From Nonlabens ulvanivorans (GTDB taxonomy: Bacteria > Bacteroidota > Bacteroidia > Flavobacteriales > Flavobacteriaceae): DNA of 64,000 nt. The DNA is taken from the NCBI RefSeq assembly GCF_000755285.1, contig NZ_BBMK01000001.1:620001-684000 (forward strand), read 5' to 3'. This document shows positions 1 to 64,000 of the stretch, piece by piece (positions within the stretch are counted from its first letter, which is position 1; each line of letters begins with the position of its first letter). Below the pieces are notes generated by a model. It searched no databases and had not been told where the DNA came from. It saw only the letters and a list, made by a program, of their open reading frames with translations. The position numbers were made by a program, and so were the translations under genes.

Positions 1-932
1 CAGGAGCAGTTGGTGATTTTAAATTTAAGGTAGAACTTGATAAAGCACAGTTAGATGCAGGCGAAAGTTTAAATGCTGTTGTCAAAGTGGGCGGAACAGG
101 AAATTTAAAATTAATGGAATTGCCTAAACTCAAAGTTCCTCAAAGTCTTGAAGCTTATGAACCAGAGCGTGGTAATGATGTGAAAACTAGTATTTCTGGT
201 ATGAGAGGAACTATTAGTGATACTTATGTGATTGTGCCGCAATATGGTGGAAAATATGTATTGCCACCTGTTGAGTTTTCTTATTTTGATCCTAAGAAAG
301 AAACTTTTATAACTCTTAATAGTGGAGAGACTTTAATTGAGGTTAATGGTCCTGCACCAACTTCTGGTAATACTACCAATACAAATCAAACCATAGGAGC
401 TAATAAAAATTATATAAGTAATGATGCTCAATTTTCATTCATTAAGACTACTACTGAATTTGTAGATAAAGAACAAGCCTATTTCTTTAATTCAACAGGT
501 TATTGGGTTGTTATTGGAGGTTCATTATTCTTAATTCCACTTGCATTATTAATAAGACGTAAACAAGAAGCCATTGCTAGTGATGTTATCGGTAACCGAC
601 TGAAAACTGCAAACAAGTTGAGTAAAAAATACTTGAGTGCTGCAAAGAAGAACCTAGGTAGTCATGACCAGTTTTATATCTCATTAGAAAAGTCGTTACA
701 TAACTATTTAAAATCAAAGCTTAATATTCAAACTGCCGAGATGTCTAAGGATAGAGTTAGTGAGTTGTTATTACAACGTGGTGCAACGGTAGAAACTAAT
801 AAGGAATTTGTTGAATTACTCGCTAGTTGTGAATTTGCTAGATATACGCCATCATCAGACAGTGGTATGCAACAAGACTTTGATAAAGCCAGTAAGGTAA
901 TTAATGAAATCGATAAACAATTAAAACGCTAA
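1..932 (+). CDS. batD: BatD-like aerotolerance protein, 5' end outside window
   Basis: The reading frame is already open at base 3, so the gene enters from the left and only its last ~309 residues are visible; the first GTG at 87 is internal. What is seen: a beta-rich extracytoplasmic region, one membrane segment (WVVIGGSLFLIPLALLIRR, coded near 507-560), then a charged helical cytoplasmic tail. This architecture is that of BatD, a membrane protein of the Bat (Bacteroides aerotolerance) operon. It ends two bases before batE, which fits an operon. The molecular role of BatD is not known in detail. Confidence 0.85.
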   Translation, partial: GAVGDFKFKVELDKAQLDAGESLNAVVKVGGTGNLKLMELPKLKVPQSLEAYEPERGNDVKTSISGMRGTISDTYVIVPQYGGKYVLPPVEFSYFDPKKETFITLNSGETLIEVNGPAPTSGNTTNTNQTIGANKNYISNDAQFSFIKTTTEFVDKEQAYFFNSTGYWVVIGGSLFLIPLALLIRRKQEAIASDVIGNRLKTANKLSKKYLSAAKKNLGSHDQFYISLEKSLHNYLKSKLNIQTAEMSKDRVSELLLQRGATVETNKEFVELLASCEFARYTPSSDSGMQQDFDKASKVINEIDKQLKR

Positions 933-934
933 TT

Positions 935-1694
935 ATGAAGTATATCGCAAGCTTTTTATTTTTATTGATAACACTTTTTGTAAAAGGCCAGGATAATGCT
1001 CTAGAGGAACAATTTGCGAAAGCAAATCAAGCCTATACTTCCGAGAATTATCAAATGGCTATCTCAAATTATGAACAGATACTTAAAACTGATGTTCACA
1101 GCGTTGAAGTTTATTATAATCTTGGGAACTCGTATTATAAATTAAATCAAATAGGTCCTGCGATTTATAATTATGAAAAAGCATTGATGTTAGATACAGG
1201 CAATGAGGACGTTTTAAATAATCTACAATTTGCAAAACAAATGCGTATCGATGCTGTAGATAGTTTACCAGAAAATGAATTAGAGTCGAGAGCTACTTCT
1301 ATTGCAAGTTCATTAACAATTGATGAATGGGCTTATTTAAGTATTATATTATTGATTATAACGGTTCTATTATTTGTGCTGTATTATTATTCACAAACAG
1401 CTGGTAAGAAAAGGCTATTTTTTCTGTTAATGATACTATTTGCTATTGGGGGTAATTACCTCCATCATTATAGGTTTTTATGCTCAAAACAATTTGAATA
1501 AGCAGCAGTATGCTATCGTTTATGCAACAGAGTTTACTGCTAGAGAAGAACCTAAGCAATCTAGTTCTGCTAGTTTTGTCATTCATGAAGGTACTAAAGT
1601 AGAGGTATTAGAAGAATTTAATGATTGGGTACGAATAGCTCTCGAGAACGGTAGTAAGGCTTGGGTGACTATTGACACCATAAAAAAGTTATAG
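935..1694 (+). CDS. batE: BatE-like TPR/SH3 protein (frameshifted in this sequence)
   Basis: An N-terminal signal peptide (MKYIASFLFLLITLFVKG) is followed by TPR repeats (about residues 25-105), two membrane segments and a C-terminal SH3-like domain (AIVYATEFTAREEP onward). This is the BatE layout from the Bat aerotolerance operon, and batD lies directly upstream. The frame breaks at a run of five G (1447-1451). Removing one G joins ILFAIG to VITSIIIGFYAQ in one membrane helix and gives ~252 codons. The stop at 1499-1501 is therefore probably an artefact, although a slippage-prone G tract in the living cell cannot be excluded. Confidence 0.8.
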
Positions 1695-1818
1695 TCTACA
1701 GTATTATTAACTCTCTAAACGTTAATTTTCTAATACCTAGCATTCAAATTCCTTTTTTATTCTTTAAATTAGTCAATAGTAATACTATCATAACTGTATT
1801 ATTAATTCTTATATAAAC

Positions 1819-3387
1819 ATGTTTAAATATATTACTAAAGATTTAGCGGCTAGTATCGTCGTGTTTTTTGTTGCGTTACCACTATGTATGGGTATTGCTC
1901 TAGCCAGTGGTGCTCCACCATTTGCTGGGATAATAGCAGGTATTATTGGTGGAATTGTTGTGGGATCTATTAGTGGATCCTCACTAGGTGTTAGTGGACC
2001 AGCAGCCGGATTAGCTATTATTGTATTAGGTGCTATTGCTTCTTTAGGTAGTTTTGAGGTATTTCTACTAGCGGTAGTTATTGGAGGTATTTTACAAATT
2101 GTACTAGGTCTTTTAAAAGCTGGAGTAATTGCGTATTACTTCCCATCGGCGGTAATTAAAGGGATGCTAGCAGGTATAGGGTTGATCATCTTTTTAAAGC
2201 AAATCCCACATGCATTTGGCTATGATGAAGATTATGAAGGAGATATTAACTTCAATCAGGCTGATGGTGAAAACACATTTTCTGAAATCATTAATGTAAT
2301 TCAAGATATTCTTCCAGGAGCACTTCTTATTACACTTGTGTCACTGGCAATATTGCTATTATGGGAAAAAGTTTTGGCCAATAAATTTAAAATATTTACA
2401 CTGATACCAGGCCCATTTGTGGCTGTTTTGTTCGGTATTTTATTCTATTCATTCACACCAGAAGGTTCTTACTTTTCTATTGAAACATCGCACCTTGTAA
2501 ATGTTCCAGTACCCGAGAATATAGGAGACTTTTTCAGTCAATTCAGTTTTCCAGACTTTAGTGCCATAGGTAGAGTAGACGTGTGGATCGTTGCAGCAAC
2601 AATTGCAGCAGTTGCTAGTATTGAAACTTTACTATCTGTAGAGGCTAGTGATAAGTTAGATCCAGATAAAAGAGTTACACCTACAAATAGAGAGCTAATA
2701 GCTCAAGGGATAGGTAATATGTTTTCTGGTTTAATAGGTGGTTTACCTATTACCCAAGTGATTGTAAGAAGTTCTGCAAACGTACAGGCTGGTGGTAAAA
2801 CAAAGTTGTCTTCAATAATTCACGGTTTCTTATTATTGTTCTCTGTGATGTTAATACCAGTAGTTCTTAATTTAATACCTAAAGCTGTTCTTGCCGCAGT
2901 GTTGTTGCTGGTAGGATACAAATTAGCAAAGCCAGCATTGTTTAAAAAGATGTGGAAGCTAGGTTGGGAGCAATTCGTACCCTTTATAGTAACTGTTCTA
3001 GGACTAGTTTTTACAGATTTATTAATAGGTGTCGGACTAGGTCTAGTAGTGGGAATTATAACCATCTTATGGCGTAACTATAATAACTCACACTTTCTAC
3101 ATAAGGAAGTAATGGCAGATCAAAAGAACTATAAAATAACGCTGTCTGAAGAGGTTACTTTTTTAAATAAAGGTGCAATTATTAGAGAGTTGAATAATTT
3201 ACCTGAAAATATTACACTAGAAATGGATGTTAGAAATACCATCTACCTAGCCCATGATGTAGTAGAGTTACTAGATGATTTTTCAATAAAAGCTAAGGAT
3301 AGAAATATTGATATAAAGCTAGTTTCTGAGCGAGGTATCGTTATGAATCCTACTAACTATGAGCAGTTTTTCCGTCAAGAAAATTGA
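1819..3387 (+). CDS. SulP family anion transporter with STAS domain
   Basis: A 522-residue protein with ten or more hydrophobic segments and the SulP signature region near the N-terminus (LCMGIALASGAPPFAGIIAGI; GVSGPAAGLAIIV). A soluble STAS-type domain occupies roughly the last 90 residues. SulP proteins move sulfate, bicarbonate or other anions across the inner membrane; in marine bacteria many are Na+/HCO3- symporters. The sequence does not tell which substrate is used here, and no carbonic anhydrase or sulfate-assimilation gene is adjacent. It stands alone between batE and the convergent cvpA. The start ATG fits the usual N-terminus (MFKYITKDLAASIVVFFVALP). Confidence 0.9.
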   Translation: MFKYITKDLAASIVVFFVALPLCMGIALASGAPPFAGIIAGIIGGIVVGSISGSSLGVSGPAAGLAIIVLGAIASLGSFEVFLLAVVIGGILQIVLGLLKAGVIAYYFPSAVIKGMLAGIGLIIFLKQIPHAFGYDEDYEGDINFNQADGENTFSEIINVIQDILPGALLITLVSLAILLLWEKVLANKFKIFTLIPGPFVAVLFGILFYSFTPEGSYFSIETSHLVNVPVPENIGDFFSQFSFPDFSAIGRVDVWIVAATIAAVASIETLLSVEASDKLDPDKRVTPTNRELIAQGIGNMFSGLIGGLPITQVIVRSSANVQAGGKTKLSSIIHGFLLLFSVMLIPVVLNLIPKAVLAAVLLLVGYKLAKPALFKKMWKLGWEQFVPFIVTVLGLVFTDLLIGVGLGLVVGIITILWRNYNNSHFLHKEVMADQKNYKITLSEEVTFLNKGAIIRELNNLPENITLEMDVRNTIYLAHDVVELLDDFSIKAKDRNIDIKLVSERGIVMNPTNYEQFFRQEN

Positions 3388-3405
3388 TTTCTTAAACCTT
3401 AGATT

Positions 3406-3972
3406 CTAAAAACTACCTGAGGTATTGGTGGAGTCCACTGGCGTTTCATTTTCATCTCGATCACCTCTAATCCTGCGATCAACACGATCAGCTTCGGCAA
3501 GGATTTTAGGAAGTAGAAATGGCGCTAGTGGTTCTATGTGTTCATAAACTAAGCTGTCTTCTGTAGTTTTATCACCTAGTAAATTGAATTCGCCAGACGC
3601 TGTCTTTATAAACATAAGTATAACGCTGGCAAGAAAAGCCATTTTTATAAGTCCAAATGCACCACCGGCTAATTTATTTAAAAAGCCCAGTTTTGCAGTT
3701 TTCATTAACTTAGTAATTAGTTTTCCAACATAGCTTATTACAAATATGATGACCACAAATGTGATGATAAAACTTGCTATAGTAATATAAGTATCTTCCC
3801 ATTCAAACTGTTTGCGCAACCAGTCTCCTGCATAATTTGAGAAATAGATAGAGCCATAAATAGCTGCTATCAATGCGAGTAAAGATGTAAGCTCTACAAA
3901 AAAACCGTTGAGATAGCCCTTCCAAAGACCTACCAATAACACAATACAAATAACAATATCTAACCAATTCAT
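3406..3972 (-). CDS. CvpA family membrane protein
   Basis: 188 residues beginning MNWLDIVICIVLLVGLWKGY, with four predicted membrane helices in the first ~135 residues and a polar C-terminal tail. This matches the CvpA/colicin V production family, inner-membrane proteins of unclear biochemical role. It lies downstream of hemC on the same strand with ~65 bases between, so it may be cotranscribed with hemA-hemC. It is convergent with the SulP gene, only 18 bases apart, and no clear hairpin terminator lies between them. Confidence 0.85.
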   Translation of the reverse strand: MNWLDIVICIVLLVGLWKGYLNGFFVELTSLLALIAAIYGSIYFSNYAGDWLRKQFEWEDTYITIASFIITFVVIIFVISYVGKLITKLMKTAKLGFLNKLAGGAFGLIKMAFLASVILMFIKTASGEFNLLGDKTTEDSLVYEHIEPLAPFLLPKILAEADRVDRRIRGDRDENETPVDSTNTSGSF

Positions 3973-4036
3973 AGCCGTAAATATAACGAGTTGGTAAAGA
4001 ATTCAACAATATTGAATTAAAAAGGAATGAAAAGCC

Positions 4037-4989
4037 TTAAGAATTAAGAGCTGTTTTAATGGATTGCATCATGGCTTTCCCACCATTTGCAAATACTTTT
4101 TCTGATTGCGCTTTCGCGAAAGCGAGACCACGATCATTATTAACTTTATCAAGTGTGATTTGATCTTGCACGTCGATACGTTCTTTACCATCGATGCTTA
4201 AAAGGCAACCTTTAAAGTTAATTTGATTATCAATTACTTGTGCAATAGCGCCTATGGGAGCGGTACAACCACCTTCAAGTTCTCTCAAGAAACGACGCTC
4301 TATATCAACACACAATTGTGTTTGAGCATCATTAAGTTTTGATACTGCTTCTAATACAGCAGTGTTATCACCCATCGCAGTAATCATCATAGCGCCTTGA
4401 GCAGGTGCTGGCACAAAACTGTCTAGGTCTGAATATTCAAATCCGTAATTACCTCTCAATTGAGATAGAAGTCCGATACGATCTAATCCGGCTTTTGCAA
4501 ATATTGCTGCATTCCAGTCTTTATTACTATGTAATTTAGAAAGACGTGTGTTAACATTACCTCTTAAATCAACAATTTTATGGTGTGAATACATGTTGAG
4601 CACTGTGCCTTGCGGCGCAAACTACCAGTTGCGATGGTCATGGCTTCATCTGGATTAAAATTAGATTTATATACTAGAATGTCTTTTTGAGAAGCGCGCT
4701 CAAGCACAGCTGCTTGCACCATACCTTTAGGTAATTGAGTAGGAACGTCTTTAAGACTATGCACTGCAATATCAATATCACCTTTAACTAGTGCGACATC
4801 GAGAGTTTTAGTAAAAATACCAGTGATACCCATTTCATAAAGTGGCTCATCAAGATTAAGGTCACCTTGCGATTTTACAGGTGATAATTCTGCTTGAAAC
4901 CCTAAGGCTTCTAGTTGAGATTGAACAGTTGTGGCCTGCCACATGGCTAGTTGAGAATCCCTTGTGCCTATTCTTATTTTAAGACTCAT
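4037..4989 (-). CDS. hemC: hydroxymethylbilane synthase (frameshifted in this sequence)
   Basis: Porphobilinogen deaminase makes the linear tetrapyrrole in haem synthesis. The N-terminal half (MSLKIRIGTRDSQLAMWQA, HSLKDVPTQLP, ATGSLRRKAQ) and the C-terminal half with the cofactor-binding cysteine (ELEGGCTAPIGA) are in different frames. Restoring one base near 4602 reads RRKAQWLNMY and gives a 317-residue protein of normal length. The start overlaps the end of hemA by 11 bases, so translation is probably coupled. Near the C-terminus the dispersed palindrome (4110-4123) encodes AFAKA. The break is most likely a sequence error, because haem synthesis genes surround it. Confidence 0.9.
4110..4123. 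repeat. dispersed palindrome GCTTTCGCGAAAGC, copy in hemC
   Basis: Perfect copy, extended to 16 bases (4109-4124). On the hemC strand it is read AFAKA. Confidence 0.95.
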
Positions 4990-6242
4990 AACTGCTTAAT
5001 TCTTCTAGTTTAAAGACTTTATTGAGTAAGCTTATCGCCTCTTCAGTACTTTCATCTTCATTGCGTAAATGGTTTGCAAAATGACCAGCAATTTTTTGAA
5101 TAATGCGGTCTGCTAGTACATCTGCTTGTTCGTGATTAAAATCACTGAATTTTGTTCGACTATTTTTAATCTCAGCATCTTTAAGGGTAGAGAGTTTAGT
5201 TTTAAGGGCGTGCATGGTAGGTGCAAACTGTCTAGAAACCATCCACTGTTTAAAATCTGCATGCACGTCTTTGATTATAGCCTGAGCTTGCGGTATGAAA
5301 TTCTCTCTATTTTCAAGTGTCTTATGAGTCACCTTAGATAGTTCATCTAGGTGAATAAGTTTAACGTTATCAAGTTCTGTCACGTTATCATCCACATTTT
5401 TAGGAATAGATAAATCCATGATCAGTAAAGGCTTGTTGGTATGTATAATCTGTTTAGAAACTGTAGGTTTTTGTGCGCCTGTAGCTACTATTATAATGTC
5501 TGATTGAGCAATCTCTTCTTCTAGTTGAGCATAATCTTTAACGATTAAGTCAAATCTTCCTGCGATACGTTCTGCCTTATCTTTTGTACGGTTGATAAGT
5601 GTGATTTGCTTGTTTTCAGTGTGCTTTACTAAGTTTTCACAAGTATTGCGGCCTATTTTACCAGTTCCAAATAGAAGAATCTTTTTTGCAGGTCCGCCAG
5701 CAGGAAAGTTTTCTAAAATGTACTGCGCACTAGCAAAACTTACAGAAGTTGCACCACTACTTAGCTCTGTTTCGGTTTTAATACGCTTACTAGCTTGTAT
5801 CACGCAATTCATTAAACGTTCCATATAGCATTGATCAATCCCATTTTTTTAGAGCGTTTAAAAGCCATTTTAAGCTGTCCTATAATCTCAAAATCACCTA
5901 ATATCTGACTATCTAATCCAGTACCTACTGTGTAGAGATGATTACAGGCGTCATCGTTTTTTTGAATGTATGCGATTTTTTGAAACTCTTCTACGGTACC
6001 GTGTGAATGCTCACATAATAAACGTATTAATTGAAAAGGATGTTGTGCAAACCCATAAAGCTCGGTACGATTACAAGTAGATATTACAGCTAGTGAAGGA
6101 ATGCCTTCTTCTTTTGCTTCTAGTAATAAATTGTTGATCCCTTCTTCGGATAGAGAAAAAAGTCCACGTGTCCCAGCATCGGCTTTACGATAACTAAGAC
6201 CTATACTGTAAAATGAAAAATGTTTGGGCTGAGCTGCGCCAT
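4979..6242 (-). CDS. hemA: glutamyl-tRNA reductase (two frameshifts in this sequence)
   Basis: First committed enzyme of the C5 haem pathway: reduces glutamyl-tRNA to glutamate semialdehyde. Reading the minus strand from 6242 gives MAQLSPNIFHF, then, after adding one base in the A-run at 6210-6213, SIGLSYRKAD and the catalytic-cysteine motif STCNRTELY. A second missing base near 5824 rejoins LINAIMERLMNCVIQASKR. The Rossmann motif ILLFGTGKIGRNTCENL and the dimerisation tail are intact. Corrected length is 421 residues, typical for the family. It overlaps hemC and is divergent from the AraC regulator at 6432. Confidence 0.88.
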
Positions 6243-6263
6243 ATACACTTTGCTAATGAGAAA

Positions 6264-6271
6264 CAAAATTA
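6264..6271 (-). promoter_or_regulatory. candidate -7 element TAATTTTG for hemA
   Basis: On the minus strand TAATTTTG lies about 22 bases before the hemA ATG and fits the Bacteroidota -7 consensus TAnnTTTG. No clear -33 TTG at the right distance was found, so this is tentative. Confidence 0.4.
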
Positions 6272-6326
6272 TAAGACTAATCGTTATTAAAGTAACGCTA
6301 TGGGTTCCAATTTAAACGCAATGAGT

Positions 6327-6334
6327 TACTTTTG
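6327..6334 (+). promoter_or_regulatory. candidate -7 element TACTTTTG for the AraC gene
   Basis: TACTTTTG fits TAnnTTTG and lies ~98 bases before the ATG at 6432, in the divergent hemA/araC intergenic region. Placement alone supports it; no -33 box was identified. Confidence 0.3.
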
Positions 6335-6431
6335 TAATTGTAATTGATAAGATGTACTGTTAAATGGTGTTGTAGACTCTTTTGCAAAAGCAAAACACAT
6401 CTATTTAGAGTAATTATAAATAATAATCCAA

Positions 6432-7307
6432 ATGGAAAATATCGCTAAAGGTGCTGCCGAGGTTACCTTAATTGAAGAAGGCTTTCAGGTAGTAAGATTA
6501 AAGAATGAAACAGATGATGTAGCACATTTTCACCATGATGTGGATAACAGTTATATCCAGTTTCATTTTTGTTTAAAAGGTCAGGTAGATCTAGCTTTTA
6601 ATGAAGGTAGTTATAAGTTAAGTCTTTCAGAACAAAATAGTTATCTACTCTATAATCCTTCTCGAGATTTACCTATTAATCTAGATTTAAAGGGTCATTC
6701 TTGGTTTATATGTGTATTAGTTTCTATAAAAAAATTCCACTCATTATTCTCTCCTGACGCGCAGCACGTGAGTTTCTTAAGTGCCGAAAATAAGGACAAG
6801 AAATATTATGTAGACGGTAGTATATCGCCATCTATGGCTGTAGCATTACACCAGTTGATGAATTATAATTTGAATGATGCAATTAAGAGGCTTTACTTTA
6901 AAGGAAAATCTTATGAGTTAATGTCCTTATACTTCAATAGTCCAGAAGATGCAGATGTTGAGGCGTGCCCATTTCTAGTAGATGAGGACAATATGCGTAA
7001 GATTAAAAAGGCTAAGGAGATCATCATTGACCGCATGACTAATCCGCCATCTCTTAGTGAATTAGCGATGGAGATAGGTTTATCGCTCAAGAAGTTAAAA
7101 GAAGGCTTCAAAGAGGTCTATGGTGATACAGTTTATGGGTTTTTACTGGATCATAAAATGAATTATGCTCGCCAGTTATTAGATAGTGGCCAGCATAATG
7201 TAAATGAGGTAGGATTGAAAGTGGGCTATAGCACCGCGAGCCACTTTATAAGTGCTTTTAAAAAGAAATATGGCACAACGCCTAAGAAATATTTAACGGG
7301 AAATTAA
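6432..7307 (+). CDS. AraC family transcriptional regulator
   Basis: 291 residues. The last ~100 residues carry the double helix-turn-helix of AraC/XylS proteins (LSELAMEIGLSLKKLKEGF; VNEVGLKVGYSTASHFISAF; ending KKYGTTPKKYL). The N-terminal two thirds look like a ligand-sensing cupin-type region (VAHFHHDVDNSYIQFHFCLKG), but the ligand cannot be read from sequence. It is divergent from hemA with a 189-base gap, an arrangement that suggests, without proving, control of haem synthesis or response to iron or haem. Its 3' end is followed at once by a long inverted repeat shared with the convergent gene at 7320. Confidence 0.88.
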   Translation: MENIAKGAAEVTLIEEGFQVVRLKNETDDVAHFHHDVDNSYIQFHFCLKGQVDLAFNEGSYKLSLSEQNSYLLYNPSRDLPINLDLKGHSWFICVLVSIKKFHSLFSPDAQHVSFLSAENKDKKYYVDGSISPSMAVALHQLMNYNLNDAIKRLYFKGKSYELMSLYFNSPEDADVEACPFLVDEDNMRKIKKAKEIIIDRMTNPPSLSELAMEIGLSLKKLKEGFKEVYGDTVYGFLLDHKMNYARQLLDSGQHNVNEVGLKVGYSTASHFISAFKKKYGTTPKKYLTGN

Positions 7308-7310
7308 AAT

Positions 7311-7362
7311 AAAGAGATATTAAGATTGCTTCTTCAGTAATCCTAATATCTCTTTATAAGTT
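7311..7362. terminator. hairpin between convergent genes, overlapping the 3' end of the 7320 gene
   Basis: Two 17-base arms (7311-7327 and 7339-7355) pair with one mismatch around an 11-base loop. The loop and right arm are coding for the minus-strand gene that stops at 7320. The hairpin can end transcription of the AraC gene on the plus strand and probably serves the opposite gene as well. Confidence 0.6.
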
Positions 7363-7877
7363 TTCTTATTATCTGTATGCGCTTTTAGATAATCGTAGAC
7401 CTTATTGATAACATCTTGAGAGGCGCCCAGGTTTTCAAAAATAGTTAGGTCTTGTGACCAATTCTCTATATTACCTATGGTTTCACCGAGGTTTTCACTT
7501 GCAATGGTGACTTCTCTGATTTCTTTGTAGACATCAGCTTTTTTAAATTTTACAATCTCGATATAGAGATCATTAAAAGTCATTTGTTCTACTTTTTTCT
7601 CTTTAGAAATATGAGCGAGCATCGTGTTGAAGATATCCATGTTCCCAAAAAAGTTTACATCAAACTCATCTAAACCACAAGGTCCTAATTTTGCAATTTC
7701 TTTAAAGAGTACATTCTCATTTGCAAAAGATCCATCCAGCATAAAATCAAGTTTTTTTACAAGCTGTGTTTCGCAAGATTGTTCAGGCGATGTTTCAAGT
7801 GGGCTATTTTGTGCTTGTGTGGCCATGGTTAGACACATCACACTAGCAAAAAGGATTTTCTTCAATGTAATTTTCAT
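7320..7877 (-). CDS. secreted protein of unknown function
   Basis: 185 residues starting with a clear signal peptide (MKITLKKILFASVMCLTMATQAQ), so the product is exported to the periplasm or beyond. The mature part is acidic and helical, with two cysteines (SPEQSCETQL and GPCGLDEFDV) that could pair. No family was recognised. It is convergent with the AraC gene and its last codons lie inside the shared terminator hairpin. It may be transcribed alone. Confidence 0.75.
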   Translation of the reverse strand: MKITLKKILFASVMCLTMATQAQNSPLETSPEQSCETQLVKKLDFMLDGSFANENVLFKEIAKLGPCGLDEFDVNFFGNMDIFNTMLAHISKEKKVEQMTFNDLYIEIVKFKKADVYKEIREVTIASENLGETIGNIENWSQDLTIFENLGASQDVINKVYDYLKAHTDNKKTYKEILGLLKKQS

Positions 7878-7949
7878 TTGATTTTATAACGTGTTGTCTT
7901 AATTCTTATTACACTAGGCAAAGAAAATGCCAAAACTACCCGAATCCAA

Positions 7950-9221
7950 CTAAACCATCACATTTTCTGAAATCTTCACTGCTTCTAGCGCTTGTTGAAC
8001 ATCTGCAATAAGGTCGTCGCTATTTTCGACACCTATTGATAAGCGTACCAACGAATGTGTAACTCCTATAGCCTCTGCATGTTCTTCATCTACACCAGCG
8101 TGCGTCATAGAGCGTGGATGCTCTGCAAGACTTTCTGTTCCACCTAAACTTACGGCAAGACGTATTAATCTCAACGAATTCAAGAATTTAAAAGCTTCTT
8201 TTTCTCCACCTTTGATTTCAAAACTAATCATGGCGCCAGGTCCGTCATATTGTTTTTTATAAATAGCATAATTTGGTGAGTCCTGCGGTATTAAACCTAA
8301 GTAGTTAAGCTTGGCAATTTTTGCATGACCATTTAAAAAATTAGCAACTTCAATAGCATTGCATTGCTGTTGCTCCATGCGTATTTTTAATGTTTCAAGG
8401 CTACGCATTAACATCCATCCCGTATGTGGTGAAGCCATGTTTCCTAAAAATGTACGTAGCACTTTTACACGCTGCATGATATCTGCATTACCTAATACGG
8501 CACCAGCAATCAAGTCGCTATGTCCACCGATATATTTAGTAGCACTATACATGACAATATCAGCACCTAGCTGTAATGGATGCTGCCATAATGGTCCCAT
8601 ATAAGTATTATCGACACCTACTAGAACCCTTTTATCATCGGTAGAAAAATGATCTGCAATTTCACGACACATTTCAATATCTATTAAGGCATTAGTAGGA
8701 TTTGCAGGTGTTTCAATATGCATTAGTGCCACTTTATCTGCATATCCAGCATCTTCTACCAGTTTGATAATCTCATTTTTACTCATGCCGGATTTAAAAC
8801 CTAGAGAATGAATACCATATTTAGGTAAAAAGTGGTTGATAAAGTGGTCTGTTCCACCATAAGTAGGTGAACTGTACAGTAAGACCTGTCCTGGCTCTAA
8901 AAATTCCATAAGGACTGTAGATATAGCACTCATTCCACTTTCAAAAACCGCGCAATCATCTGCTTTATCCCATAGGCGTAATCTGTTTTCTAGAATCTCT
9001 AGGTCTGGATTATTGATACGACTGTATATCAATCCCATTTCCTCACCAGGCAATTTATCACGCTTGCCATAAGCGAGTTCAAAGAACGCTTTCCCTTCCT
9101 CGGCACTTTTAAAAACAAAAGTGGAAGTTAAAAAAATAGGACATTTAATAGCGCCTTCAGATAGTTCAGGTTTATAACCATAGGACATCATTAGGCTTTC
9201 GGGTTTCATAGAATCTTTCAT
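7950..9221 (-). CDS. Cys/Met metabolism PLP-dependent enzyme
   Basis: 423 residues of the cystathionine gamma-synthase/methionine gamma-lyase family. PLP-binding features are visible: SGMSAIS near residue 95-101, Asp204 in VGVDNTYMGP, and the Schiff-base lysine Lys229 in SATKYIGGHSD. Members carry out transsulfuration, O-acetylhomoserine sulfhydrylation or methionine gamma-lysis. Sequence inspection does not separate these, and the neighbours give no pathway. The N-terminal segment SEGAIKCPIFLTSTFVFKSAEEGKAFF resembles the flavobacterial type often annotated as methionine gamma-lyase-like. Confidence 0.88.
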   Translation of the reverse strand: MKDSMKPESLMMSYGYKPELSEGAIKCPIFLTSTFVFKSAEEGKAFFELAYGKRDKLPGEEMGLIYSRINNPDLEILENRLRLWDKADDCAVFESGMSAISTVLMEFLEPGQVLLYSSPTYGGTDHFINHFLPKYGIHSLGFKSGMSKNEIIKLVEDAGYADKVALMHIETPANPTNALIDIEMCREIADHFSTDDKRVLVGVDNTYMGPLWQHPLQLGADIVMYSATKYIGGHSDLIAGAVLGNADIMQRVKVLRTFLGNMASPHTGWMLMRSLETLKIRMEQQQCNAIEVANFLNGHAKIAKLNYLGLIPQDSPNYAIYKKQYDGPGAMISFEIKGGEKEAFKFLNSLRLIRLAVSLGGTESLAEHPRSMTHAGVDEEHAEAIGVTHSLVRLSIGVENSDDLIADVQQALEAVKISENVMV

Positions 9222-9408
9222 AATATGGGCTGTTTAAAACTAAACCGAATGTACTTTTTTTTTGAGGATTCAATCGATTTCGTAAGCGATTTTTTTATGA
9301 ATCGTATTAAGTAGCTTTTTAAATGACGATTCTGTAAAGCAAGACCTACGTTTTTGTTATTTAAGATTTTCTTAACTTTAAGGTTTCAACCTATAAAACC
9401 AATTAATT

Positions 9409-9837
9409 ATGCCTTACAGTTCAAAACCCCAGATGTGGTTCTGGGTACTTGCGATTATTTTTTTATTTTGGAATCTTATGGGAATAGGCGCATGGTCCAC
9501 AGAAATGGCAGCACCCGATATAATGATTGAGCAAATGAATGAGCAACAGCAAGAGTTGTATCAATCCAGACCTGGTTGGTATATGTATGTATATGGAGTA
9601 GCTGTATTTGCTGGATTACTAGCCTGTATCATGTTACTGTTTAAAAGAAAATTTGCGGTATTGCTGTCATTGATATCTTTATTTGCTGTCATAATAACAA
9701 CTAGTTATAATTTTTTCCACGGTTCATGGGATATCATAAATACCGGTGATAAGTTTTTCTTCTTAAGTGTTCCTTTGCTTTCAGTTTGTCTTTGGCTTTT
9801 TGCCCGTAGTGCAAAGTCTAAGGCCTGGTTGCGATAA
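9409..9837 (+). CDS. small four-helix membrane protein, unknown function
   Basis: 142 residues with four hydrophobic helices (starting WFWVLAIIFLFWNLMGI, VYGVAVFAGLLACIMLLF, VLLSLISLFAVIITTSY and FFLSVPLLSVCLWLF). The first loop contains MAAPDIMIEQMNEQQQ. Similar small integral proteins are common in marine flavobacteria without an assigned role. It is convergent with, and directly abuts, the deacetylase-like gene. Confidence 0.75.
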   Translation: MPYSSKPQMWFWVLAIIFLFWNLMGIGAWSTEMAAPDIMIEQMNEQQQELYQSRPGWYMYVYGVAVFAGLLACIMLLFKRKFAVLLSLISLFAVIITTSYNFFHGSWDIINTGDKFFFLSVPLLSVCLWLFARSAKSKAWLR

Positions 9838-10763
9838 CTATATAAAAATATCTCGCGCTACCCTAAAAGTATTAGCATGCGCTTCAATTATTAATTTAAT
9901 TTCAGGAGAATAGCCGCCACCCATACTACACTGTACTGGAATGCGGTTATTTTTTGGGCTCTTCGCTTTCGCGAAAGCGGATAAAGCATACGCATCACGA
10001 CGCTTACAACCATCTAAACTCATACCAAGCCTGCCTAGTTTATCTGTAGCAAGAACATCTACACCACAAAGGTAAAAGATGAAATCTGGTTTTTCTTGAG
10101 CTATCAAATCGGGTAGTGTATTCTTAAGTTCATTGAGATAAGTATCATCATCTGCTCCATCTGGTAAGGCAATATCTAGATCAGATATTTCTTTTTTAAA
10201 TGGATAATTACTGGCTCCATGCATGGAGAATGTAAAGACGCTATCATCATTTCTAAAAATTTCGGCAGTTCCGTTTCCTTGATGAACGTCTAGGTCAACA
10301 ATAAGAATTTTTTCTGCTAGCTGGTGATGTTGTAAATATCTGGCAGCGATTGCCTGGTCGTTTAATAGGCAAAAAGCCTCACCATGGTCAGTGTAAGCAT
10401 GGTGTGTACCGCCGGCGATATTCATTGCGACTCCATGTTTAAAGGCTTTCACACATCCATCAATAGTTCCTTGTGCAATGCGCAATTCTCTTTCTACTAA
10501 TTGATTGCTTAAGGGAAAGCCTAGTTTACGTGCTGCTTTACGGTCTAGATTAAGGCTTTTAAGATTTTCTAAATATTCTGATGTGTGAACACGCAATACA
10601 TCTATATCACTACATAATATACTGGGCTCAAAAAATCTGTCAGATTAGCGGTTCCTTCTAGTAAAAGTTGCTGTGGTAATAGCTCATATTTTACCATAGG
10701 AAAACGATGGCCATCTGGTAAAGGATGTTTATAAATAGGATGAAAGGCAATAGGGAAATTCAA
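9838..10763 (-). CDS. histone deacetylase family hydrolase (frameshifted in this sequence)
   Basis: Zinc-dependent deacetylase/acetylpolyamine amidohydrolase fold. Visible: the active-site pair in GGTHHAYTDHGEAF, the metal-binding DLDVHQGNGTA, and the C-terminal SMGGGYSPE. The first ATG is at 10596, but the strand codes for the conserved N-terminus upstream (LNFPIAFHPIYKHPLPDGHRF). That joins if one T is added to the run at 10630-10635 (DFFEP ... LRVHTSEYL). The corrected frame from a TTG at 10763 gives 308 residues. The true substrate is unknown. The palindrome at 9965-9978 encodes AFAKA in a loop before the MGGGYS motif. Confidence 0.82.
9965..9978. repeat. dispersed palindrome, copy in the deacetylase-like gene
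   Basis: Perfect copy (16 bases at 9964-9979), read as AFAKA in a loop just before the conserved MGGGYS motif. Confidence 0.95.
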
Positions 10764-10861
10764 GAAACCGACATTATTTAGAATACTTCAAATTTAAGCA
10801 CAAGATGATTACCATATTCTTTATAATTTTTAAACTATTGTATAGGTGTTAGGTATTAAAT

Positions 10862-11272
10862 TTGCGCAAAATTAATCATATCAAGTCAGCATTAAGTATC
10901 ATATTATTAACGCTATTCAGCTTGCGACCTGTTTATCAAGTAGGCTGCTATGCATACTATGAGATGAATATTGATATGATTATTGAGCAGTATTGTGAAA
11001 ACACGGATAGACCAGAGCTTAATTGCGATGGAAAGTGTTATCTAGCTAAAACGCTTAAACTGCAACAAGCTCAATCCAGAACGGATTCTAAAGAGCAAGC
11101 GATTTCAATGTTGATTGAAGCTTTTTGTCCGTTATATTATCAAGATGTGGTTTTGTATATCGTTCCATCTTATGAAGTTATTGTTAAGAGAGAAAATAAG
11201 CCCTATTCATATATATTAAAAATAGGATTTCAGGACGTTATAAAGCCGCCACCACGAGTTTACAATACATAA
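10862..11272 (+). CDS. exported Cys-containing protein, first gene of a probable copper-related cluster
   Basis: 136 residues with an N-terminal hydrophobic segment (ALSIILLTLFSLRPVY) and a conserved-looking block MNIDMIIEQYCENTD ... LNCDGKCYLAKTL holding three cysteines, two in CDGKC. The tail ends PPPRVYNT. The start is a TTG, because no in-frame ATG precedes the signal segment. I recall similar short proteins beside metal-related envelope genes in flavobacteria, but the function is not established. It is followed after 58 bases by the Met-rich outer-membrane gene. Confidence 0.65.
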   Translation: MRKINHIKSALSIILLTLFSLRPVYQVGCYAYYEMNIDMIIEQYCENTDRPELNCDGKCYLAKTLKLQQAQSRTDSKEQAISMLIEAFCPLYYQDVVLYIVPSYEVIVKRENKPYSYILKIGFQDVIKPPPRVYNT

Positions 11273-11330
11273 GCACTTATTCTTCTATCGCTTTAATGCG
11301 ATAACATTACTTATTTATTAAGGCCACACC

Positions 11331-12374
11331 GTGGTCACAAAACTCAACACATTGAAAAAAATACAATTAATTATAGCATTATGTGCAAGTACTTTAATGC
11401 TTGCTCAAGATAATAACACAACCTCTTATACAACAAACAGACCAGATGGGCATGCACCTATCTCAGTTATGGGAGATCATACTCATAATAAAGGAGAATG
11501 GATGGTGTCTTATCGTTTTTCTACCACTACTATGGAAGATTTGCGTCGCGCAAATGATGACGTTACTAATGAATCAGTTTTATTGCCTAATGGTGGAGAT
11601 TATATGGTAACGCCTACTGATATGCCTATGAATATGCATATGATAGGAGCTATGTATGCGCCTACAGATCGTTTAACACTTATGGCTATGGGAATGTATA
11701 TGGACATGACCATGGACCATTTGACCGCTATGGGTGGAATGTTTACTACAGAATCTTCTGGTTTTGGAGATCTATCCGTATCTGCGATGTATAAATTTAT
11801 AGATACAGATTCACATAAGTGGCATGCACAAATAGGTTTGTCCATACCTACGGGAACTATTGATAACAAAGATGTAACGCCTGCTAGTATGGGTAATGAG
11901 GTGATACTGCCTTACCCTATGCAAATAGGCAGTGTACTTATGATGCCATTACTGCTGTTACTTACTTAGGTCAGTCAGATTATTTTTCTTGGGGGTTCTC
12001 AATTAAGAGGTGTTTTCCGTACAGGTGAAAATGATAATAATTATAGACTAGGGAATCAACTAGGATGGAACAACTGGATTGCGTATCGTGCAACTAACTG
12101 GTTGAGTGTTTCTGGTAGGTTGCAAGGACTTATACAAGGCGGCATTAGAGGAGCTAATCCTGATTTGAATCCTGCAATGGTTATTACTGCAGATACTTCA
12201 AACTCTGGTTATGACGCATTAAATGCTGGTTTTGGATTTAATATTTATGCGCCAGAATTATTAAAAGGTGCTCGTTTAGGATTTGAATATGCCTTACCTT
12301 TACAACAGAATCTAAATGGTGTACAACTTAAGAATCAAGATGTTATCACTGTAGGCTTACAATATTCTTTTTAA
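11331..12374 (+). CDS. Met/His-rich outer-membrane beta-barrel protein, probably copper-associated (two compensating indels)
   Basis: A signal peptide (IQLIIALCASTLMLAQ) precedes a repetitive beta-strand protein with unusual methionine density (MAMGMYMDMTMDHLTAMGG; TPTDMPMNMHMIGAMYAP) and the N-terminal HAPISVMGDHTHNKGEW. Thioether- and His-rich stretches suggest Cu(I) handling; this is inference. A stop at 11967-11969 results from one missing G near 11934, undone by one extra G in the run 11991-11995. With both fixed the frame runs TYDAITAVTYLGQSDYFSW to a terminal ...GLQYSF, 347 residues, with the aromatic C-terminal residue typical of outer-membrane barrels. Confidence 0.7.
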
Positions 12375-12385
12375 ACAAGTATAAG

Positions 12386-12802
12386 ATGAAATCACTTTGG
12401 ACATTAATATTATTAGCTCTTTTAGCCTCATGTAATGATGAGCTTAAAGAACAACAGGTCGCTTTTGATAATTTAAAGCAACAATCTATGGAGGCGCATG
12501 ATGTAATTATGCCTAAAATGGGTGACTTAATGGATTTAAGCAATCAATTAAGTAAAAAAATGGACTCTACTAACACAGACTTAGTCATGGCCAAAAAAGG
12601 TGAGCTTCAAAAGGCACATGATGATATGATGACATGGATGAGAGACTATTCTGAAAAATTTCCTTATGACTATAAACTTCCTAAAGATGTAAATGCAGTT
12701 AATAAACAGTTAGATGTTTTAAAAGAAGAGCATGAAGAGATTGAGGAACTTAAAGTAAGAACACTTAGAGTAATTGATGAGGCGCAAGCCATGCTCAAGT
12801 AG
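12386..12802 (+). CDS. small helical lipoprotein, unknown function
   Basis: 138 residues beginning MKSLWTLILLALLASCNDE: a lipoprotein signal peptide with the lipobox Cys at residue 16. The mature part is almost wholly charged alpha helix with coiled-coil character (KEQQVAFDNLKQQSMEAHDV; LKEEHEEIEELKVRTLRVI). It starts 11 bases after the Met-rich barrel and is the last gene before a strong terminator, so it belongs to the same small operon. Function unknown; a periplasmic accessory role for the barrel is conjecture. Confidence 0.75.
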   Translation: MKSLWTLILLALLASCNDELKEQQVAFDNLKQQSMEAHDVIMPKMGDLMDLSNQLSKKMDSTNTDLVMAKKGELQKAHDDMMTWMRDYSEKFPYDYKLPKDVNAVNKQLDVLKEEHEEIEELKVRTLRVIDEAQAMLK

Positions 12803-12823
12803 TAGATTTCTCAACGATGTAAT

Positions 12824-12870
12824 AACCCTAATAACTAGAGTTATAATTCTAGTTATTGGGGTTTTATTTT
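12824..12870 (+). terminator. Rho-independent terminator after the Met-rich cluster
   Basis: A 16-base stem (12824-12839 with 12848-12863, one T-G pair) with an eight-base loop, followed by TTTTATTTT. It closes the plus-strand operon and slightly overlaps the 3' end of the convergent tetR. Confidence 0.85.
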
Positions 12871-13456
12871 ACTATTAGATCACTATTCACAGTTTTTAAA
12901 TAGGAGATACTTTTCACTAAAGCATCATTTTTGCGTTCTAATTTACTCATCATAATAGCTCCTTCTAAGGTTGCTATATAGACGGCAGTTAATTGATCAG
13001 AATCTACAGTAGACTTTATCTGATTTTTTTAATCGCACTATCAAAAATTCTTTTGATAGTTGTTTTAAAAGTGACAAGCATACCAAATGACTGTTGTCTC
13101 AAACCAGCATCAAGATCATCACTTTCGCAGGCGCTGTTCATTAAAGGACATCCTCCAGAGTAAGGCGGATTATCTAAGTAATTTTCAAAAAAATTAAATA
13201 TTACATTCATTTTTGAAGTAAAATCTGATGCATTCTTGAGATCTTTATTTAGAATGTCAAACATTCTTTTGCTTAAACTACGCAGTGCTTGCTGTTCTAA
13301 GTCTTCTTTATTTTTAAAATGCTTGTAAATCGCACCTTTTGTAAAGCCTGTAGCTGTGGTTATATCGCTTAATGATGTTGCTTTATAGCCTTTAGTATTA
13401 AAAAGGTCAGCGCTTTCTTTTATGATAATGTCTTTAGTAAGCTGTGGATTTCTCAT
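12864..13456 (-). CDS. TetR family transcriptional regulator (C-terminal frameshift in this sequence)
   Basis: The N-terminal helix-turn-helix is clear: IIKESADLFNTKGYKATSLSDITTATGF followed by TKGAIYKHFKNKEDL. As written the frame stops at 13016-13018, but adding one base in the T-run at 13024-13030 continues it as IKKNQIKSTVDSDQLTAVYIATLEGAI to a stop at 12864, giving 197 residues, the usual TetR size. The ligand domain includes PYSGGCPLMNSACES. The target is unknown. It sits between the Met-rich cluster and the di-haem peroxidase, both possible targets. Confidence 0.85.
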
Positions 13457-13526
13457 GCGATAAAGATACCGCTTGGTATTTCACTTACATTAGGTTTTAA
13501 GAATCAGATTTGCACATAGTTATTAA

Positions 13527-14873
13527 CTACTCGCATCCTAGGTCTATTTTAGATTGTACGTCTGCATTAGGGAAACAATTTCCAGATAAGACGGTATCTG
13601 GCACATATCTGGTGAGATAAGAGTCGTAGAGACTGTTCTCGACAAAGAATATTAAATCTTGAATCTCTTCTTCAGTTAGTGTAACTGCTCCTTTTTCACT
13701 AGCAATTTGAGATAAAGGAACGTTATTGTCCTGCAGTTGATTCGATAATTTATAACGTATTACCTCTTCAATACTATTAAATGTACCACCATGTCCATAG
13801 AAATTAGCATCTCTTAAATTGTACAGTGTAGGAGTTTTAAATTTATAATCGTCTGCAGGGTTATTAGTAAAACCACCACGACCTTTTTTTACGTTATCAA
13901 AATTAGCATCATCCAATACTACAGCGTCATTACTATCATCAAAATGACCAAAACCGAATGCGTGAAAATCTTGATCTTTTAAAGCTGGTCCAGTATGACA
14001 GTTCATGCACTCTGCTTTGCCAGTAAATAAAATAGCTCCTCTTTTTTCTCGTTCACTTAAGGCTGCATAATCACCTTTAAGATAATCTTGCCATGGTGCA
14101 CGATTAGAGAGTAATGTTCTATTGAATGCCGCAAGAGCAAGAGCAGCGGTCTTTCTTGAGTATCTTTCAAAAGATTGTGTATTGCTAAAGGCTCTATCAA
14201 ACATTTCTTTATAGCCATAAGTATCAGCAAAATTTTCATCTATTTGCAATCTATGAGTATCCTGTCCTACCATACCTTGAATTTCTAAACCTTGAAATCC
14301 TAAGTGGTTTTCAGGGATGTCATTCCATTGAGATTGTGTGCCAGCATTAGTTCCCGATCCACCTAACATACCATTCCACAGAGCGACATCTTGATAAGCG
14401 ACATTAAGTAAAGTAGGTACTCTTATGGGTTGCAGGTCTATAGAATCTAATGGCATCGTTAAATCAAAAACGCGACTTTCTCCTGCCGCACCAAAACCAC
14501 TACCGCTTTCACCTATTCCTTGGCGTCTACCAGAGTAAAAACTAGAAGCTACTGGATGACAAGATGCGCAAGCATAAGTGCCTGCCATTACATCCATTTT
14601 TGGATTACCGCCACTAGCCGTTTCATGCAGTAATAATCTACCTAGTTCTACTTTTTCTCTAGTTATTGGGTTTAATGGATCTTGCGGTATGGACGCATAG
14701 TCGTTACTTTCTGGGAGAATAAAAAAGTTGATTCCTTGACCTTCAGACTTATCTAATAGAAGTTCTTCTAGTCTAATATCCAGTTCAGATTTTGCGACCT
14801 GGTAATCGTCAATATCGTTTTGACACGACATGACTGTAAAACTCATTAGAAGAAGAAAATAAATTTGTTTCAT
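13527..14873 (-). CDS. di-haem cytochrome c peroxidase/MauG family lipoprotein
   Basis: 448 residues. A lipoprotein signal peptide (MKQIYFLLLMSFTVMSCQND, lipobox Cys at residue 17) and two CXXCH haem-binding sites (ACASCHP near residue 100; ECMNCHTGP near 290) define the bacterial cytochrome c peroxidase/MauG family. Such proteins reduce hydrogen peroxide in the periplasm or oxidise other substrates. The N-terminal lines NPLNPITREKVELGRLL and the C-terminal KTPTLYNLRDANFYGHGG are typical. It is probably anchored to a membrane and faces the periplasm. It is transcribed alone; the nearest regulator is the TetR gene downstream. Confidence 0.9.
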   Translation of the reverse strand: MKQIYFLLLMSFTVMSCQNDIDDYQVAKSELDIRLEELLLDKSEGQGINFFILPESNDYASIPQDPLNPITREKVELGRLLLHETASGGNPKMDVMAGTYACASCHPVASSFYSGRRQGIGESGSGFGAAGESRVFDLTMPLDSIDLQPIRVPTLLNVAYQDVALWNGMLGGSGTNAGTQSQWNDIPENHLGFQGLEIQGMVGQDTHRLQIDENFADTYGYKEMFDRAFSNTQSFERYSRKTAALALAAFNRTLLSNRAPWQDYLKGDYAALSEREKRGAILFTGKAECMNCHTGPALKDQDFHAFGFGHFDDSNDAVVLDDANFDNVKKGRGGFTNNPADDYKFKTPTLYNLRDANFYGHGGTFNSIEEVIRYKLSNQLQDNNVPLSQIASEKGAVTLTEEEIQDLIFFVENSLYDSYLTRYVPDTVLSGNCFPNADVQSKIDLGCE

Positions 14874-14955
14874 TAAAGAAAATGTATTGCTTTAGACCCG
14901 TGTAAAATTAACAAAATATTACAACTAGAACAGATGCAGATATTATCTTGCGATC

Positions 14956-15699
14956 ATGAAGAAAATGACCTATTATTTTAATGCCTCTGATAAGCCAGTT
15001 GTACTATTGTTGCACGGTTTTCTAGGTAGTAAAAGCCAGTGGACTGCAGTAGCTAAATTATTAGAAAATAGATTTAATATTTTAAATGTTGAATTACCTG
15101 GTCATGGTCAATCGCCTTCATTTGCGCAATATTCTATCAGCGATCTTGCTTTTGAAATCTCACAATATTTAATAGAAAATACTATTCATAAAGTACATTT
15201 TGTAGGTCATAGTATGGGTGGTTATATAGGATCTGCTTTCGCGAAAGCGTATCCTCAACAACTTTATTCTTTAACCCTGTTGAACAGTATTATGGGGCCC
15301 GATAGTGTAGCCCGTAAAGTGATGAGAGATCGAGCGATTCAACTGATTGATCGTTTTCAAAACGCTTATGTTTCAATGGCAATCAATAATCTTTTTACAC
15401 CTCAAGAGCATGAGGTTTATAAGGATATTATTGATGGTATGAGAGTAGCGTCTCAAGAGATGACTCTAGAAACTGTAATGGCAGCGTTGCGTGCTATGAG
15501 AGATCGACCATCACAGCTAGGAAATGTTGATGTGCCCGTTCAATATATTTATGGAAGTCGAGATGCAGTTATCGAAAAATCTATTATCGAGACTGAGTTA
15601 AATCAAATGATTCATGTCGGTATAAGTGTTGAAGGTGGACACATGTTATTGCTTACTCATCCTGAAGAAGTTATTAATAAAATACACTTTATCGATTAA
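14956..15699 (+). CDS. alpha/beta hydrolase
   Basis: 247 residues with the full alpha/beta-hydrolase set: oxyanion HG in VLLLHGFLGSKSQW, nucleophile elbow GHSMGG (Ser near residue 88), a late acid and His in EGGHMLLLTHPEEV. The family is related to MenH and other small esterases; the substrate cannot be stated. The perfect palindrome (15235-15248) lies in the coding region directly after the elbow and encodes SAFAKA, a segment that fits the natural helix there. It is divergent from the peroxidase gene. Confidence 0.88.
   Translation: MKKMTYYFNASDKPVVLLLHGFLGSKSQWTAVAKLLENRFNILNVELPGHGQSPSFAQYSISDLAFEISQYLIENTIHKVHFVGHSMGGYIGSAFAKAYPQQLYSLTLLNSIMGPDSVARKVMRDRAIQLIDRFQNAYVSMAINNLFTPQEHEVYKDIIDGMRVASQEMTLETVMAALRAMRDRPSQLGNVDVPVQYIYGSRDAVIEKSIIETELNQMIHVGISVEGGHMLLLTHPEEVINKIHFID
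15235..15248. repeat. dispersed palindrome, copy in the alpha/beta hydrolase gene
   Basis: Perfect 14-base copy, read as AFAKA. Confidence 0.95.
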
Positions 15700-15791
15700 T
15701 TAACGTGTTTTATCGGTTATTTCGATAATATTATATACATTGGTCGTAGTAAAATGAAATTCAACCAAGTTTCGTTTAAAAAACTAGCCAA

Positions 15792-16040
15792 ATGTCAAAA
15801 CCATTTTCCCCCCCTATCAAGGCTGCAGCTATATGTTCTTTTACAGGACATAATCTACAAGTTACCCATCAAGTAAATGACCGCATACAAGAAATGTGTT
15901 GCGTTAAATGTGGAAAGCAAATGACCACAAATATTTATGGTAATATCGTCCCATTAAGCGATCAATACTCACGCATTAATCGCGCTCTTAATGACCTAGC
16001 GATTAAGAAAAATAGACGTGAACTGGGATTTTATTCTTGA
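15792..16040 (+). CDS. small Cys-containing conserved protein
   Basis: 82 residues. Contains C-x(4)-H in CSFTGHNLQVTH and CCVKCGKQM, a likely small zinc-binding arrangement, and a basic C-terminus (LAIKKNRRELGFYS). No known function was recognised. A run of exactly seven C at 15808-15814 encodes FSPP. It overlaps the 3' end of convergent thiL by ten bases. Coding looks real, because the composition and the Cys pattern are protein-like and a convergent neighbour fits exactly. Confidence 0.65.
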   Translation: MSKPFSPPIKAAAICSFTGHNLQVTHQVNDRIQEMCCVKCGKQMTTNIYGNIVPLSDQYSRINRALNDLAIKKNRRELGFYS

Positions 16041-17074
16041 AAACTATTCCAGCCCATTGCTTTAATAGGTACTTGTTCGCCTGATCTGGTAATTAAATGA
16101 ATGCCTTCGCCTTTAGGTACAGCGTGTCCTATGATGCTTAAGCTAGGATTTGCTTTAATTTTAGGGAAGTCTTCTTGTTTTACCGTGAATAGTAATTCAT
16201 AGTCCTCGCCACCGCTAAGTGCAATCGTTGTACTGTCTAAATTAAATTCTTCACAAGCCGCTATTACAGTAGGGTCTAATGGAAGCTTTTCTTCATAAAG
16301 TTTCATGCCTATGCTAGAGCTTTTACAAAGATGAATCACTTCAGAGCTTAGACCATCGGATAAGTCAATCATACTGGTAGGTTTTACGTCTAACTCTTTC
16401 AGCAGATTAGGAATGTCTTTTCGTGCTTCAGGCTTAAGCTGTCGTTCTAGTAAGTAACTATATGCTTCAACATCTGGTTGATTATTTGGATTGGCTTTAT
16501 AAACAGCTTTCTCGCGCTCTAGAATTTGTAAACCCATATAGGCGGCACCTAAATCTCCACTTACGATTAGAAGATCATTATCACCAGCACCCGATCGATA
16601 TACGATATCTTCTGCCTTTTGTTCTCCTATTGCTGTAATAGAAATAATCAAACCACTTTGAGAAGCAGTAGTATCACCACCTATTAAATCCACATTATAA
16701 ATTTTACATGCGAGTTTAATACCATCATAGAGCTCTTCAGCAGCTTCTACAGGAAAACGATTTGACATTGCTATGGATACGGTTATTTGAGTAGGTACCG
16801 CATTCATCGCATAAACATCAGATAAATTGACCATAACAGCCTTGTAGCCTAAATGTTTTAGTGGGACATAGCTAAGGTCAAAGTGAATACCTTCTACAAG
16901 CATGTCTGTGGTAACAACAGTAGATGCAGTATGATTAATAACAGCGGCATCATCACCTATACCTTTTAAGGTAGAATCTTGATTAAGTTCTATATTTTGA
17001 GTGATGTGATCTATTAAACCAAATTCACCTAAATTTTCAATCGACGTACGTTGTGGATTTTTATCTTCTATCAT
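16031..17074 (-). CDS. thiL: thiamine-monophosphate kinase
   Basis: 347 residues of the ThiL/PurM-like ATP-binding fold: GIGDDAAVI near the N-terminus, DMLVEGIHFDLSYVP, LSDVYAMNA, and LIGGDTTAS in the catalytic region. It phosphorylates thiamine monophosphate to the active cofactor thiamine pyrophosphate in the cytoplasm. No other thi biosynthesis gene lies in the window, but a TPP riboswitch with an outer-membrane receptor lies at 48 kb, so thiamine supply appears twice here. The start ATG gives a normal N-terminus. Confidence 0.93.
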   Translation of the reverse strand: MIEDKNPQRTSIENLGEFGLIDHITQNIELNQDSTLKGIGDDAAVINHTASTVVTTDMLVEGIHFDLSYVPLKHLGYKAVMVNLSDVYAMNAVPTQITVSIAMSNRFPVEAAEELYDGIKLACKIYNVDLIGGDTTASQSGLIISITAIGEQKAEDIVYRSGAGDNDLLIVSGDLGAAYMGLQILEREKAVYKANPNNQPDVEAYSYLLERQLKPEARKDIPNLLKELDVKPTSMIDLSDGLSSEVIHLCKSSSIGMKLYEEKLPLDPTVIAACEEFNLDSTTIALSGGEDYELLFTVKQEDFPKIKANPSLSIIGHAVPKGEGIHLITRSGEQVPIKAMGWNSFQE

Positions 17075-17289
17075 GTTGCAAAATTACAATGAATTAAACA
17101 TCTTAAATATAAAAGGGATAGAAAAGAGTCGATGTTTTTTTAAATTTCAAACTGTAATTAAAGTATTAAACTATTGAAAGATAGATATGTTAGCTCCTTA
17201 TTATCTAAAGAACTGTTAAACTATAGATATTGAGCATACAATCATGCATTTTATAAATTGAATAGGGCAAGGTTCAAAAATGGCTGTTG

Positions 17290-17297
17290 TATATTTG
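17290..17297 (+). promoter_or_regulatory. candidate -7 element TATATTTG for the suf operon
   Basis: TATATTTG fits the Bacteroidota -7 consensus TAnnTTTG and lies 29 bases before the sufA ATG at 17327. No Fe-S-responsive operator was recognised. Confidence 0.42.
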
Positions 17298-17326
17298 TAG
17301 TCATTTTAAATAAGGATTTTAAGCAT

Positions 17327-17656
17327 ATGATAAATGTATCAGATACAGCAAAAATTAAGCTTGCTCAATTAATGAGTGAAGATGGGTTTGCTATAGGTAA
17401 TGATTATGTGCGTGTAGGTGTAAAAAGTGGAGGTTGTAGTGGTTTATCTTACGACCTAACATTTGATAAAACAACTACAGACACGGATAAAGTTTTTGAA
17501 GCAAATGATGTGCGCATTGTCGTGGATAAAAAAAGCTTTTTATACCTAGTAGGGACTACACTAGAATTTAGCGGTGGTTTAAATGGGAAAGGATTTGTTT
17601 TCAATAATCCTAACGCACAAAGAACTTGTGGTTGTGGAGAGAGTTTTTCTCTATAA
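17327..17656 (+). CDS. sufA: SufA/IscA-type iron-sulfur carrier
   Basis: The family start is the ATG at 17327 (MINVSDTAKIKLAQLM), 23 codons inside the longest open frame, because the upstream part is promoter-like. 109 residues of the HesB/IscA family with all three cluster-binding cysteines: SGGCSG and the C-terminal TCGCG. It carries or delivers Fe-S clusters assembled on SufBCD. First gene of the SUF operon. The dispersed palindrome lies between it and sufB. Confidence 0.9.
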   Translation: MINVSDTAKIKLAQLMSEDGFAIGNDYVRVGVKSGGCSGLSYDLTFDKTTTDTDKVFEANDVRIVVDKKSFLYLVGTTLEFSGGLNGKGFVFNNPNAQRTCGCGESFSL

Positions 17657-17677
17657 TCTAATTAAAGTTATTATTAC

Positions 17678-17691
17678 GCTTTCGCGAAAGC
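17678..17691. repeat. dispersed palindrome between sufA and sufB
   Basis: Perfect intergenic copy (16 bases at 17677-17692), 17 bases before the sufB ATG; no T-run, so not a terminator. Confidence 0.95.
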
Positions 17692-17708
17692 GGAATTAAA
17701 ATAAAATT

Positions 17709-19155
17709 ATGTCTAAGTACACAGAAGAAGAATTAGAAAAAGAACTCCAGAATAAAGAGTATGAGTACGGCTTCTATACCGATATTAAATCAGACACTAT
17801 TCCTATAGGGCTTAGTGAAGAAGTAATCCGTATCATATCTGCCAAAAAGAATGAGCCGCAATGGATGCTAGACTGGAGATTAGAAGCTTACCGAATCTTT
17901 ATAGAGATGGAAGAGCCGGATTGGGCAAATGTGACTTATCAAAAACCAGATCTTCAAGCAATCTCTTACTACAGTGCTCCTAATTCTAAGCCTAAGTATG
18001 ACAGCCTTGATGAGGTTGACCCAGAATTATTAGAGACTTTTAAAAAATTAGGAATCTCACTTGATGAGCAAAAGAAGCTTGCTGGTGTGGCAATGGATAT
18101 CGTGGTAGACTCTGTATCTGTAGCAACTACTTTCAAAAAAACACTTGCAGAGAAAGGTATTATTTTTTGCCCCATTTCTGAAGCAATTCAAGAACATCCA
18201 GAGCTTGTAAAAAAATATCTTGGAACTATAATTCCGCAAAGCGATAATTATTATGCAGCATTAAATAGTGCTGTATTCTCTGATGGATCATTTTGTTATA
18301 TTCCTAAAGGTGTACGTTGTCCTATGGAACTTTCTACATACTTCCGTATTAATGAAGGTGGAACAGGACAATTTGAAAGAACACTAGTAATTGCAGATGA
18401 GGGAAGCTATGTATCATACCTAGAAGGTTGTACGGCGCCTAGTCGTGATGAGAATCAATTGCACGCCGCTTGTGTTGAGTTAATCGCACTAGATGATGCA
18501 GAGATTAAATACTCTACAGTGCAAAACTGGTATCCAGGTAATGCCGAAGGTAAAGGTGGTGTTTTCAACTTTGTTACTAAACGCGGATTATGTGAGAAAA
18601 ACGCAAAGATCTCTTGGACTCAAGTAGAAACGGGTAGTGCCGTAACATGGAAATATCCTAGTTGTGTGCTTAAAGGAGATAACTCAGTTGGTGAGTTTTA
18701 CTCTATTGCGGTAACTAACAACTACCAGCAGGCAGATACAGGAACTAAGATGATTCATTTAGGTAAAAACACTAAATCAACGATTATTCTAAAGGAATAA
18801 GTGCAGGGAAATCTCAGAACTCTTATCGTGGTCTTGTTAAAATCAATTCACGCGCTACTAATGCTCGTAATTTTTCACAATGTGACAGTTTACTAATGGG
18901 TAATGAATGTGGAGCACATACATTCCCATACATAGAGAATAGCAATAGTACTTCAAAAGTAGAACACGAGGCAACAACCAGTAAAATTGGTGAAGACAGA
19001 TTTTTTACTGTAACCAGCGTGGTATTGATACAGAAAAAGCAATTGCACTAATTGTAAATGGATTTTCTAAAGAAGTATTGAACAAGCTACCTATGGAGTT
19101 TGCCGTAGAAGCTCAAAAACTATTAGAAATAAGCCTTGAAGGATCAGTAGGATAA
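17709..19155 (+). CDS. sufB: SufB Fe-S scaffold subunit (two frameshifts in this sequence)
   Basis: SufB is the main scaffold of the SufBCD complex. The frame reads a canonical N-terminus ([19 protein letters not shown]) and core ([29 protein letters not shown]), then stops at 18798. Adding one T near 18788 restores [21 protein letters not shown] second missing base near 18997 restores [12 protein letters not shown], ending ISLEGSVG at 19155. The corrected length, 482 residues, is normal. Both breaks fall in near-invariant segments of an essential gene, so sequence error is by far the likeliest cause. Confidence 0.92.
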
Positions 19156-19177
19156 ACCATTTCAAAACCCATTAATT

Positions 19178-19585
19178 ATGAAACGATTACTCGTTTTATG
19201 TTTTATAGTCATTTCTACAGTCGCTTGTAAAAATCAAGAGAGCCCAGTAGATGTTGTAACCACAGAGGACATAAGTCCATCATTTGTAGAAGATAAAAAC
19301 ACCTATAAAGGTGAGTTTATCTTATTAGATGATGCAGCAGTTCTTACCAGTAAAAACGAAATTTATGCGGTACGCATAGATGAAAAGTTAAAGCAGCTCC
19401 ATGAACTTGCGTTACCCTTACAAAAAACAAAATTTGATATGGTAAACGTAATTCTTAAAGGAGAATTAGTGCCTAATCCATTATTAGTAGAAACAGGTGA
19501 AGGCTGGGAACAAATGCTTATCATAAAAGAAATTATAGAAGTAACACCAGCAACTAGTGCTGCCGTAGTTGCACCCATCAATTAA
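19178..19585 (+). CDS. lipoprotein of unknown function inside the suf operon
   Basis: 135 residues starting with a lipoprotein signal peptide, MKRLLVLCFIVISTVACKNQ (lipobox Cys at residue 17). The mature domain has no motif I recognise; it contains DAAVLTSKNEIYAVRID and LKGELVPNPLLVETGEGW, suggesting a small beta domain. It stands between sufB and sufC in the same direction with 22- and 28-base gaps, so it is very probably cotranscribed with the Fe-S assembly genes. Why a surface or periplasmic lipoprotein should sit there is unknown. Confidence 0.75.
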   Translation: MKRLLVLCFIVISTVACKNQESPVDVVTTEDISPSFVEDKNTYKGEFILLDDAAVLTSKNEIYAVRIDEKLKQLHELALPLQKTKFDMVNVILKGELVPNPLLVETGEGWEQMLIIKEIIEVTPATSAAVVAPIN

Positions 19586-19613
19586 TACAGATACAAGAAG
19601 TTAAATAACAGCT

Positions 19614-20366
19614 ATGTTAAAGATCAAAGACTTGCATGCCTCAATTGAGGATAAAGAAATATTAAAAGGAATCAATCTAGAAGTTAAAGCTGGTGAGGTT
19701 CATGCTATAATGGGACCAAACGGTTCTGGTAAATCTACTCTAGCAAATGTAATTGCAGGACGTGAAGAGTATGAAATGACTGGCGGTTCTATTGAATTAG
19801 AAAACGAGGAAATATCAGAGCTTGATCCAGAAGAAAGAGCACATAAAGGTGTGTTTTTATCATTTCAGTATCCAATTGAAATCCCAGGAGTATCAGTTAC
19901 TAACTTCATGAAAACCGCTATCAACGAGACACGTAAAGCTCAAGGTAAAGAAGAAATGAAGGCTGGTGATATGTTAAAGATGATCCGTGAGAAGTCTGAG
20001 ATGCTAGAGATAGATCGTAAGTTCTTATCACGTTCATTAAACGAAGGTTTTTCTGGTGGAGAAAAGAAACGTAACGAGATATTTCAGATGGCCATGTTAG
20101 AGCCTAAACTTGCTATACTAGATGAAACAGATTCAGGTCTTGATATTGATGCCTTGCGTATCGTAGCAAATGGTGTAAATAAATTACGCAGTAAGGATAA
20201 CGCTACTATAGTGATTACTCACTACCAGCGCTTATTAGATTATATCGTGCCAGATTTTGTACACGTATTGTATAAAGGACGCATTGTGAAGTCAGGTGGT
20301 AAAGAGCTAGCGTTAGAATTAGAAGAGCGCGGTTATGACTGGATTAAAGAAGAAGTAGAGGCATAG
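19614..20366 (+). CDS. sufC: SufC ATPase of the SufBCD complex
   Basis: 250 residues, a complete ABC ATPase: Walker A GPNGSGKST near residue 35, signature SGGEKKRNEI, Walker B LAILDETDSGLDIDALRIV and switch His in VITHYQR. SufC powers cluster assembly on SufBD in the cytoplasm. The distinctive Suf features (FLSFQYPIEIPGVSVTNF, DETDSGLDID) separate it from transport ATPases. The gene is intact. Confidence 0.95.
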   Translation: MLKIKDLHASIEDKEILKGINLEVKAGEVHAIMGPNGSGKSTLANVIAGREEYEMTGGSIELENEEISELDPEERAHKGVFLSFQYPIEIPGVSVTNFMKTAINETRKAQGKEEMKAGDMLKMIREKSEMLEIDRKFLSRSLNEGFSGGEKKRNEIFQMAMLEPKLAILDETDSGLDIDALRIVANGVNKLRSKDNATIVITHYQRLLDYIVPDFVHVLYKGRIVKSGGKELALELEERGYDWIKEEVEA

Positions 20367-20414
20367 TTCTCAACCTTAAAATCTAGTAATTAATAGTGGA
20401 GCTTTTATTATTTC

Positions 20415-20428
20415 GCTTTCGCGAAAGC
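20415..20428. repeat. dispersed palindrome between sufC and sufD
   Basis: Perfect intergenic 14-base copy. Confidence 0.95.
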
Positions 20429-20489
20429 TGACCTCAAATTAAATATTTGATTAGTTAAAAAAGTAATGAAAGCGTGAAAACAACAAATC

Positions 20490-21801
20490 ATGAGTTTTAA
20501 AGACAAAATATTATCTTCTTTCATCGCTTTAGAAAATGAAGTCGATACAGAAACGTATGCACATCAATTGCGCAATGAGGCGCTAGCGTCTTTTGAAGAG
20601 TTAGGTATACCGCAACGAAAGGAAGAAGCATATAAATACACATCACTCAAATCTCTATTTGATAAAGACTATAGCCTGTTCCCTAAAAAAGAAACTGCTA
20701 TTGAATATGGTGATATCAAGCCATATTTGATCCATCAAATAGATGCATATCGTGTTATTTTTATAGATGGAATATATAGCTCTCATTTATCTGAGACTAC
20801 ACACGATAAATTTGACGTTTGTTTAATGTCTAGTGCATTAAATAATCCTAAATATAGTCCAGTAATTGAGGCCTTTTATAATAAACTTGCTCCTAAAGAT
20901 GGATTAACATCTTTAAACACAGCATTTGCTAGAGAAGGTGCTTACATAAGCATTGGGAAAAATATAGCGGTAGAGAAACCTATAGAAGTTGTATACTTTT
21001 CTACTGGTAATGAGAGTACTTTAATGACACAACCACGTAATTTAGTGGTAGTAGGAGAAAATTCTCAAGTACAAATTATAGAGCGTCACCAAAGTTTGAG
21101 CGATAATCAAGTATTGACTAATAGTGTTACTGAGATTTTGCAGATAAGCGTGCCATGGTGGATTATTATAAAATCCAGAACGATCACCTTAATGCATCAC
21201 TTATCGATCACACTAGTGTGGAGCAAAAATCAGACAGTGAAGTGCGTTTGCATACATTCTCTTTTGGTGGAGCTTTAACTAGAAATAACTTGAATTTTTA
21301 TCAGCGTGGTGAGCACTGTAATTCTATTCTTAATGGAGTTACAATAATAGAAGGAAAGCAACACGTAGATCATTCTACACTAGTACATCACACAGCGCCT
21401 AATTGTGAGAGTTACCAGCAGTACAAGCAAATCTTTGATGATAAAGCTGTAGGAGTTTTTAACGGTAAAGTCTCGTAGATAAAGTAGCACAAAAAATTAA
21501 CGCGTTCCAGCAAAACAATAACATATTAGTAAGCGATAAGGCTACCATCAACGCAAAGCCACAACTAGAGATTTTTGCAGATGATGTAAGATGTTCACAC
21601 GGTTGTACTATTGGTCAACTTGATGAAGATGCTCTATTTTACATGCAATCTCGTGGAATAGGTAAAAAAGAAGCACGTGCTTTATTGATGTTTGCTTTTG
21701 CAAATAGCGTACTAGAAAGCGTGAAAATTCCAGAAATTAAATCTCGTATCACAAAGCTTATCGCTAAGAAACTAGGAGTAGAGATTGGATTTGATTTATA
21801 A
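20490..21801 (+). CDS. sufD: SufD Fe-S scaffold subunit (two frameshifts in this sequence)
   Basis: Partner of SufB in the SufBCD complex. The N-terminal part (LGIPQRKEEAYKYTSLKSLF) leads to a frame break at a T-run, 21136-21139. Adding one T gives EIFADKRAMVDYYKIQND and the core FSFGGALTRNNLNF. A second missing base near 21473 joins GVFNGKVYVDKVAQKINA to the C-terminal block EIFADDVRCSHGCTIGQLDEDALFYMQSRGI. The corrected 437-residue product ends KKLGVEIGFDL, the usual SufD size. The palindrome lies in the sufC-sufD gap. Confidence 0.9.
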
Positions 21802-21873
21802 GAAGTTATTTGTAATCGAATTGTCACTCTGAGCTTTTTAAAGTGTTATTGTGAATGATATCAATATTTTAAA

Positions 21874-21905
21874 AATGCCTTGTCTTTTGTCAAGGCATTT
21901 TTATT
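21874..21905. terminator. Rho-independent terminator after sufD
   Basis: Nine-base perfect stem AATGCCTTG/CAAGGCATT around an eight-base loop, followed by TTTTATT and preceded by A-rich sequence. It would separate the sufA-sufD transcript from sufS, which has its own promoter-like element. Confidence 0.82.
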
Positions 21906-21996
21906 GTTGTAAACCTTATTGAAGAAATGTTTTTAAAGTTCATGAATTACTCTTCTAATAATTCCTTAAAAATCATCGCATTCTCAGTCCACATCG

Positions 21997-22004
21997 TACC
22001 TTTG
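21997..22004 (+). promoter_or_regulatory. -7 element TACCTTTG immediately before sufS
   Basis: TACCTTTG is a full match to TAnnTTTG and lies only four bases before the sufS ATG at 22009, so the mRNA would be leaderless or nearly so. The same octamer precedes the TPP riboswitch (48045) and the bacilliredoxin gene (52158). Confidence 0.5.
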
Positions 22005-22008
22005 TACC

Positions 22009-23223
22009 ATGTTAGATATTCAAAAAATAAGAGCTGATTTCCCTATCCTTAAACGTGAGGTAAATGGCAAACCATTAGTTTATTTTGATAATGCTGCGAC
22101 TTCTCAAAAACCGCAACGGGTTATTGATAAAATCGTGGATTACTATTCTATGTATAATGCAAACATCCATCGTGGTGTTCACGCATTAAGTCAGGAAGCA
22201 ACAGACCTATTTGAAGCTTCTAGAGAGAAAGTAAGAGCTTTTTTTAATATCCCACAGGCTAAACAAGTCATTATCACCTCAGGTAATACACATAGTATTA
22301 ATGCTGTTGCAAGTGGTGCCCACGTCTTTGTGAAAAAAGATGATGAGGTAATTGTAAGCGCAGTAGAACACCATTCTAATATTGTTCCTTGGCAAATGCT
22401 TTGTGAACGAGTAGGCGCAACTTTAAAGGTAATTCCAGTATTAGATAGCGGTGAGTTAGACATGAAGGCTTATAAAGAATTGCTGAATGAGAAAACAGCT
22501 TTTGTAGTTGTTAATCATGTGTCTAACGCACTAGGTGTTACTAATCCAGTAGAAGAGATCATCAAAGGAGCACACGAACATGGTGCGATGACTTTAATAG
22601 ATGGTGCGCAATCATGTGGTCATATGAAGTTAGATATGCAAGCGCTTGATGCAGATTTCTATACCATGTCTGGACATAAAATGTGTGGTCCGACAGGAAT
22701 AGGTATTCTATATGGTAAAGAAGAAGCATTAAACGCATTACCACCATACCAAGGTGGTGGCGAGATGATTGACCAAGTGACTTTTGAACATACAACTTAT
22801 GCAGGATTACCACATAAATTTGAAGCAGGTACACCCAATATCGCTGGTGGAATTGCTTTAGGTGCTGCTGTCGACTATCTTAATGAATTAGGAATGGATA
22901 ACATCGCTGCTTATGAGCACGAGTTATTAATATATGCAACGGAACAGTTAAAGGAAATCGAAGGCCTTAAAATTTATGGAGATGTTGCAAATAAAGCTGC
23001 AGTAATAAGTTTTAATGTCACAACCTTGCATCCTTATGATATAGGAACCATAGTAGATAAACTAGGTATAGCTGTAAGAACGGGTCATCATTGTGCACAA
23101 CCAGTTATGGAACGCTATTCAATTCCTGGTACGGTAAGAGCAAGTTTTGCATTTTATAATACTAAAGAAGAAATAGATATTATGGTACAAGCTTTGCAAC
23201 GTGCAGTAAGTATGCTGTCTTAA
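22009..23223 (+). CDS. sufS: SufS cysteine desulfurase
   Basis: 404 residues, group II (SufS/CsdA) cysteine desulfurase that takes sulfur from cysteine for Fe-S assembly. PLP lysine Lys224 is in SGHKMCGPTGIG, the persulfide cysteine Cys362 in RTGHHCAQP, and the N-terminal YFDNAATSQKP is typical. SufE, its sulfur acceptor, is two genes downstream. A terminator at 21874 and a promoter-like octamer at 21997 suggest an independent transcription start. Confidence 0.95.
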   Translation: MLDIQKIRADFPILKREVNGKPLVYFDNAATSQKPQRVIDKIVDYYSMYNANIHRGVHALSQEATDLFEASREKVRAFFNIPQAKQVIITSGNTHSINAVASGAHVFVKKDDEVIVSAVEHHSNIVPWQMLCERVGATLKVIPVLDSGELDMKAYKELLNEKTAFVVVNHVSNALGVTNPVEEIIKGAHEHGAMTLIDGAQSCGHMKLDMQALDADFYTMSGHKMCGPTGIGILYGKEEALNALPPYQGGGEMIDQVTFEHTTYAGLPHKFEAGTPNIAGGIALGAAVDYLNELGMDNIAAYEHELLIYATEQLKEIEGLKIYGDVANKAAVISFNVTTLHPYDIGTIVDKLGIAVRTGHHCAQPVMERYSIPGTVRASFAFYNTKEEIDIMVQALQRAVSMLS

Positions 23224-23278
23224 TGGACTTCATTATCTTTGAAGACTACTTAATGAGTATACCTTAAAACATATTAAA

Positions 23279-23671
23279 ATGAGAATATTTACATTACTTT
23301 TTAGTCTAACTCTTTTTACATTAACTAGTTGTGATGAACAAGATGTTGCAGGTAGTTATGACGTGGTACTCGTAGGAGAGAATAATTATTCAGAACATGA
23401 TATTACTTTAACCATTACGATGGGAGAAGAAAACCGCATATCTGGTAAGTCAGCATGTAATAATTACAGCGGTACATTTGAAAACTTAGGAAAAGGAAAA
23501 GTAAGCATAGGTCCTTTAATGGGAACTAAAATGATGTGTAGAGATGTGCATGAGATCGAGAGAGATTATATGAGTCATCTTGCAAAGGTTGTTGAAGTAA
23601 ATCCTACTAAAGAAGGATTAGAACTTTTAAACGCATCAGGCGATATCATAATTACAGCAGTAAAACAATAA
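23279..23671 (+). CDS. META-domain lipoprotein between sufS and sufE
   Basis: 130 residues: lipoprotein signal peptide (MRIFTLLFSLTLFTLTSCDEQ, Cys at residue 18) followed by one META/HslJ-type domain with the hallmark GKSACNNYSGTFE and PLMGTKMMC. META proteins are envelope-located and often linked to stress or heat response; the exact activity is unknown. Its stop overlaps the sufE ATG by one base, so the two are translationally linked. A TATCTTTG octamer at 23234-23241 could be an internal promoter. Confidence 0.82.
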   Translation: MRIFTLLFSLTLFTLTSCDEQDVAGSYDVVLVGENNYSEHDITLTITMGEENRISGKSACNNYSGTFENLGKGKVSIGPLMGTKMMCRDVHEIERDYMSHLAKVVEVNPTKEGLELLNASGDIIITAVKQ

Positions 23672-24096
23672 TGGCTAGCATTCAAGACATACAAAATGAA
23701 ATCGTAGAAGAGTTTGCCATGTTTGACGACTGGATGGACCGCTATGAATACATGATAGATCTAGGGAAAAGCGTTCCTGTTATAGATGAGCAATACAAAA
23801 CTGATGATAATATCATAAAAGGTTGCCAGTCCAAAGTATGGGTACACGCAGATCTAAAAGAGGATAAAGTAGAGTTTAGTGCAGACAGTGATGCAATAAT
23901 CACAAAAGGAATTATTGCAATACTTATAAGAGCGTGGTCTGGTCAGAAACCAGCAGATATTATTGCTGCAGACACGGCTTTTATAGATCAGATAGGTTTG
24001 AAAGAACATCTTTCACCTACTAGAGCAAATGGATTAGTTTCCATGATAAAACAACTTAAAATGTATGCAATAGCATATCAATCTCAATTGAGCTAA
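23671..24096 (+). CDS. sufE: SufE sulfur-acceptor protein
   Basis: 141 residues of the SufE family. The sulfur-accepting cysteine is Cys52 in IIKGCQSKVWVHA. SufE takes the persulfide from SufS and hands it to SufB. The N-terminal FDDWMDRYEYMIDLGK is typical. The gene starts on the last base of the META lipoprotein gene and is followed after two bases by the DUF59 gene. Confidence 0.93.
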   Translation: MASIQDIQNEIVEEFAMFDDWMDRYEYMIDLGKSVPVIDEQYKTDDNIIKGCQSKVWVHADLKEDKVEFSADSDAIITKGIIAILIRAWSGQKPADIIAADTAFIDQIGLKEHLSPTRANGLVSMIKQLKMYAIAYQSQLS

Positions 24097-24098
24097 TT

Positions 24099-24419
24099 AT
24101 GGAAGAGATCAACGGACAAGAAATAGGAGAAAAAGTAGTTAAGGTTTTGAAAACCATATATGACCCAGAAATTCCTGTGGACATCTATGAGCTAGGCCTT
24201 ATATATGATGTCATGGTAAGCAGTGATGCTGACGTTAAAATATTAATGACATTAACTTCACCTAACTGTCCAGTAGCAGAGACGCTACCAGTAGAAGTTG
24301 AGGAGAAAGTAAAAACTCTAAAAGAAGTCAACGATGCCGAGGTGGAAATCACATTTGATCCACCATGGAACAAAGACTTAATGAGTGAAGAGGCAAAGCT
24401 TGAACTAGGGATGCTTTAA
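24099..24419 (+). CDS. DUF59/MIP18 family Fe-S assembly protein (SufT-like)
   Basis: 106 residues of the MIP18 (DUF59) family: VLKTIYDPEIPVDIYELGLIYD and MTLTSPNCPVAETLP with the conserved Cys. These proteins assist Fe-S cluster maturation or delivery and are commonly placed in SUF operons. It lies between sufE and a DUF2480 gene with spacings of two and three bases, a tight operon. Confidence 0.9.
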   Translation: MEEINGQEIGEKVVKVLKTIYDPEIPVDIYELGLIYDVMVSSDADVKILMTLTSPNCPVAETLPVEVEEKVKTLKEVNDAEVEITFDPPWNKDLMSEEAKLELGML

Positions 24420-24422
24420 AAT

Positions 24423-24932
24423 ATGGAAGGCGAGATCATTAACAGAGTCGCAAACTCAAAACTTCAGGTCATCGACTTAGAAGATTATTATCCTGTAGGA
24501 CCGCGCAGTGAGATAGATATTTCTCAATGGTTGATGGAAAGTATTGTGTTAGTAGAATCACGCTTTCGCGAAAGCTTAAAAAACACAGACTTTACTGTGT
24601 TTAAGGGTCATTATGTTGCAGTAAATTGCTCTACAGATGCGATCATACCGCAATGGGCATGGATGTTATTACAAATGGAGCTAACTGGTATAGCAGAAAA
24701 GGTCGTGCTAGGATCATTAGAACATCTAGAGACAGCATTGTATATTCCTATTATTGATCAATTAGACATCAATCCCTACATCGGTATGCCAGTAATTGTA
24801 AAAGGTTGTTCTAATAAACCGGTACCAATTGGAGCTTATATGAAAATTACAGAGCGATTGCACAATGTTGCAAAATCAGTAATGTACGGCGAGGCCTGTA
24901 GTGCTGTTCCCGTTTATAAGAAAAAAAAGTAG
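24423..24932 (+). CDS. DUF2480 family protein
   Basis: 169 residues. The order of features (IINRVANSKLQVIDLEDYYP, FKGHYVAVNCSTDAIIPQWAWMLL, VIVKGCSNKPVPIGAYMKI) is that of the Bacteroidota DUF2480 family, regularly found at the end of suf operons; the function is unknown. Two conserved cysteines are visible. The palindrome at 24562-24575 falls in the coding region and is read in the FRES frame (ESRFRESLKN), different from the AFAKA frame used in other genes. Confidence 0.82.
   Translation: MEGEIINRVANSKLQVIDLEDYYPVGPRSEIDISQWLMESIVLVESRFRESLKNTDFTVFKGHYVAVNCSTDAIIPQWAWMLLQMELTGIAEKVVLGSLEHLETALYIPIIDQLDINPYIGMPVIVKGCSNKPVPIGAYMKITERLHNVAKSVMYGEACSAVPVYKKKK
24562..24575. repeat. dispersed palindrome, copy in the DUF2480 gene
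   Basis: Perfect copy, read in the second frame as FRES. Confidence 0.95.
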
Positions 24933-25021
24933 TTTATCGATAGAATTGTTTTTTGAAGGACAATCAATCCTTTTTTTTAATTAAATGGTAATTTCGCCCC
25001 ATAACATTTCAATTTAGTATT

Positions 25022-25942
25022 ATGAAAAAAATTATTTTACTTTTTGCATTTGCACTTTGTACAATCAGTACTTATGCGCAAACTGAAGAAGAACTTAAGT
25101 CGTTAAAAGCGACAAAAATGGATTCTATTGCTCAAATTCAAGGTAGAGCAAATGCGATACAAGCACAAATAGATGCTCTTCCAGGTTGGAAAAAAGGAGC
25201 TTTTGGAACTATAGGGGCAAATTTATCAAGTTTTGATAAGTGGTATTCTCAAGGTTCACCTAATGTAAACTCTGGTAACATAGGTGTTACTTTAAATGGA
25301 TTTGCAAATTTGAAAAGGGAGAAGTATTTCTGGAGAAATAATTTAAACGTGAATCTTCAATGGGTAAAGTTTGATGATAAAGATGATGCTACAGATGATG
25401 ATAGTTTTCAAGAAGCAACAGACGTTTTCAATATTCAATCATTATATGGTTATAAGTTGAGCGAGAAATTTGCTGTTTCTACATTAGGAGAATACAGAAC
25501 GACTATCCTCAATAATTTTAATGATCCTGGATATTTAGATCTAGGTGTTGGTGCGACATGGACTCCTATAGATAATTTAGTAGTTGTGATTCACCCATTG
25601 AACTACAATTTTGTTTTCAGTAGTGGTGATGATATTTTTGAATCTTCTTTAGGTGCAAAAATCGTTGCAGATTATACAAGACAAATAGGAGCTATTAACT
25701 TTAAGAGTAATTTCTCTACATTCCAAAGCTATAAGAGCTCTAACTTATCAAACTTTACATGGATTAACTCTTTCGGTTATACACTATGGAAAAATATAGG
25801 TGTAGGTTTTGAATTTGGTCTAAGAGGTAATCATCAAGAAGCTGTAAACTTTGCTAGTGCATTAGATCCTGCAGCAAGTTTTGATACAGTAGATAACGAG
25901 TTACAATCTTACTGGTTATTAGGTTTGAACTACAAGTTCTAA
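25022..25942 (+). CDS. DUF3078 outer-membrane protein
   Basis: 306 residues. The signal peptide MKKIILLFAFALCTISTYAQ is followed by a short helical stretch (LKATKMDSIAQIQGRANAIQ) and a beta-strand-rich barrel region (GWKKGAFGTIGANLSSFDKW onward), ending in aromatic NYKF. This is the layout of Bacteroidota DUF3078 proteins, predicted outer-membrane barrels of unknown role. It follows the suf cluster after an 89-base gap and is probably a separate unit ending at the terminator at 25962. Confidence 0.82.
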   Translation: MKKIILLFAFALCTISTYAQTEEELKSLKATKMDSIAQIQGRANAIQAQIDALPGWKKGAFGTIGANLSSFDKWYSQGSPNVNSGNIGVTLNGFANLKREKYFWRNNLNVNLQWVKFDDKDDATDDDSFQEATDVFNIQSLYGYKLSEKFAVSTLGEYRTTILNNFNDPGYLDLGVGATWTPIDNLVVVIHPLNYNFVFSSGDDIFESSLGAKIVADYTRQIGAINFKSNFSTFQSYKSSNLSNFTWINSFGYTLWKNIGVGFEFGLRGNHQEAVNFASALDPAASFDTVDNELQSYWLLGLNYKF

Positions 25943-25961
25943 TTTAAATTTTAATAAAAAT

Positions 25962-25997
25962 AAAAAGCCCTTAATCCATAAGATTAAGGGCTTTTTC
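25962..25997. terminator. bidirectional terminator between DUF3078 and hflX genes
   Basis: A perfect 15-base stem AAAAAGCCCTTAATC/GATTAAGGGCTTTTT with a five-base loop, T-run on both strands, between two convergent genes. Confidence 0.9.
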
Positions 25998-26012
25998 ATA
26001 TTTTAATAATAC

Positions 26013-27241
26013 CTATTCTTCTTCTTCAGTTTCTACCAGATCTTCCCAGTCTGGGAATAAGAAAGCATTGTAAGGAAATCTTTCTACATGAATTTCTCTA
26101 ACTTGATCATAGACTTTTTTCTTAAAGATATCTATATTCTCTTTGTTAATGGCAGATATAAACACAACGTTTTCACCCATTTTGGCCATCCAAGTGCGTT
26201 TCCATTCTTCTAGCGAGTAATGTGCACTGGTTCTTTCTTCAAGTAAATCTTCCGGATCATAATCCTCGGCAACGTATTGGTCGATTTTATTGAAGACCAT
26301 GATTGTAGGTTTATCTACGGCGTCTATCTCGCTCAATATTTTATTTACCGATGCTATGTGATCTTCAAAACTACCATGGGCAATATCTACAACATGCAGT
26401 AGTAAGTCAGATTCACGAACTTCATCAAGTGTTGACTTAAAAGATTCTACTAGTTGAGTAGGTAGTTTTCGTATAAAACCTACTGTATCTGTTAGTAAGA
26501 ATGGCAAATTTTTCACCACTACTTTACGTACTGTTGTATCTAGTGTTGCAAATAATTTATTTTCTGCAAAAACTTCACTTTTTGAAATCACGTTCATTAG
26601 TGTGCTTTTCCCTACATTAGTATAACCTACTAGGCAACGCGCACCATCTTACCACGGTTACCGCGCTGGGTAGCCATTTGCTTATCAATAGTAAGTAGTT
26701 TTTTCTTTAATAAGGTAATGCGATCGCGTACAATACGACGGTCAGTTTCAATCTCTGTCTCTCCAGGACCGCGCATCCCAATACCACCTTTTTGTCTCTC
26801 AAGGTGAGTCCATAGTCCTACTAATCGAGGTAAAAGGTATTCATATTGAGCTAGTTCAACCTGTGTACGTGCATAACTAGTCTCTGCTCGTTGAGCAAAT
26901 ATGTCTAGAATGAGGTAGGTTCTATCTATAATCTTTACTTCTAGAATTTTCTCAATATTCTTTTGCTGTGCAGGACTTAGCTCATCATCAAAGATTACCG
27001 TATCAATATTATGAGCATCTACATAAGCCTTTATATCTTCCATTTTACCAGATCCTAAAAATGTTTTAGGATTAGGTTTTTGCATTTTTTGAGAAAAACG
27101 CTTGTGTATAGTGGCACCTGCCGTATAAGCTAGGAATTCTAACTCATCCAGGTACTCATTAAGTTTTTCTTCAGACTGCTGTTGGGTAACCACTCCTACT
27201 AGAATGGCTTTTTCATATTCGTGTGTTTCTCTTTCTAACAT
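26013..27241 (-). CDS. hflX: HflX GTPase (frameshifted in this sequence)
   Basis: HflX is a ribosome-binding GTPase involved in rescue of stalled or heat-stressed ribosomes. The N-terminal domain (TVIFDDELSPAQQKNIEKIL; GGIGMRGPGETEIETDRR) and the G domain (YTNVGKSTLMNV with the P-loop, DTVGFIRKLPTQLV, FNKID) are in different frames. Restoring one base in the G-pair at 26633-26634 reads RGKMVRVALVGYTNVGKST and gives 409 residues. All GTPase motifs are then present. Convergent with the DUF3078 gene. Confidence 0.92.
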
Positions 27242-27356
27242 TTATGGCTTTAAAAACTATTTAACAAAGATAACAGATTGCCAGTGAGCTGCTCTACAAT
27301 TAATAAAAGCTTAAAGTAATTCTTATTATAGTAAGAGAATTTGTTTGATGATGTAT

Positions 27357-27364
27357 TAGATTTG
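27357..27364 (+). promoter_or_regulatory. candidate -7 element TAGATTTG
   Basis: TAGATTTG fits TAnnTTTG and lies 23 bases before the likely start at 27388. The A/T-rich context makes chance matches possible. Confidence 0.3.
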
Positions 27365-27387
27365 AAATCCCTACAAAAACAAGAGTA

Positions 27388-28383
27388 TTGGCAATTTCAC
27401 AACAGGCATTTGAACAGTATACCGTCGCATTTTACAATTTAGAAAATTTATTTGACGTTCACAATGATGAGCATATACTAGATCAGGATTTTACAGCACA
27501 AGGCCGTAAGCAATGGACACCACAACGATACCAGAAAAAACTACAAAAATTAAGTGAGGCGATATCAAAAGTTGGAATTTTACAAACTGGTAAGTTGCCA
27601 GCAATCATTGGTGTGGCTGAGGTAGAGAATGAAAAAGTTCTTGAAGATTTAATACAACAGCCTAAACTTGTTAAAGGAGATTATGGTATCATACATTATA
27701 ATAGCCCCCCCGATGAGCGAGGCATTGATGTTGCCTTATTATACAGTAAAAAAATATTTACAGTGCAATCCTCTACACCGATAGCTGTTGACGTAACGAT
27801 GCCTAATGATGAGCCAGATCGCACCCGTGATATATTATATGTAAAAGGTTTCTTATCTGGTATGCCTCTACATATATATGTCAACCACTGGCCATCTAGA
27901 AGAGATGGGGGGGCAGACTCTACAAACGAGAAACGTGTCACAGTGGCAAAACAGTTGATGAGTCATATCAATAATGTAGATCCACAAAATGATCGAACTA
28001 ATCAAGAGAAGCATTTACTAGAAGGGACAAATATTATAATCATGGGAGATTTTAATGATGATCCAGAAAACGATAGTATACGTAATGAAATCTTACCGCA
28101 TGGATTTCAAAATGTTACCGCACCGCTTAAAAAGTTTCATAGAGGTAGTTTGAACCATAATTTTAAATGGAATCTTTTTGATCAGATTATGGTAAGTGAT
28201 AGTTTAATTAATGATGTGCCAGACGCTTTATATTTTCATCAAGCAGACATTTTTGATGACATTATGTTGAGGCAATGGAAAGGAAAATATAGAGGACAAC
28301 CAGCGCGAACTTTTGTAGGTAAAACCTATAAAGGAGGATATTCTGATCATTTCCCTGTGTTTATGATACTACGTAGAAACTAA
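27388..28383 (+). CDS. endonuclease/exonuclease/phosphatase family protein
   Basis: 331 residues of the EEP fold: FYNLENLFDVHND (metal ligands), VAEVENEKVLEDL, the general-base region NHWPSRRDGG, IIMGDFNDDPEND, and the C-terminal GYSDHFPVF. A close relative is encoded at 36746. That one has a signal peptide; here no ATG or signal peptide precedes MAISQQAF, and a TTG start at 27388 is the best available. A missed upstream indel hiding a signal peptide is possible. Two seven-base runs (27705-27711 and 27907-27913) lie in frame. The substrate could be DNA, RNA or a phosphoester. Confidence 0.8.
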   Translation: MAISQQAFEQYTVAFYNLENLFDVHNDEHILDQDFTAQGRKQWTPQRYQKKLQKLSEAISKVGILQTGKLPAIIGVAEVENEKVLEDLIQQPKLVKGDYGIIHYNSPPDERGIDVALLYSKKIFTVQSSTPIAVDVTMPNDEPDRTRDILYVKGFLSGMPLHIYVNHWPSRRDGGADSTNEKRVTVAKQLMSHINNVDPQNDRTNQEKHLLEGTNIIIMGDFNDDPENDSIRNEILPHGFQNVTAPLKKFHRGSLNHNFKWNLFDQIMVSDSLINDVPDALYFHQADIFDDIMLRQWKGKYRGQPARTFVGKTYKGGYSDHFPVFMILRRN

Positions 28384-28555
28384 TTGAATCATTTCGTCTG
28401 TGAAACGTTGCTTTTAATCTATAAAGAATTTGTTAAACAATATAGGCGATGTATTTTTTCTATATTCGGTCTTCTAAGTAAACACTTGATGTTATCGTAT
28501 AGTGTTAATGTTTAGCCTTTAGTAGTTGATTATCAATGGATAGGTTAAAAATTAC

Positions 28556-28569
28556 GCTTTCGCGAAAGC
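28556..28569. repeat. dispersed palindrome upstream of the PorP/SprF gene
   Basis: Perfect intergenic copy (16 bases at 28555-28570). Confidence 0.95.
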
Positions 28570-28673
28570 GAGATATTGTAAAATCAGGTCACTATGTAAG
28601 TCGCAATTGATAGCATAGTAGTATATTTAGAACCATAAAACTAACTTGTGCAACCCAAAAAACTAACTCTATA

Positions 28674-29594
28674 ATGATGAGAAAATTACTTGCCATGGGG
28701 GGGATTTTCCTTGTCTTGTCCGGAACCAGCGTGCTACACGCTCAACAAGATCCTCAGTACACACAGTACATGTACAACCAAAATGTCATTAACCCAGCAT
28801 ATGCTGGTACAAGAGATGGCTTAACTCTTACAACTCTTTACCGTCAACAATGGAGCGGTGTTACTGGTGCGCCAGAGACACTTACCTTTTCAGGTAGTAC
28901 TCCAATAGGCGATCGAGTAGGCGTAGGTCTATCTGTAATTTCTGATCAAATAGGACCAGTTAAAGAGAAAAATTTCTATGGAGACTTCTCTTATAAATTA
29001 CAAGTAGGAAAGAAAACAACATTATCTCTAGGTATTAAAGCTGGTGTTACTTTCCACGATGTGAATCTCAACTTTGTGAACACTACACAGCCAGGTGATC
29101 CATTGTTTAGTGAGCAATTAAATGAGCAGTATTTGAATCTAGGTGCAGGAGCTTTCCTTTATGGAGATAACTGGTATACTGGTTTTTCTGTTCCTAATAT
29201 GTTAAACAGTACTCACTTAGATGAGGATGGTTTAACCTTCGGTTCTGAAACGCAACATTATTTCTTAACAGGTGGATATGTATTTGATATTAATGAAAAC
29301 ATCAAATTAAAGCCACATGCAATGGTTAAAGGAGCTTTTGATTCTCCATTAAGTTTTGATTTAAACACAAACGTATTATTTAATAATAAGTTTGAAGTAG
29401 GTGTATCTTACAGATATGAAGACTCTTTCAGTGGTCTAGTAGGTATGCAGCTTACAGATAATGTAAAGGTAGGTTATGCATATGACCGCGTGGTATCAGA
29501 CATACAGGTAGCTGCAAATTCTTCTCATGAGATCTTTTTAACTTATGACTTGAATTTCCCTCGTAAAGTGATGCAATCACCACGTTTCTTCTAA
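28674..29594 (+). CDS. PorP/SprF family type IX secretion membrane protein
   Basis: 306 residues. The signal peptide (MRKLLAMGGIFLVLSGTSVLHAQ) and the family start QDPQYTQYMYNQNVINPAYAG followed by TTLYRQQWSGVTGAP mark PorP/SprF, outer-membrane barrels linked to type IX secretion and surface adhesins. The next gene, an OmpA/PD40 protein, is the regular partner. The large adhesin gene often found upstream is absent here. The run of seven G at 28697-28703 codes for MGG in the signal peptide. Confidence 0.9.
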   Translation: MMRKLLAMGGIFLVLSGTSVLHAQQDPQYTQYMYNQNVINPAYAGTRDGLTLTTLYRQQWSGVTGAPETLTFSGSTPIGDRVGVGLSVISDQIGPVKEKNFYGDFSYKLQVGKKTTLSLGIKAGVTFHDVNLNFVNTTQPGDPLFSEQLNEQYLNLGAGAFLYGDNWYTGFSVPNMLNSTHLDEDGLTFGSETQHYFLTGGYVFDINENIKLKPHAMVKGAFDSPLSFDLNTNVLFNNKFEVGVSYRYEDSFSGLVGMQLTDNVKVGYAYDRVVSDIQVAANSSHEIFLTYDLNFPRKVMQSPRFF

Positions 29595-29616
29595 TAACCA
29601 GCAAAGAAAGAATATC

Positions 29617-31494
29617 ATGAAAAAAATATATTTACTACTCTTAATAATTATCGCTGGCTCATTTCAAGTAAATGCACAAAGCGATACGACCAAAAAAGCA
29701 GATAAGCTATATGAGCAGTTACGTTATGTAGATGCGGCAAAAGCTTATGAGAAACTCATCAAAAATGGAGAGCGTTCTCAACATGTTTATACTAATTTAG
29801 GAAACTCTTATTTCTTTAATAGTGACTTTAAAAGCGCAGAGCAATTTTATAAAAGAGCTACTAATAAGAATCCTCAAGCAGAGACTCTTTACAGATATGC
29901 TCAGACACTAAAGGCTAACCAAAAATACGATCTATCTAACACGATCATGAACCAGTTTGCTGGAATGGTACCTAATGATGATCGCGCTAAAGCTTTTAAA
30001 GCAAATCCTAATTACCTAGCAGATATTACAGGAATGAATCCTGCCTATACTGCAGAGGCTTTAGGTCTTAATGGTGAAGCAAGTGATTTTGCTGCACAAA
30101 AAATAGGTGATAAAATTTACTTTGCAAGTGCTCGTAATAATAAGCGTGCAAATTATGCATGGAATAAAGAACCTTACCTAGATATCTATGAAGCATCTGT
30201 TGATGAAAACGGAATGCCTGGTGAAGGTAAATTACTAGCTGGTGATGTAAATACTAAGTATCATGAAGGTACATTAGATATTACTCCTGACGGGAAGTAT
30301 ATGTTCTTTACTCGTGTTGATTATATCGATGGAGATTATGAAAAAGCTAGTGATGGCGAGAGTAAATTAAATATTTACAGAGCTGTTAAAGCAGGTGGAG
30401 AGTGGAGAGATGTAAGAACTACTTCTCTAGAAAGTCAAGAATATGGTGTAGGTCACCCTAGTATTACTGCAGATGGAAAAGCAATTTTCTTTGCAAGTGA
30501 AGCGCCAGGCGGACTAGGTGGAACTGATATCTATAAAGCGAGTCTTAAGAATGGTAAAATATCAAATCCAGTAAATTTAGGACCTACAGTAAATACTGCA
30601 GGTGATGATTCATTCCCATGGATTGCTGAAGATGGTACACTTTACTTCTCTTCAAACGGTCACTTAGGATTAGGTGGTCTAGACGTATTTAAATACAAAG
30701 ACGGTAAAGTTTCTAACTTAGGTGCTCCTGTAAACTCTGCAATGGATGATTTTGCTTTCACTTATTCAGAAGAAACAGGTAAAGGTTTTGTTTCTTCTAA
30801 CCGTAAAGGTGGAAAAGGAAGCGATGATATATATGCAGTGAATCGTATTGAAATTTGTGAAGTTGCTGTTACGGTAACCGCTGTTGATGCTCAAACTAAT
30901 CAGCCTATTCCAGGTGCTATTGTTTCTTTACAAGATGCAGATGGTAATAGCTTACCTAGCCAGACTACAGATGCTGATGGAAAAGCGATGTTTACTACAG
31001 AGTGTAATAAAGAATTTGTTGCCCGTGGTGTTAAAGATCAATATGAAAGTGGTCAATCTGACCTAAGCGTTACAGAAGAAGCTACAGCAATGGTAACTGT
31101 AAACATGGAGCCTATTATTCCTGATCCAGTAGTTGTAGATGAAAAGATCTTATTGAATATGATCTACTTTGATCTAGATAAGTCTAACATACGTCCTGAT
31201 GCAGCACTTGAACTAGATCGTTTAGTTTCTTTCATGAAGAAATATCCAGAACTAGAAGTAATGGCTGAGACTTATGCAGATGTTAGAGGACCAGATGCCT
31301 ATAACCTTGCATTAACGCAACGTCGTTCAGAATCTATTGTGTCTTATGTGGTATCACAAGGAGTAGACGCAAGTCGTTTAACTGCAGTAGGTCGTGGAGA
31401 AGCAAATCCAGTTGTGGATTGTTCTGGAAGACGATGTACTGAAGAAGAGTATCAAAAGTCTCGTAGATCAGAATTTACGATTACAAAAAGATAA
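29617..31494 (+). CDS. TPR-PD40-OmpA multi-domain protein, PorP/SprF partner
   Basis: 625 residues with signal peptide (MKKIYLLLLIIIAGSFQVNAQ), TPR repeats (about 25-120), WD40-like PD40 blades (DITPDGKYMFFTRV; SITADGKAIFFASEAPGG; LYFSSNGHLGLGGLDVF; about 190-400), a carboxypeptidase-regulatory-like beta domain (about 415-500) and a C-terminal OmpA peptidoglycan-binding domain (IYFDLDKSNIRPDAALELDRL; TAVGRGEANPVV). This combination is typical of the protein paired with PorP/SprF near type IX secretion substrates, acting in the periplasm and tethered to the cell wall. Confidence 0.9.
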   Translation: MKKIYLLLLIIIAGSFQVNAQSDTTKKADKLYEQLRYVDAAKAYEKLIKNGERSQHVYTNLGNSYFFNSDFKSAEQFYKRATNKNPQAETLYRYAQTLKANQKYDLSNTIMNQFAGMVPNDDRAKAFKANPNYLADITGMNPAYTAEALGLNGEASDFAAQKIGDKIYFASARNNKRANYAWNKEPYLDIYEASVDENGMPGEGKLLAGDVNTKYHEGTLDITPDGKYMFFTRVDYIDGDYEKASDGESKLNIYRAVKAGGEWRDVRTTSLESQEYGVGHPSITADGKAIFFASEAPGGLGGTDIYKASLKNGKISNPVNLGPTVNTAGDDSFPWIAEDGTLYFSSNGHLGLGGLDVFKYKDGKVSNLGAPVNSAMDDFAFTYSEETGKGFVSSNRKGGKGSDDIYAVNRIEICEVAVTVTAVDAQTNQPIPGAIVSLQDADGNSLPSQTTDADGKAMFTTECNKEFVARGVKDQYESGQSDLSVTEEATAMVTVNMEPIIPDPVVVDEKILLNMIYFDLDKSNIRPDAALELDRLVSFMKKYPELEVMAETYADVRGPDAYNLALTQRRSESIVSYVVSQGVDASRLTAVGRGEANPVVDCSGRRCTEEEYQKSRRSEFTITKR

Positions 31495-31527
31495 TTATTA
31501 AGCATTACTAACTAACCAATGCTTTAG

Positions 31528-31560
31528 ATCCCATCTCTTTATTGAGGTGGGATTTTTATT
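31528..31560 (+). terminator. Rho-independent terminator after the OmpA gene
   Basis: Ten-base stem ATCCCATCTC/GAGGTGGGAT (one G-T pair), six-base loop, then TTTTATT. Confidence 0.82.
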
Positions 31561-31756
31561 TAGATAATTCGATTAAGGAATGGTGAATTACTATTATTGA
31601 TTAAAACTGAATTAAGTAGTTCTAATGAAGTCTTGAGCTGAATCGTGATAAATGTATAGGTATAAGCCTTTGAGACAGAGCAGATCACTTTATGCCTTTA
31701 AAAGGCTACATGGATTGATAGATTTCTTTTGAACAGTTGCAGTTATAAGAGAATTA

Positions 31757-32197
31757 TTATAGGATAGCTTGTTTATAGAGCTCTTCATAAGTAGTCGCCG
31801 CTTCTACTGCCTTTTTAAACTCATGGATCCCTTCTTTTTCTAGAGAGTTTTGATTATTGAAATTTTTAAATTGAGTTACAAAGAGTTGTTTTAGTTGCTT
31901 AAGTTCAACATTAGGTTTTTCTTGTTTGTCAAGAACAAATTCATATGTAAAATTAAGGTGCAATGAATTTAAGATTGGAGATCTTGGAAGTCTACCTGTG
32001 AGTTTATAAGCACGACCAGCAGAGTCTACGTAAGTTTGATTGAGATAATATTTTTGGAATGTTTTTCTGCGCAATATGAAGCATAACTTTCCTTCAATTC
32101 TTAGAAAAGGTATTGTATTAAAATCCCAATTATCAAAGGATATATTAATAAGAGGAAACAAAATATCCTTTGGTATATTAGGATCGCTTGCAGACAT
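31757..32197 (-). CDS. hypothetical cytoplasmic protein
   Basis: 146 residues, no signal peptide or membrane helix. It begins MSASDPNIPKDILFPLINIS and contains LNQTYVDSAGRAYKLTGRLP; the C-terminal third is helical (VELKQLKQLFVTQFKNFNNQ ... AATTYEELYKQAIL). No family was recognised. It is isolated, with 262 bases of apparently empty DNA on its 3' side and a terminator on its 5' side. Confidence 0.65.
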   Translation of the reverse strand: MSASDPNIPKDILFPLINISFDNWDFNTIPFLRIEGKLCFILRRKTFQKYYLNQTYVDSAGRAYKLTGRLPRSPILNSLHLNFTYEFVLDKQEKPNVELKQLKQLFVTQFKNFNNQNSLEKEGIHEFKKAVEAATTYEELYKQAIL

Positions 32198-32253
32198 GCT
32201 AGGGTGTATGTTGTAAGTTATTGTTTTTTCTTAAGATACGATTCTATTGAATA

Positions 32254-32290
32254 CAAAAAAAGCCCATTGCAAATAGCAATGGGCTTTTCT
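32254..32290 (-). terminator. terminator for the DUF5689/TonB-receptor transcript
   Basis: A perfect 13-base stem AAAAGCCCATTGC/GCAATGGGCTTTT with a five-base loop; on the minus strand it is followed by a T-run, directly after the DUF5689 gene. Confidence 0.85.
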
Positions 32291-32326
32291 TATATGTTTT
32301 CGCTTAAAGCGAAATAATTCTTTTTA

Positions 32327-33775
32327 CTAGTTACTCGTCATAGATATGTTATCTAGCTCATATGTACCATCAGTACCAGAATCTCCTGATCCTTCATAAC
32401 GGAAAGCGATATGACCTGTACCGGTCACACAGTCTAGTGATACGTTGTCAGAGAATACCCAGTTACCAAAGAACTCACCGTCATCAACGATAGTTGCGTC
32501 TGCAAGAGGTTTCCACGTTGCTGTAGCAATACCTGCCGTTGTACCATCCCAATCATCAGAATAAAGTACTTGCATTGTAGAACCATCAGAGAAGCTGTTA
32601 GAAGTTTCAAAAGAGAATACTTCACCTGTTTGAGCATCAAAATCAAATTCTGGTGTAATCAACCAAGCGATTGTAGAAGCATCATTTGAATTAAATGATC
32701 CAACATTAACACTTTTACCTAATGAAGCATTTGTTCCTCCAGAAGTGTATACTTCCCAAGTTTCTGTACCAGCCTCTTGGAAGTTAGTCCAGCCTGCAGG
32801 CATTGCTGCTGCTCCTGTAGATTGTGTTTCAAAGTTCTCGCTTAATAATGTATTCGGTCCTGCAGCTGCTGCGTTTCCACAAGAAACTGGTGTTAAATCG
32901 CAACGGTTAGTATCTGTAAGGTCGAAGTCCTCAGGAGTATTTACATATAGTACATAAACATCATCAAAGAAATCTCTAGTTAATACGGCACTAATAGAAC
33001 CTTTTCCATCAGGAATGTTTAAGGCTTTAAAGTCAGAGAAAGTACTTGTCCATAAATTTGCAGTCGCTCCAAAAGCATCATTACAGCTTTTAATACTACG
33101 CTCACCATCAAATTGGTCAAATGACTCAGCTGCAAATGATAAATCGATTTGCTCTTCTACAAATTGTACGTTATTTACTCTAACCCAAATAAGTTCTAGA
33201 GCATCAGAAAAGTCTGCAAACTCAACGTCCACAGGAACGATATCTGCTACTAAATTATCTCTTGTAATAACGTCTGCTTCACTAGATGCCGCGATACGCT
33301 CTATGTCACTACCAGCTCCAGCCACACCTAATGTAGTAACTCCATTTGAAGTTCCTACGGTAAGACCTGTTAACTTAACAAATACTTTTCTACCGAATTC
33401 ATATCTTGTAAACAATGGGTTTACATCAATAGAAATGGCAAGACCAGCTGTAGGGTTTTCTGTTTCATCTTGAATTATTAATTCTTTAAACCAGTTTCCT
33501 CCTTGATCATCTGATATTACATAACCAGTAATATACTCATCTACTCCACTTGCTGATTGCTCAAAAGTAAAAGTGTCATCACCACTTTGTGCAAGTCTAG
33601 ATGCTACAGTGCTTAATGCAACAACGTTACCGTCAACAGTAATTGGTGTTGTGTCATTAAATGTAGGTACTGTAAAATCATCATCTCCTACACAAGAAAA
33701 TGTGATAGCGGCGATAAACGCCAGCGCTATTATTTTATGAAAAGCTCTCATATTATTTATTTTATTTTTCATCAT
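32327..33775 (-). CDS. DUF5689 lipoprotein with choice-of-anchor J-like domain
   Basis: About 474 residues from the more likely start at 33751 (MRAFHKIIALAFIAAITFSC, lipobox Cys). The N-terminal half matches DUF5689 (EYITGYVISDDQGGNWFKELI; GLAISIDVNPLFTRYEFG), a beta-rich domain of OB-fold type seen in Bacteroidota surface proteins. The C-terminal part (LLSENFETQSTGAAAMPAGW, AYRYEGSGDSGTDGTYELD-like) resembles choice-of-anchor J domains. It follows the TonB receptor with an eight-base gap and is probably its surface lipoprotein partner. An EEP-family protein is divergent upstream. Confidence 0.82.
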   Translation of the reverse strand: MMKNKINNMRAFHKIIALAFIAAITFSCVGDDDFTVPTFNDTTPITVDGNVVALSTVASRLAQSGDDTFTFEQSASGVDEYITGYVISDDQGGNWFKELIIQDETENPTAGLAISIDVNPLFTRYEFGRKVFVKLTGLTVGTSNGVTTLGVAGAGSDIERIAASSEADVITRDNLVADIVPVDVEFADFSDALELIWVRVNNVQFVEEQIDLSFAAESFDQFDGERSIKSCNDAFGATANLWTSTFSDFKALNIPDGKGSISAVLTRDFFDDVYVLYVNTPEDFDLTDTNRCDLTPVSCGNAAAAGPNTLLSENFETQSTGAAAMPAGWTNFQEAGTETWEVYTSGGTNASLGKSVNVGSFNSNDASTIAWLITPEFDFDAQTGEVFSFETSNSFSDGSTMQVLYSDDWDGTTAGIATATWKPLADATIVDDGEFFGNWVFSDNVSLDCVTGTGHIAFRYEGSGDSGTDGTYELDNISMTSN

Positions 33776-33783
33776 TAATTTTA

Positions 33784-36618
33784 TTAAAATCTTAGGTATA
33801 CGTTAAGGTAATAAGTACGTCCATTTCCATAGAAATAACGTGGCGCAAATACTTCAATTGGGTTATTACTATCGTCTAGAACATCTTGATAATTTGCAAG
33901 ACGACCTTGCTCAAATCCACCAGTTCTATATTCTTTCCCTAATACATTATTGATAGTAGCAAAGAAACCTACAAACTTATCACCTATTTTCCAAGACTTA
34001 CCACCTACTACATTTAATAGTTCATATGGATTAAATTTTTCTTGTCTTAATAAGTCTCTAGCGATGTCTTCGTCATAATTAGATACTGGTAAACCGTCTA
34101 AATCTGTAACAAAGTTTTCTGATCTTCTTAGTGGCGCAACGTCCACATATGAATTAGAGAAGAAGTTTGCAGTAGCACCTACCCACCAATAATCTGGATC
34201 ACGGTATTCAAAACCTATTTGGTAAGCTTGTTCTGGACCACCAGCAATGTGATAATCTTTAAGATTAGTAGTACCATCACCAAATGTTAAGTCTAAATTA
34301 GGGAAATCATCACTGTTTAAATAGATATTAGGGTTGTTACTATAAGTATTAGTACCAAATGCAGCAGCACCTTTCAATGCTATCGTAGGAGTAACTTGTA
34401 CTTCTATTCCTATTTCTCCACCGATATTGCGACGATCTATGTTAGTCATTACTTCTTGTACAAAAGCATTACCATCTTGAGTTGGTGCACCAGATAAACC
34501 TTCTACAAAGTAGAAACCTACATCTGTACCGTCTTTAAATTGTGTGAAGTAACCTGTTAACCTAGCCTTTACAATAGGTGATCTGTAGACATAAGATATA
34601 TCTGTAGAATATACAGTCTGAGACTCTAGACCTGTTGTCGTATTATTATTCTGTCTAGCATTAGGAAATGCATTTCTTATCGTAGGAGCGTCTGTTAAAT
34701 AAGCTCCGTTGAAATCGATAAAGCTTTTACCGCTTAGTTTATAAGTAGCACCACCTTTAATTCCAAAGTTTGTGAAATCTAGTTGTTCTCCTTTTCCAAA
34801 AGAATTGTCAGCAAAGTTACCATTACGGAATTTACCATCTCTTTGATAAGAAGTTTGAGTAATGTTACCAGCTATATAGAAGTCAACCTTTTTAGTCTTA
34901 AACTGAGCTTGAGCAAATGCATCGATCTCATCAACTAATATGTCATAATTGTACTTATAGCGATCACCTTCGCCTACAATACGATTAGGGTTGTTTAAAT
35001 CTGATTGTGCTGCTTGATCTTGCGTTATATTAGAGGTTTCTTGAGCAAAAAAGTCAACATCTAGATAACCACCGCCACCTAAAAGATTATCAATTCTTGC
35101 ATAGTTTTCACTTTTCAAGTTACGATAGCTTACTCCACCAGTAAATAGAATGTTATCTGTTATATCTGCAGTAAGAATAGTGTTCAACATTAAAAGATCA
35201 TCATCGATACGATCTTCTTGTATAGCGTAAACGCTAGTTCCTCCTTGTTGAGTGAATGAAGCATTTGCTCTATAAAGTGCATCCCAATCTAATTGACCAT
35301 TACTTACGAACTCCTGCTGAGCTAGATAAGCATTTGAATAATCTAAACCATTACGCAAGAAATAACTAGGTAAATTTTGATAATAATCAGGATTAGGGTT
35401 ACGTGCACCACCTATGTAAGAATCTTGACCATCTAGAGTGACTAAGCGAGTACCACCATTATCGATACGAGTGTTTCCTATGCGACCAAATTGATATCCT
35501 ACGTTAGTGTTTAATTTCACTTTTTCATTGATTTGCCAGTTATGGTTCAACATTAAAATAGGCTCTTCAATTTCTCTGATACGGCTATTGCGCTTTTGAC
35601 CATTAAAATAACCCCCCCAGTTAGGGTTATAAGTAATTCCTTTTAAGTTTTTTACTTCTTCAGTCATTGGTGATTGTCTACCACGACGATTAGGAGTATA
35701 CATTCCTGTAAAATTGATATAGTGATTTTCGTTAATTTTTTTCTCTACAGATAAACCTACAGAGTTAGCATCGTATACCGTGCCATCTATAAAACCTTCT
35801 TCTCCAGCTCTGCGTGAAGCACTTATTGAGTATGCCCATCCATTACTTTTTAAACCACTATTATAAGTAGCCATAAAACGACCGGTATAACTACGGTTAC
35901 CAGCAGCATAAGAGATACGACTTCCTTCTCTTTGTTGAGAGGCACGCATGTCTATACTCTGTACACCGCCTAAACCACCAAAAGTATTATCTGCAGCAGA
36001 TAATCCCATAGTAAAGTTCTGGTTGCGTTGTAGATCGTTTAATCCACCCCCCCAGTTACTCCATTGTGGTCTTCCAGAGAAAATCTTGTTCATGGTTAGT
36101 CCATTAATAAGGACACGACCATCTTCACTATTCAATCCACGAGGTCTAAAGAACGTTGCACTAAAATCAAATGCTGCCGCTCTTAAGAAAATATCTCTTG
36201 AAGATTGCAAAAGTCCAGAGACATTGTTTGCAGCATTCTGGTCATCAGACAGATCATTTTCTGTTAAAGATATAACACCAGCAGTTTGTTCTTGATCACT
36301 AAAATCTACTCTTAAATACAGTGGGTCAATATTAACTGGTGTTAATTCATTTACAACAATAGGTAAAGTACGGTTGTAATGATCAGCTGCACTAACTTGC
36401 ATTTTCTGATCTCCTTGTGGGATACCGCTAGAAAAATTAAAGAAACCATCAGCGTCAGTAGTTGCTGTAAATTTGGTTCCTAAGATTTCAATCAGCGCTC
36501 CTTTAATAGGTTCCTCGGTTGATTCGTCAATTACTCGACCTTTTACCACTTGGGCACTCGCAATGGAGCCGCAGACTAGTAAAATCAACAAAATCAACTT
36601 GCTAATTTGTTTATTCAT
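33784..36618 (-). CDS. TonB-dependent receptor with N-terminal carboxypeptidase-regulatory-like domain
   Basis: 944 residues: signal peptide (MNKQISKLILLILLVCGSIASAQ), a CarboxypepD_reg-like domain (VVKGRVIDESTEEPIKGALIE, about 24-110), plug region (about 120-240) and a long beta-barrel ending in aromatic YLNVYLRF. This is the Bacteroidota outer-membrane receptor type. The DUF5689 lipoprotein directly downstream is its probable partner, in the manner of SusC/SusD-like pairs. The ligand is not known; the divergent EEP protein hints at a phosphoester or nucleic-acid source. Two runs of seven G on the coding strand encode NWGGY and NWGGG. Confidence 0.9.
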   Translation of the reverse strand: MNKQISKLILLILLVCGSIASAQVVKGRVIDESTEEPIKGALIEILGTKFTATTDADGFFNFSSGIPQGDQKMQVSAADHYNRTLPIVVNELTPVNIDPLYLRVDFSDQEQTAGVISLTENDLSDDQNAANNVSGLLQSSRDIFLRAAAFDFSATFFRPRGLNSEDGRVLINGLTMNKIFSGRPQWSNWGGGLNDLQRNQNFTMGLSAADNTFGGLGGVQSIDMRASQQREGSRISYAAGNRSYTGRFMATYNSGLKSNGWAYSISASRRAGEEGFIDGTVYDANSVGLSVEKKINENHYINFTGMYTPNRRGRQSPMTEEVKNLKGITYNPNWGGYFNGQKRNSRIREIEEPILMLNHNWQINEKVKLNTNVGYQFGRIGNTRIDNGGTRLVTLDGQDSYIGGARNPNPDYYQNLPSYFLRNGLDYSNAYLAQQEFVSNGQLDWDALYRANASFTQQGGTSVYAIQEDRIDDDLLMLNTILTADITDNILFTGGVSYRNLKSENYARIDNLLGGGGYLDVDFFAQETSNITQDQAAQSDLNNPNRIVGEGDRYKYNYDILVDEIDAFAQAQFKTKKVDFYIAGNITQTSYQRDGKFRNGNFADNSFGKGEQLDFTNFGIKGGATYKLSGKSFIDFNGAYLTDAPTIRNAFPNARQNNNTTTGLESQTVYSTDISYVYRSPIVKARLTGYFTQFKDGTDVGFYFVEGLSGAPTQDGNAFVQEVMTNIDRRNIGGEIGIEVQVTPTIALKGAAAFGTNTYSNNPNIYLNSDDFPNLDLTFGDGTTNLKDYHIAGGPEQAYQIGFEYRDPDYWWVGATANFFSNSYVDVAPLRRSENFVTDLDGLPVSNYDEDIARDLLRQEKFNPYELLNVVGGKSWKIGDKFVGFFATINNVLGKEYRTGGFEQGRLANYQDVLDDSNNPIEVFAPRYFYGNGRTYYLNVYLRF

Positions 36619-36745
36619 AAGAGTTGTTTATTAATATATCGTTATTAATGGGCTGCAAAAGTACGTTTTTCTATGGTTAACAGTACCTTTGGCGCGGCGT
36701 TTGTATAAATGTTTACATAATGTTAATCTAAGTTAATTAAAAGAA

Positions 36746-37819
36746 ATGTATAAATATCTCATTACCAGTGCTTTTGTTTTTTTCGCTTTCGCTAAAGCGT
36801 CTCATGCACAACAAGATAAGGACGACTCAAAACAGTATAAAATACAAACTGTTGCGTTTTACAACCTAGAAAATCTCTACGATACAGAAGATGATCCTAC
36901 TATTAATGATGAAGCTAGTCCTATGATGGAAATGGCAGAAGGATTAAGAGAAGACGTGTATCAAAAGAAATTAACAAACATGGCACGTGTTATTAGAAAG
37001 ATAGGTGCAGATAAGTCTGGAACTGCTCCTGCATTAATAGGTGTTTGTGAAGTAGAAAACCGCAAGGTCCTTGAAGATCTAGCTAGTCACGAGCTTTTAA
37101 GAGACTATGATTATGGTATCGAGCATTATGATTCACCAGACAGGCGTGGTATTGATGTTGCCTTACTATATAAGAAGAGTGAATTTAAAGTGATTAACTC
37201 ACAATCGAGACGATTAGATATATCAGATCCAGGTAGCGGTAGACGTATTTTTACTCGTGATCAGTTAGTGGTGACAGGAGAACTTAATGGCGATCCTATG
37301 AGTTTAATTGTTAATCACTGGCCATCACGTAGTGGTGGAGAAATGCGCAGTAGAGCAAAACGTGTTGCAGCAGCAGCTTTAAATCAGCAAATTATCGATT
37401 CCCTGCATGTTACTAATGCAATGGCCAAAATTATGACCATGGGTGATTTAAATGATGACCCTACTAATGAAAGTGTTTTAGTAACACTTAATGCCCAAGC
37501 AGATCAAGAAGATGTAAGACCTCAGATGGTTTACAATCCATACATTCAAATGTTGAAAGATGGTTATAATACACTTTCATACCGTGATGCAGGAAATATT
37601 TTTGACCAGATCATGCTAACATATCCTTTATTAAAACAGGCAAATCAGGAAGGTTACTTCTATTATCATGCTGGGATTTATAATCCTAGTTTTATGACTA
37701 ATAAATCTGGACGTTACAAAGGTTATCCATTGCGTAGTTATAATAATGGTAGCTTCACAAATGGCTTCAGTGATCACTTCCCTGTCTATGTTTATCTCAT
37801 AAAGGAAGAGAAAGAGTAA
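36746..37819 (+). CDS. secreted endonuclease/exonuclease/phosphatase family protein
   Basis: 357 residues. Signal peptide MYKYLITSAFVFFAFAKASHAQ, then the EEP core: FYNLENLYDTEDDPT, VCEVENRKVLEDL, VNHWPSRSGGEMRS, TMGDLNDDPTNES and C-terminal GFSDHFPVYVYL. A paralogue is at 27388 (same motif order). It is divergent from the TonB receptor/DUF5689 pair, suggesting an exported nuclease or phosphodiesterase that feeds the receptor; this is inference. A one-base variant of the palindrome (36785-36798) encodes the AFAKA part of the signal peptide. Confidence 0.85.
   Translation: MYKYLITSAFVFFAFAKASHAQQDKDDSKQYKIQTVAFYNLENLYDTEDDPTINDEASPMMEMAEGLREDVYQKKLTNMARVIRKIGADKSGTAPALIGVCEVENRKVLEDLASHELLRDYDYGIEHYDSPDRRGIDVALLYKKSEFKVINSQSRRLDISDPGSGRRIFTRDQLVVTGELNGDPMSLIVNHWPSRSGGEMRSRAKRVAAAALNQQIIDSLHVTNAMAKIMTMGDLNDDPTNESVLVTLNAQADQEDVRPQMVYNPYIQMLKDGYNTLSYRDAGNIFDQIMLTYPLLKQANQEGYFYYHAGIYNPSFMTNKSGRYKGYPLRSYNNGSFTNGFSDHFPVYVYLIKEEKE
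36785..36798. repeat. variant palindrome in the EEP gene signal peptide
   Basis: GCTTTCGCTAAAGC: one substitution at the centre, protein reading AFAKA kept. Confidence 0.85.
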
Positions 37820-37836
37820 CAACTAGATTAAACAAT

Positions 37837-37868
37837 AAAAAAGCAGCTGTTAAGCTGCTTTTTTTATT
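37837..37868. terminator. bidirectional terminator between EEP gene and yraN
   Basis: Perfect 12-base stem AAAAAAGCAGCT/AGCTGCTTTTTT with loop GTTA between convergent genes, T-runs on both strands. Confidence 0.9.
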
Positions 37869-38231
37869 TTAAAAATGATAGAAGGCATTTTCTAAATGCT
37901 CAATTTGTGTTCCTGCTTTATTCTTTATTATCGCAATAATATCAAATCTAGCCTCTATGTCATCACCGGCATGGTGTTCAATATAATGATCTGCGGTAGA
38001 AACTAATCGTTTAATTTGAGCCGGTTTTAAAAAATCTTGTGGGTCACCAAATTCTGGTGTAGAACGAGTTTTTACCTCTACAATTACAATGGTGTTCCCT
38101 TTTTGTGCGATGATGTCGACCTCTCCTTTGAGATACACATAGTTTGTGGTAAGAATGTCATATCCATTTTTCTGCAAGTAGTGAACCGCAATTTTTTCTC
38201 CTTCTTTTCCTAGTTCGTTATGATCTGCCAT
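37869..38231 (-). CDS. YraN/UPF0102 family nuclease-like protein
   Basis: 120 residues with the endonuclease-like fold signature of UPF0102: LGKEGEKIAVHYLQKNGYDIL, LKGEVDIIAQKGNTIVIVEVKTR (Asp and ExK of a restriction-endonuclease-type active site) and the C-terminal RFDIIAI. It is predicted to be Holliday-junction-resolvase-like; the biological role is unsettled. It begins three bases after the corrected stop of the LD-carboxypeptidase gene, so the two form an operon. Confidence 0.9.
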   Translation of the reverse strand: MADHNELGKEGEKIAVHYLQKNGYDILTTNYVYLKGEVDIIAQKGNTIVIVEVKTRSTPEFGDPQDFLKPAQIKRLVSTADHYIEHHAGDDIEARFDIIAIIKNKAGTQIEHLENAFYHF

Positions 38232-38234
38232 AAT

Positions 38235-39142
38235 TTAATAAGTGAAAGTGATTTGATTCTTTTTAATGGAAACATGCATGTCTGTGCCTAGTTTTAGGCT
38301 ACGGTTATCTTTTATATGCCAGCAGGGAAATTAAAAATTACGGGGAAATTGTAACTATTGGTTAAATCTGTAATGATTTCGCGAGCATTTTTACCAAAAG
38401 GAATATCATGATCTCTCATATCGCTCATGCCGCCTACAATGAGTCCTTTTAAATGGTCCAAGTGTCCAGCTCTTTTAAGTCCGTACATCATACGCTCGAT
38501 ATGATATAAGTATTCATCCACATCTTCTATAAAAAGAAAACAACCATCTGTTACAGGAAAACTATTAGACCCTAATAAACTATAGAGTATCGATAAATTA
38601 CCACCTACGATAGGAGCTTTTATTTCTTGAATTTGCAGTCCTTGCTTATTCGTAATTTTAATTACTTGAATTTGTCCTAATAGAGCCTTTTTAAAACTTT
38701 CTACGCAACCTTTTGATTTATCACTAAATTCCAAAGGCATAAAATTATGTAAGCTAGCTATTCCTAAGTTTTGTAAATGACCATGTAGTACCGTAACGTC
38801 TGAGTAACCTATGATTAGCTTTTTAAAATCCGCTTTCGCGAAAGCGGAAAAATTAATATCATCGATGATCTGTACGGTTCCATAGCCACCACGAGCGATC
38901 CATATGGCGTCGATATCTTCATCATTTAAAGCAACTTGAAAATCAGTAACTCTTAAGCTAGTTGTACCGCCAAATTGATGATTTATGGCTCCTATAGTTT
39001 TACCATAACTCACGCGTAAACCCCCCCATGACTCTAATAACTCACGTGCTGGCCTTAAGTCAGCCTGAACAGCGCTTCTTGCTGTACAAAGAATTCGTAC
39101 ATGATCATTCTTTTTTAAACCGGTATATGTAAATTCTCTCAA
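38235..39142 (-). CDS. LD-carboxypeptidase, peptidase family S66 (C-terminal frameshift in this sequence)
   Basis: Cytoplasmic LD-carboxypeptidases trim murein tetrapeptides during cell-wall recycling. Visible: WIARGGYGTVQIIDDI, FIGYSDVTVLH-type motif (LIIGYSDVTVLHGHL, nucleophile Ser), and the C-terminal region LKGLIVGGMSDMRD. The stop at 38312 follows FNFPAGI; restoring one base near 38318 continues as FPAGHIKDNRSLKLGT to 38235, 302 residues, and brings in the conserved catalytic His. The palindrome at 38832-38845 encodes SAFAKA before the GYSD motif. Confidence 0.87.
38832..38845. repeat. dispersed palindrome, copy in the LD-carboxypeptidase gene
   Basis: Perfect copy; the palindrome extends to 18 bases (CCGC...GCGG). 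Read as AFAKA. Confidence 0.95.
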
Positions 39143-39247
39143 TATCAGTGATTTAGCTTTTTTTGTTCTGCATGAATTTATACTAAAAGTCTTAAAACTA
39201 AGTTAAGGAATATATATCTTTATCATCAACACCTAATGCGCTAGCTT

Positions 39248-40700
39248 ATGGAAACCTTTACATCTTGCAACACAGCTACCTTATCGCCCTATGTTCCTAC
39301 CACGCAAAACCATGGAACATACAACGAGTAAGGCATGTGATAAAAAGATTGGGATATGGCTAGACGTCGCACAAGAGAATGCCATTTTATCACAATCGCC
39401 TACAGTATTTGTAGATACTTGGATTACAGATTCTATCAATTATATGAATACACCAGCGCCGGTTTGGGGTAACTGGGCACAATCTGATTATACAGATTTT
39501 AATAGCGAGGCATTTCCTCAAATGGTAGAGTGGTTAAAACAGACTTTTGATGATTCTCTTAATCTTAAATTAAGGGCTAAAATGACACTTTTTTGGCATA
39601 ATCATTTTGTGACTAAGGCAGATGATTATCAAGCGCCATCATGGCTATATCAATATTATGATCTATTACAAACTCATGCTCTAGGTAACTTTAAAACACT
39701 TACTAAAGAGATCGGTAAAAATGAGGCCATGCTGGTTTACCTAAATGGAGTGCTCAATAATAAATGGAGTCCTAATGAAAATTATGCTCGAGAACTTTTT
39801 GAGCTGTTCACATTAGGTGCCAATAATAATTATACACAAACAGATATTGTAGAAGCAGCCAGAGCATTAACAGGTTACAATAGCTGGACCCAATTGGGTG
39901 CACCTATTGTATTCCAAAGTTCTACATTTGATAATACAGATAAAATAATCTTCGGTAGTGCACCTACTAATTTTGATCACGACAGTTTAATAGATCATCT
40001 TTTCAGCGTTAGAGCAAATGAGATTTCAGACTTTATCGTAAAAAAAATATATAGAGCTTTTGTGAGTCCAGAGTTGCCTTCACAGACTATAATTGATCAA
40101 TTAGCGACAACTTTCCGCACTGGGAACTGGGAAATTGTACCCGTTTTAAGACAGCTTTTTAAGAGTGAGCACTTTTTTGAAGATGATGCTATAGGTTCTA
40201 TTATTAAAGATCCTATGGATTGCTTTTTAACTTTTATAAAAGAGGCTAATTTTCCATACACACCACAACAACTTGAAGTGTTAGTATATTATTCGGCAAA
40301 CTTAGGTCAAGAGTATTATAATCCCGTGGACGTTGCTGGATGGCAAGGTGATCGCGATTGGATCAATAGCAGCACGATAACTGGTAGGTGGCAAGGTCTA
40401 GAATATATTATGTGGACGACATGGAATCTAGATCAAGAATTATTTAGAAACCTAGTTATTTCTATAGCGAGTTCTAATAATGATCCTGCGGTTATCGCTC
40501 AAGAAATGGTGGATCGATTTGTTCCAAAAACATTGCATACTACGGCAGACTATGCTCTAGCAACACAAGTATTTAAAGGAGATGTACCTCAAAATTATTA
40601 TGATAATATGCAATGGAATCTTCAATGGGGTTCTGTTCCTTATCAAGTGGTTTTATTACTGCAACACATTTTTAGAATGCCAGAATTTCAACTTAAATAA
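39248..40700 (+). CDS. DUF1800 family protein (two frameshifts near the 5' end)
   Basis: The longest unbroken frame starts at 39291, but a better start is the ATG at 39248 (METFTSCNTATLSPYVPTTQ). Restoring one C at 39310-39311 and one at 39360 reads NPWNIQRVRHVIKRLGYG into LDVAQENAILSQSPTV, 484 residues. The body shows the DUF1800 features: MTLFWHNHFV, LNGVLNNKWSPNENYARELFELFTLG, YTQTDIVEAARALTG and DVAGWQGDRDWI. DUF1800 proteins are almost always encoded beside a DUF1501 gene, as here. The function of the pair is unknown. Confidence 0.83.
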
Positions 40701-40708
40701 TTAGCGCT

Positions 40709-42312
40709 ATGTGTGATACTCATAAAAAACATCAAGACCCTAATTCACAAGCGCATCATGAAGAGCATGAAGCCTGGAGTCGTAGAACTTTTTTACAAGC
40801 CCTAGGGATCGCCGGTGCAGGAACATTTGCATTAGGTGGAACACAAATTTCTAGTGCGATGGCTAGTCCTATTACAGCGGCGTTATCATCTAGTACAAAT
40901 GATCGAGTTTTAGTATTAATAAGACTGAAAGGTGGAAACGATGGTTTGAATACTATTGTCCCATTAAATCAGTACGGTACTTATGCTTCTCAACGACCTA
41001 ACATCGCACTTGCTCAAAGCAGTCTCTATAATTTATCGACAGACTATGGGTTGCCATCATACATGAGCAGTTTACAATCTCGATGGGGAAATGGAGAGAT
41101 GAAAGTTGTACATGGTGTAGGATATGCAGGTCAGGATTTATCACATTTCCGATCTAGTGATGTATGGGCAAGCACTGATGCTGTAAACAATGAAGAATCC
41201 GGATGGATGGGTAGATTTTTTGAAAATGAGTATCCTAATTTTTTATTGAGTCCGCCAGCAATTCCGCCGGCGATACAAATAGGTAGTTTAGGTAATCTAG
41301 CTTTTGAAGGTATACAAACAAACTATGCCTTTTCTGTGGCAGATCCACAACAGCTTTACAATCTAGCGCAAAACGGATGGCAGCACGATGCGTTGAATGT
41401 ACCACCATGTACTTATGGAGATCAGTTAAGCTTTTTAAGAACAACTACTAATACCACATTTGCTTATGCAGGTGTTATCAATACTGCGTATCAAGCAAGT
41501 ACAACGCAAGCCACATATGGAAATCATACCATTGCAGATCAACTAGCGATAGTTGCCCGATTGATAAAAGGTCAATTAGGAACTAAAGTCTATATGGTAA
41601 CCTTAGATGGGTTTGATACACATGCAAATCAAGCTAGTACTCATGCAGATCGTATGCAAAAATTAGCAGATTCAATTGACGCTTTCTATACAGATCTTGC
41701 GGCTTATGGTAATCAGGATGAAGTATTGTGTATGACCATATCAGAATTTGGTCGTCGTGTAGAAGAAAATGGTTCTAACGGTACAGACCATGGCGCTGCG
41801 GCACCTATGATGCTTTTCGGTGGTGGATTAAATGGTAATGGTTTTATAGGGACACATCCTAGCTTAACTAATCTAGATGCAAATGGTAATATGATCTATA
41901 GTACAGACTTTAGAGATATATATTCTACCGTTATGAAAGAATGGTTGTGTATCGATCCTACAGCAGTAGATCAGCCATGCTTAATGGCAATTACAACAAT
42001 ATAAACTTAGGATTTAATTGTACTACTTTATCATCTCCATCTTTTGAAAATCAAGACTTCAAACACTTTGTGGTCAATAGACAGGACAGCGATGTACTAT
42101 ATCTAAAAATGGATGTAGGGCGCAAGTTGGATATTAAGGTTTACAATTTCATGGGCCAGCAAATAGGTCAGTTAGCAAATGAATATTACATGCCTGGTGT
42201 CCATGAGATTGATATAAAAGCAACGCTACAAACTCGATTAGCATCTGGTAATTATATCTACAGAATTAGTTCTGGTACAGATCAGTACTCGAGCCAGTTT
42301 TTGATACGATAG
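40709..42312 (+). CDS. DUF1501 protein with twin-arginine signal and C-terminal sorting-tail-like domain (frameshifted)
   Basis: The N-terminus has a twin-arginine motif (WSRRTFLQALGIAGAGTFAL), then the sulfatase-like DUF1501 domain (IRLKGGNDGLNTIVPL, HFRSSDVWAS, TLDGFDTHANQ, SEFGRRVEENGSNGTDHGAA). A stop at 42002 is removed by adding one G near 41974: IDPTAVDQAMLNGNYNNINL, continuing into a ~90-residue tail (LDIKVYNFMGQQIGQL ... SGNYIYRISSGTDQYSSQF) that resembles type IX secretion type A sorting domains. Total 534 residues. It starts eight bases after its DUF1800 partner. Confidence 0.8.
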
Positions 42313-42342
42313 CTCTCTGATTATATATTGATTTGTGTTTAC

Positions 42343-42356
42343 GCTTTCGCGAAAGC
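42343..42356. repeat. dispersed palindrome between the DUF1501 gene and metG
   Basis: Perfect intergenic copy; extends to 18 bases (ACGC...GCGT). Confidence 0.95.
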
Positions 42357-42412
42357 GTCATCATAACCATCAACCTGCTATAAAAACACGTGCATAGCTG
42401 TTTCATTAATCG

Positions 42413-42420
42413 TAAATTTG
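42413..42420 (+). promoter_or_regulatory. candidate -7 element TAAATTTG for metG
   Basis: TAAATTTG fits TAnnTTTG and lies 19 bases before the metG ATG. No -33 box was established. Confidence 0.4.
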
Positions 42421-42439
42421 CAACTCTCAAAATAAGTTC

Positions 42440-44510
42440 ATGAGCAGTCAACAACGATATACGATTACGGCAGCATTGCCATATACTAACGGTCCAGTCC
42501 ATATAGGTCACCTTGCAGGTGTATATGTGCCTGCAGATATTTTTGCACGTTACCAGCGCATGCGCGGTAGTGATGTCGCCTTTATTTGTGGTAGTGATGA
42601 GCATGGTGTGCCCATTACTATTAAAGCAAAAAAAGAAGGTATTACTCCACAAGATTGGTAGATCGTTATCATAAAATTATAGGAGATTCTTTTAAAGAAT
42701 TTGGAATCACCTTTGACCATTATGGTCGCACCAGTTCTACAGAGCATCATAATACAGCAAGTGCTTTTTTTACAAAGCTGTATAATGATGGAAAATTTAT
42801 TGAGCAAGTAACAGAGCAATTATACGATCCAGAAGCAGACCAGTTTCTAGCAGATCGCTTTGTAGTAGGTACTTGTCCTAAGTGTGGTAATACAGAGTCT
42901 TATGGAGATCAATGTGAGAAATGTGGAACTTCTCATAATGCAACAGATTTAATAGATCCTAAAAGTGCCATTACAGGTAACACACCAGAGTTGAAAGAAA
43001 CGAAGCACTGGTTTTTACCACTAGATGAATATAGCGACTGGCTCAACGAGTGGATTGTTGAAGGTCACTCTAAAGATTGGAAAGCAAACGTACTAGGACA
43101 GGTAAAAAGCTGGATTACAGACGGTTTGCATCCACGTGCCGTGACGCGTGATCTAGATTGGGGAATTCCGGTTCCTGTAGAAGGAGCAGATGGTAAGGTG
43201 CTATACGTTTGGTTTGATGCTCCTATTGGCTATATCTCAGCGACTAAGGAATGGGCGGCACGCGAAGGCAAGAACTGGAAGATTACTGGAAAAAGGATGA
43301 TACAAAACTATTGCATTTTATAGGTAAGGATAACATTGTTTTTCACTGTATTATTTTCCCTGCGATGTTAAAAGCACATGGCGATTATGTGATGCCAGAT
43401 AATGTGCCTGCAAATGAATTTTTAAATCTAGAAGATGATAAAATATCTACTTCTAGAAACTGGGCGGTATGGTTGCATGAATACCTAGCAGATTTCCCTG
43501 GGCAACAAGATGTGTTACGTTATGTATTAACAGCTAATGCGCCTGAGACTAAGGATAATAATTTTACATGGAAAGATTTTCAAGCGAGAAATAATAATGA
43601 GTTAGTAGCAAACCTAGGGAACTTTGTAAACCGTGTTATAGTGTTGACTAATAAATACTACGACGGTATTGTTCCTGAAACTGCTAATCTTGCTCAAAGA
43701 GATCTAGATGTTTTAGAACAAATCAAATCATTTCCTAAAACCATAGGTGATAGTTTAGATCGTTACCGCTTTAGAGAAGCATTACAGGAATTAATGAACT
43801 TATCCAGTATAGGTAATAAATACATTGCCGAAGAAGGATTAGAACCATGGAAACTAGCTAAAACAGATCCAGAGCAAGTGCAAAACATTATGTATGTGTG
43901 TTTACAATTAACTACTGCGCTTGCTATATTAAGTGAGCCTTTCTTGCCGCATACTTCAAGTAAGTTAAAAAGTATGCTCGGTTATTCTTTACTTGATGCG
44001 GAATCTACTAGTTGGATTCGTGTAGCAAGCTCAGAACCATTACTACCATCCAACCATAAAATCAATAAAGCGGAGTTGCTTTTCTCTAGAATAGAAGATG
44101 AGCAGGTAACCGCACAATTAGAAAAATTAGAAGCCACCAAAGCTGCAAATGCGGCAACAACACCTAGCCTTATGCCACAAAAAGACAAAACGAATTACGA
44201 CGACTTTATGAAAATGGACTTGCGAGTAGGAGAAATTCTTACTGCCGAGAAAATGCCTAAAACAGATAAGTTGATGGTAATGACGGTTGATACCGGAATC
44301 GATAAAAGAACCATAGTATCTGGAATCGCACAACACTTCAGTGCAGAGGAATTAGTAGGACGTAAAGTAACCGTACTGGCAAATCTTGCACCTAGAAAAC
44401 TACGTGGTGTAGAATCTCAAGGAATGATTCTCCTTGCCGAAGATCCAGAAGGAAAATTAGTATTTGTAAATCCAGATGATGCGGTTGTGAATGGTGCTAC
44501 TATTGCATAA
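42440..44510 (+). CDS. metG: methionyl-tRNA synthetase with C-terminal tRNA-binding domain (two frameshifts)
   Basis: Charges tRNA-Met. Features: class I HIGH-type motif in [14 protein letters not shown], zinc knuckle CPKCGN...CEKCG, KMSKS-type loop [11 protein letters not shown] and a C-terminal EMAP/Trbp111-like domain ([35 protein letters not shown]). Frame breaks near 42655 (restored: [13 protein letters not shown]) and in the G-pair at 43277-43278 (restored: [20 protein letters not shown]) are single missing bases. Corrected length is 690 residues, normal. An organism could not live without it, so these breaks are errors. Confidence 0.95.
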
Positions 44511-44517
44511 AAAAGTT

Positions 44518-44551
44518 TTCCAAAAGGCAGACTTAAGTCTGCCTTTTGGAA
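44518..44551. terminator. perfect 34-base palindrome between convergent metG and a lipoprotein gene
   Basis: The two 17-base halves centred at TTAA are perfectly complementary and include CCAAAAGGCAGACTT. It probably ends both transcripts. There is no long T-run right after it on the plus strand. Confidence 0.7.
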
Positions 44552-44581
44552 ATAAATACTACCTATTCAACTAATATTTAG

Positions 44582-45313
44582 TTATTCAGGATATATAACT
44601 TCACAAATAGTTCCATCTATTTCATCAAAACGGATGACACCAAAATTTTGATCATAATAGATAACATTAATATTATGTGATAAATTTGAAGTGGTTGAAC
44701 TGGAATTCCTTACCTGATTAGATCCGGAATCAAATTTAACTACTTTGTTGAAATGCATATTATTTACTTGAAATATTCCAACTTCTGTAAATTCATTTCC
44801 TCTTAAAAATAGATTTGCGGGATTCTGACTTCCTGGAAGTCCAAATCCATTAATTGAAACGTTCCATAATGGAAAATTAAGCGATTGCTTAAATGAAGAA
44901 TGGCTTTTATTGACGTAATAATGCATTTGTTCTCTATACGTATGACTATTCGTATCGTGCTCTAGCAATGTCATTTTAATCACTTGACTATCAAATGTAT
45001 GCTGAGGTTTGCGATTATTGCCTGAACTGAGAAAGAATCCTGGTCCAGAAATAGGATAATATCCTCTAGCACAATTATCAACTTCTGTTACCTCAAAGTT
45101 TAGTATTTCATTGTTGTCGTTCTTGTATTGAATAATTTGACCTTCAAAATAGTTGTAAGAAATACTATTTTCCTCTTGCTCTTCTGTGAATGAATAAGTC
45201 GGATTTGTAAAATTGCATTGCTCTTTGACATCATCTTCAGAGCAACCTGAAATCAAAACAAGTAGAAAAATAATAATAGAAAATGTAATTGATTTAAATA
45301 TTTTGTAAGTCAT
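44582..45313 (-). CDS. lipoprotein of unknown function
   Basis: 243 residues with signal peptide MTYKIFKSITFSIIIFLLVL and lipobox ISGCSEDD. The mature protein is polar and beta-rich (YNYFEGQIIQYKNDNNEIL; NVIYYDQNFGVIRFDEIDGT). No family was recognised. It is noticeably more A/T-rich and Asn/Ser-rich than its neighbours and is flanked upstream by 240 empty bases, so it may be a lineage-specific or acquired gene. Confidence 0.7.
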   Translation of the reverse strand: MTYKIFKSITFSIIIFLLVLISGCSEDDVKEQCNFTNPTYSFTEEQEENSISYNYFEGQIIQYKNDNNEILNFEVTEVDNCARGYYPISGPGFFLSSGNNRKPQHTFDSQVIKMTLLEHDTNSHTYREQMHYYVNKSHSSFKQSLNFPLWNVSINGFGLPGSQNPANLFLRGNEFTEVGIFQVNNMHFNKVVKFDSGSNQVRNSSSTTSNLSHNINVIYYDQNFGVIRFDEIDGTICEVIYPE

Positions 45314-45553
45314 TACATCAAATTTTGATATTTAAATGTAACGATTTTATATCAAAACTATTGCATTTTTGATTCTGACATAGCATAAGCTAGTTACTAT
45401 TGTGAAGAACAAAAAGTCGTATGTTAGTAACCAATATTTAATTTTCAAATAGATTTTTAAATTTGACATGCTAACTATCGGTGTTGGTATTGTCTAAATT
45501 CAATTAGAAAAATCTAGCCAAATTCCCAGCAACCCAAAAACCTAATTACCCAA

Positions 45554-46684
45554 TTAATCCTTCCACTCCGCAATAAAAAGATTCGTATCACGCCCACCAC
45601 CGTTGTTACGGTTAGAAGAGAACGCAAGGTATTTCCCGTTGTTTGAGAATACAGGGAATGCATCAAAAGTCTCACCGTGAGTGATGCGTTCTAGACCAGT
45701 TCCATCTGTATTAATCATATAAAGATTGAAAGGGAAACCACGCTCTGCCTCAAAGTTTGAAGAGAACAATACTCGCTTACCATCTGGTAAAAAGAAAGGT
45801 GACCAATTAGCATTTCCTAACTGCGTTAACTGGCGTAAATCAGAACCGTCTGCATTACAAATGTAGAGTTCCATCTCTGTAGGCTGTACTAATCCTACTT
45901 TCAATAAGTCTTTGTATTCTTTGATTTCAGCTTCGGTCTTAGGACGTGAAGAACGAAATATCAACTGTGTTCCATCTGGAGAGAAAAACGCGCCGCCATC
46001 ATAACCTAGTTCAAAGGTGATTTGTTTTACATCACTACCATCTATATTCATAGTGTATAACTCGAGATCACCACTACGATCACTTGTAAAAACGATTTTA
46101 TCACCTTGTGGAGAAACTGTAGGCTCTGCATCATAGCCTTTTTCTTCAGTTAATTGCGCCGTAATATTTCCATCAAGATCTGCTACAAAAATGTCATAAC
46201 TGTCATAAATAGGCCATACATATTTCCCATTTTCTTTAAGAGGTGTGTCTGGACAATCGTCCATTTTCAAATGCGTACTAGCATAAATGATATGTTCATT
46301 ATCGGGCAAGAAATAAGCGCAAGTTGTACGTCCTTTTCCAGTAGAGATCATTTTAGGCGCGCTTTCGCGAAAGCTGTCTCCATTATTCATTAAGAACATT
46401 TGATCACATTCTACATCCCAAGCAGTATTGTTGCTTTGGAAAACGAGTTGTTTATCATCAAAACTCCAGTAAGCCTCAGCATTATCGCCACCAAAGGTTA
46501 CTTGCTGGATATCCTTAAAGTGATTTTCACCTTCCATGATTAATGGATTCTGGCTGTCAGGAACTATGCTTTCTGCGTTTTGAACTGTTTTATCCTCATT
46601 ATTTACAGTGTCTTTACAGCTTACAACAGCCATTAATGCGATTAGAAATAGGAACGTTCTCATGGATGATTTAATTTTGAGCAA
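45554..46684 (-). CDS. TolB-like PD40 beta-propeller lipoprotein
   Basis: About 369 residues from the likely start at 46663 (MRTFLFLIALMAVVSCKDT, lipobox Cys). Several WD40-like PD40 blades are visible: AEPTVSPQGDKIVFTSDRSG, GAFFSPDGTQLIFRSSRP, WSPFFLPDGKRVLFSSNFE, FPVFSNNGKYLAFSSNRN. This is a periplasmic or surface beta-propeller; the partner is unknown. The palindrome at 46361-46374 is coding, read as GDSFRESAP. It is divergent from an M28 peptidase gene with a 15-base gap, so the two may work together. Confidence 0.85.
   Translation of the reverse strand: MLKIKSSMRTFLFLIALMAVVSCKDTVNNEDKTVQNAESIVPDSQNPLIMEGENHFKDIQQVTFGGDNAEAYWSFDDKQLVFQSNNTAWDVECDQMFLMNNGDSFRESAPKMISTGKGRTTCAYFLPDNEHIIYASTHLKMDDCPDTPLKENGKYVWPIYDSYDIFVADLDGNITAQLTEEKGYDAEPTVSPQGDKIVFTSDRSGDLELYTMNIDGSDVKQITFELGYDGGAFFSPDGTQLIFRSSRPKTEAEIKEYKDLLKVGLVQPTEMELYICNADGSDLRQLTQLGNANWSPFFLPDGKRVLFSSNFEAERGFPFNLYMINTDGTGLERITHGETFDAFPVFSNNGKYLAFSSNRNNGGGRDTNLFIAEWKD
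46361..46374. repeat. dispersed palindrome, copy in the PD40 lipoprotein gene
   Basis: Perfect copy, read as FRES on the coding strand. Confidence 0.95.
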
Positions 46685-46699
46685 AATTACAAGCTAGAT

Positions 46700-47940
46700 A
46701 TGAGAATCACGACACTTTTTATAGCCATTTGTTTATTAGTCTCTTGCAAGACCGATTTAAAGAAGTTAGAACCTGTAAAAGGCGACATGAAAGCGATGTG
46801 GTTTATCTCGCCTCAGACAGTTTGCAAGGTCGAGAAACAGGTACTTCTTATGAATTACTTGCGGCAGATTACATTGCAAAACGCATGAAAGAATCTGGTC
46901 TAGAACCTAAAGGAAATGCAGGAACTTATTTCCAGACCTTTTCATTTAAGCCATCGAGTGATCCACATCAAGAAGCTGCTTTTACAAATGAGAAAGGCGA
47001 TGCATTTCTTACAGGAACTAACGTTTTAGGTTATATAGATAATGGCGCTGCACAAACGGTGGTGATAGGAGCGCACTATGATCACCTAGGAATGGGTGGC
47101 GAAGGTTCGCTACACCGTGAAGGAGAAGCTATTCATAATGGAGCAGATGATAATGCGAGTGGTGTTGCGATAATGTTAGATCTAGCTTACGAATTGAAAA
47201 CGAGCGATAAAAAAGGGAATAACTACTTATTCATGGCTTTTTCTGGTGAAGAAATGGGATTATTAGGTTCTAATTACTTTACTAAAAACTCGACGATTGC
47301 GCTAGATTCTATTACCTACATGATCAACATGGATATGGTCGGCAGGCTAAATGAAGAAAACACTTTAGCAGTCTATGGAACAGGAACTTCACCACGTTGG
47401 AACCAAATCATTAATGCAGTAAACAAAGATTTTACACTAGCTTTAAATGAAAGTGGAGTAGGACCTAGTGATCACACATCGTTTTACTTAAATGATATTC
47501 CGGTATTGCATTTCTTTACTGGACAGCATGAGGATTATCACAAACCAGGCGACGATGCAGATAAGTTGAACTATGACGGAATGCAAAAAATATCTGATTA
47601 TATTTTAAGAATAACAGCAGAGTTTGATAACGCTGGAAAACTGGCCTTTAGAAAAACTAAAAACGAAAGCGAAGAAGTGCCACGTTTTAAGGTAGGTCTA
47701 GGCGTCGTGCCAGACTATTTATTTACAGGAAAAGGAATGCGCATCGATGGAGTGAGCGAAGAGAAACCAGCACAAAAAGCAGGTCTTTTGAAGGGTGATA
47801 TCGTTATGAAACTAGGTGACAGCACTATAGTTGATATGATGAGTTATATGAGAACTTTAGCAACTTTTGATAATGGTGATAAGACTAAGGTAACCGTTGA
47901 TCGTGATGGTGAAATGGTGGAGAAGGAGATTGAGTTTTAA
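46700..47940 (+). CDS. M28 family metallopeptidase lipoprotein with PDZ domain (frameshifted)
   Basis: Lipoprotein signal MRITTLFIAICLLVSCKTD, then, after restoring one A in the triplet at 46790-46792, VKGDMKSDVVYLASDSLQGRETGT. The zinc aminopeptidase core is intact: VIGAHYDHLGMGG, NGADDNASGVA, FSGEEMGLLGS, MINMDMVGRL and the late His in LHFFTGQHEDYH. A PDZ domain ends the protein (IDGVSEEKPAQKAGLLKGDI). Corrected length 413 residues. It is probably an envelope-anchored aminopeptidase. Start and signal peptide come from the first frame, the body from the second. Confidence 0.88.
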
Positions 47941-48044
47941 GTCTTAATCATTGATTTATCGCGTCTTTGATCTTTTTTATTGGAGTGACTTAATATTCTC
48001 AATAATTTCTTTTTCATTTTTCTTTTCTTTTTAGTTTTTCAAGC

Positions 48045-48052
48045 TACCTTTG
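48045..48052 (+). promoter_or_regulatory. -7 element TACCTTTG before the TPP riboswitch
   Basis: TACCTTTG is a full match to TAnnTTTG and ends five bases before the first base of the aptamer, exactly where a promoter for the riboswitch RNA should be. Confidence 0.6.
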
Positions 48053-48057
48053 CCGCC

Positions 48058-48140
48058 AATCTCAAGGGGTGCTTTTAGAAATAAAGGCTGAGATAATACC
48101 CAAGGAACCTGGGCGAGTAATGTCGCTAAGGGAAAAGATT
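48058..48140 (+). promoter_or_regulatory. TPP riboswitch (THI element)
   Basis: The conserved THI-box parts occur in order: GGGGTGC (48066-), GGCTGAGA, ATACCC, GAACCTG, GCGAGTAATG, AAGGGAA. Outer bases AATCT (48058-48062) pair with AGATT (48136-48140) to close P1. Thiamine pyrophosphate binding would lower expression of the TonB receptor downstream. The leader continues 145 bases to the ATG at 48286 and holds a one-base variant of the palindrome and a run of seven C. No plain terminator hairpin was identified, so translational control is possible. Confidence 0.92.
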
Positions 48141-48170
48141 TAAGTTAGTTAATTTGTGTGCTATGATTTC

Positions 48171-48184
48171 GCTTTCGCGGAAGC
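48171..48184. repeat. variant palindrome in the TPP riboswitch leader
   Basis: GCTTTCGCGGAAGC, one substitution, between aptamer and receptor start. Confidence 0.85.
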
Positions 48185-48285
48185 AGGCTTCGCAACTTTC
48201 TTTATCAAGAGAATCCTTCAAACATTTTATTTTAATCAAACCGAATAAATGCCCCCCCTTTTATTTGAACTTAAAAAAAGTTCTA

Positions 48286-50478
48286 ATGAAACATTTATCT
48301 CGCGTTGTAATTGCTATGGCATTAACCGTAACCGGCCTAGCAACAGCGCAAACAACACAAGAAACAGACACCACAAAATCTGAAAAACTAGATGCGGTGC
48401 TTGTAAAAGCCGTACGTGTAAATGCAAAATCGCCTATTACACACAGCAACCTTACTAAAGAGGAAATTGCAAAACGTAATCTAGGACAAGACATTCCTAT
48501 GTTACTTAATTTTTTACCATCTGTAGTTACCACTACTGATGCTGGTGCTGGAATAGGTTATACAGGATTAAGAGTACGCGGTGTAAGTTCACAATCTACT
48601 AACGTGACCATCAATGGTATTCCTTATACAGATGCAGAATCGTTAGGTACTTTTTGGGTAAATCTAGGAGACTTTTCTTCTTCTGTAGAGAGTTTACAAC
48701 TACAGCGTGGAGTAGGAACTAGTACTAATGGTAGTGGTGCCTTTGGGGGGGCAAGTATTAATGTATTAACTGATGCAGTTTCTAAAGAATCCAGCGGTGA
48801 AATCTCTAATTCTATAGGTAGTTTTAATAGCAGAAAACACACCGTAAAGTTCTCAACAGGTCTCATGAATGATCACTTTGAGATTGCTGGTAGATTGTCT
48901 AACATACAATCTGATGGTTATATCGACAGAGCAACCTCAGATTTAAAATCGTATTTCTTACAAGGTGCTTATGTAGATGATAATACCTTAATTAAAGCGG
49001 TAACCTTTGGTGGTAATAATGTTACTTATCAATCTTGGTTTGGTATTGATAGAACAACGCTTAGTGAAAACAGAACCTTTAATCCAGCTGGTCAATATGA
49101 AGATGAGAATGGTGACACTCAATTTTATGATAACGAGGTAGATGATTATAGACAAGATCACTATCAATTACACTGGAACCAGCGTTATAATAGAAACTGG
49201 TCTACTAACATAGGGTTGAACTACACTTACGGACGCGGATTCTTTGAGCAGTTTAAAGAAGATGATGATTTTTCTACCTATGGATTTGATGAATTAACAG
49301 TTGATGGACAGACCGTAAACACAACAGATTTAATACGTCGTCGCTGGTTAGATAACGATTATTATGTTTTTAATGCGAGTGCAAATTATAAGAATAGAAA
49401 TCTAGACATGATTTTTGGAACATCCATCAGTCATTATGATGGTGATCATTATGGTGAGGTGATATGGGCAAGATTTGCAAGTCAAAGCAATATTAGAGAC
49501 CGTTATTATGATGGTAATGGTAAAAAGAATGATTTCTCTTTATTTTCAAAAGCTACTTATAAGCTTAATGATAGAGTACAACTTTATGGTGATTTACAAG
49601 TAAGAAACGTAAATTATTCTACGTCTGGGATTACATCAGATCTTGTAGAATTGTTAGTTGATGAGAATTACACATTCTTTAACCCTAAGGCTGGTGTAAC
49701 GTATAAGTATAATGATAATAATGATTTATACCTATCTTATGCAAGAGCAAATAGAGAGCCTAATAGAAACGATTTTGAAAGCGACTCTTCTATCAGACCA
49801 GAACAGTTGAATGATTTTGAATTAGGATGGCGTCACAAAGAAGGCAACTTCTCCTTTAATGCAAATGGTTATTTAATGTTATATAATGAGCAATTAGTGT
49901 TAAGCGGTGAGTTGAATGATGTAGGTGCACCATTAAGAACTAATAGTGGTGAAAGCTATCGCTTAGGTCTAGAATTAGAAGCTGTAATACCAGTTAATAA
50001 TAAGCTTACGATTCAGCCTAATCTAGCTTTAAGCAGCAATAAGAATAAAGAAACAGTGAGATCATTTGATGGTGAATTGCAAAATTTAGGAAGCACAGAT
50101 ATTGCTTTTTCACCAGAAATTGTAGCCGCAAACGCAATTGTATTTCAACCAGTTAAAAACTTTCAAATTTCTTTACTTAGTAAGTTTGTAGGCGAGCAGT
50201 ATATGAGTAATACTGAGGCGCAAGAGTCTAAATTAGATAGCTATTTCACAAATGATATCAACTTAATTTATACCATTAAGCCACGATCAGTTTTTAAAAC
50301 TATTGTACTTACTGCGCTAGTAAATAACATCTTTGATGAGAAATATGAGTCCAACGGTTATTACTTTACCTATGATGACGATTTCTCTAATCCAGGTACC
50401 ATCTCAACTATAGAAGGAAATGGATTCTATCCACAAGCAGGTATTAACTTTTTAACAGGCGTGACGCTTACTTTCTAA
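48286..50478 (+). CDS. TonB-dependent outer-membrane receptor under TPP riboswitch control, probably for thiamine
   Basis: About 730 residues from the ATG at 48286 (MKHLSRVVIAMALTVTGLATAQ), chosen over an upstream in-frame start at 48154 because the signal peptide begins here. Plug domain: LNFLPSVVTTTDAGAGIGYTG, VTINGIPYTDAES, GSGAFGGASINVLTD. The barrel ends LTGVTLTF, aromatic as required. Regulation by TPP implies uptake of thiamine or a precursor across the outer membrane. The inner-membrane partner is not in the window. The run of seven G at 48745-48751 encodes FGGAS. Confidence 0.9.
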   Translation: MKHLSRVVIAMALTVTGLATAQTTQETDTTKSEKLDAVLVKAVRVNAKSPITHSNLTKEEIAKRNLGQDIPMLLNFLPSVVTTTDAGAGIGYTGLRVRGVSSQSTNVTINGIPYTDAESLGTFWVNLGDFSSSVESLQLQRGVGTSTNGSGAFGGASINVLTDAVSKESSGEISNSIGSFNSRKHTVKFSTGLMNDHFEIAGRLSNIQSDGYIDRATSDLKSYFLQGAYVDDNTLIKAVTFGGNNVTYQSWFGIDRTTLSENRTFNPAGQYEDENGDTQFYDNEVDDYRQDHYQLHWNQRYNRNWSTNIGLNYTYGRGFFEQFKEDDDFSTYGFDELTVDGQTVNTTDLIRRRWLDNDYYVFNASANYKNRNLDMIFGTSISHYDGDHYGEVIWARFASQSNIRDRYYDGNGKKNDFSLFSKATYKLNDRVQLYGDLQVRNVNYSTSGITSDLVELLVDENYTFFNPKAGVTYKYNDNNDLYLSYARANREPNRNDFESDSSIRPEQLNDFELGWRHKEGNFSFNANGYLMLYNEQLVLSGELNDVGAPLRTNSGESYRLGLELEAVIPVNNKLTIQPNLALSSNKNKETVRSFDGELQNLGSTDIAFSPEIVAANAIVFQPVKNFQISLLSKFVGEQYMSNTEAQESKLDSYFTNDINLIYTIKPRSVFKTIVLTALVNNIFDEKYESNGYYFTYDDDFSNPGTISTIEGNGFYPQAGINFLTGVTLTF

Positions 50479-50494
50479 AAGTAGAATAAAATCT

Positions 50495-50553
50495 AAAAAG
50501 GTTCTGATCTAGATGTGATTTTAAATATCGTACTAGATTAGAGCCCTTTTTTA
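50495..50553 (+). terminator. probable terminator after the TonB receptor
   Basis: Imperfect arms AAAAAGG..TCTGATCTAG (50495-50512) and CTAGATTAGAGCCCTTTTT (50533-50551) with a 20-base loop and a T-run. Confidence 0.6.
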
Positions 50554-50982
50554 TTAGTTAAAAACTCTAATTATATTACCGCTACGTTCTACACGATAAG
50601 CTTTTAAACCATATTGTCCGCCACCTTGAGTAGGCTGGCCATTAAAAATACTGTATTCATTATTATCATCTGTACAAGGGCAAGATGCCGTGATGCCAGA
50701 AACCGTCATTTTAGAACACTCATTAGGCGAGTGATTAGGATCACTTAATTCATAGGCAAAATATTGTGAGTTCCCAGGATGGTATATGACAAAACCACGC
50801 AAGCCACCACTATTAACAATCACAAAATTACCAGGAAAGTTTAAAGCACCATACTGCGGTAGATTAGTATTCAATTCTACCTGAAAGGCAAGATTAACAA
50901 GAAAAGGATTGTTGCGAGCGTCATCATCACTCACGCAGGACAGCGCGATAAACAGCACACTAATAATAAACGCTTTACGCAT
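50554..50982 (-). CDS. lipoprotein resembling a degenerate Rieske domain
   Basis: 142 residues: lipobox ALSC in MRKAFIISVLFIALSCVSDDD, then a compact beta domain. GFVIYHPGNSQYFAYELSDPNH and SPNECSKMTVSGITASCPC followed by FNGQPTQGGGQYGLKAYRVE follow the order of Rieske-type proteins, but the usual CxH and CxxH ligand pairs are incomplete: three cysteines are present and only one nearby His (DPNH). It may have lost the [2Fe-2S] cluster or use a variant site. It is convergent with the TonB receptor, divergent from greA. Confidence 0.65.
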   Translation of the reverse strand: MRKAFIISVLFIALSCVSDDDARNNPFLVNLAFQVELNTNLPQYGALNFPGNFVIVNSGGLRGFVIYHPGNSQYFAYELSDPNHSPNECSKMTVSGITASCPCTDDNNEYSIFNGQPTQGGGQYGLKAYRVERSGNIIRVFN

Positions 50983-51126
50983 AATTTAGTTTCTTTTAAA
51001 GACTTCAAATGTATAACGATGATATTGATATTTAGTATATTTGTTTTTGAAATCCCGCAGCAATGATGGGATTTTGTTATTTATATTCTCAATTACTGGT
51101 AAATGTAGAAGTGAATTAGAGAATAC

Positions 51127-51140
51127 GCTTTCGCGAAAGC
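51127..51140. repeat. dispersed palindrome upstream of greA
   Basis: Perfect intergenic 14-base copy, 43 bases before the greA ATG. Confidence 0.95.
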
Positions 51141-51182
51141 TGCCCTATGAAAGCCGCCGTGAATAATTAAAACTACAAAACT

Positions 51183-51659
51183 ATGAGTAACGTATCGTAC
51201 TATACAGAAGAAGGATTTAAAAAACTTAAAGACGAGCTAAAGCAGCTTAAAGACGTCGAACGTCCTAAAGCATCACAAGCCATTGCTGATGCAAGAGACA
51301 AAGGTGATTTAAGTGAAAATGCAGAATATGACGCCGCCAAAGAAGCGCAAGGAATGCTAGAAATGCGCATTTCTAAACTCGATGCAGTAGTTTCTAATGC
51401 TCGTATTATTGATGAGAGCGACCTAGATATGTCTAAGGTTTTAATCCATAGTAATGTAAAAATCAAGAATCTGAATAATAAAATGGTGATGAACTATAAG
51501 CTCGTTGCTCAAAGTGAATCAGACATAACAAAAGGTTTGATATCTGTAGATTCTCCTATAGGTAAAGCCTTATTAGGTAAAGAAGTTGGTGAAGTTGCAG
51601 AGGCTGTTGTACCTGTAGGAACTATCAAACTAGAAATCATGGAAATTTCAAGAGGATAG
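51183..51659 (+). CDS. greA: transcription elongation factor GreA
   Basis: 158 residues with an N-terminal coiled coil (YYTEEGFKKLKDELKQLKDV; DLSENAEYDAAKEAQGMLE with the acidic tip) and a C-terminal FKBP-like domain (DSPIGKALLGKEVGEVAEA). GreA stimulates RNA cleavage in backtracked RNA polymerase. The HIT gene follows after two bases. The leader contains the palindrome at 51127-51140. Confidence 0.95.
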   Translation: MSNVSYYTEEGFKKLKDELKQLKDVERPKASQAIADARDKGDLSENAEYDAAKEAQGMLEMRISKLDAVVSNARIIDESDLDMSKVLIHSNVKIKNLNNKMVMNYKLVAQSESDITKGLISVDSPIGKALLGKEVGEVAEAVVPVGTIKLEIMEISRG

Positions 51660-51661
51660 TT

Positions 51662-52054
51662 ATGAGCATATTCACAAAAATCATCAGCGGTGAGATTCCA
51701 TGCTATAAAGTAGCAGAGAATGAGGACTTCATCGCTTTTTTAGACATTAATCCTAATGCACCGGGACACACACTTTGTGTACCTAAAAAAGAAGTCAATA
51801 AATTATTTGACTTAGATAATGAGACTTACTTTGATCTGATGGATTTTTCTAGAGAAGTTGCATTAGCCTTGAGAGAAGAAGTAACCTGTTTAAGAATTGG
51901 GATGAGCGTGATAGGACTAGAAGTACCACATGTACATGTACATTTAATACCACTACGTGATATGGAAGACATGCGATTTTCAAATAAAGTATCACTATCT
52001 GAAGAAGAAATGCAAGACATCGCTACGAGAGTTAAGGCGCGATTTGACCATTAA
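51662..52054 (+). CDS. HIT family hydrolase
   Basis: 130 residues with the histidine triad HVHVHLIPL and the N-terminal SIFTKIISGEIPCYKVAEN of HinT-like proteins, which hydrolyse nucleoside phosphoramidates or similar. It lies two bases after greA, a cotranscribed pair common in Bacteroidota. Start ATG is fixed by spacing. Confidence 0.93.
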   Translation: MSIFTKIISGEIPCYKVAENEDFIAFLDINPNAPGHTLCVPKKEVNKLFDLDNETYFDLMDFSREVALALREEVTCLRIGMSVIGLEVPHVHVHLIPLRDMEDMRFSNKVSLSEEEMQDIATRVKARFDH

Positions 52055-52157
52055 ATATTAAAAAAACCTCATCGATCTCTACGGCCTCTAAGGTTTAGAT
52101 TAATAACATCATAAGATTTAATGATATCATTAACAGGTAGATTAACGAGATAGGTTT

Positions 52158-52165
52158 TACCTTTG
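52158..52165 (+). promoter_or_regulatory. candidate -7 element TACCTTTG for the bacilliredoxin gene
   Basis: Full match to TAnnTTTG, 15 bases before the ATG at 52181; same octamer as before sufS and the TPP riboswitch. Confidence 0.5.
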
Positions 52166-52180
52166 TAAAAAATTAATATT

Positions 52181-52591
52181 ATGTACCCAGCAGAATTAGT
52201 TCAACCGATGCGCGACGATTTAGGAAACGCAGGTTTTGAACACTTATATACCGCAGACGCTGTAAATAGCGCAATTAGTAAAGAAGGAACAACACTAGTA
52301 GTAGTAAATTCAGTATGTGGATGTGCTGCTGCAAATGCGCGTCCTGGAGCAAAGATGTCTTTAGAAAACGCAAAAAAACCAGACCATATCGTGACGGTTT
52401 TTGCAGGTGTAGACCGTGAAGCAGTAGATGCAGCACGAGCAGCTATGATTCCTTTTCCACCTAGTTCACCTAGTATGGCGCTGTTCAAAAATGGTGAGTT
52501 AGTGCACATGTTAGAGCGTCACCACATTGAAGGTCGACCAGCAGAGATGATTGCAGAGAATCTTAAAGAAGCTTACAACGAGAATTGCTAG
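52181..52591 (+). CDS. BrxA/BrxB family bacilliredoxin
   Basis: 136 residues of the YphP/YqiW family. The redox pair is Cys46 and Cys48 in NSVCGCAAANARPG, the CGC form known for bacilliredoxins, which remove bacillithiol from mixed disulfides in Firmicutes. Several Bacteroidota also encode them. A C-terminal cysteine (ENC) is present. It is a single gene with its own promoter octamer and terminator. Confidence 0.92.
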   Translation: MYPAELVQPMRDDLGNAGFEHLYTADAVNSAISKEGTTLVVVNSVCGCAAANARPGAKMSLENAKKPDHIVTVFAGVDREAVDAARAAMIPFPPSSPSMALFKNGELVHMLERHHIEGRPAEMIAENLKEAYNENC

Positions 52592-52615
52592 TACATTTCT
52601 AGTTTAAGAATTATT

Positions 52616-52649
52616 AAAAAGGTTGTGTATTTCTACACAACCTTTTTAT
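52616..52649 (+). terminator. Rho-independent terminator after the bacilliredoxin gene
   Basis: Perfect 14-base stem AAAAAGGTTGTGTA/TACACAACCTTTTT, loop TTTC, ending in a T-run. It lies inside the 5' extension of the next open frame and shows that the extension is not coding. Confidence 0.9.
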
Positions 52650-52738
52650 TTTTAAGCATCGCCTTCTTTTATTATGCACGCATATCAATTGATTCAAACA
52701 TCGATGGATATGCACATTTTGCATTATATATTTGTGCT

Positions 52739-53491
52739 ATGCAAAAAATCATAGCGTATCCTTTAACGGTACTACATTTTATACTCTTTTTTCTGATGCT
52801 GGTGATCTTTCATCCTATCCAGTTGATATGCCATAAAATATGGGGGGGATACGACGCCCATAGAAAAAGTGTTGCCATTTTAAACTGGTTTTTAATGCAA
52901 ACCCAGCTGCCGCTTTTCAACACCTTTGACTTTAAGTTTAAAGAAGAATTACCGGTAGGGCCATCTTACATATTTGTGAGTAATCACCAAAGTATGTTTG
53001 ACATACCACCATTGATTTATCACTTGCGCCATTATCACGCAAAATTTATTGCAAAAAAAGAACTCGCAAAAGGAATCCCTAGCATATCTCTTAACCTGCG
53101 CATCGGTGAGAACTGTGCCATCGACCGCAAGGATGCAAGACAATCTATTGCGGCATTAATCAAATTTGCAAAAAACGTCTATGAAAAGAAACGTAGCGTT
53201 GTGATTTTTGCCGAAGGTTCTAGAAGCCGCACAGGTGTGCCTAAACCTTTTAAAACTAAAGGTTTATTAACGCTCTTCAAATATATCCCAGATGCTGTCG
53301 TTGTACCAGTTACGGTAAACAACTCATGGAAAGTGGATCGGTATGGGAAATTCCCTTACGGTATCGGTAACAAGATTTCTGTATTGGTGCATGAACCTAT
53401 TCCTATTGTAGGACGTAATGGAGAAGAAGTTATTGCTCAAGCAGAATCTGTTGTGCATGGCGCGGTTACCAGTACAGCAATAGATTCTTAA
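52739..53491 (+). CDS. 1-acyl-sn-glycerol-3-phosphate acyltransferase
   Basis: 250 residues from the ATG at 52739 (MQKIIAYPLTVLHFILFFLM); the longer frame from 52625 runs through a terminator and is rejected. One N-terminal membrane helix, then the PlsC motifs NHQSMFD (HX4D) and FAEGSRSRTG. It makes phosphatidic acid at the inner membrane. The next gene is an acyl-ACP desaturase, so membrane lipid genes are adjacent. A run of seven G (52842-52848) encodes WGG. Confidence 0.92.
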   Translation: MQKIIAYPLTVLHFILFFLMLVIFHPIQLICHKIWGGYDAHRKSVAILNWFLMQTQLPLFNTFDFKFKEELPVGPSYIFVSNHQSMFDIPPLIYHLRHYHAKFIAKKELAKGIPSISLNLRIGENCAIDRKDARQSIAALIKFAKNVYEKKRSVVIFAEGSRSRTGVPKPFKTKGLLTLFKYIPDAVVVPVTVNNSWKVDRYGKFPYGIGNKISVLVHEPIPIVGRNGEEVIAQAESVVHGAVTSTAIDS

Positions 53492-53532
53492 GTTAAGAAA
53501 TGCTGTAAATAACTGATTATTATTGTAATTAC

Positions 53533-53545
53533 GCTTTCGCGAAGC
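53533..53545. repeat. variant palindrome upstream of the desaturase gene
   Basis: GCTTTCGCGAAGC: one A fewer than the consensus, perhaps a further sequence deletion error. Confidence 0.8.
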
Positions 53546-53632
53546 GAACTAAACATTAAAACACGTACTTTTAAAGTCTATTAAAATATATATGAATATC
53601 AAGCCCCCCTAAAAAATATACGCATCGAGGTA

Positions 53633-54598
53633 ATGCAATCGCTAGAAAGCAAGGTGCAGTCCTTTATGGATGAGTACTTGATTCCGGTCGATAAGATATG
53701 GCAGCCTACAGACTTTTTACCTAACTCTCAAGAAGATACTTTCTTTGATGAGGTGACAGAATTGAGAGAACTGGCAAAAGAACTACCTTATGATTTTTGG
53801 GTAGCTCTAGTAGGTGATACTATTACTGAAGAAGCGTTACCTACCTATGAGTCCTGGCTTATGGATGTAGAAGGTATTAATCAAGTAGAAGGAAAAGGTA
53901 ATATATGGTCTAAATGGGTACGCCAGTGGACTGGTGAAGAGAATCGTCACGGAGACGTATTGAATAAATATTTATACTTATCTGGTCGTGTGAACATGCG
54001 CGAGATAGAGATTACCACACAACATTTAATTGCAGACGGTTTTGATATAGGAACAGATCGTGATCCTTATAAAAACTTTATTTATACTAGTTTTCAAGAA
54101 TTAGCCACATACATATCACACAATCGTGTCGCAAAACTCGCACGTGGTTATGGTAATAGTGCGCTATCTAAAATGTGTCGTATGATATCTGGTGATGAGA
54201 TGCGTCACCACAAAGCATACAGCATGTTTGTTACTGAGATTTTTAAAGTAGACCCTAATAATATGATGGTTGCTTTTAAAGATATGATGGTTAATAAAAT
54301 CGTTATGCCTGCTATGTTTTTAAGAGAAGCAGGACAATCTATGGGATCTGCATTTGAGGATTTCTCAAACAGTGCACAACGTATCGGTGTTTATACAGCA
54401 CAAGATTATATCGATATCATGCAAAAGTTGATTGATATGTGGGATATCGCAAATATGGAAGGATTAAATGAAGAGGCAGAAAAAGCACGTGATTATTTAA
54501 TGAAACTACCAGCACGTATGGAGCGTGTTTCTCAACGTATTAAGATTCCAGAAGAGATTACTCGTTTTACATGGGTAAACCCAGCAATGACTACTTAA
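53633..54598 (+). CDS. acyl-ACP desaturase
   Basis: 321 residues, soluble di-iron stearoyl-ACP-desaturase type. The two iron-binding motifs are EENRHGD (after WVRQWTGE) and DEMRHHKAY. It introduces a double bond in acyl chains still bound to acyl carrier protein. A five-base-variant-free but one-base-short copy of the palindrome (53533-53545) and a C6 run lie in the upstream gap. Separate from the acyltransferase by 141 bases. Confidence 0.92.
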   Translation: MQSLESKVQSFMDEYLIPVDKIWQPTDFLPNSQEDTFFDEVTELRELAKELPYDFWVALVGDTITEEALPTYESWLMDVEGINQVEGKGNIWSKWVRQWTGEENRHGDVLNKYLYLSGRVNMREIEITTQHLIADGFDIGTDRDPYKNFIYTSFQELATYISHNRVAKLARGYGNSALSKMCRMISGDEMRHHKAYSMFVTEIFKVDPNNMMVAFKDMMVNKIVMPAMFLREAGQSMGSAFEDFSNSAQRIGVYTAQDYIDIMQKLIDMWDIANMEGLNEEAEKARDYLMKLPARMERVSQRIKIPEEITRFTWVNPAMTT

Positions 54599-54620
54599 AA
54601 AAGAAATTGTAAATAAATTG

Positions 54621-54652
54621 AAAGCCCTAGATTTAGTCTAGGGCTTTTTTGT
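54621..54652 (+). terminator. Rho-independent terminator after the desaturase gene
   Basis: Stem AAAGCCCTAGA/TCTAGGGCTTT (11 bases, perfect), five-base loop, followed by T-run. Confidence 0.9.
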
Positions 54653-54731
54653 TTTTATCAAGTATAGGCTCTTCGGCTTGATTATTGTTTGTTGGTTACA
54701 ATGTCTTATTAAGTTATTACATTTACGTTTC

Positions 54732-56189
54732 ATGAAAATCTACCAAAACAGCCTGCGCAATCGCATTTTTATAGCGATGATTTTATTGACACTTATCTCC
54801 AGTCTACTTATTGCTGGAATGTCTATTTACCAATCAAGAGAACAGGCCAAAGATTATCATTCAAAACGTCTGGAACGTAAAGAGCAAGCGATCAAAGAGC
54901 AGATAGCTTATGAACTGCGCAAGACCGACTTTGAAGTAGTCACAGAAAATCTTCAATTCATTTTCAGAGAAGAAATTTATGGGATAAGCGATATCCACGG
55001 TATGCCTGTAAACATGTACGATTTACAAGGTCGCTTAATAAAAACTTCAAAACCGAAACTTAAAGCCGATAGCCTAGAACTACAGATCAATCATATCATT
55101 TTAGAAGGTTTGAAGACCTCAGACACCAGGCGATATGTTATTGAATTTGAAGAAGATGGAAAAAAATACTTATCTAGTTATTCTTATCTAACTGATAATC
55201 AGTTTAAAAACATAGCTATTCTTAACTTGCCTTATCTTGAGAATGATGATTTTATGAATTATGAACTCAAGGAATTTCTCACTAGACTTTCTGGGATTTA
55301 TGTTTTGATGTTCTTATTCTCTATAGGGTTAGCTTACTTCTTGTCTAAATATATTACCAAATCTATTAGCCGCATCAGCGATCGATTTAAAGAGATTAAT
55401 ATTGCACAACGCAATGATAAGATTGTGATAGATGAGTCTGATGCTGGCGAGTTAAAGGCGCTGGTGATGTCTTATAACAATATGGTTGACCAACTAGAGG
55501 AAAGTGCCGTAAAACTGGCTACAAGCGAGCGTGAGCAAGCCTGGAGAGAAATGGCAAAACAAGTCGCGCACGAGATTAAAAATCCATTAACACCGATGAG
55601 GTTAACGGTACAAAGTTTTCAACGTCGTTTTGATCCAGCAGATCCTGATTCACAAGAAAAACTCAAGGAATACAGCAATTCACTTATCGAGCAAATCGAT
55701 GTGATGAGTAATATAGCTAGTGCATTTTCTACCTATGCGACCATGCCAGCGCAAAAAAGTGAAGAGACTGATGTGCCTATGGTGACACAGCTTGCGCTAG
55801 ATATTTTTAATGAGTCGTATATCACTTATGAAGAAGATGCGGCTTCATTGTTTGCCATCTTTGATCGCACACAGCTTATAAGAGTTGTGACTAATCTTAT
55901 AAAGAATGCTATACAGGCGTTAGATACCGATAGGTCTCCAGAGATTAAAGTATCTGTCACACATGATGAACACAATGTTTATTTAAAGGTAAAGGATAAC
56001 GGAACTGGTGTTCACGAGGATCATCAGACTAAAATCTTTGAACCTAAGTTTACCACAAAAAACAGTGGTATGGGACTAGGTCTAGCGATGGTAAAGCAAA
56101 TCGTAGAGAACTTTAAGGGCACGATTACCATGACTACGGAAGTAAATGTAGGGACTGAATTTACTGTTCAAGTTCCTAGATCTAGATAA
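54732..56189 (+). CDS. NtrY-like sensor histidine kinase
   Basis: 485 residues from the ATG at 54732 (MKIYQNSLRNRIFIAMILL); 18 upstream codons are unlikely. Two membrane segments (14-32; about 195-212) flank an extracytoplasmic sensor, then HAMP, the phosphorylated His in QVAHEIKNPLTPMRLTVQ, and the ATPase domain (NLIKNAIQAL; DNGTGVHEDH; FTTKNSGMGLGLAMVKQI). The H-box type with KNPLTP is NtrY-like. The cognate regulator is not adjacent. The signal sensed is unknown. Confidence 0.9.
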   Translation: MKIYQNSLRNRIFIAMILLTLISSLLIAGMSIYQSREQAKDYHSKRLERKEQAIKEQIAYELRKTDFEVVTENLQFIFREEIYGISDIHGMPVNMYDLQGRLIKTSKPKLKADSLELQINHIILEGLKTSDTRRYVIEFEEDGKKYLSSYSYLTDNQFKNIAILNLPYLENDDFMNYELKEFLTRLSGIYVLMFLFSIGLAYFLSKYITKSISRISDRFKEINIAQRNDKIVIDESDAGELKALVMSYNNMVDQLEESAVKLATSEREQAWREMAKQVAHEIKNPLTPMRLTVQSFQRRFDPADPDSQEKLKEYSNSLIEQIDVMSNIASAFSTYATMPAQKSEETDVPMVTQLALDIFNESYITYEEDAASLFAIFDRTQLIRVVTNLIKNAIQALDTDRSPEIKVSVTHDEHNVYLKVKDNGTGVHEDHQTKIFEPKFTTKNSGMGLGLAMVKQIVENFKGTITMTTEVNVGTEFTVQVPRSR

Positions 56190-56193
56190 ATCC

Positions 56194-56207
56194 GCTTTCG
56201 CGAAAGC
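56194..56207. repeat. dispersed palindrome between the kinase and enoyl-CoA hydratase genes
   Basis: Perfect intergenic copy (16 bases at 56193-56208), four bases after the kinase stop. Confidence 0.95.
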
Positions 56208-56299
56208 GTTACTAGGAATTCTTATCATTTTTTTAAAGATTCAAATTCTTACTTCACTGCGGTTATGTCTATTTTTACAACAGTAAAAAATAATAGACC

Positions 56300-57070
56300 A
56301 TGAACAATATTCTAGTTGCTACAGAAAATAAGATCACAACCATTACAATCAATAGACCTAATAAACTCAATGCGTTAAATAAAGAAACCATTGCAGAATT
56401 AAGTCAGGCAATAGATACTGCCGAAGATGATGAAAACACAAGGGTGATTATTCTAACCGGTAGTGGGGGGGAAAAAGCTTTTGTCGCTGGTGCAGATATT
56501 GCAGAGTTTGCAGACTTCTCTCCAGAACAAGGTAAAGAGCTTGCGGCGCATGGACAAGAAATACTTTTCAATAAAGTTGAGAACTGTTCTAAGCCTGTTA
56601 TTGCTGCAGTAAATGGATTTGCCTTAGGTGGTGGACTTGAGTTAGCAATGTCTGCTCATTTTAGAATCGCAAGTGATAATGCCAGAGTTGGATTGCCAGA
56701 GGTTTCTCTAGGAGTCATACCAGGATATGGTGGTACACAGCGTTTACCACAACTGGTAGGTAAAGGACGTGCTATGGAAATGATCATGACCGCAGGAATG
56801 ATTGATGCTGCGACTGCGCATTCTTATGGGTTAATAAATCATGTTGTGACACAAGATGAATTGATATCTACTTGCGAGAAAATCGCTGGAAAAATAATGC
56901 GCAATAGTCCAGTAGCAATAGGTGCTGCTATTGACGCGGTAAATGCTGGTTATATAGATGGAGTAGATGGGTATCAGGCAGAGATTGATTGCTTTGGTGC
57001 ATCATTCGGTACAGACGACTTTAAAGAAGGAACGACAGCGTTTTTAGAGAAGAGAAAAGCTGAGTTTTAG
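56300..57070 (+). CDS. enoyl-CoA hydratase/isomerase family protein
   Basis: 256 residues. Crotonase fold with oxyanion-hole motifs AFVAGADIAEF and FALGGGLELAMSAHFRIAS, and the acidic residues expected for hydratases in LGVIPGYGGTQRL. It likely acts in fatty-acid beta-oxidation; the exact substrate chain is unknown. A run of seven G (56465-56471) encodes SGGEKAFV. The palindrome lies in the gap before it. Confidence 0.92.
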   Translation: MNNILVATENKITTITINRPNKLNALNKETIAELSQAIDTAEDDENTRVIILTGSGGEKAFVAGADIAEFADFSPEQGKELAAHGQEILFNKVENCSKPVIAAVNGFALGGGLELAMSAHFRIASDNARVGLPEVSLGVIPGYGGTQRLPQLVGKGRAMEMIMTAGMIDAATAHSYGLINHVVTQDELISTCEKIAGKIMRNSPVAIGAAIDAVNAGYIDGVDGYQAEIDCFGASFGTDDFKEGTTAFLEKRKAEF

Positions 57071-57090
57071 AAACAAAACTTTTAAAAATC

Positions 57091-57122
57091 AAAAAAGGGC
57101 GGATTTATTTCCTCCCTTTTTG
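57091..57122 (+). terminator. probable terminator after the enoyl-CoA hydratase gene
   Basis: Arms AAAAAGGG-C-GG and CC-T-CCCTTTTT pair with one mismatch around an eight-base A/T loop, followed by GG and T-rich sequence. Confidence 0.6.
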
Positions 57123-57160
57123 GTTTAGATTTTGTCGTATGATCTTTAAACAGGTTGGAT

Positions 57161-58317
57161 TTATCCTCTAAATAAGAAAAAATCGTCTTTCATATCCTCA
57201 ATTTTTTCATCCTTATTGGTGATGATGTAGTCGAGTGCTTTTTCTGTAAATTCTAATCCTTTATCTGTGAGAGAAACAATTTGATTGTCGATGGTAATCA
57301 TATTGTTCTTTTCGGCAAGTTGCAATACAGAATTTGCCTTTACCTTACGCCAGTTGATATGCTCTTGAAGATGTGCTACACGTCGCTCGTTTTCACTATC
57401 ATGATTGTTCAGGTGTAATAAAAAAGTAAGTAATGAAACCTCTATACGTTGTCTACTTTGCCTAAACAATACAGCGATTAATCCTTTGCTAGGTGCAAAA
57501 GGTATATTATTAAAAATAGAAGTCCTAATACCGTTGTAATAGAACCTGAAATAGAAGCGTCTAGCCAGCGCGCAAACCAGTATCCACCTATCGCACTTCC
57601 TACTCCAAAAAGAACTGAAAGCAATAGCATTTTACGCAAGTCAGTCGTTAATAAATAAGCTGCTGCTGCAGGAGTAATCATCATTGCAACTACAAGAATA
57701 GCGCCTACAGCATCAAAAGCTGCTACTGTAGTCACAGAGGCAACACTCATTAAACCATAATGTAAAATAACAGGTGAAAATCCTAAGGCACTAGATAAAC
57801 CAACATCAAACGTGCTGATTTTTAATTCTTTATAAAAAGCGAGTAATAATACAAGTGTAATCACTAGAATCACTGAAATAGTCCATAATCCTTTGGGTCC
57901 AAAATCAGCGCCATCTATAATAAGTCTATCAAAAGGTGCATAAACCAGATCACCTAATAAGACAGCGTCTACATCTAGATGCACATCGTTTGCATTCTGG
58001 GCAATTAATATAACACCTATACTAAACAGTGCTGGAAAAACTAATCCTATTGCGGTATCTTCTTTAACCAGACCCGTTTTTTGAATTAATTCTACAAGAA
58101 CCACAGTGATAATACCACTAAAAGCGGCAAAAATAATTAACCATGGAGATGCTAGATCATGAGTGATAAAAAACCCAATTACAATCCCTGGTAAAATAGA
58201 ATGACTAATGGCATCACTTATTAATGCCATCTTGCGCAATACAAGAAAAACACCTGGAATAGCACAGGCAGCAGCAGTTACGGTAGCTATAAGCTGTATG
58301 TCAATCATAGGACTCAT
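57161..58317 (-). CDS. metal ABC transporter permease with C-terminal winged-helix-like extension (frameshifted)
   Basis: The N-terminal ~280 residues are an ABC-3-type (ZnuB/MntB) permease with about eight membrane helices (LRKMALISDAISHSILPGIV). The stop at 57478 is bypassed by adding one base in the A-run 57497-57500, giving LFAPSKGLIAVLFRQSRQRIE and a ~100-residue soluble tail (EHINWRKVKANSVLQLAEKN; IVSLTDKGLEF) that reads as a winged helix. Total 385 residues. The start overlaps the stop of the upstream permease (ATGA). Last gene of the importer operon. Confidence 0.85.
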
Positions 58318-59425
58318 GACTCTGGTAGATTATTGTTGTATAAATTTGCTGCAGTCTCAAATCCGTCTTCAGTCATGGACCAGTTTTGGCCTTGAATAGT
58401 GATCCAGTCTTTCTCTTCTAATTTAGATAGTGTTTTTTTAGTAAACCCTTGAAAGCTATTTAAAATCCTAATGGCGTGCGGTCGTGATATATCATCGTGA
58501 TCGCGCACAATATCATACATAAAATACAGTGTTTTCTTGAGCTGAAGATCACGTCTGTTTTTGATTAACCTAATTTGTTTAAAAATGATACCTCTTTCTG
58601 GAGAAAATAAGAAGGAAACTATAACAAATATGGCCGCTACTAAGACGATTACTGGACCTGTAGATAAGTTATTTTGACTTGCACTGATAGCGGTACCAAA
58701 TACACCTGAAAAAGCGCCAAATATAGCCGCAAGGATAACCATAGTACTCAGGCTATTGGTCCATTGTCTTGCAGCAGCGGCAGGCGCGAGTAACATTGCA
58801 CTCATTAAAACAACTCCAACCGTTTGTAGACCTATTACAATAGCGAGAACGATAAAAAAGCTTATCAAGCCATCAATGAATTTAGTATTAAATCCTAAAG
58901 TCATTGCATAGTTCTTGTCAAATAGCAGTAGCTTAAATTCTTTCCAGAATAATAGCATCACTAAGAGGCTAATCCCAGTAACGATGACCATTAATAACAC
59001 ATCACTTTCTACCAAAGTCGCTGCTTGACCAAAAAGATATTTATCTAATCCAGCTTGATTTGCATTAGGCTGTTTTTGAATATAGGTTAACAACAACATC
59101 CCAAAACCAAAGAACAAGCTTAAGATAAGTCCCAAAGCGGTATCTGTTTTTAAATGTGTCTTAGTGGTAATGCCTCGTATCCAGAAAACGCCTATTAGGC
59201 CACTCACTAAAGCACCTAACAGTAAAACATTAGAATCTTTTGCGCCAGTAATCAAAAAAGCAACCGCTATACCTGGTAATGCAGCATGTGAAATGGCATC
59301 TCCTAATAGGCTTTGCTTGCGCAATACAGCAAACTTCCTAGCATACCGCATATAGCGCCTAGAACAGCAGTTCCTAACGTAATCGTACGTAAAGTATAGT
59401 CGGTAAAGTATTGAGTTATGTCCAT
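58314..59425 (-). CDS. metal ABC transporter permease with C-terminal winged-helix-like extension (frameshifted)
   Basis: Reading from the ATG at 59425 gives MDITQYFTDYTLRTITLGTA; adding one base in the A-run 59331-59333 joins MLGSFAVLRKQSLLGDAISH to the long frame, 370 residues. Permease features: SLLGDAISHAALPGIAVAFLI and eight or so helices. The C-terminal ~80 residues are soluble and winged-helix-like (AIRILNSFQGFTKKTLSKL; WSMTEDGFETAANLY). The start lies two bases from the ATPase gene stop. The second permease overlaps its end. Confidence 0.86.
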
Positions 59426-59426
59426 A

Positions 59427-60164
59427 TTATTGTTGAACCGCTACTTTATAATTAATACCATAGGTTTTAGTCAGGTTATCATCATTAAAAATATCCTTTA
59501 CTGGACCTGTTGCGATATGTTTCACATTTAAAAAGGTTACCCAATCAAAATATTCGGGTACTGTCTGTAAATCGTGATGAACTACAATAACTGTTTTGCC
59601 AGCTTTACGCAGTTCTTTTAAAATATTAATAATAGCGATCTCTGTAGTAGCGTCTACACCTTGAAATGGCTCATCCATAAAGTAAATAGCAGCATTTTGA
59701 ACTAATGCTCGAGCTAGAAAAATACGCTGTTGTTGTCCTCCAGAAAGCTGGCTTATCTGTCTGTTTTTAAAAGCAAGCATGCCTACTTTTTCAAGAGCTT
59801 CTAGAGATAGTTTCTTCTCCTTTGCACCAGGTCTTTTAATCCATCCCAGTGAGCCATAAGTACCCATCATAACCACATCTAGTGCTGTAGTTGGGAAGTC
59901 CCAGTCTACACTACCTTTTTGCGGTACATAAGCTACTTTATCACGTTGCTTTGTATAAGGTTTACCATAGATAGCAACAGATCCTGCAATAGGATCAATG
60001 ATACCTAATATAGATTTAATTAATGTCGATTTTCCCGCACCATTAGGCCCTACGATAGCCATCAAAACTCCTTCAGGAATAGATAAATCTATGTCCCATA
60101 ATACGGGCTTATAGTTATAAGCAACGGTTAAATCATCTACGGCTACAGCTATTTTAGTTCCCAT
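59427..60164 (-). CDS. metal ABC transporter ATP-binding protein
   Basis: 245 residues: Walker [10 protein letters not shown], signature [10 protein letters not shown], Walker [14 protein letters not shown], switch His in VVHHDLQTV. The family is the ZnuC/MntB-type ATPase for Mn2+, Zn2+ or Fe2+. The start overlaps the stop of the binding-protein gene (TAATG), so translation is coupled. Confidence 0.92.
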
Positions 60165-61072
60165 TATTTAAGTGCGTTAACGATCGTGTTGACATTATGT
60201 CTATACATTCCTATATAGGTTCCTTCATCAGTACCTGCACTACCTAGTGCGTCACTAAAAAGTTCTCCACCTATTTTAACTTTATGATTTTGTGCTCTAA
60301 CTGCAGCTTGTAGCGCCTCTACAGTACGTCTAGGTACGCTACTTTCAACAAAAACAGCTTTTATTTTATGTTCAATGATAAATTGGGTAATGCGTTGTAC
60401 ATCTTTTACTCCAGCCTCTGTAGCCGTAGAAAGCCCTTGTAGACCTACCACTTCAAAGTTAAAAGAACGACCATAATAATTAAAAGCATCGTGTGCAGTA
60501 ACTAGAATACGTTTTTCTTGTGGTAACTGATTAATTTTATCGCTTAGTTCTGTTTTAAGAGCAGAAATTTTTTCAAGATATAAATCCCTGTTTTTTTCAA
60601 AGGCAACTTTGTTTTCTGGATTGTTTTTAACTAATGTTTCGGTTACATAATGAGTCATTTGTGTCCAGTAATCAATGTCAAACCATATGTGAGGATCATA
60701 ATTACTAGCAAAGTAATCACTACCTATAAGAGTTGATTTATCTAATGCATTACTGATGGCAACAGTTGATTTACCGCGCTCATCCATTTTTTCAAATACA
60801 TCTACAAGCTTCCCTTCTAGGTGCAGTCCATTGTAAAAAATAATATCTGCATTTGCTAGTTTGGTCATATCACCTTCACTAGGTTTATAGAGATGTGGAT
60901 CTACACCACTACCCATCATGCCTTCTACTTCGATAAGATCACCACCTATATTCTCAACTAGGTCTGTGATCATTGTAGTGGTTGTAACGACTTTTAATTT
61001 ACCGTTATTTTCTTTTTGTGTTCCACAGCTTACGAGCAATATGGATAGTAGTAAGTATAAGATATGTTTCAT
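60164..61072 (-). CDS. metal-binding lipoprotein of an ABC importer
   Basis: 302 residues: lipobox VSCGT in [19 protein letters not shown], then a cluster A-I solute-binding protein (ZnuA/MntC-like). Metal-ligand motifs: [40 protein letters not shown], and late SDALG. There is no His-rich loop of the ZnuA type, which favours manganese (or iron) over zinc, though weakly. It is followed by ATPase and two permeases. Confidence 0.9.
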
Positions 61073-61091
61073 AATTGTGTGTTGTGATTAC

Positions 61092-61105
61092 GCTTCCGCG
61101 AAAGC
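61092..61105. repeat. variant palindrome between the binding-protein and barrel genes of the metal operon
   Basis: GCTTCCGCGAAAGC, one substitution; sits in the only sizeable gap within the operon. Confidence 0.85.
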
Positions 61106-61115
61106 GTATTAGAAA

Positions 61116-61910
61116 TTACTTTTTTACTATTCTATAGCTTAATCCTAAACTGAATAATAAATCTTGTTGTGTGTTACTATCTTGAAAACCAGTCCCGAAA
61201 GTTGCATCTAGCTGGAAGTTATTGTTTACTAAATAAGTAATACCTGTATCCCATAAATGAGTGGATTTGCCTTCTTCGAGAAAATAACCATAGAGTTCTC
61301 CATAAACGCCTATTTTATCTGTGATAGAATATCCATAAGATACACTATAAATATACTCTAGTGATCCATCACTACCAGTGCGCGTTCCTAGATTATAACC
61401 TAATCCAGATCGGTCTGTAAGTGTATGGTTGAACGCAAAAATGAGCTCCATGCCTGTGTTTTCTGGTTTAAATTCACTGACAGCGGTAAATGGAAGTTTT
61501 AAATGAGTAAGTAAACCTATTTGTGGTATCCAGCCATTTTCATCTGTAATCTCAATTTTTGCTCCTATTAATAGCGGATTAAAGCCCGTAACGTCAAAGA
61601 GTTCTTGTGATCCATCCTTTGTGTTTGCATTCAAAAAATCCCAGCCTAAGCGCAGTTCAAAATTACTCGAGAGCCCATATCTTAAAAGTGTGGTGTTATA
61701 AACGGTCTCTGTAATTTTTAATCCATTTTCACTATTATCTATAAAGGTAGCGCCAGTTTCTATTTGAAAATTACCTTTACCAACGGTAAATGGAGATTCT
61801 GTGACATCTGGTCTGTCCGTTATAAGGGCATACTGATTGTTATCACTGGTTTGTGCAGTTGTTACGGCGATTATTAATAGATTGATAAATAGTAAAACTT
61901 TTTTCATCAT
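61116..61910 (-). CDS. outer-membrane beta-barrel protein in the metal-importer operon
   Basis: 264 residues from the Met pair at 61910 (MMKKVLLFINLLIIAVTTAQ); the longer frame from 61985 lies in the regulator gene. Signal peptide, then a transporter-type barrel (ALITDRPDVTESPFTVGKGNFQIETG onward), ending LGLSYRIVKK. Its ATG overlaps the dtxR stop, so it is translated with the regulator. It is a plausible porin for the metal, by context only. The palindrome variant at 61092-61105 follows it. Confidence 0.8.
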   Translation of the reverse strand: MMKKVLLFINLLIIAVTTAQTSDNNQYALITDRPDVTESPFTVGKGNFQIETGATFIDNSENGLKITETVYNTTLLRYGLSSNFELRLGWDFLNANTKDGSQELFDVTGFNPLLIGAKIEITDENGWIPQIGLLTHLKLPFTAVSEFKPENTGMELIFAFNHTLTDRSGLGYNLGTRTGSDGSLEYIYSVSYGYSITDKIGVYGELYGYFLEEGKSTHLWDTGITYLVNNNFQLDATFGTGFQDSNTQQDLLFSLGLSYRIVKK

Positions 61911-62559
61911 AAAACTTTTAAATAAAGATTGTCTGCAATTGTTTTTGATATATGTAATTCTTTTAAATCTGTCTTGATAAGACATGATCCATCAAAGGCC
62001 TCTAATTCTAGAAGCTGTATTTGAGTTCCTAATTCTATTTGATGTTTATCTAAGTATTGTAAAAAACGGGTAGATGTGTCATGCACGCCAGCTAGAATAC
62101 CAGATTGTCCTTTTTCTAATTGGGAAATAGCAGTTTTTACAGTTTTCTCATAATTTCCTTGTGCGTCAGGTATAGGGTCACCGTGTGGATCATACTTTGG
62201 GAAATTAAGTAGCTTATCGAGTTCATCAATAAGTTTGCGAGACTGGATATGTTCTAATTGTTCTGCCACCTCATGCACTTCATCCCAAGAGAAATCAAGT
62301 TTTTCAACCAGAAATACTTCCCATAATCTATGTTTTCTGATGATTTGGGTCGCACAGTTGATACCATTCTGAGTTAGTCTGGTTCCTTTATAAGGGATAT
62401 ACTCTGCTAGATTTTTATCTGCTAATTTTTTAAGCATATCAGTCACTGATGATGCTTTTGTATTCATCCCACCAGCAATATCGTTAGTGGACACTAATTT
62501 TTACCATCTTGAAGATGATAAATTGTTTTAATATAATTTTCTTCTGATACCGAATGCAT
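61907..62559 (-). CDS. DtxR/MntR family metal-dependent regulator (frameshifted near the start)
   Basis: Reading from the ATG at 62559 gives MHSVSEENYIKTIYHLQDGK; restoring one base near 62496-62497 reads KNLVSTNDIAGGMNTKASSV, the winged helix of DtxR. Metal-site residues are in the dimerisation domain (ATQIIRKHRLWEVFLVEKL; EVAEQLEHIQSRKLIDEL), and a C-terminal FeoA/SH3-like domain follows. Total 217 residues. It sits at the head of the importer operon and probably represses it when metal is plentiful; inverted repeats upstream are candidate operators. Confidence 0.9.
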
Positions 62560-62601
62560 GAGGTAAAGGTAAAGTATTTATTTGTTAAGAGTAAATTAAA
62601 A

Positions 62602-62617
62602 TTTAGTCTTGCCTAAA
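62602..62617. promoter_or_regulatory. candidate DtxR/MntR operator upstream of the regulator gene
   Basis: TTTAG-six bases-CTAAA is an inverted repeat 43 bases from the dtxR start. Its arms resemble the TTTAGG/CCTAAA half-sites bound by DtxR/MntR proteins. Prediction only. Confidence 0.45.
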
Positions 62618-62640
62618 AAACAGGTTGAAACATGTTTTTT
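62615..62640. promoter_or_regulatory. second inverted repeat upstream of the dtxR gene
   Basis: AAAAAACAGG and CATGTTTTTT form ten-base arms with one mismatch around a six-base centre, adjacent to and slightly overlapping the first inverted repeat. It could be a second operator or a terminator from upstream. Confidence 0.35.
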
Positions 62641-62738
62641 TGCATTAATTTCAGAAATAATCTATAGCGTTGTTAATCGGGTAAGAGTAGGCCTACCAAA
62701 TAGTTAATGCGATAAAATTTAATTATAAATAGTAGAAT

Positions 62739-63449
62739 TTAAGCTATGCCGCGCTCTTTTCTCACGGTTTCATAAGCTTCTTGCACTTTACGGAATTTTT
62801 CTTCTGCACCTTTACGGTAGGCTTCATCCATGTCCATTAATTTATCTGGATGGTACCTTTTTGCCATGGTGCGATATGCTTTTTTAACCTCGTGATCTGG
62901 TACACTTTTATCGATTTCGAGAATCTTATATGCATTATCACGATCCTTAACAAACATGGCTTTAATGGATATAAAGTCACGTTGTGTCAATCTAAGGTAT
63001 CCTGCGATTTGTTCTAAAACTCTGAGTTCTGAATCACTTATGTTTCCATCTGCTTGTGCAATACCGAAAAGAAAATGTATAATTTGAATACGCGATTCTA
63101 TCCTAGTTCGTGCATTTAAAAATTGACAAATACGAGCTGCATTTAATTCTCGTTTTTTGACAACTTCATTAAAAACTTTAAATATTTGAGAGGCGCGTTG
63201 TTCACCATAACTTTGTATGAAATAATTGCGCACATATCTCAACTCACTATCACTTACCTTTCCATCTGCTTTTATAACAATAGATGTAAGTGATAATAAA
63301 TGCAATTCAAAATCTTGTGGACTTACGGATTGTCTCTGACCTCGATATGGATTTGAACTTCTTTGTGAGCCTGCATTATTACTAGAAGTAAATGCGTTAA
63401 ACAATAATCGCAAAACAAAAAAGATAACTATATAACCTAAAAATGACAT
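62739..63449 (-). CDS. TerB-DnaJ domain protein (DjlA-like)
   Basis: 236 residues: one N-terminal membrane segment (FLGYIVIFFVLRLLFNAF), a TerB-like helical region (about 50-150; LTSIVIKADGKVSDSELRYV and IAQADGNISDSELRVLEQI) and a C-terminal J domain with the HPD motif in AYRTMAKRYHPDKLMDMDE. This order is that of DjlA, a membrane-anchored DnaK co-chaperone. It is convergent with nothing in the window and transcribed alone. Confidence 0.9.
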   Translation of the reverse strand: MSFLGYIVIFFVLRLLFNAFTSSNNAGSQRSSNPYRGQRQSVSPQDFELHLLSLTSIVIKADGKVSDSELRYVRNYFIQSYGEQRASQIFKVFNEVVKKRELNAARICQFLNARTRIESRIQIIHFLFGIAQADGNISDSELRVLEQIAGYLRLTQRDFISIKAMFVKDRDNAYKILEIDKSVPDHEVKKAYRTMAKRYHPDKLMDMDEAYRKGAEEKFRKVQEAYETVRKERGIA

Positions 63450-63653
63450 TAACTGGATTGAGCGGTGAAAAATATGAATTTACGTTTACTTTGTAGTCAA
63501 TCCTTATGCCAATTGTGAGATATGACAAGTTGACTTTATCAGCTTTCCATTCGTCGACACTAAACCGTCATCCATCGATAGATAAACGTGGAATCATCGA
63601 TATAATCTGAGCAAACTTAATATTCACATTAATTTGCTATTATATTAAGAGAC

Positions 63654-64000
63654 ATGAAAGCACGTAAATTAAAAGTTTTACTTATTGAAGATGATACTAT
63701 TGAAGTGATGAAAATGCATAGAGCATTATCAACTTTAAAAGAGGATCATAGTATTGTTGAAGCTAATAATGGAGAGATGGCTTTATCAATTTTAGAAAAA
63801 AAAGATCAGCTACCTGATATAATTTTGCTAGATTTAAACATGCCTAAAATTAACGGAATAGAATTTTTATCTATTCTAAAAAAGGATGATAGATTAAAAT
63901 ATATACCTACTGTTATCTTAACTACATCTAATAATCAAAGAGATTTATTAGCTTGTTATAATTTAGGGATTGCTGGGTATGTATTGAAGCCTTTGAAGTA
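63654..64000 (+). CDS. response regulator receiver protein, 3' end outside window
   Basis: The first ~115 residues are a complete receiver core: MKARKLKVLLIEDDTIEVMK (acidic pair), phospho-accepting Asp in ILLDLNMPKINGIEFL, Thr in VILTTSN, and Lys in GYVLKPLK. The style is that of single-domain Rcp1-like regulators. The frame is open to the end of the window, so any output domain cannot be judged. Confidence 0.88.
   Translation, partial: MKARKLKVLLIEDDTIEVMKMHRALSTLKEDHSIVEANNGEMALSILEKKDQLPDIILLDLNMPKINGIEFLSILKKDDRLKYIPTVILTTSNNQRDLLACYNLGIAGYVLKPLK

What the first reader, a model, noticed from the sequence alone, without database searches (positions are those of the whole stretch)
4109..61106. 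A 14-base palindrome, GCTTTCGCGAAAGC, is dispersed about every 4 kb
Seen directly: 12 perfect and 4 near-perfect copies (4110, 9965, 15235, 17678, 20415, 24562, 28556, 36785, 38832, 42343, 46361, 48171, 51127, 53533, 56194, 61092). A given 14-mer of this composition should be absent from 64 kb of low-G+C DNA by chance. Copies are spread out: none closer than ~1.8 kb to the next, largest gap ~8 kb. There is no T-run, no target duplication and no conserved long flank, so it is neither terminator nor insertion element. It resembles in distribution the cyanobacterial HIP1 palindrome or the DNA-uptake signals of Haemophilus and Neisseria. Its role here (uptake signal, methylase site, nucleoid or repair protein site) is open; I know of no established function.
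Basis: partly seen in the sequence, partly recalled or inferred. Interest (0 to 1): 0.82.

Follow-up and report, generated by a model that had tools for sequence, protein, structure and literature searches.

The report
Genus-wide dispersed 14-base DNA palindrome
Two groups of marine bacteria carry the same 14-letter DNA palindrome hundreds of times, spread out and strongly preserved along their chromosomes; it looks like a 'self' tag read by a still unknown protein, perhaps during DNA uptake.

Summary
The window holds 12 exact and 3 one-mismatch copies of GCTTTCGCGAAAGC, plus a one-base-deletion copy at 53533. The genome (Nonlabens by inference) holds 487 exact copies, reversed control 0. All genomes searched in three genera are rich: Nonlabens 23 of 23 (288-857 copies), Dokdonia 18 of 18 (369-905), Dokdonia's sister genus 1 of 1 (408). 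No other genome in a 397-genome family sample exceeds 19, and several of those low counts are clusters in what look like transferred islands.

Against a related species at 88.8% identity, 70 of 76 aligned sites keep all 14 bases; third codon positions inside coding sites are 193 of 197 identical (background 75%). Species differences are mostly single substitutions, not insertions. Sites avoid each other below about 3 kb, are under-represented in genome-specific DNA, and are absent from two Nonlabens phages. The outward strand on each side is G-poor for about 25 bases.

Best reading: a palindromic self-recognition site maintained like a DNA-uptake sequence and read by a dimeric protein. This function is inferred, not shown; a site for an intracellular chromosome protein is nearly as likely. 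HIP1-type methylase tag, Chi, hairpin and insertion element fit less well.

The parts
4110..4123 (.). exact palindrome, inside an ORF
   Evidence: in related species G416 two substitutions
9965..9978 (.). exact palindrome, inside an ORF
   Evidence: identical in G416
15235..15248 (.). exact palindrome, inside an ORF
   Evidence: identical in G416
17678..17691 (.). exact palindrome, intergenic
   Evidence: not aligned in G416
20415..20428 (.). exact palindrome, intergenic
   Evidence: identical in G416
24562..24575 (.). exact palindrome, inside an ORF
   Evidence: identical in G416
28556..28569 (.). exact palindrome, intergenic
   Evidence: identical in G416
36785..36798 (.). one-mismatch copy, inside an ORF
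   Evidence: the same one-mismatch form in G416
38832..38845. exact palindrome; in an ORF only if a TTG start is allowed (38312-39142)
   Evidence: identical in G416
42343..42356 (.). exact palindrome, in a short, doubtful ORF
   Evidence: identical in G416
46361..46374 (.). exact palindrome, inside an ORF
   Evidence: identical in G416
48171..48184 (.). one-mismatch copy near the start of a TonB-receptor-like ORF
   Evidence: exact in G416
51127..51140 (.). exact palindrome, intergenic
   Evidence: two substitutions in G416
53533..53546 (.). copy lacking one A, intergenic
   Evidence: G416 has full length with two substitutions
56194..56207 (.). exact palindrome, intergenic, just after an ORF end
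   Evidence: identical in G416
61092..61105 (.). one-mismatch copy, intergenic
   Evidence: exact in G416

Best explanation
GCTTTCGCGAAAGC is the core of a symmetric double-stranded recognition site of roughly 50-60 bp: the core, usually G as the next base outward, and an outward strand poor in G for about 25 bases on each side. It marks the chromosomes of Nonlabens, Dokdonia and Dokdonia's sister genus about once every 3.6-8.7 kb. Most likely it works like a DNA-uptake (self-recognition) sequence: a dimeric receptor of the ComEC-dependent transformation pathway of flavobacteria favours DNA that carries the site, and recombination of that DNA keeps restoring and spreading the site in the shared genome, with about one site per exchanged fragment being enough. 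Shown here: the site and its extent, its dispersion, the exclusion below about 3 kb, conservation at fixed positions, change mainly by point substitution, under-representation in genome-specific DNA, and the genus-level distribution. Inferred: reading by a dimeric protein, the link to DNA uptake, and spread by transformation. The receptor is not identified.
For: Hundreds of copies in 42 of 42 genomes of three genera and at most 19 in the other genomes of the family sample. 70 of 76 aligned sites identical at 88.8% identity; third codon positions 193 of 197 against 74.8%. 13 of the 14 aligned G416-only sites differ from own by one base. Under-represented in genome-specific blocks, 2 of 79 (7.2 expected) and 3 of 90 (10.6 expected). 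34 of 79 own sites lie in the 15% of DNA outside ORFs. Exclusion below 3 kb: 12 pairs against 39.6 expected; PMC2397512 ties uptake-sequence spacing to exchanged-fragment length and reports core bias, permissive location and strong conservation (passages). Graded flanks in coding and intergenic sites alike. No copy within two mismatches in two Nonlabens phages. ComEC in 48 of 48 genomes. The related flavobacterium Riemerella columbina prefers its own DNA in transformation (PMC7965970, section read).
Against: No experiment is known for these genera (search listings only). A type IV pilus or secretion-type ATPase, the basis of known uptake-sequence systems, is over the cut-off in only 5 of 19 motif-rich genomes; Riemerella anatipestifer's transposon screen found ComEC, DprA, ComF, RecA and unrelated outer proteins, so pili may not be needed (PMC8459023, passages). 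Known uptake sequences are not palindromes (PMC1939737, passages). In Neisseria many recent sites appeared by recombination rather than by point mutation (PMC2397512, abstract passage), unlike here. Identity around sites is ordinary beyond about 100 bp, so there is no sign of interspecies exchange near sites. ComEC is equally present in motif-poor genomes. A symmetric site suits intracellular dimeric proteins at least as well.
Confidence: 0.42

Rival explanations
1. The palindrome is the binding site of an intracellular dimeric protein that organises, segregates or repairs the chromosome and needs about one site every few kilobases.
For: Symmetric half-sites read independently of each other, extended flanks, exclusion below about 3 kb, strong conservation of position, and absence from two Nonlabens phages all suit such a protein. 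Most motif-rich genomes tested lack a type IV pilus-type ATPase.
Against: No origin-terminus gradient was seen in one subset of one genome (100 of 106 forward places listed, P 0.22). Hundreds of redundant sites would each need to be under effective selection. Sister genus G144 does without (9 copies). No candidate protein was identified.
Confidence: 0.36
2. A Chi-like site: the palindrome stops an AddAB- or RecBCD-type nuclease arriving from either side and starts recombination.
For: Density near one per 5 kb is like Chi in E. coli (recalled; 1,008 copies in E. coli K12 by PMC1939737, passage); a palindrome would work from both sides; absent from two phages.
Against: Known Chi sites are short and asymmetric (recalled). 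The symmetric double-stranded footprint with graded flanks is not expected of a sequence read as a single strand. 40 kb from each of ten other genera held no comparable dispersed palindrome. Nuclease genes were not examined.
Confidence: 0.09
3. A HIP1-like tag produced by a DNA methyltransferase, with sites accumulated through methylation-directed repair as proposed for cyanobacteria.
For: A dispersed palindrome that changes by point mutation and spreads to saturation; the cyanobacterial model also predicts saturation once most bases lie near a site (PMC4390886, section 3.4 part 1 read).
Against: In HIP1, one-base deviants sit mostly outside the methylase target (PMC4390886 abstract); here 29 of 43 deviants fall inside the central TCGCGA. 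CGCG outside the exact sites is not enriched (own 350 seen, 448 expected). TCGCGA is (48 seen, 29 expected), but near-copies were not masked and account for part of that. The site is 14 bp plus long flanks. Methylase genes were not examined.
Confidence: 0.07
4. A structured element acting as a hairpin (terminator, cruciform, RNA signal) or a small mobile repeat (REP- or MITE-like).
For: The 14-mer can fold (-2.1 kcal/mol as DNA) and a 24-mer consensus folds well (-7.5, z -2.98). Two 51-bp window sites also fold better than shuffles (z -2.13 and -2.96).
Against: The two flanks of one site are no more complementary than shuffled flanks, except marginally at +1 in Dokdonia (P 0.046). The bare 14-mer folds no better than its shuffles (z -0.21). 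45 of 79 own sites are inside ORFs, with no fixed distance to gene ends. Aligned differences between species are mostly single substitutions, not insertions. No Rfam match in the window.
Confidence: 0.03

Closest known systems
DNA uptake sequence (DUS, Neisseriaceae) and uptake signal sequence (USS, Pasteurellaceae)
   Same: Hundreds of dispersed copies, coding and non-coding, preference for permissive positions of the core genome, few copies in newly acquired DNA, strong conservation, more even spacing than random, extended flanks (compared with passages of PMC2397512 and PMC1939737).
   Different: Perfect palindrome of 14 bp; Bacteroidota; most carriers tested lack a type IV pilus-type ATPase; lower density (one per 3.6-8.7 kb against about 1.1-1.5 kb in Neisseria); exclusion below 1 kb in Nonlabens; uptake effect not tested.
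HIP1, the highly iterated palindrome of cyanobacteria (GCGATCGC)
   Same: Dispersed palindrome at high copy number through coding and intergenic DNA.
   Different: Longer site with graded flanks; deviants lie mostly inside rather than outside the centre; restricted to three genera; no methylase link tested.
Chi recombination hotspot
   Same: Comparable density; absent from two phages of the host genus.
   Different: Chi is short, asymmetric and read as single-stranded DNA (recalled); this site is symmetric with extended flanks.
Palindromic binding sites of chromosome proteins such as ParB, Noc, SlmA and MatP (recalled)
   Same: Palindromic, non-regulatory, on the chromosome.
   Different: Those have about ten to a few tens of sites, often confined to one chromosome region (recalled); here 288-905 per genome, with no regional gradient seen in one subset.

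Membership tests
DUS/USS uptake sequence | Short motif in hundreds of copies, far above chance, in all members of a lineage | tested here: met
DUS/USS uptake sequence | Over-represented in core, scarce in newly acquired DNA | tested here: met
   2 of 79 and 3 of 90 sites in genome-specific blocks; P 0.02 and 0.005; one species pair
DUS/USS uptake sequence | Enhances uptake or transformation of DNA | not testable with these tools
   bench experiment needed
DUS/USS uptake sequence | Type IV pilus machinery in carriers | tested here: not met
   PF00437 over cut-off in 5 of 19 motif-rich genomes (4 of 29 others); so it is not filed as a member of this family
DUS/USS uptake sequence | ComEC channel in carriers | tested here: met
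   19 of 19 motif-rich, but also 29 of 29 others, so not discriminating
HIP1 | Methyltransferase target at the centre, deviants outside it | tested here: not met
   29 of 43 one-mismatch copies deviate inside TCGCGA
HIP1 | Cognate orphan methyltransferase, methylated site | not tested
   no methylation data; methylase genes not searched
Chi | Asymmetric, orientation-biased motif | tested here: not met
   the word is its own reverse complement
Chi | Attenuates the recombination nuclease | not testable with these tools
   bench experiment needed
REP/MITE-like mobile repeat | Copies gained by insertion | tested here: not met
   of 84 aligned G416 sites, 70 identical, 13 one substitution, 1 three; 6 more sites did not align and could not be judged
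Hairpin or intrinsic terminator | Compensating flanks, intergenic, fixed position after genes | tested here: not met
Chromosome-organising protein site | Specific cytoplasmic binding protein | not testable with these tools
   needs pull-down or ChIP

The most novel reading that the evidence does not exclude
These genera would then form one exchange community marked by a common tag.
Probability: 0.3. Interest if true: 0.92.

Novelty: new variant of a known kind. Interest (0 to 1): 0.82.

Why it matters
Short words that tag a whole chromosome are known from few bacterial groups, and for one of them the reader protein is still a prediction (PMC12616744, start of abstract). Here one 14-bp word marks all 42 genomes searched of three genera, and its copies are conserved at synonymous positions about as strictly as protein-determining ones. 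That predicts a dedicated DNA-binding protein that can be fished out with the palindrome. The word also serves as a tag of donors: islands in other genera that carry it every few kilobases probably came from, or through, a host of this kind. If it is an uptake sequence, self-recognition in transformation arose again in Bacteroidota, apparently without a need for type IV pili.

Tried and rejected
Hairpin or cruciform: flanks of one site are not complementary beyond composition. The right half, GCGAAAGC, recalls the very stable DNA mini-hairpin (recalled); one literature search (listing only) and one fold (the 8-mer alone is unfolded under these parameters) led nowhere. Methylase centre: deviants fall inside it. 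'Dialects' in other genera: 40 kb from each of ten other genera held no comparable palindrome among words seen at least 4 times after a low-complexity filter; G168 and G021 held repeated non-palindromic 14-mers that I did not pursue. Origin-terminus gradient: P 0.22 in one subset of one genome. Shared site positions between Nonlabens and Dokdonia: only one own site fell in aligned coding DNA, not shared. The rpoB-rpoC gap holds an exact site in 9 of 9 motif-rich loci (4 Nonlabens, 4 Dokdonia, G190) and in 0 of the 4 motif-poor loci checked, out of 21 motif-poor loci fetched; one locus only. Sites found in one species only are not closer to other sites than shared ones (P 0.22). Relatives of motif-bearing viral contigs among named phages: none for L116, Flavobacterium, Cellulophaga and other phages below 60% protein identity for one protein of L107. 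PMC3478194 and PMC5771137, which came up, were checked by passages and use 'palindromic' for CRISPR only.
Full report
WHAT IS THERE. The window holds 12 exact copies of GCTTTCGCGAAAGC, three one-mismatch copies, and a copy lacking one base at 53533. It lies at C25:620001-684000 of a 3.09-Mb genome in 25 contigs with 487 exact copies; the word read backwards occurs 0 times. In 464 kb of that contig (220001-684000, 15% of the genome) there are 79 exact copies against 0.0002 expected at Markov order 3, 0.55 at order 5 and 26 at order 6, where the word largely predicts itself; 24 copies have one mismatch, 7 two, 13 three.

WHERE IT OCCURS. Of 397 genomes in the family sample, 80 have any copy; six have hundreds and the other 74 have 1-19; the backwards control reaches at most 1 per genome. 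By genus: the window's genus 23 of 23 with 288-857 copies, Dokdonia 18 of 18 with 369-905, genus g190 1 of 1 with 408. In 395 genomes drawn over the phylum, partly the same genomes, 22 have a copy and only the window's own has more than 6. Names are inferred: G206 has a contig of 483,439 bases like NZ_REFV01000001.1 of Dokdonia sinensis; G421, in the window's genus, has a contig of 2,403,690 bases like BBFL7's; the only other repeatedly named rich genus is Nonlabens. G190 is unnamed. In an rpoB tree of 29 genomes G190 is sister to four Dokdonia (96/88), motif-poor G144 is next, and three Nonlabens form a separate clade; starred branches force at least two changes of the trait. So either the same 14 letters were gained twice, which suggests transfer of a reader gene, or once with several losses.

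ANATOMY. By a simple longest-ORF rule, 45 of 79 own sites are inside ORFs and 34 outside, though only 15% of the DNA is outside; the Dokdonia sample gives 23 and 21, G190 24 and 10; there is no fixed distance to gene starts or ends. In coding sites of own and Dokdonia, 38 of 68 read AFAKA and the rest use the other two frames. The next base outward is G in 0.89 (own), 0.90 (Dokdonia) and 0.65 (G190) of half-sites. From +4 to +12 the outward strand has 2-6% G against 16-20% background, rising to 8-11% at +13 to +25 and near background beyond, in coding and intergenic sites of both genera; in G190 the effect is weak. The depletion is similar upstream and downstream of transcription (0.055 and 0.078), and the two flanks of a site are not complementary beyond composition except marginally at +1 in Dokdonia. 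This fits half-sites in double-stranded DNA read by a symmetric protein (inference).

SPACING. Gaps under 1 kb: own 0 of 78 (12.2 expected), G416 0 of 89 (15.2), Dokdonia G206 sample 1 of 43 (8.5), G190 sample 0 of 33 (5.2). Pairs closer than 3 kb: own 12 (39.6 expected), G416 9 (49.8), G206 14 (28); beyond 3 kb there is no deficit, and a slight excess at 3-5 kb in G416 and at 3-4 kb in G206. The exclusion is weaker in Dokdonia: the first 100 sites of G397 include gaps of 197 and 606 bp, and G397 was not tested against a random model.

EVOLUTION. Own against G416 (same genus; 88.8% identity over the 91% that aligns): 70 of 76 aligned own sites identical over 14 bases, against 29% (coding) and 38% (intergenic) of ordinary 14-mers; third codon positions in coding sites 193 of 197 identical against 74.8%; three own sites did not align. 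Of the window's 12 exact copies, 9 are identical in G416, 2 carry two substitutions, 1 does not align. G416's 90 sites: 70 shared, 13 differ in own by one base, 1 by three, 6 unaligned. For the 12 window sites: G431 9 exact of 11 aligned, G421 10 of 12, and the more distant G417 3 of 4 and G420 4 of 4 aligned. Genome-specific blocks hold 2 of 79 own (7.2 expected, P 0.02) and 3 of 90 G416 sites (10.6 expected, P 0.005). Identity around sites is ordinary beyond about 100 bp; third-position identity is raised, 0.79-0.86, within 50 bp. Copy number does not rise significantly with genome size; density falls with size in Dokdonia (13 genomes at least 90% complete, Spearman -0.70, P 0.008), not significantly in Nonlabens (20 genomes, -0.18). 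The 43 one-mismatch copies of the own, G206 and G190 samples vary at half-site positions 0, 1, 4, 5 and 6 (9, 5, 16, 12, 1), never at 2 or 3; 33 of 43 are transitions. Within the Dokdonia lineage, sites keep their positions between genera: in sufS, three Dokdonia and G190 share one (26 of 30 loci looked at), and in comEC a site lies 74 bp before the domain match in G397, G398 and G190 (only genomes whose listed places reach the gene).

FOREIGN DNA. Phages P12024S and P12024L of Nonlabens hold no copy within two mismatches in 35,700 and 35,652 bases; they are annotated alike, so this is little more than one observation. Some viral contigs that carry the word look temperate: an integrase in L099, a transposase in L108; L116 has head and lysis genes; hosts are unknown. 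Several low-count genomes hold the word in clusters: all 16 copies of G076 in 78 kb, 12 of 17 of G051 in 38 kb; G287 holds 11 of 19 in one 62-kb region and 7 of 19 in a 31-kb one. A 933-bp pair recurs in seven genomes (G101, G215, G087, G078, G076, G287, G160). In two regions whose proteins I looked at (L007, L012) the neighbours look like heavy-metal efflux pumps, metal ATPases and a regulator, by eye, with no family search. In G144, G329, G042 and genus g127 the few copies are mostly scattered.

MECHANISM. The features match what PMC2397512 reports for neisserial uptake sequences: core bias, permissive location, strong conservation, spacing tied to fragment length (abstract and passages). 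A benefit that saturates at one site per fragment explains the exclusion zone, because such a word almost never arises by chance beside an existing one. Against this, a type IV pilus or secretion ATPase is over cut-off in only 5 of 19 motif-rich genomes, known uptake sequences are not palindromes, and competence in these genera was not found in print (listings; one search listed 15 of 647 papers). Riemerella, also placed in Flavobacteriaceae by its authors, transforms with ComEC, DprA, ComF, RecA and unrelated outer proteins (PMC8459023, passages), and R. columbina prefers its own DNA although no convincing motif was found (PMC7965970, section read). ComEC occurs in 48 of 48 genomes, rich and poor alike. 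I put uptake at 0.42 and an intracellular chromosome protein at 0.36.

NOVELTY. None of the held papers contains the 14-mer or its 12-mer core; ten contain the 10-mer core, none of them about these bacteria by title. Searches for uptake sequences or iterated palindromes with Flavobacteriaceae, Dokdonia, Nonlabens, Krokinobacter or Bacteroidetes showed no description in their listings (two searches listed 15 of 647 and 10 of 3,605). Most subscription journals and preprints are not held, so a description elsewhere cannot be excluded. Because the pilus feature was tested and not met and no uptake effect was tested, I do not file it as a DUS or USS; it is a new variant of the kind 'dispersed chromosome-tagging word'.

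Noticed in passing
L005-L024 (islands in other genera), G076:C3:32331-110029, G051:C6:1640-39803: Heavy-metal-resistance-like islands in other flavobacterial genera carry the palindrome every few kilobases, with a conserved 933-bp pair, as if they came from a motif-rich donor.
   Followed up: partly
L099, L103, L108, L116, L141 (viral contigs): Temperate-looking viral contigs of unknown host carry the palindrome with the usual G on its right side; L099 and L141 share the same 38-bp context.
   Followed up: partly
L386-L415, rpoB-rpoC gap: An exact site 7-39 nt after the rpoB ORF in 9 of 9 motif-rich loci and 0 of 4 motif-poor loci checked.
   Followed up: partly
G397:C1:104330, G190:C1:478804, G398:C9:101340: A site 74 bp before the ComEC domain match at the same offset in two Dokdonia and in the sister genus.
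   Followed up: no
G000:C25:1081391-1085178: rpoB of the window's own genome reads as two pieces, probably a frameshift error of the assembly.
   Followed up: no
L366-L367 (G168) and L382-L383 (G021): Non-palindromic 14-mers repeated 13 times (G168) and 38 times (G021) within 40 kb.
   Followed up: no
genus g127 in the phylum sample: Some genomes of this genus carry 1-4 scattered exact copies.
   Followed up: no
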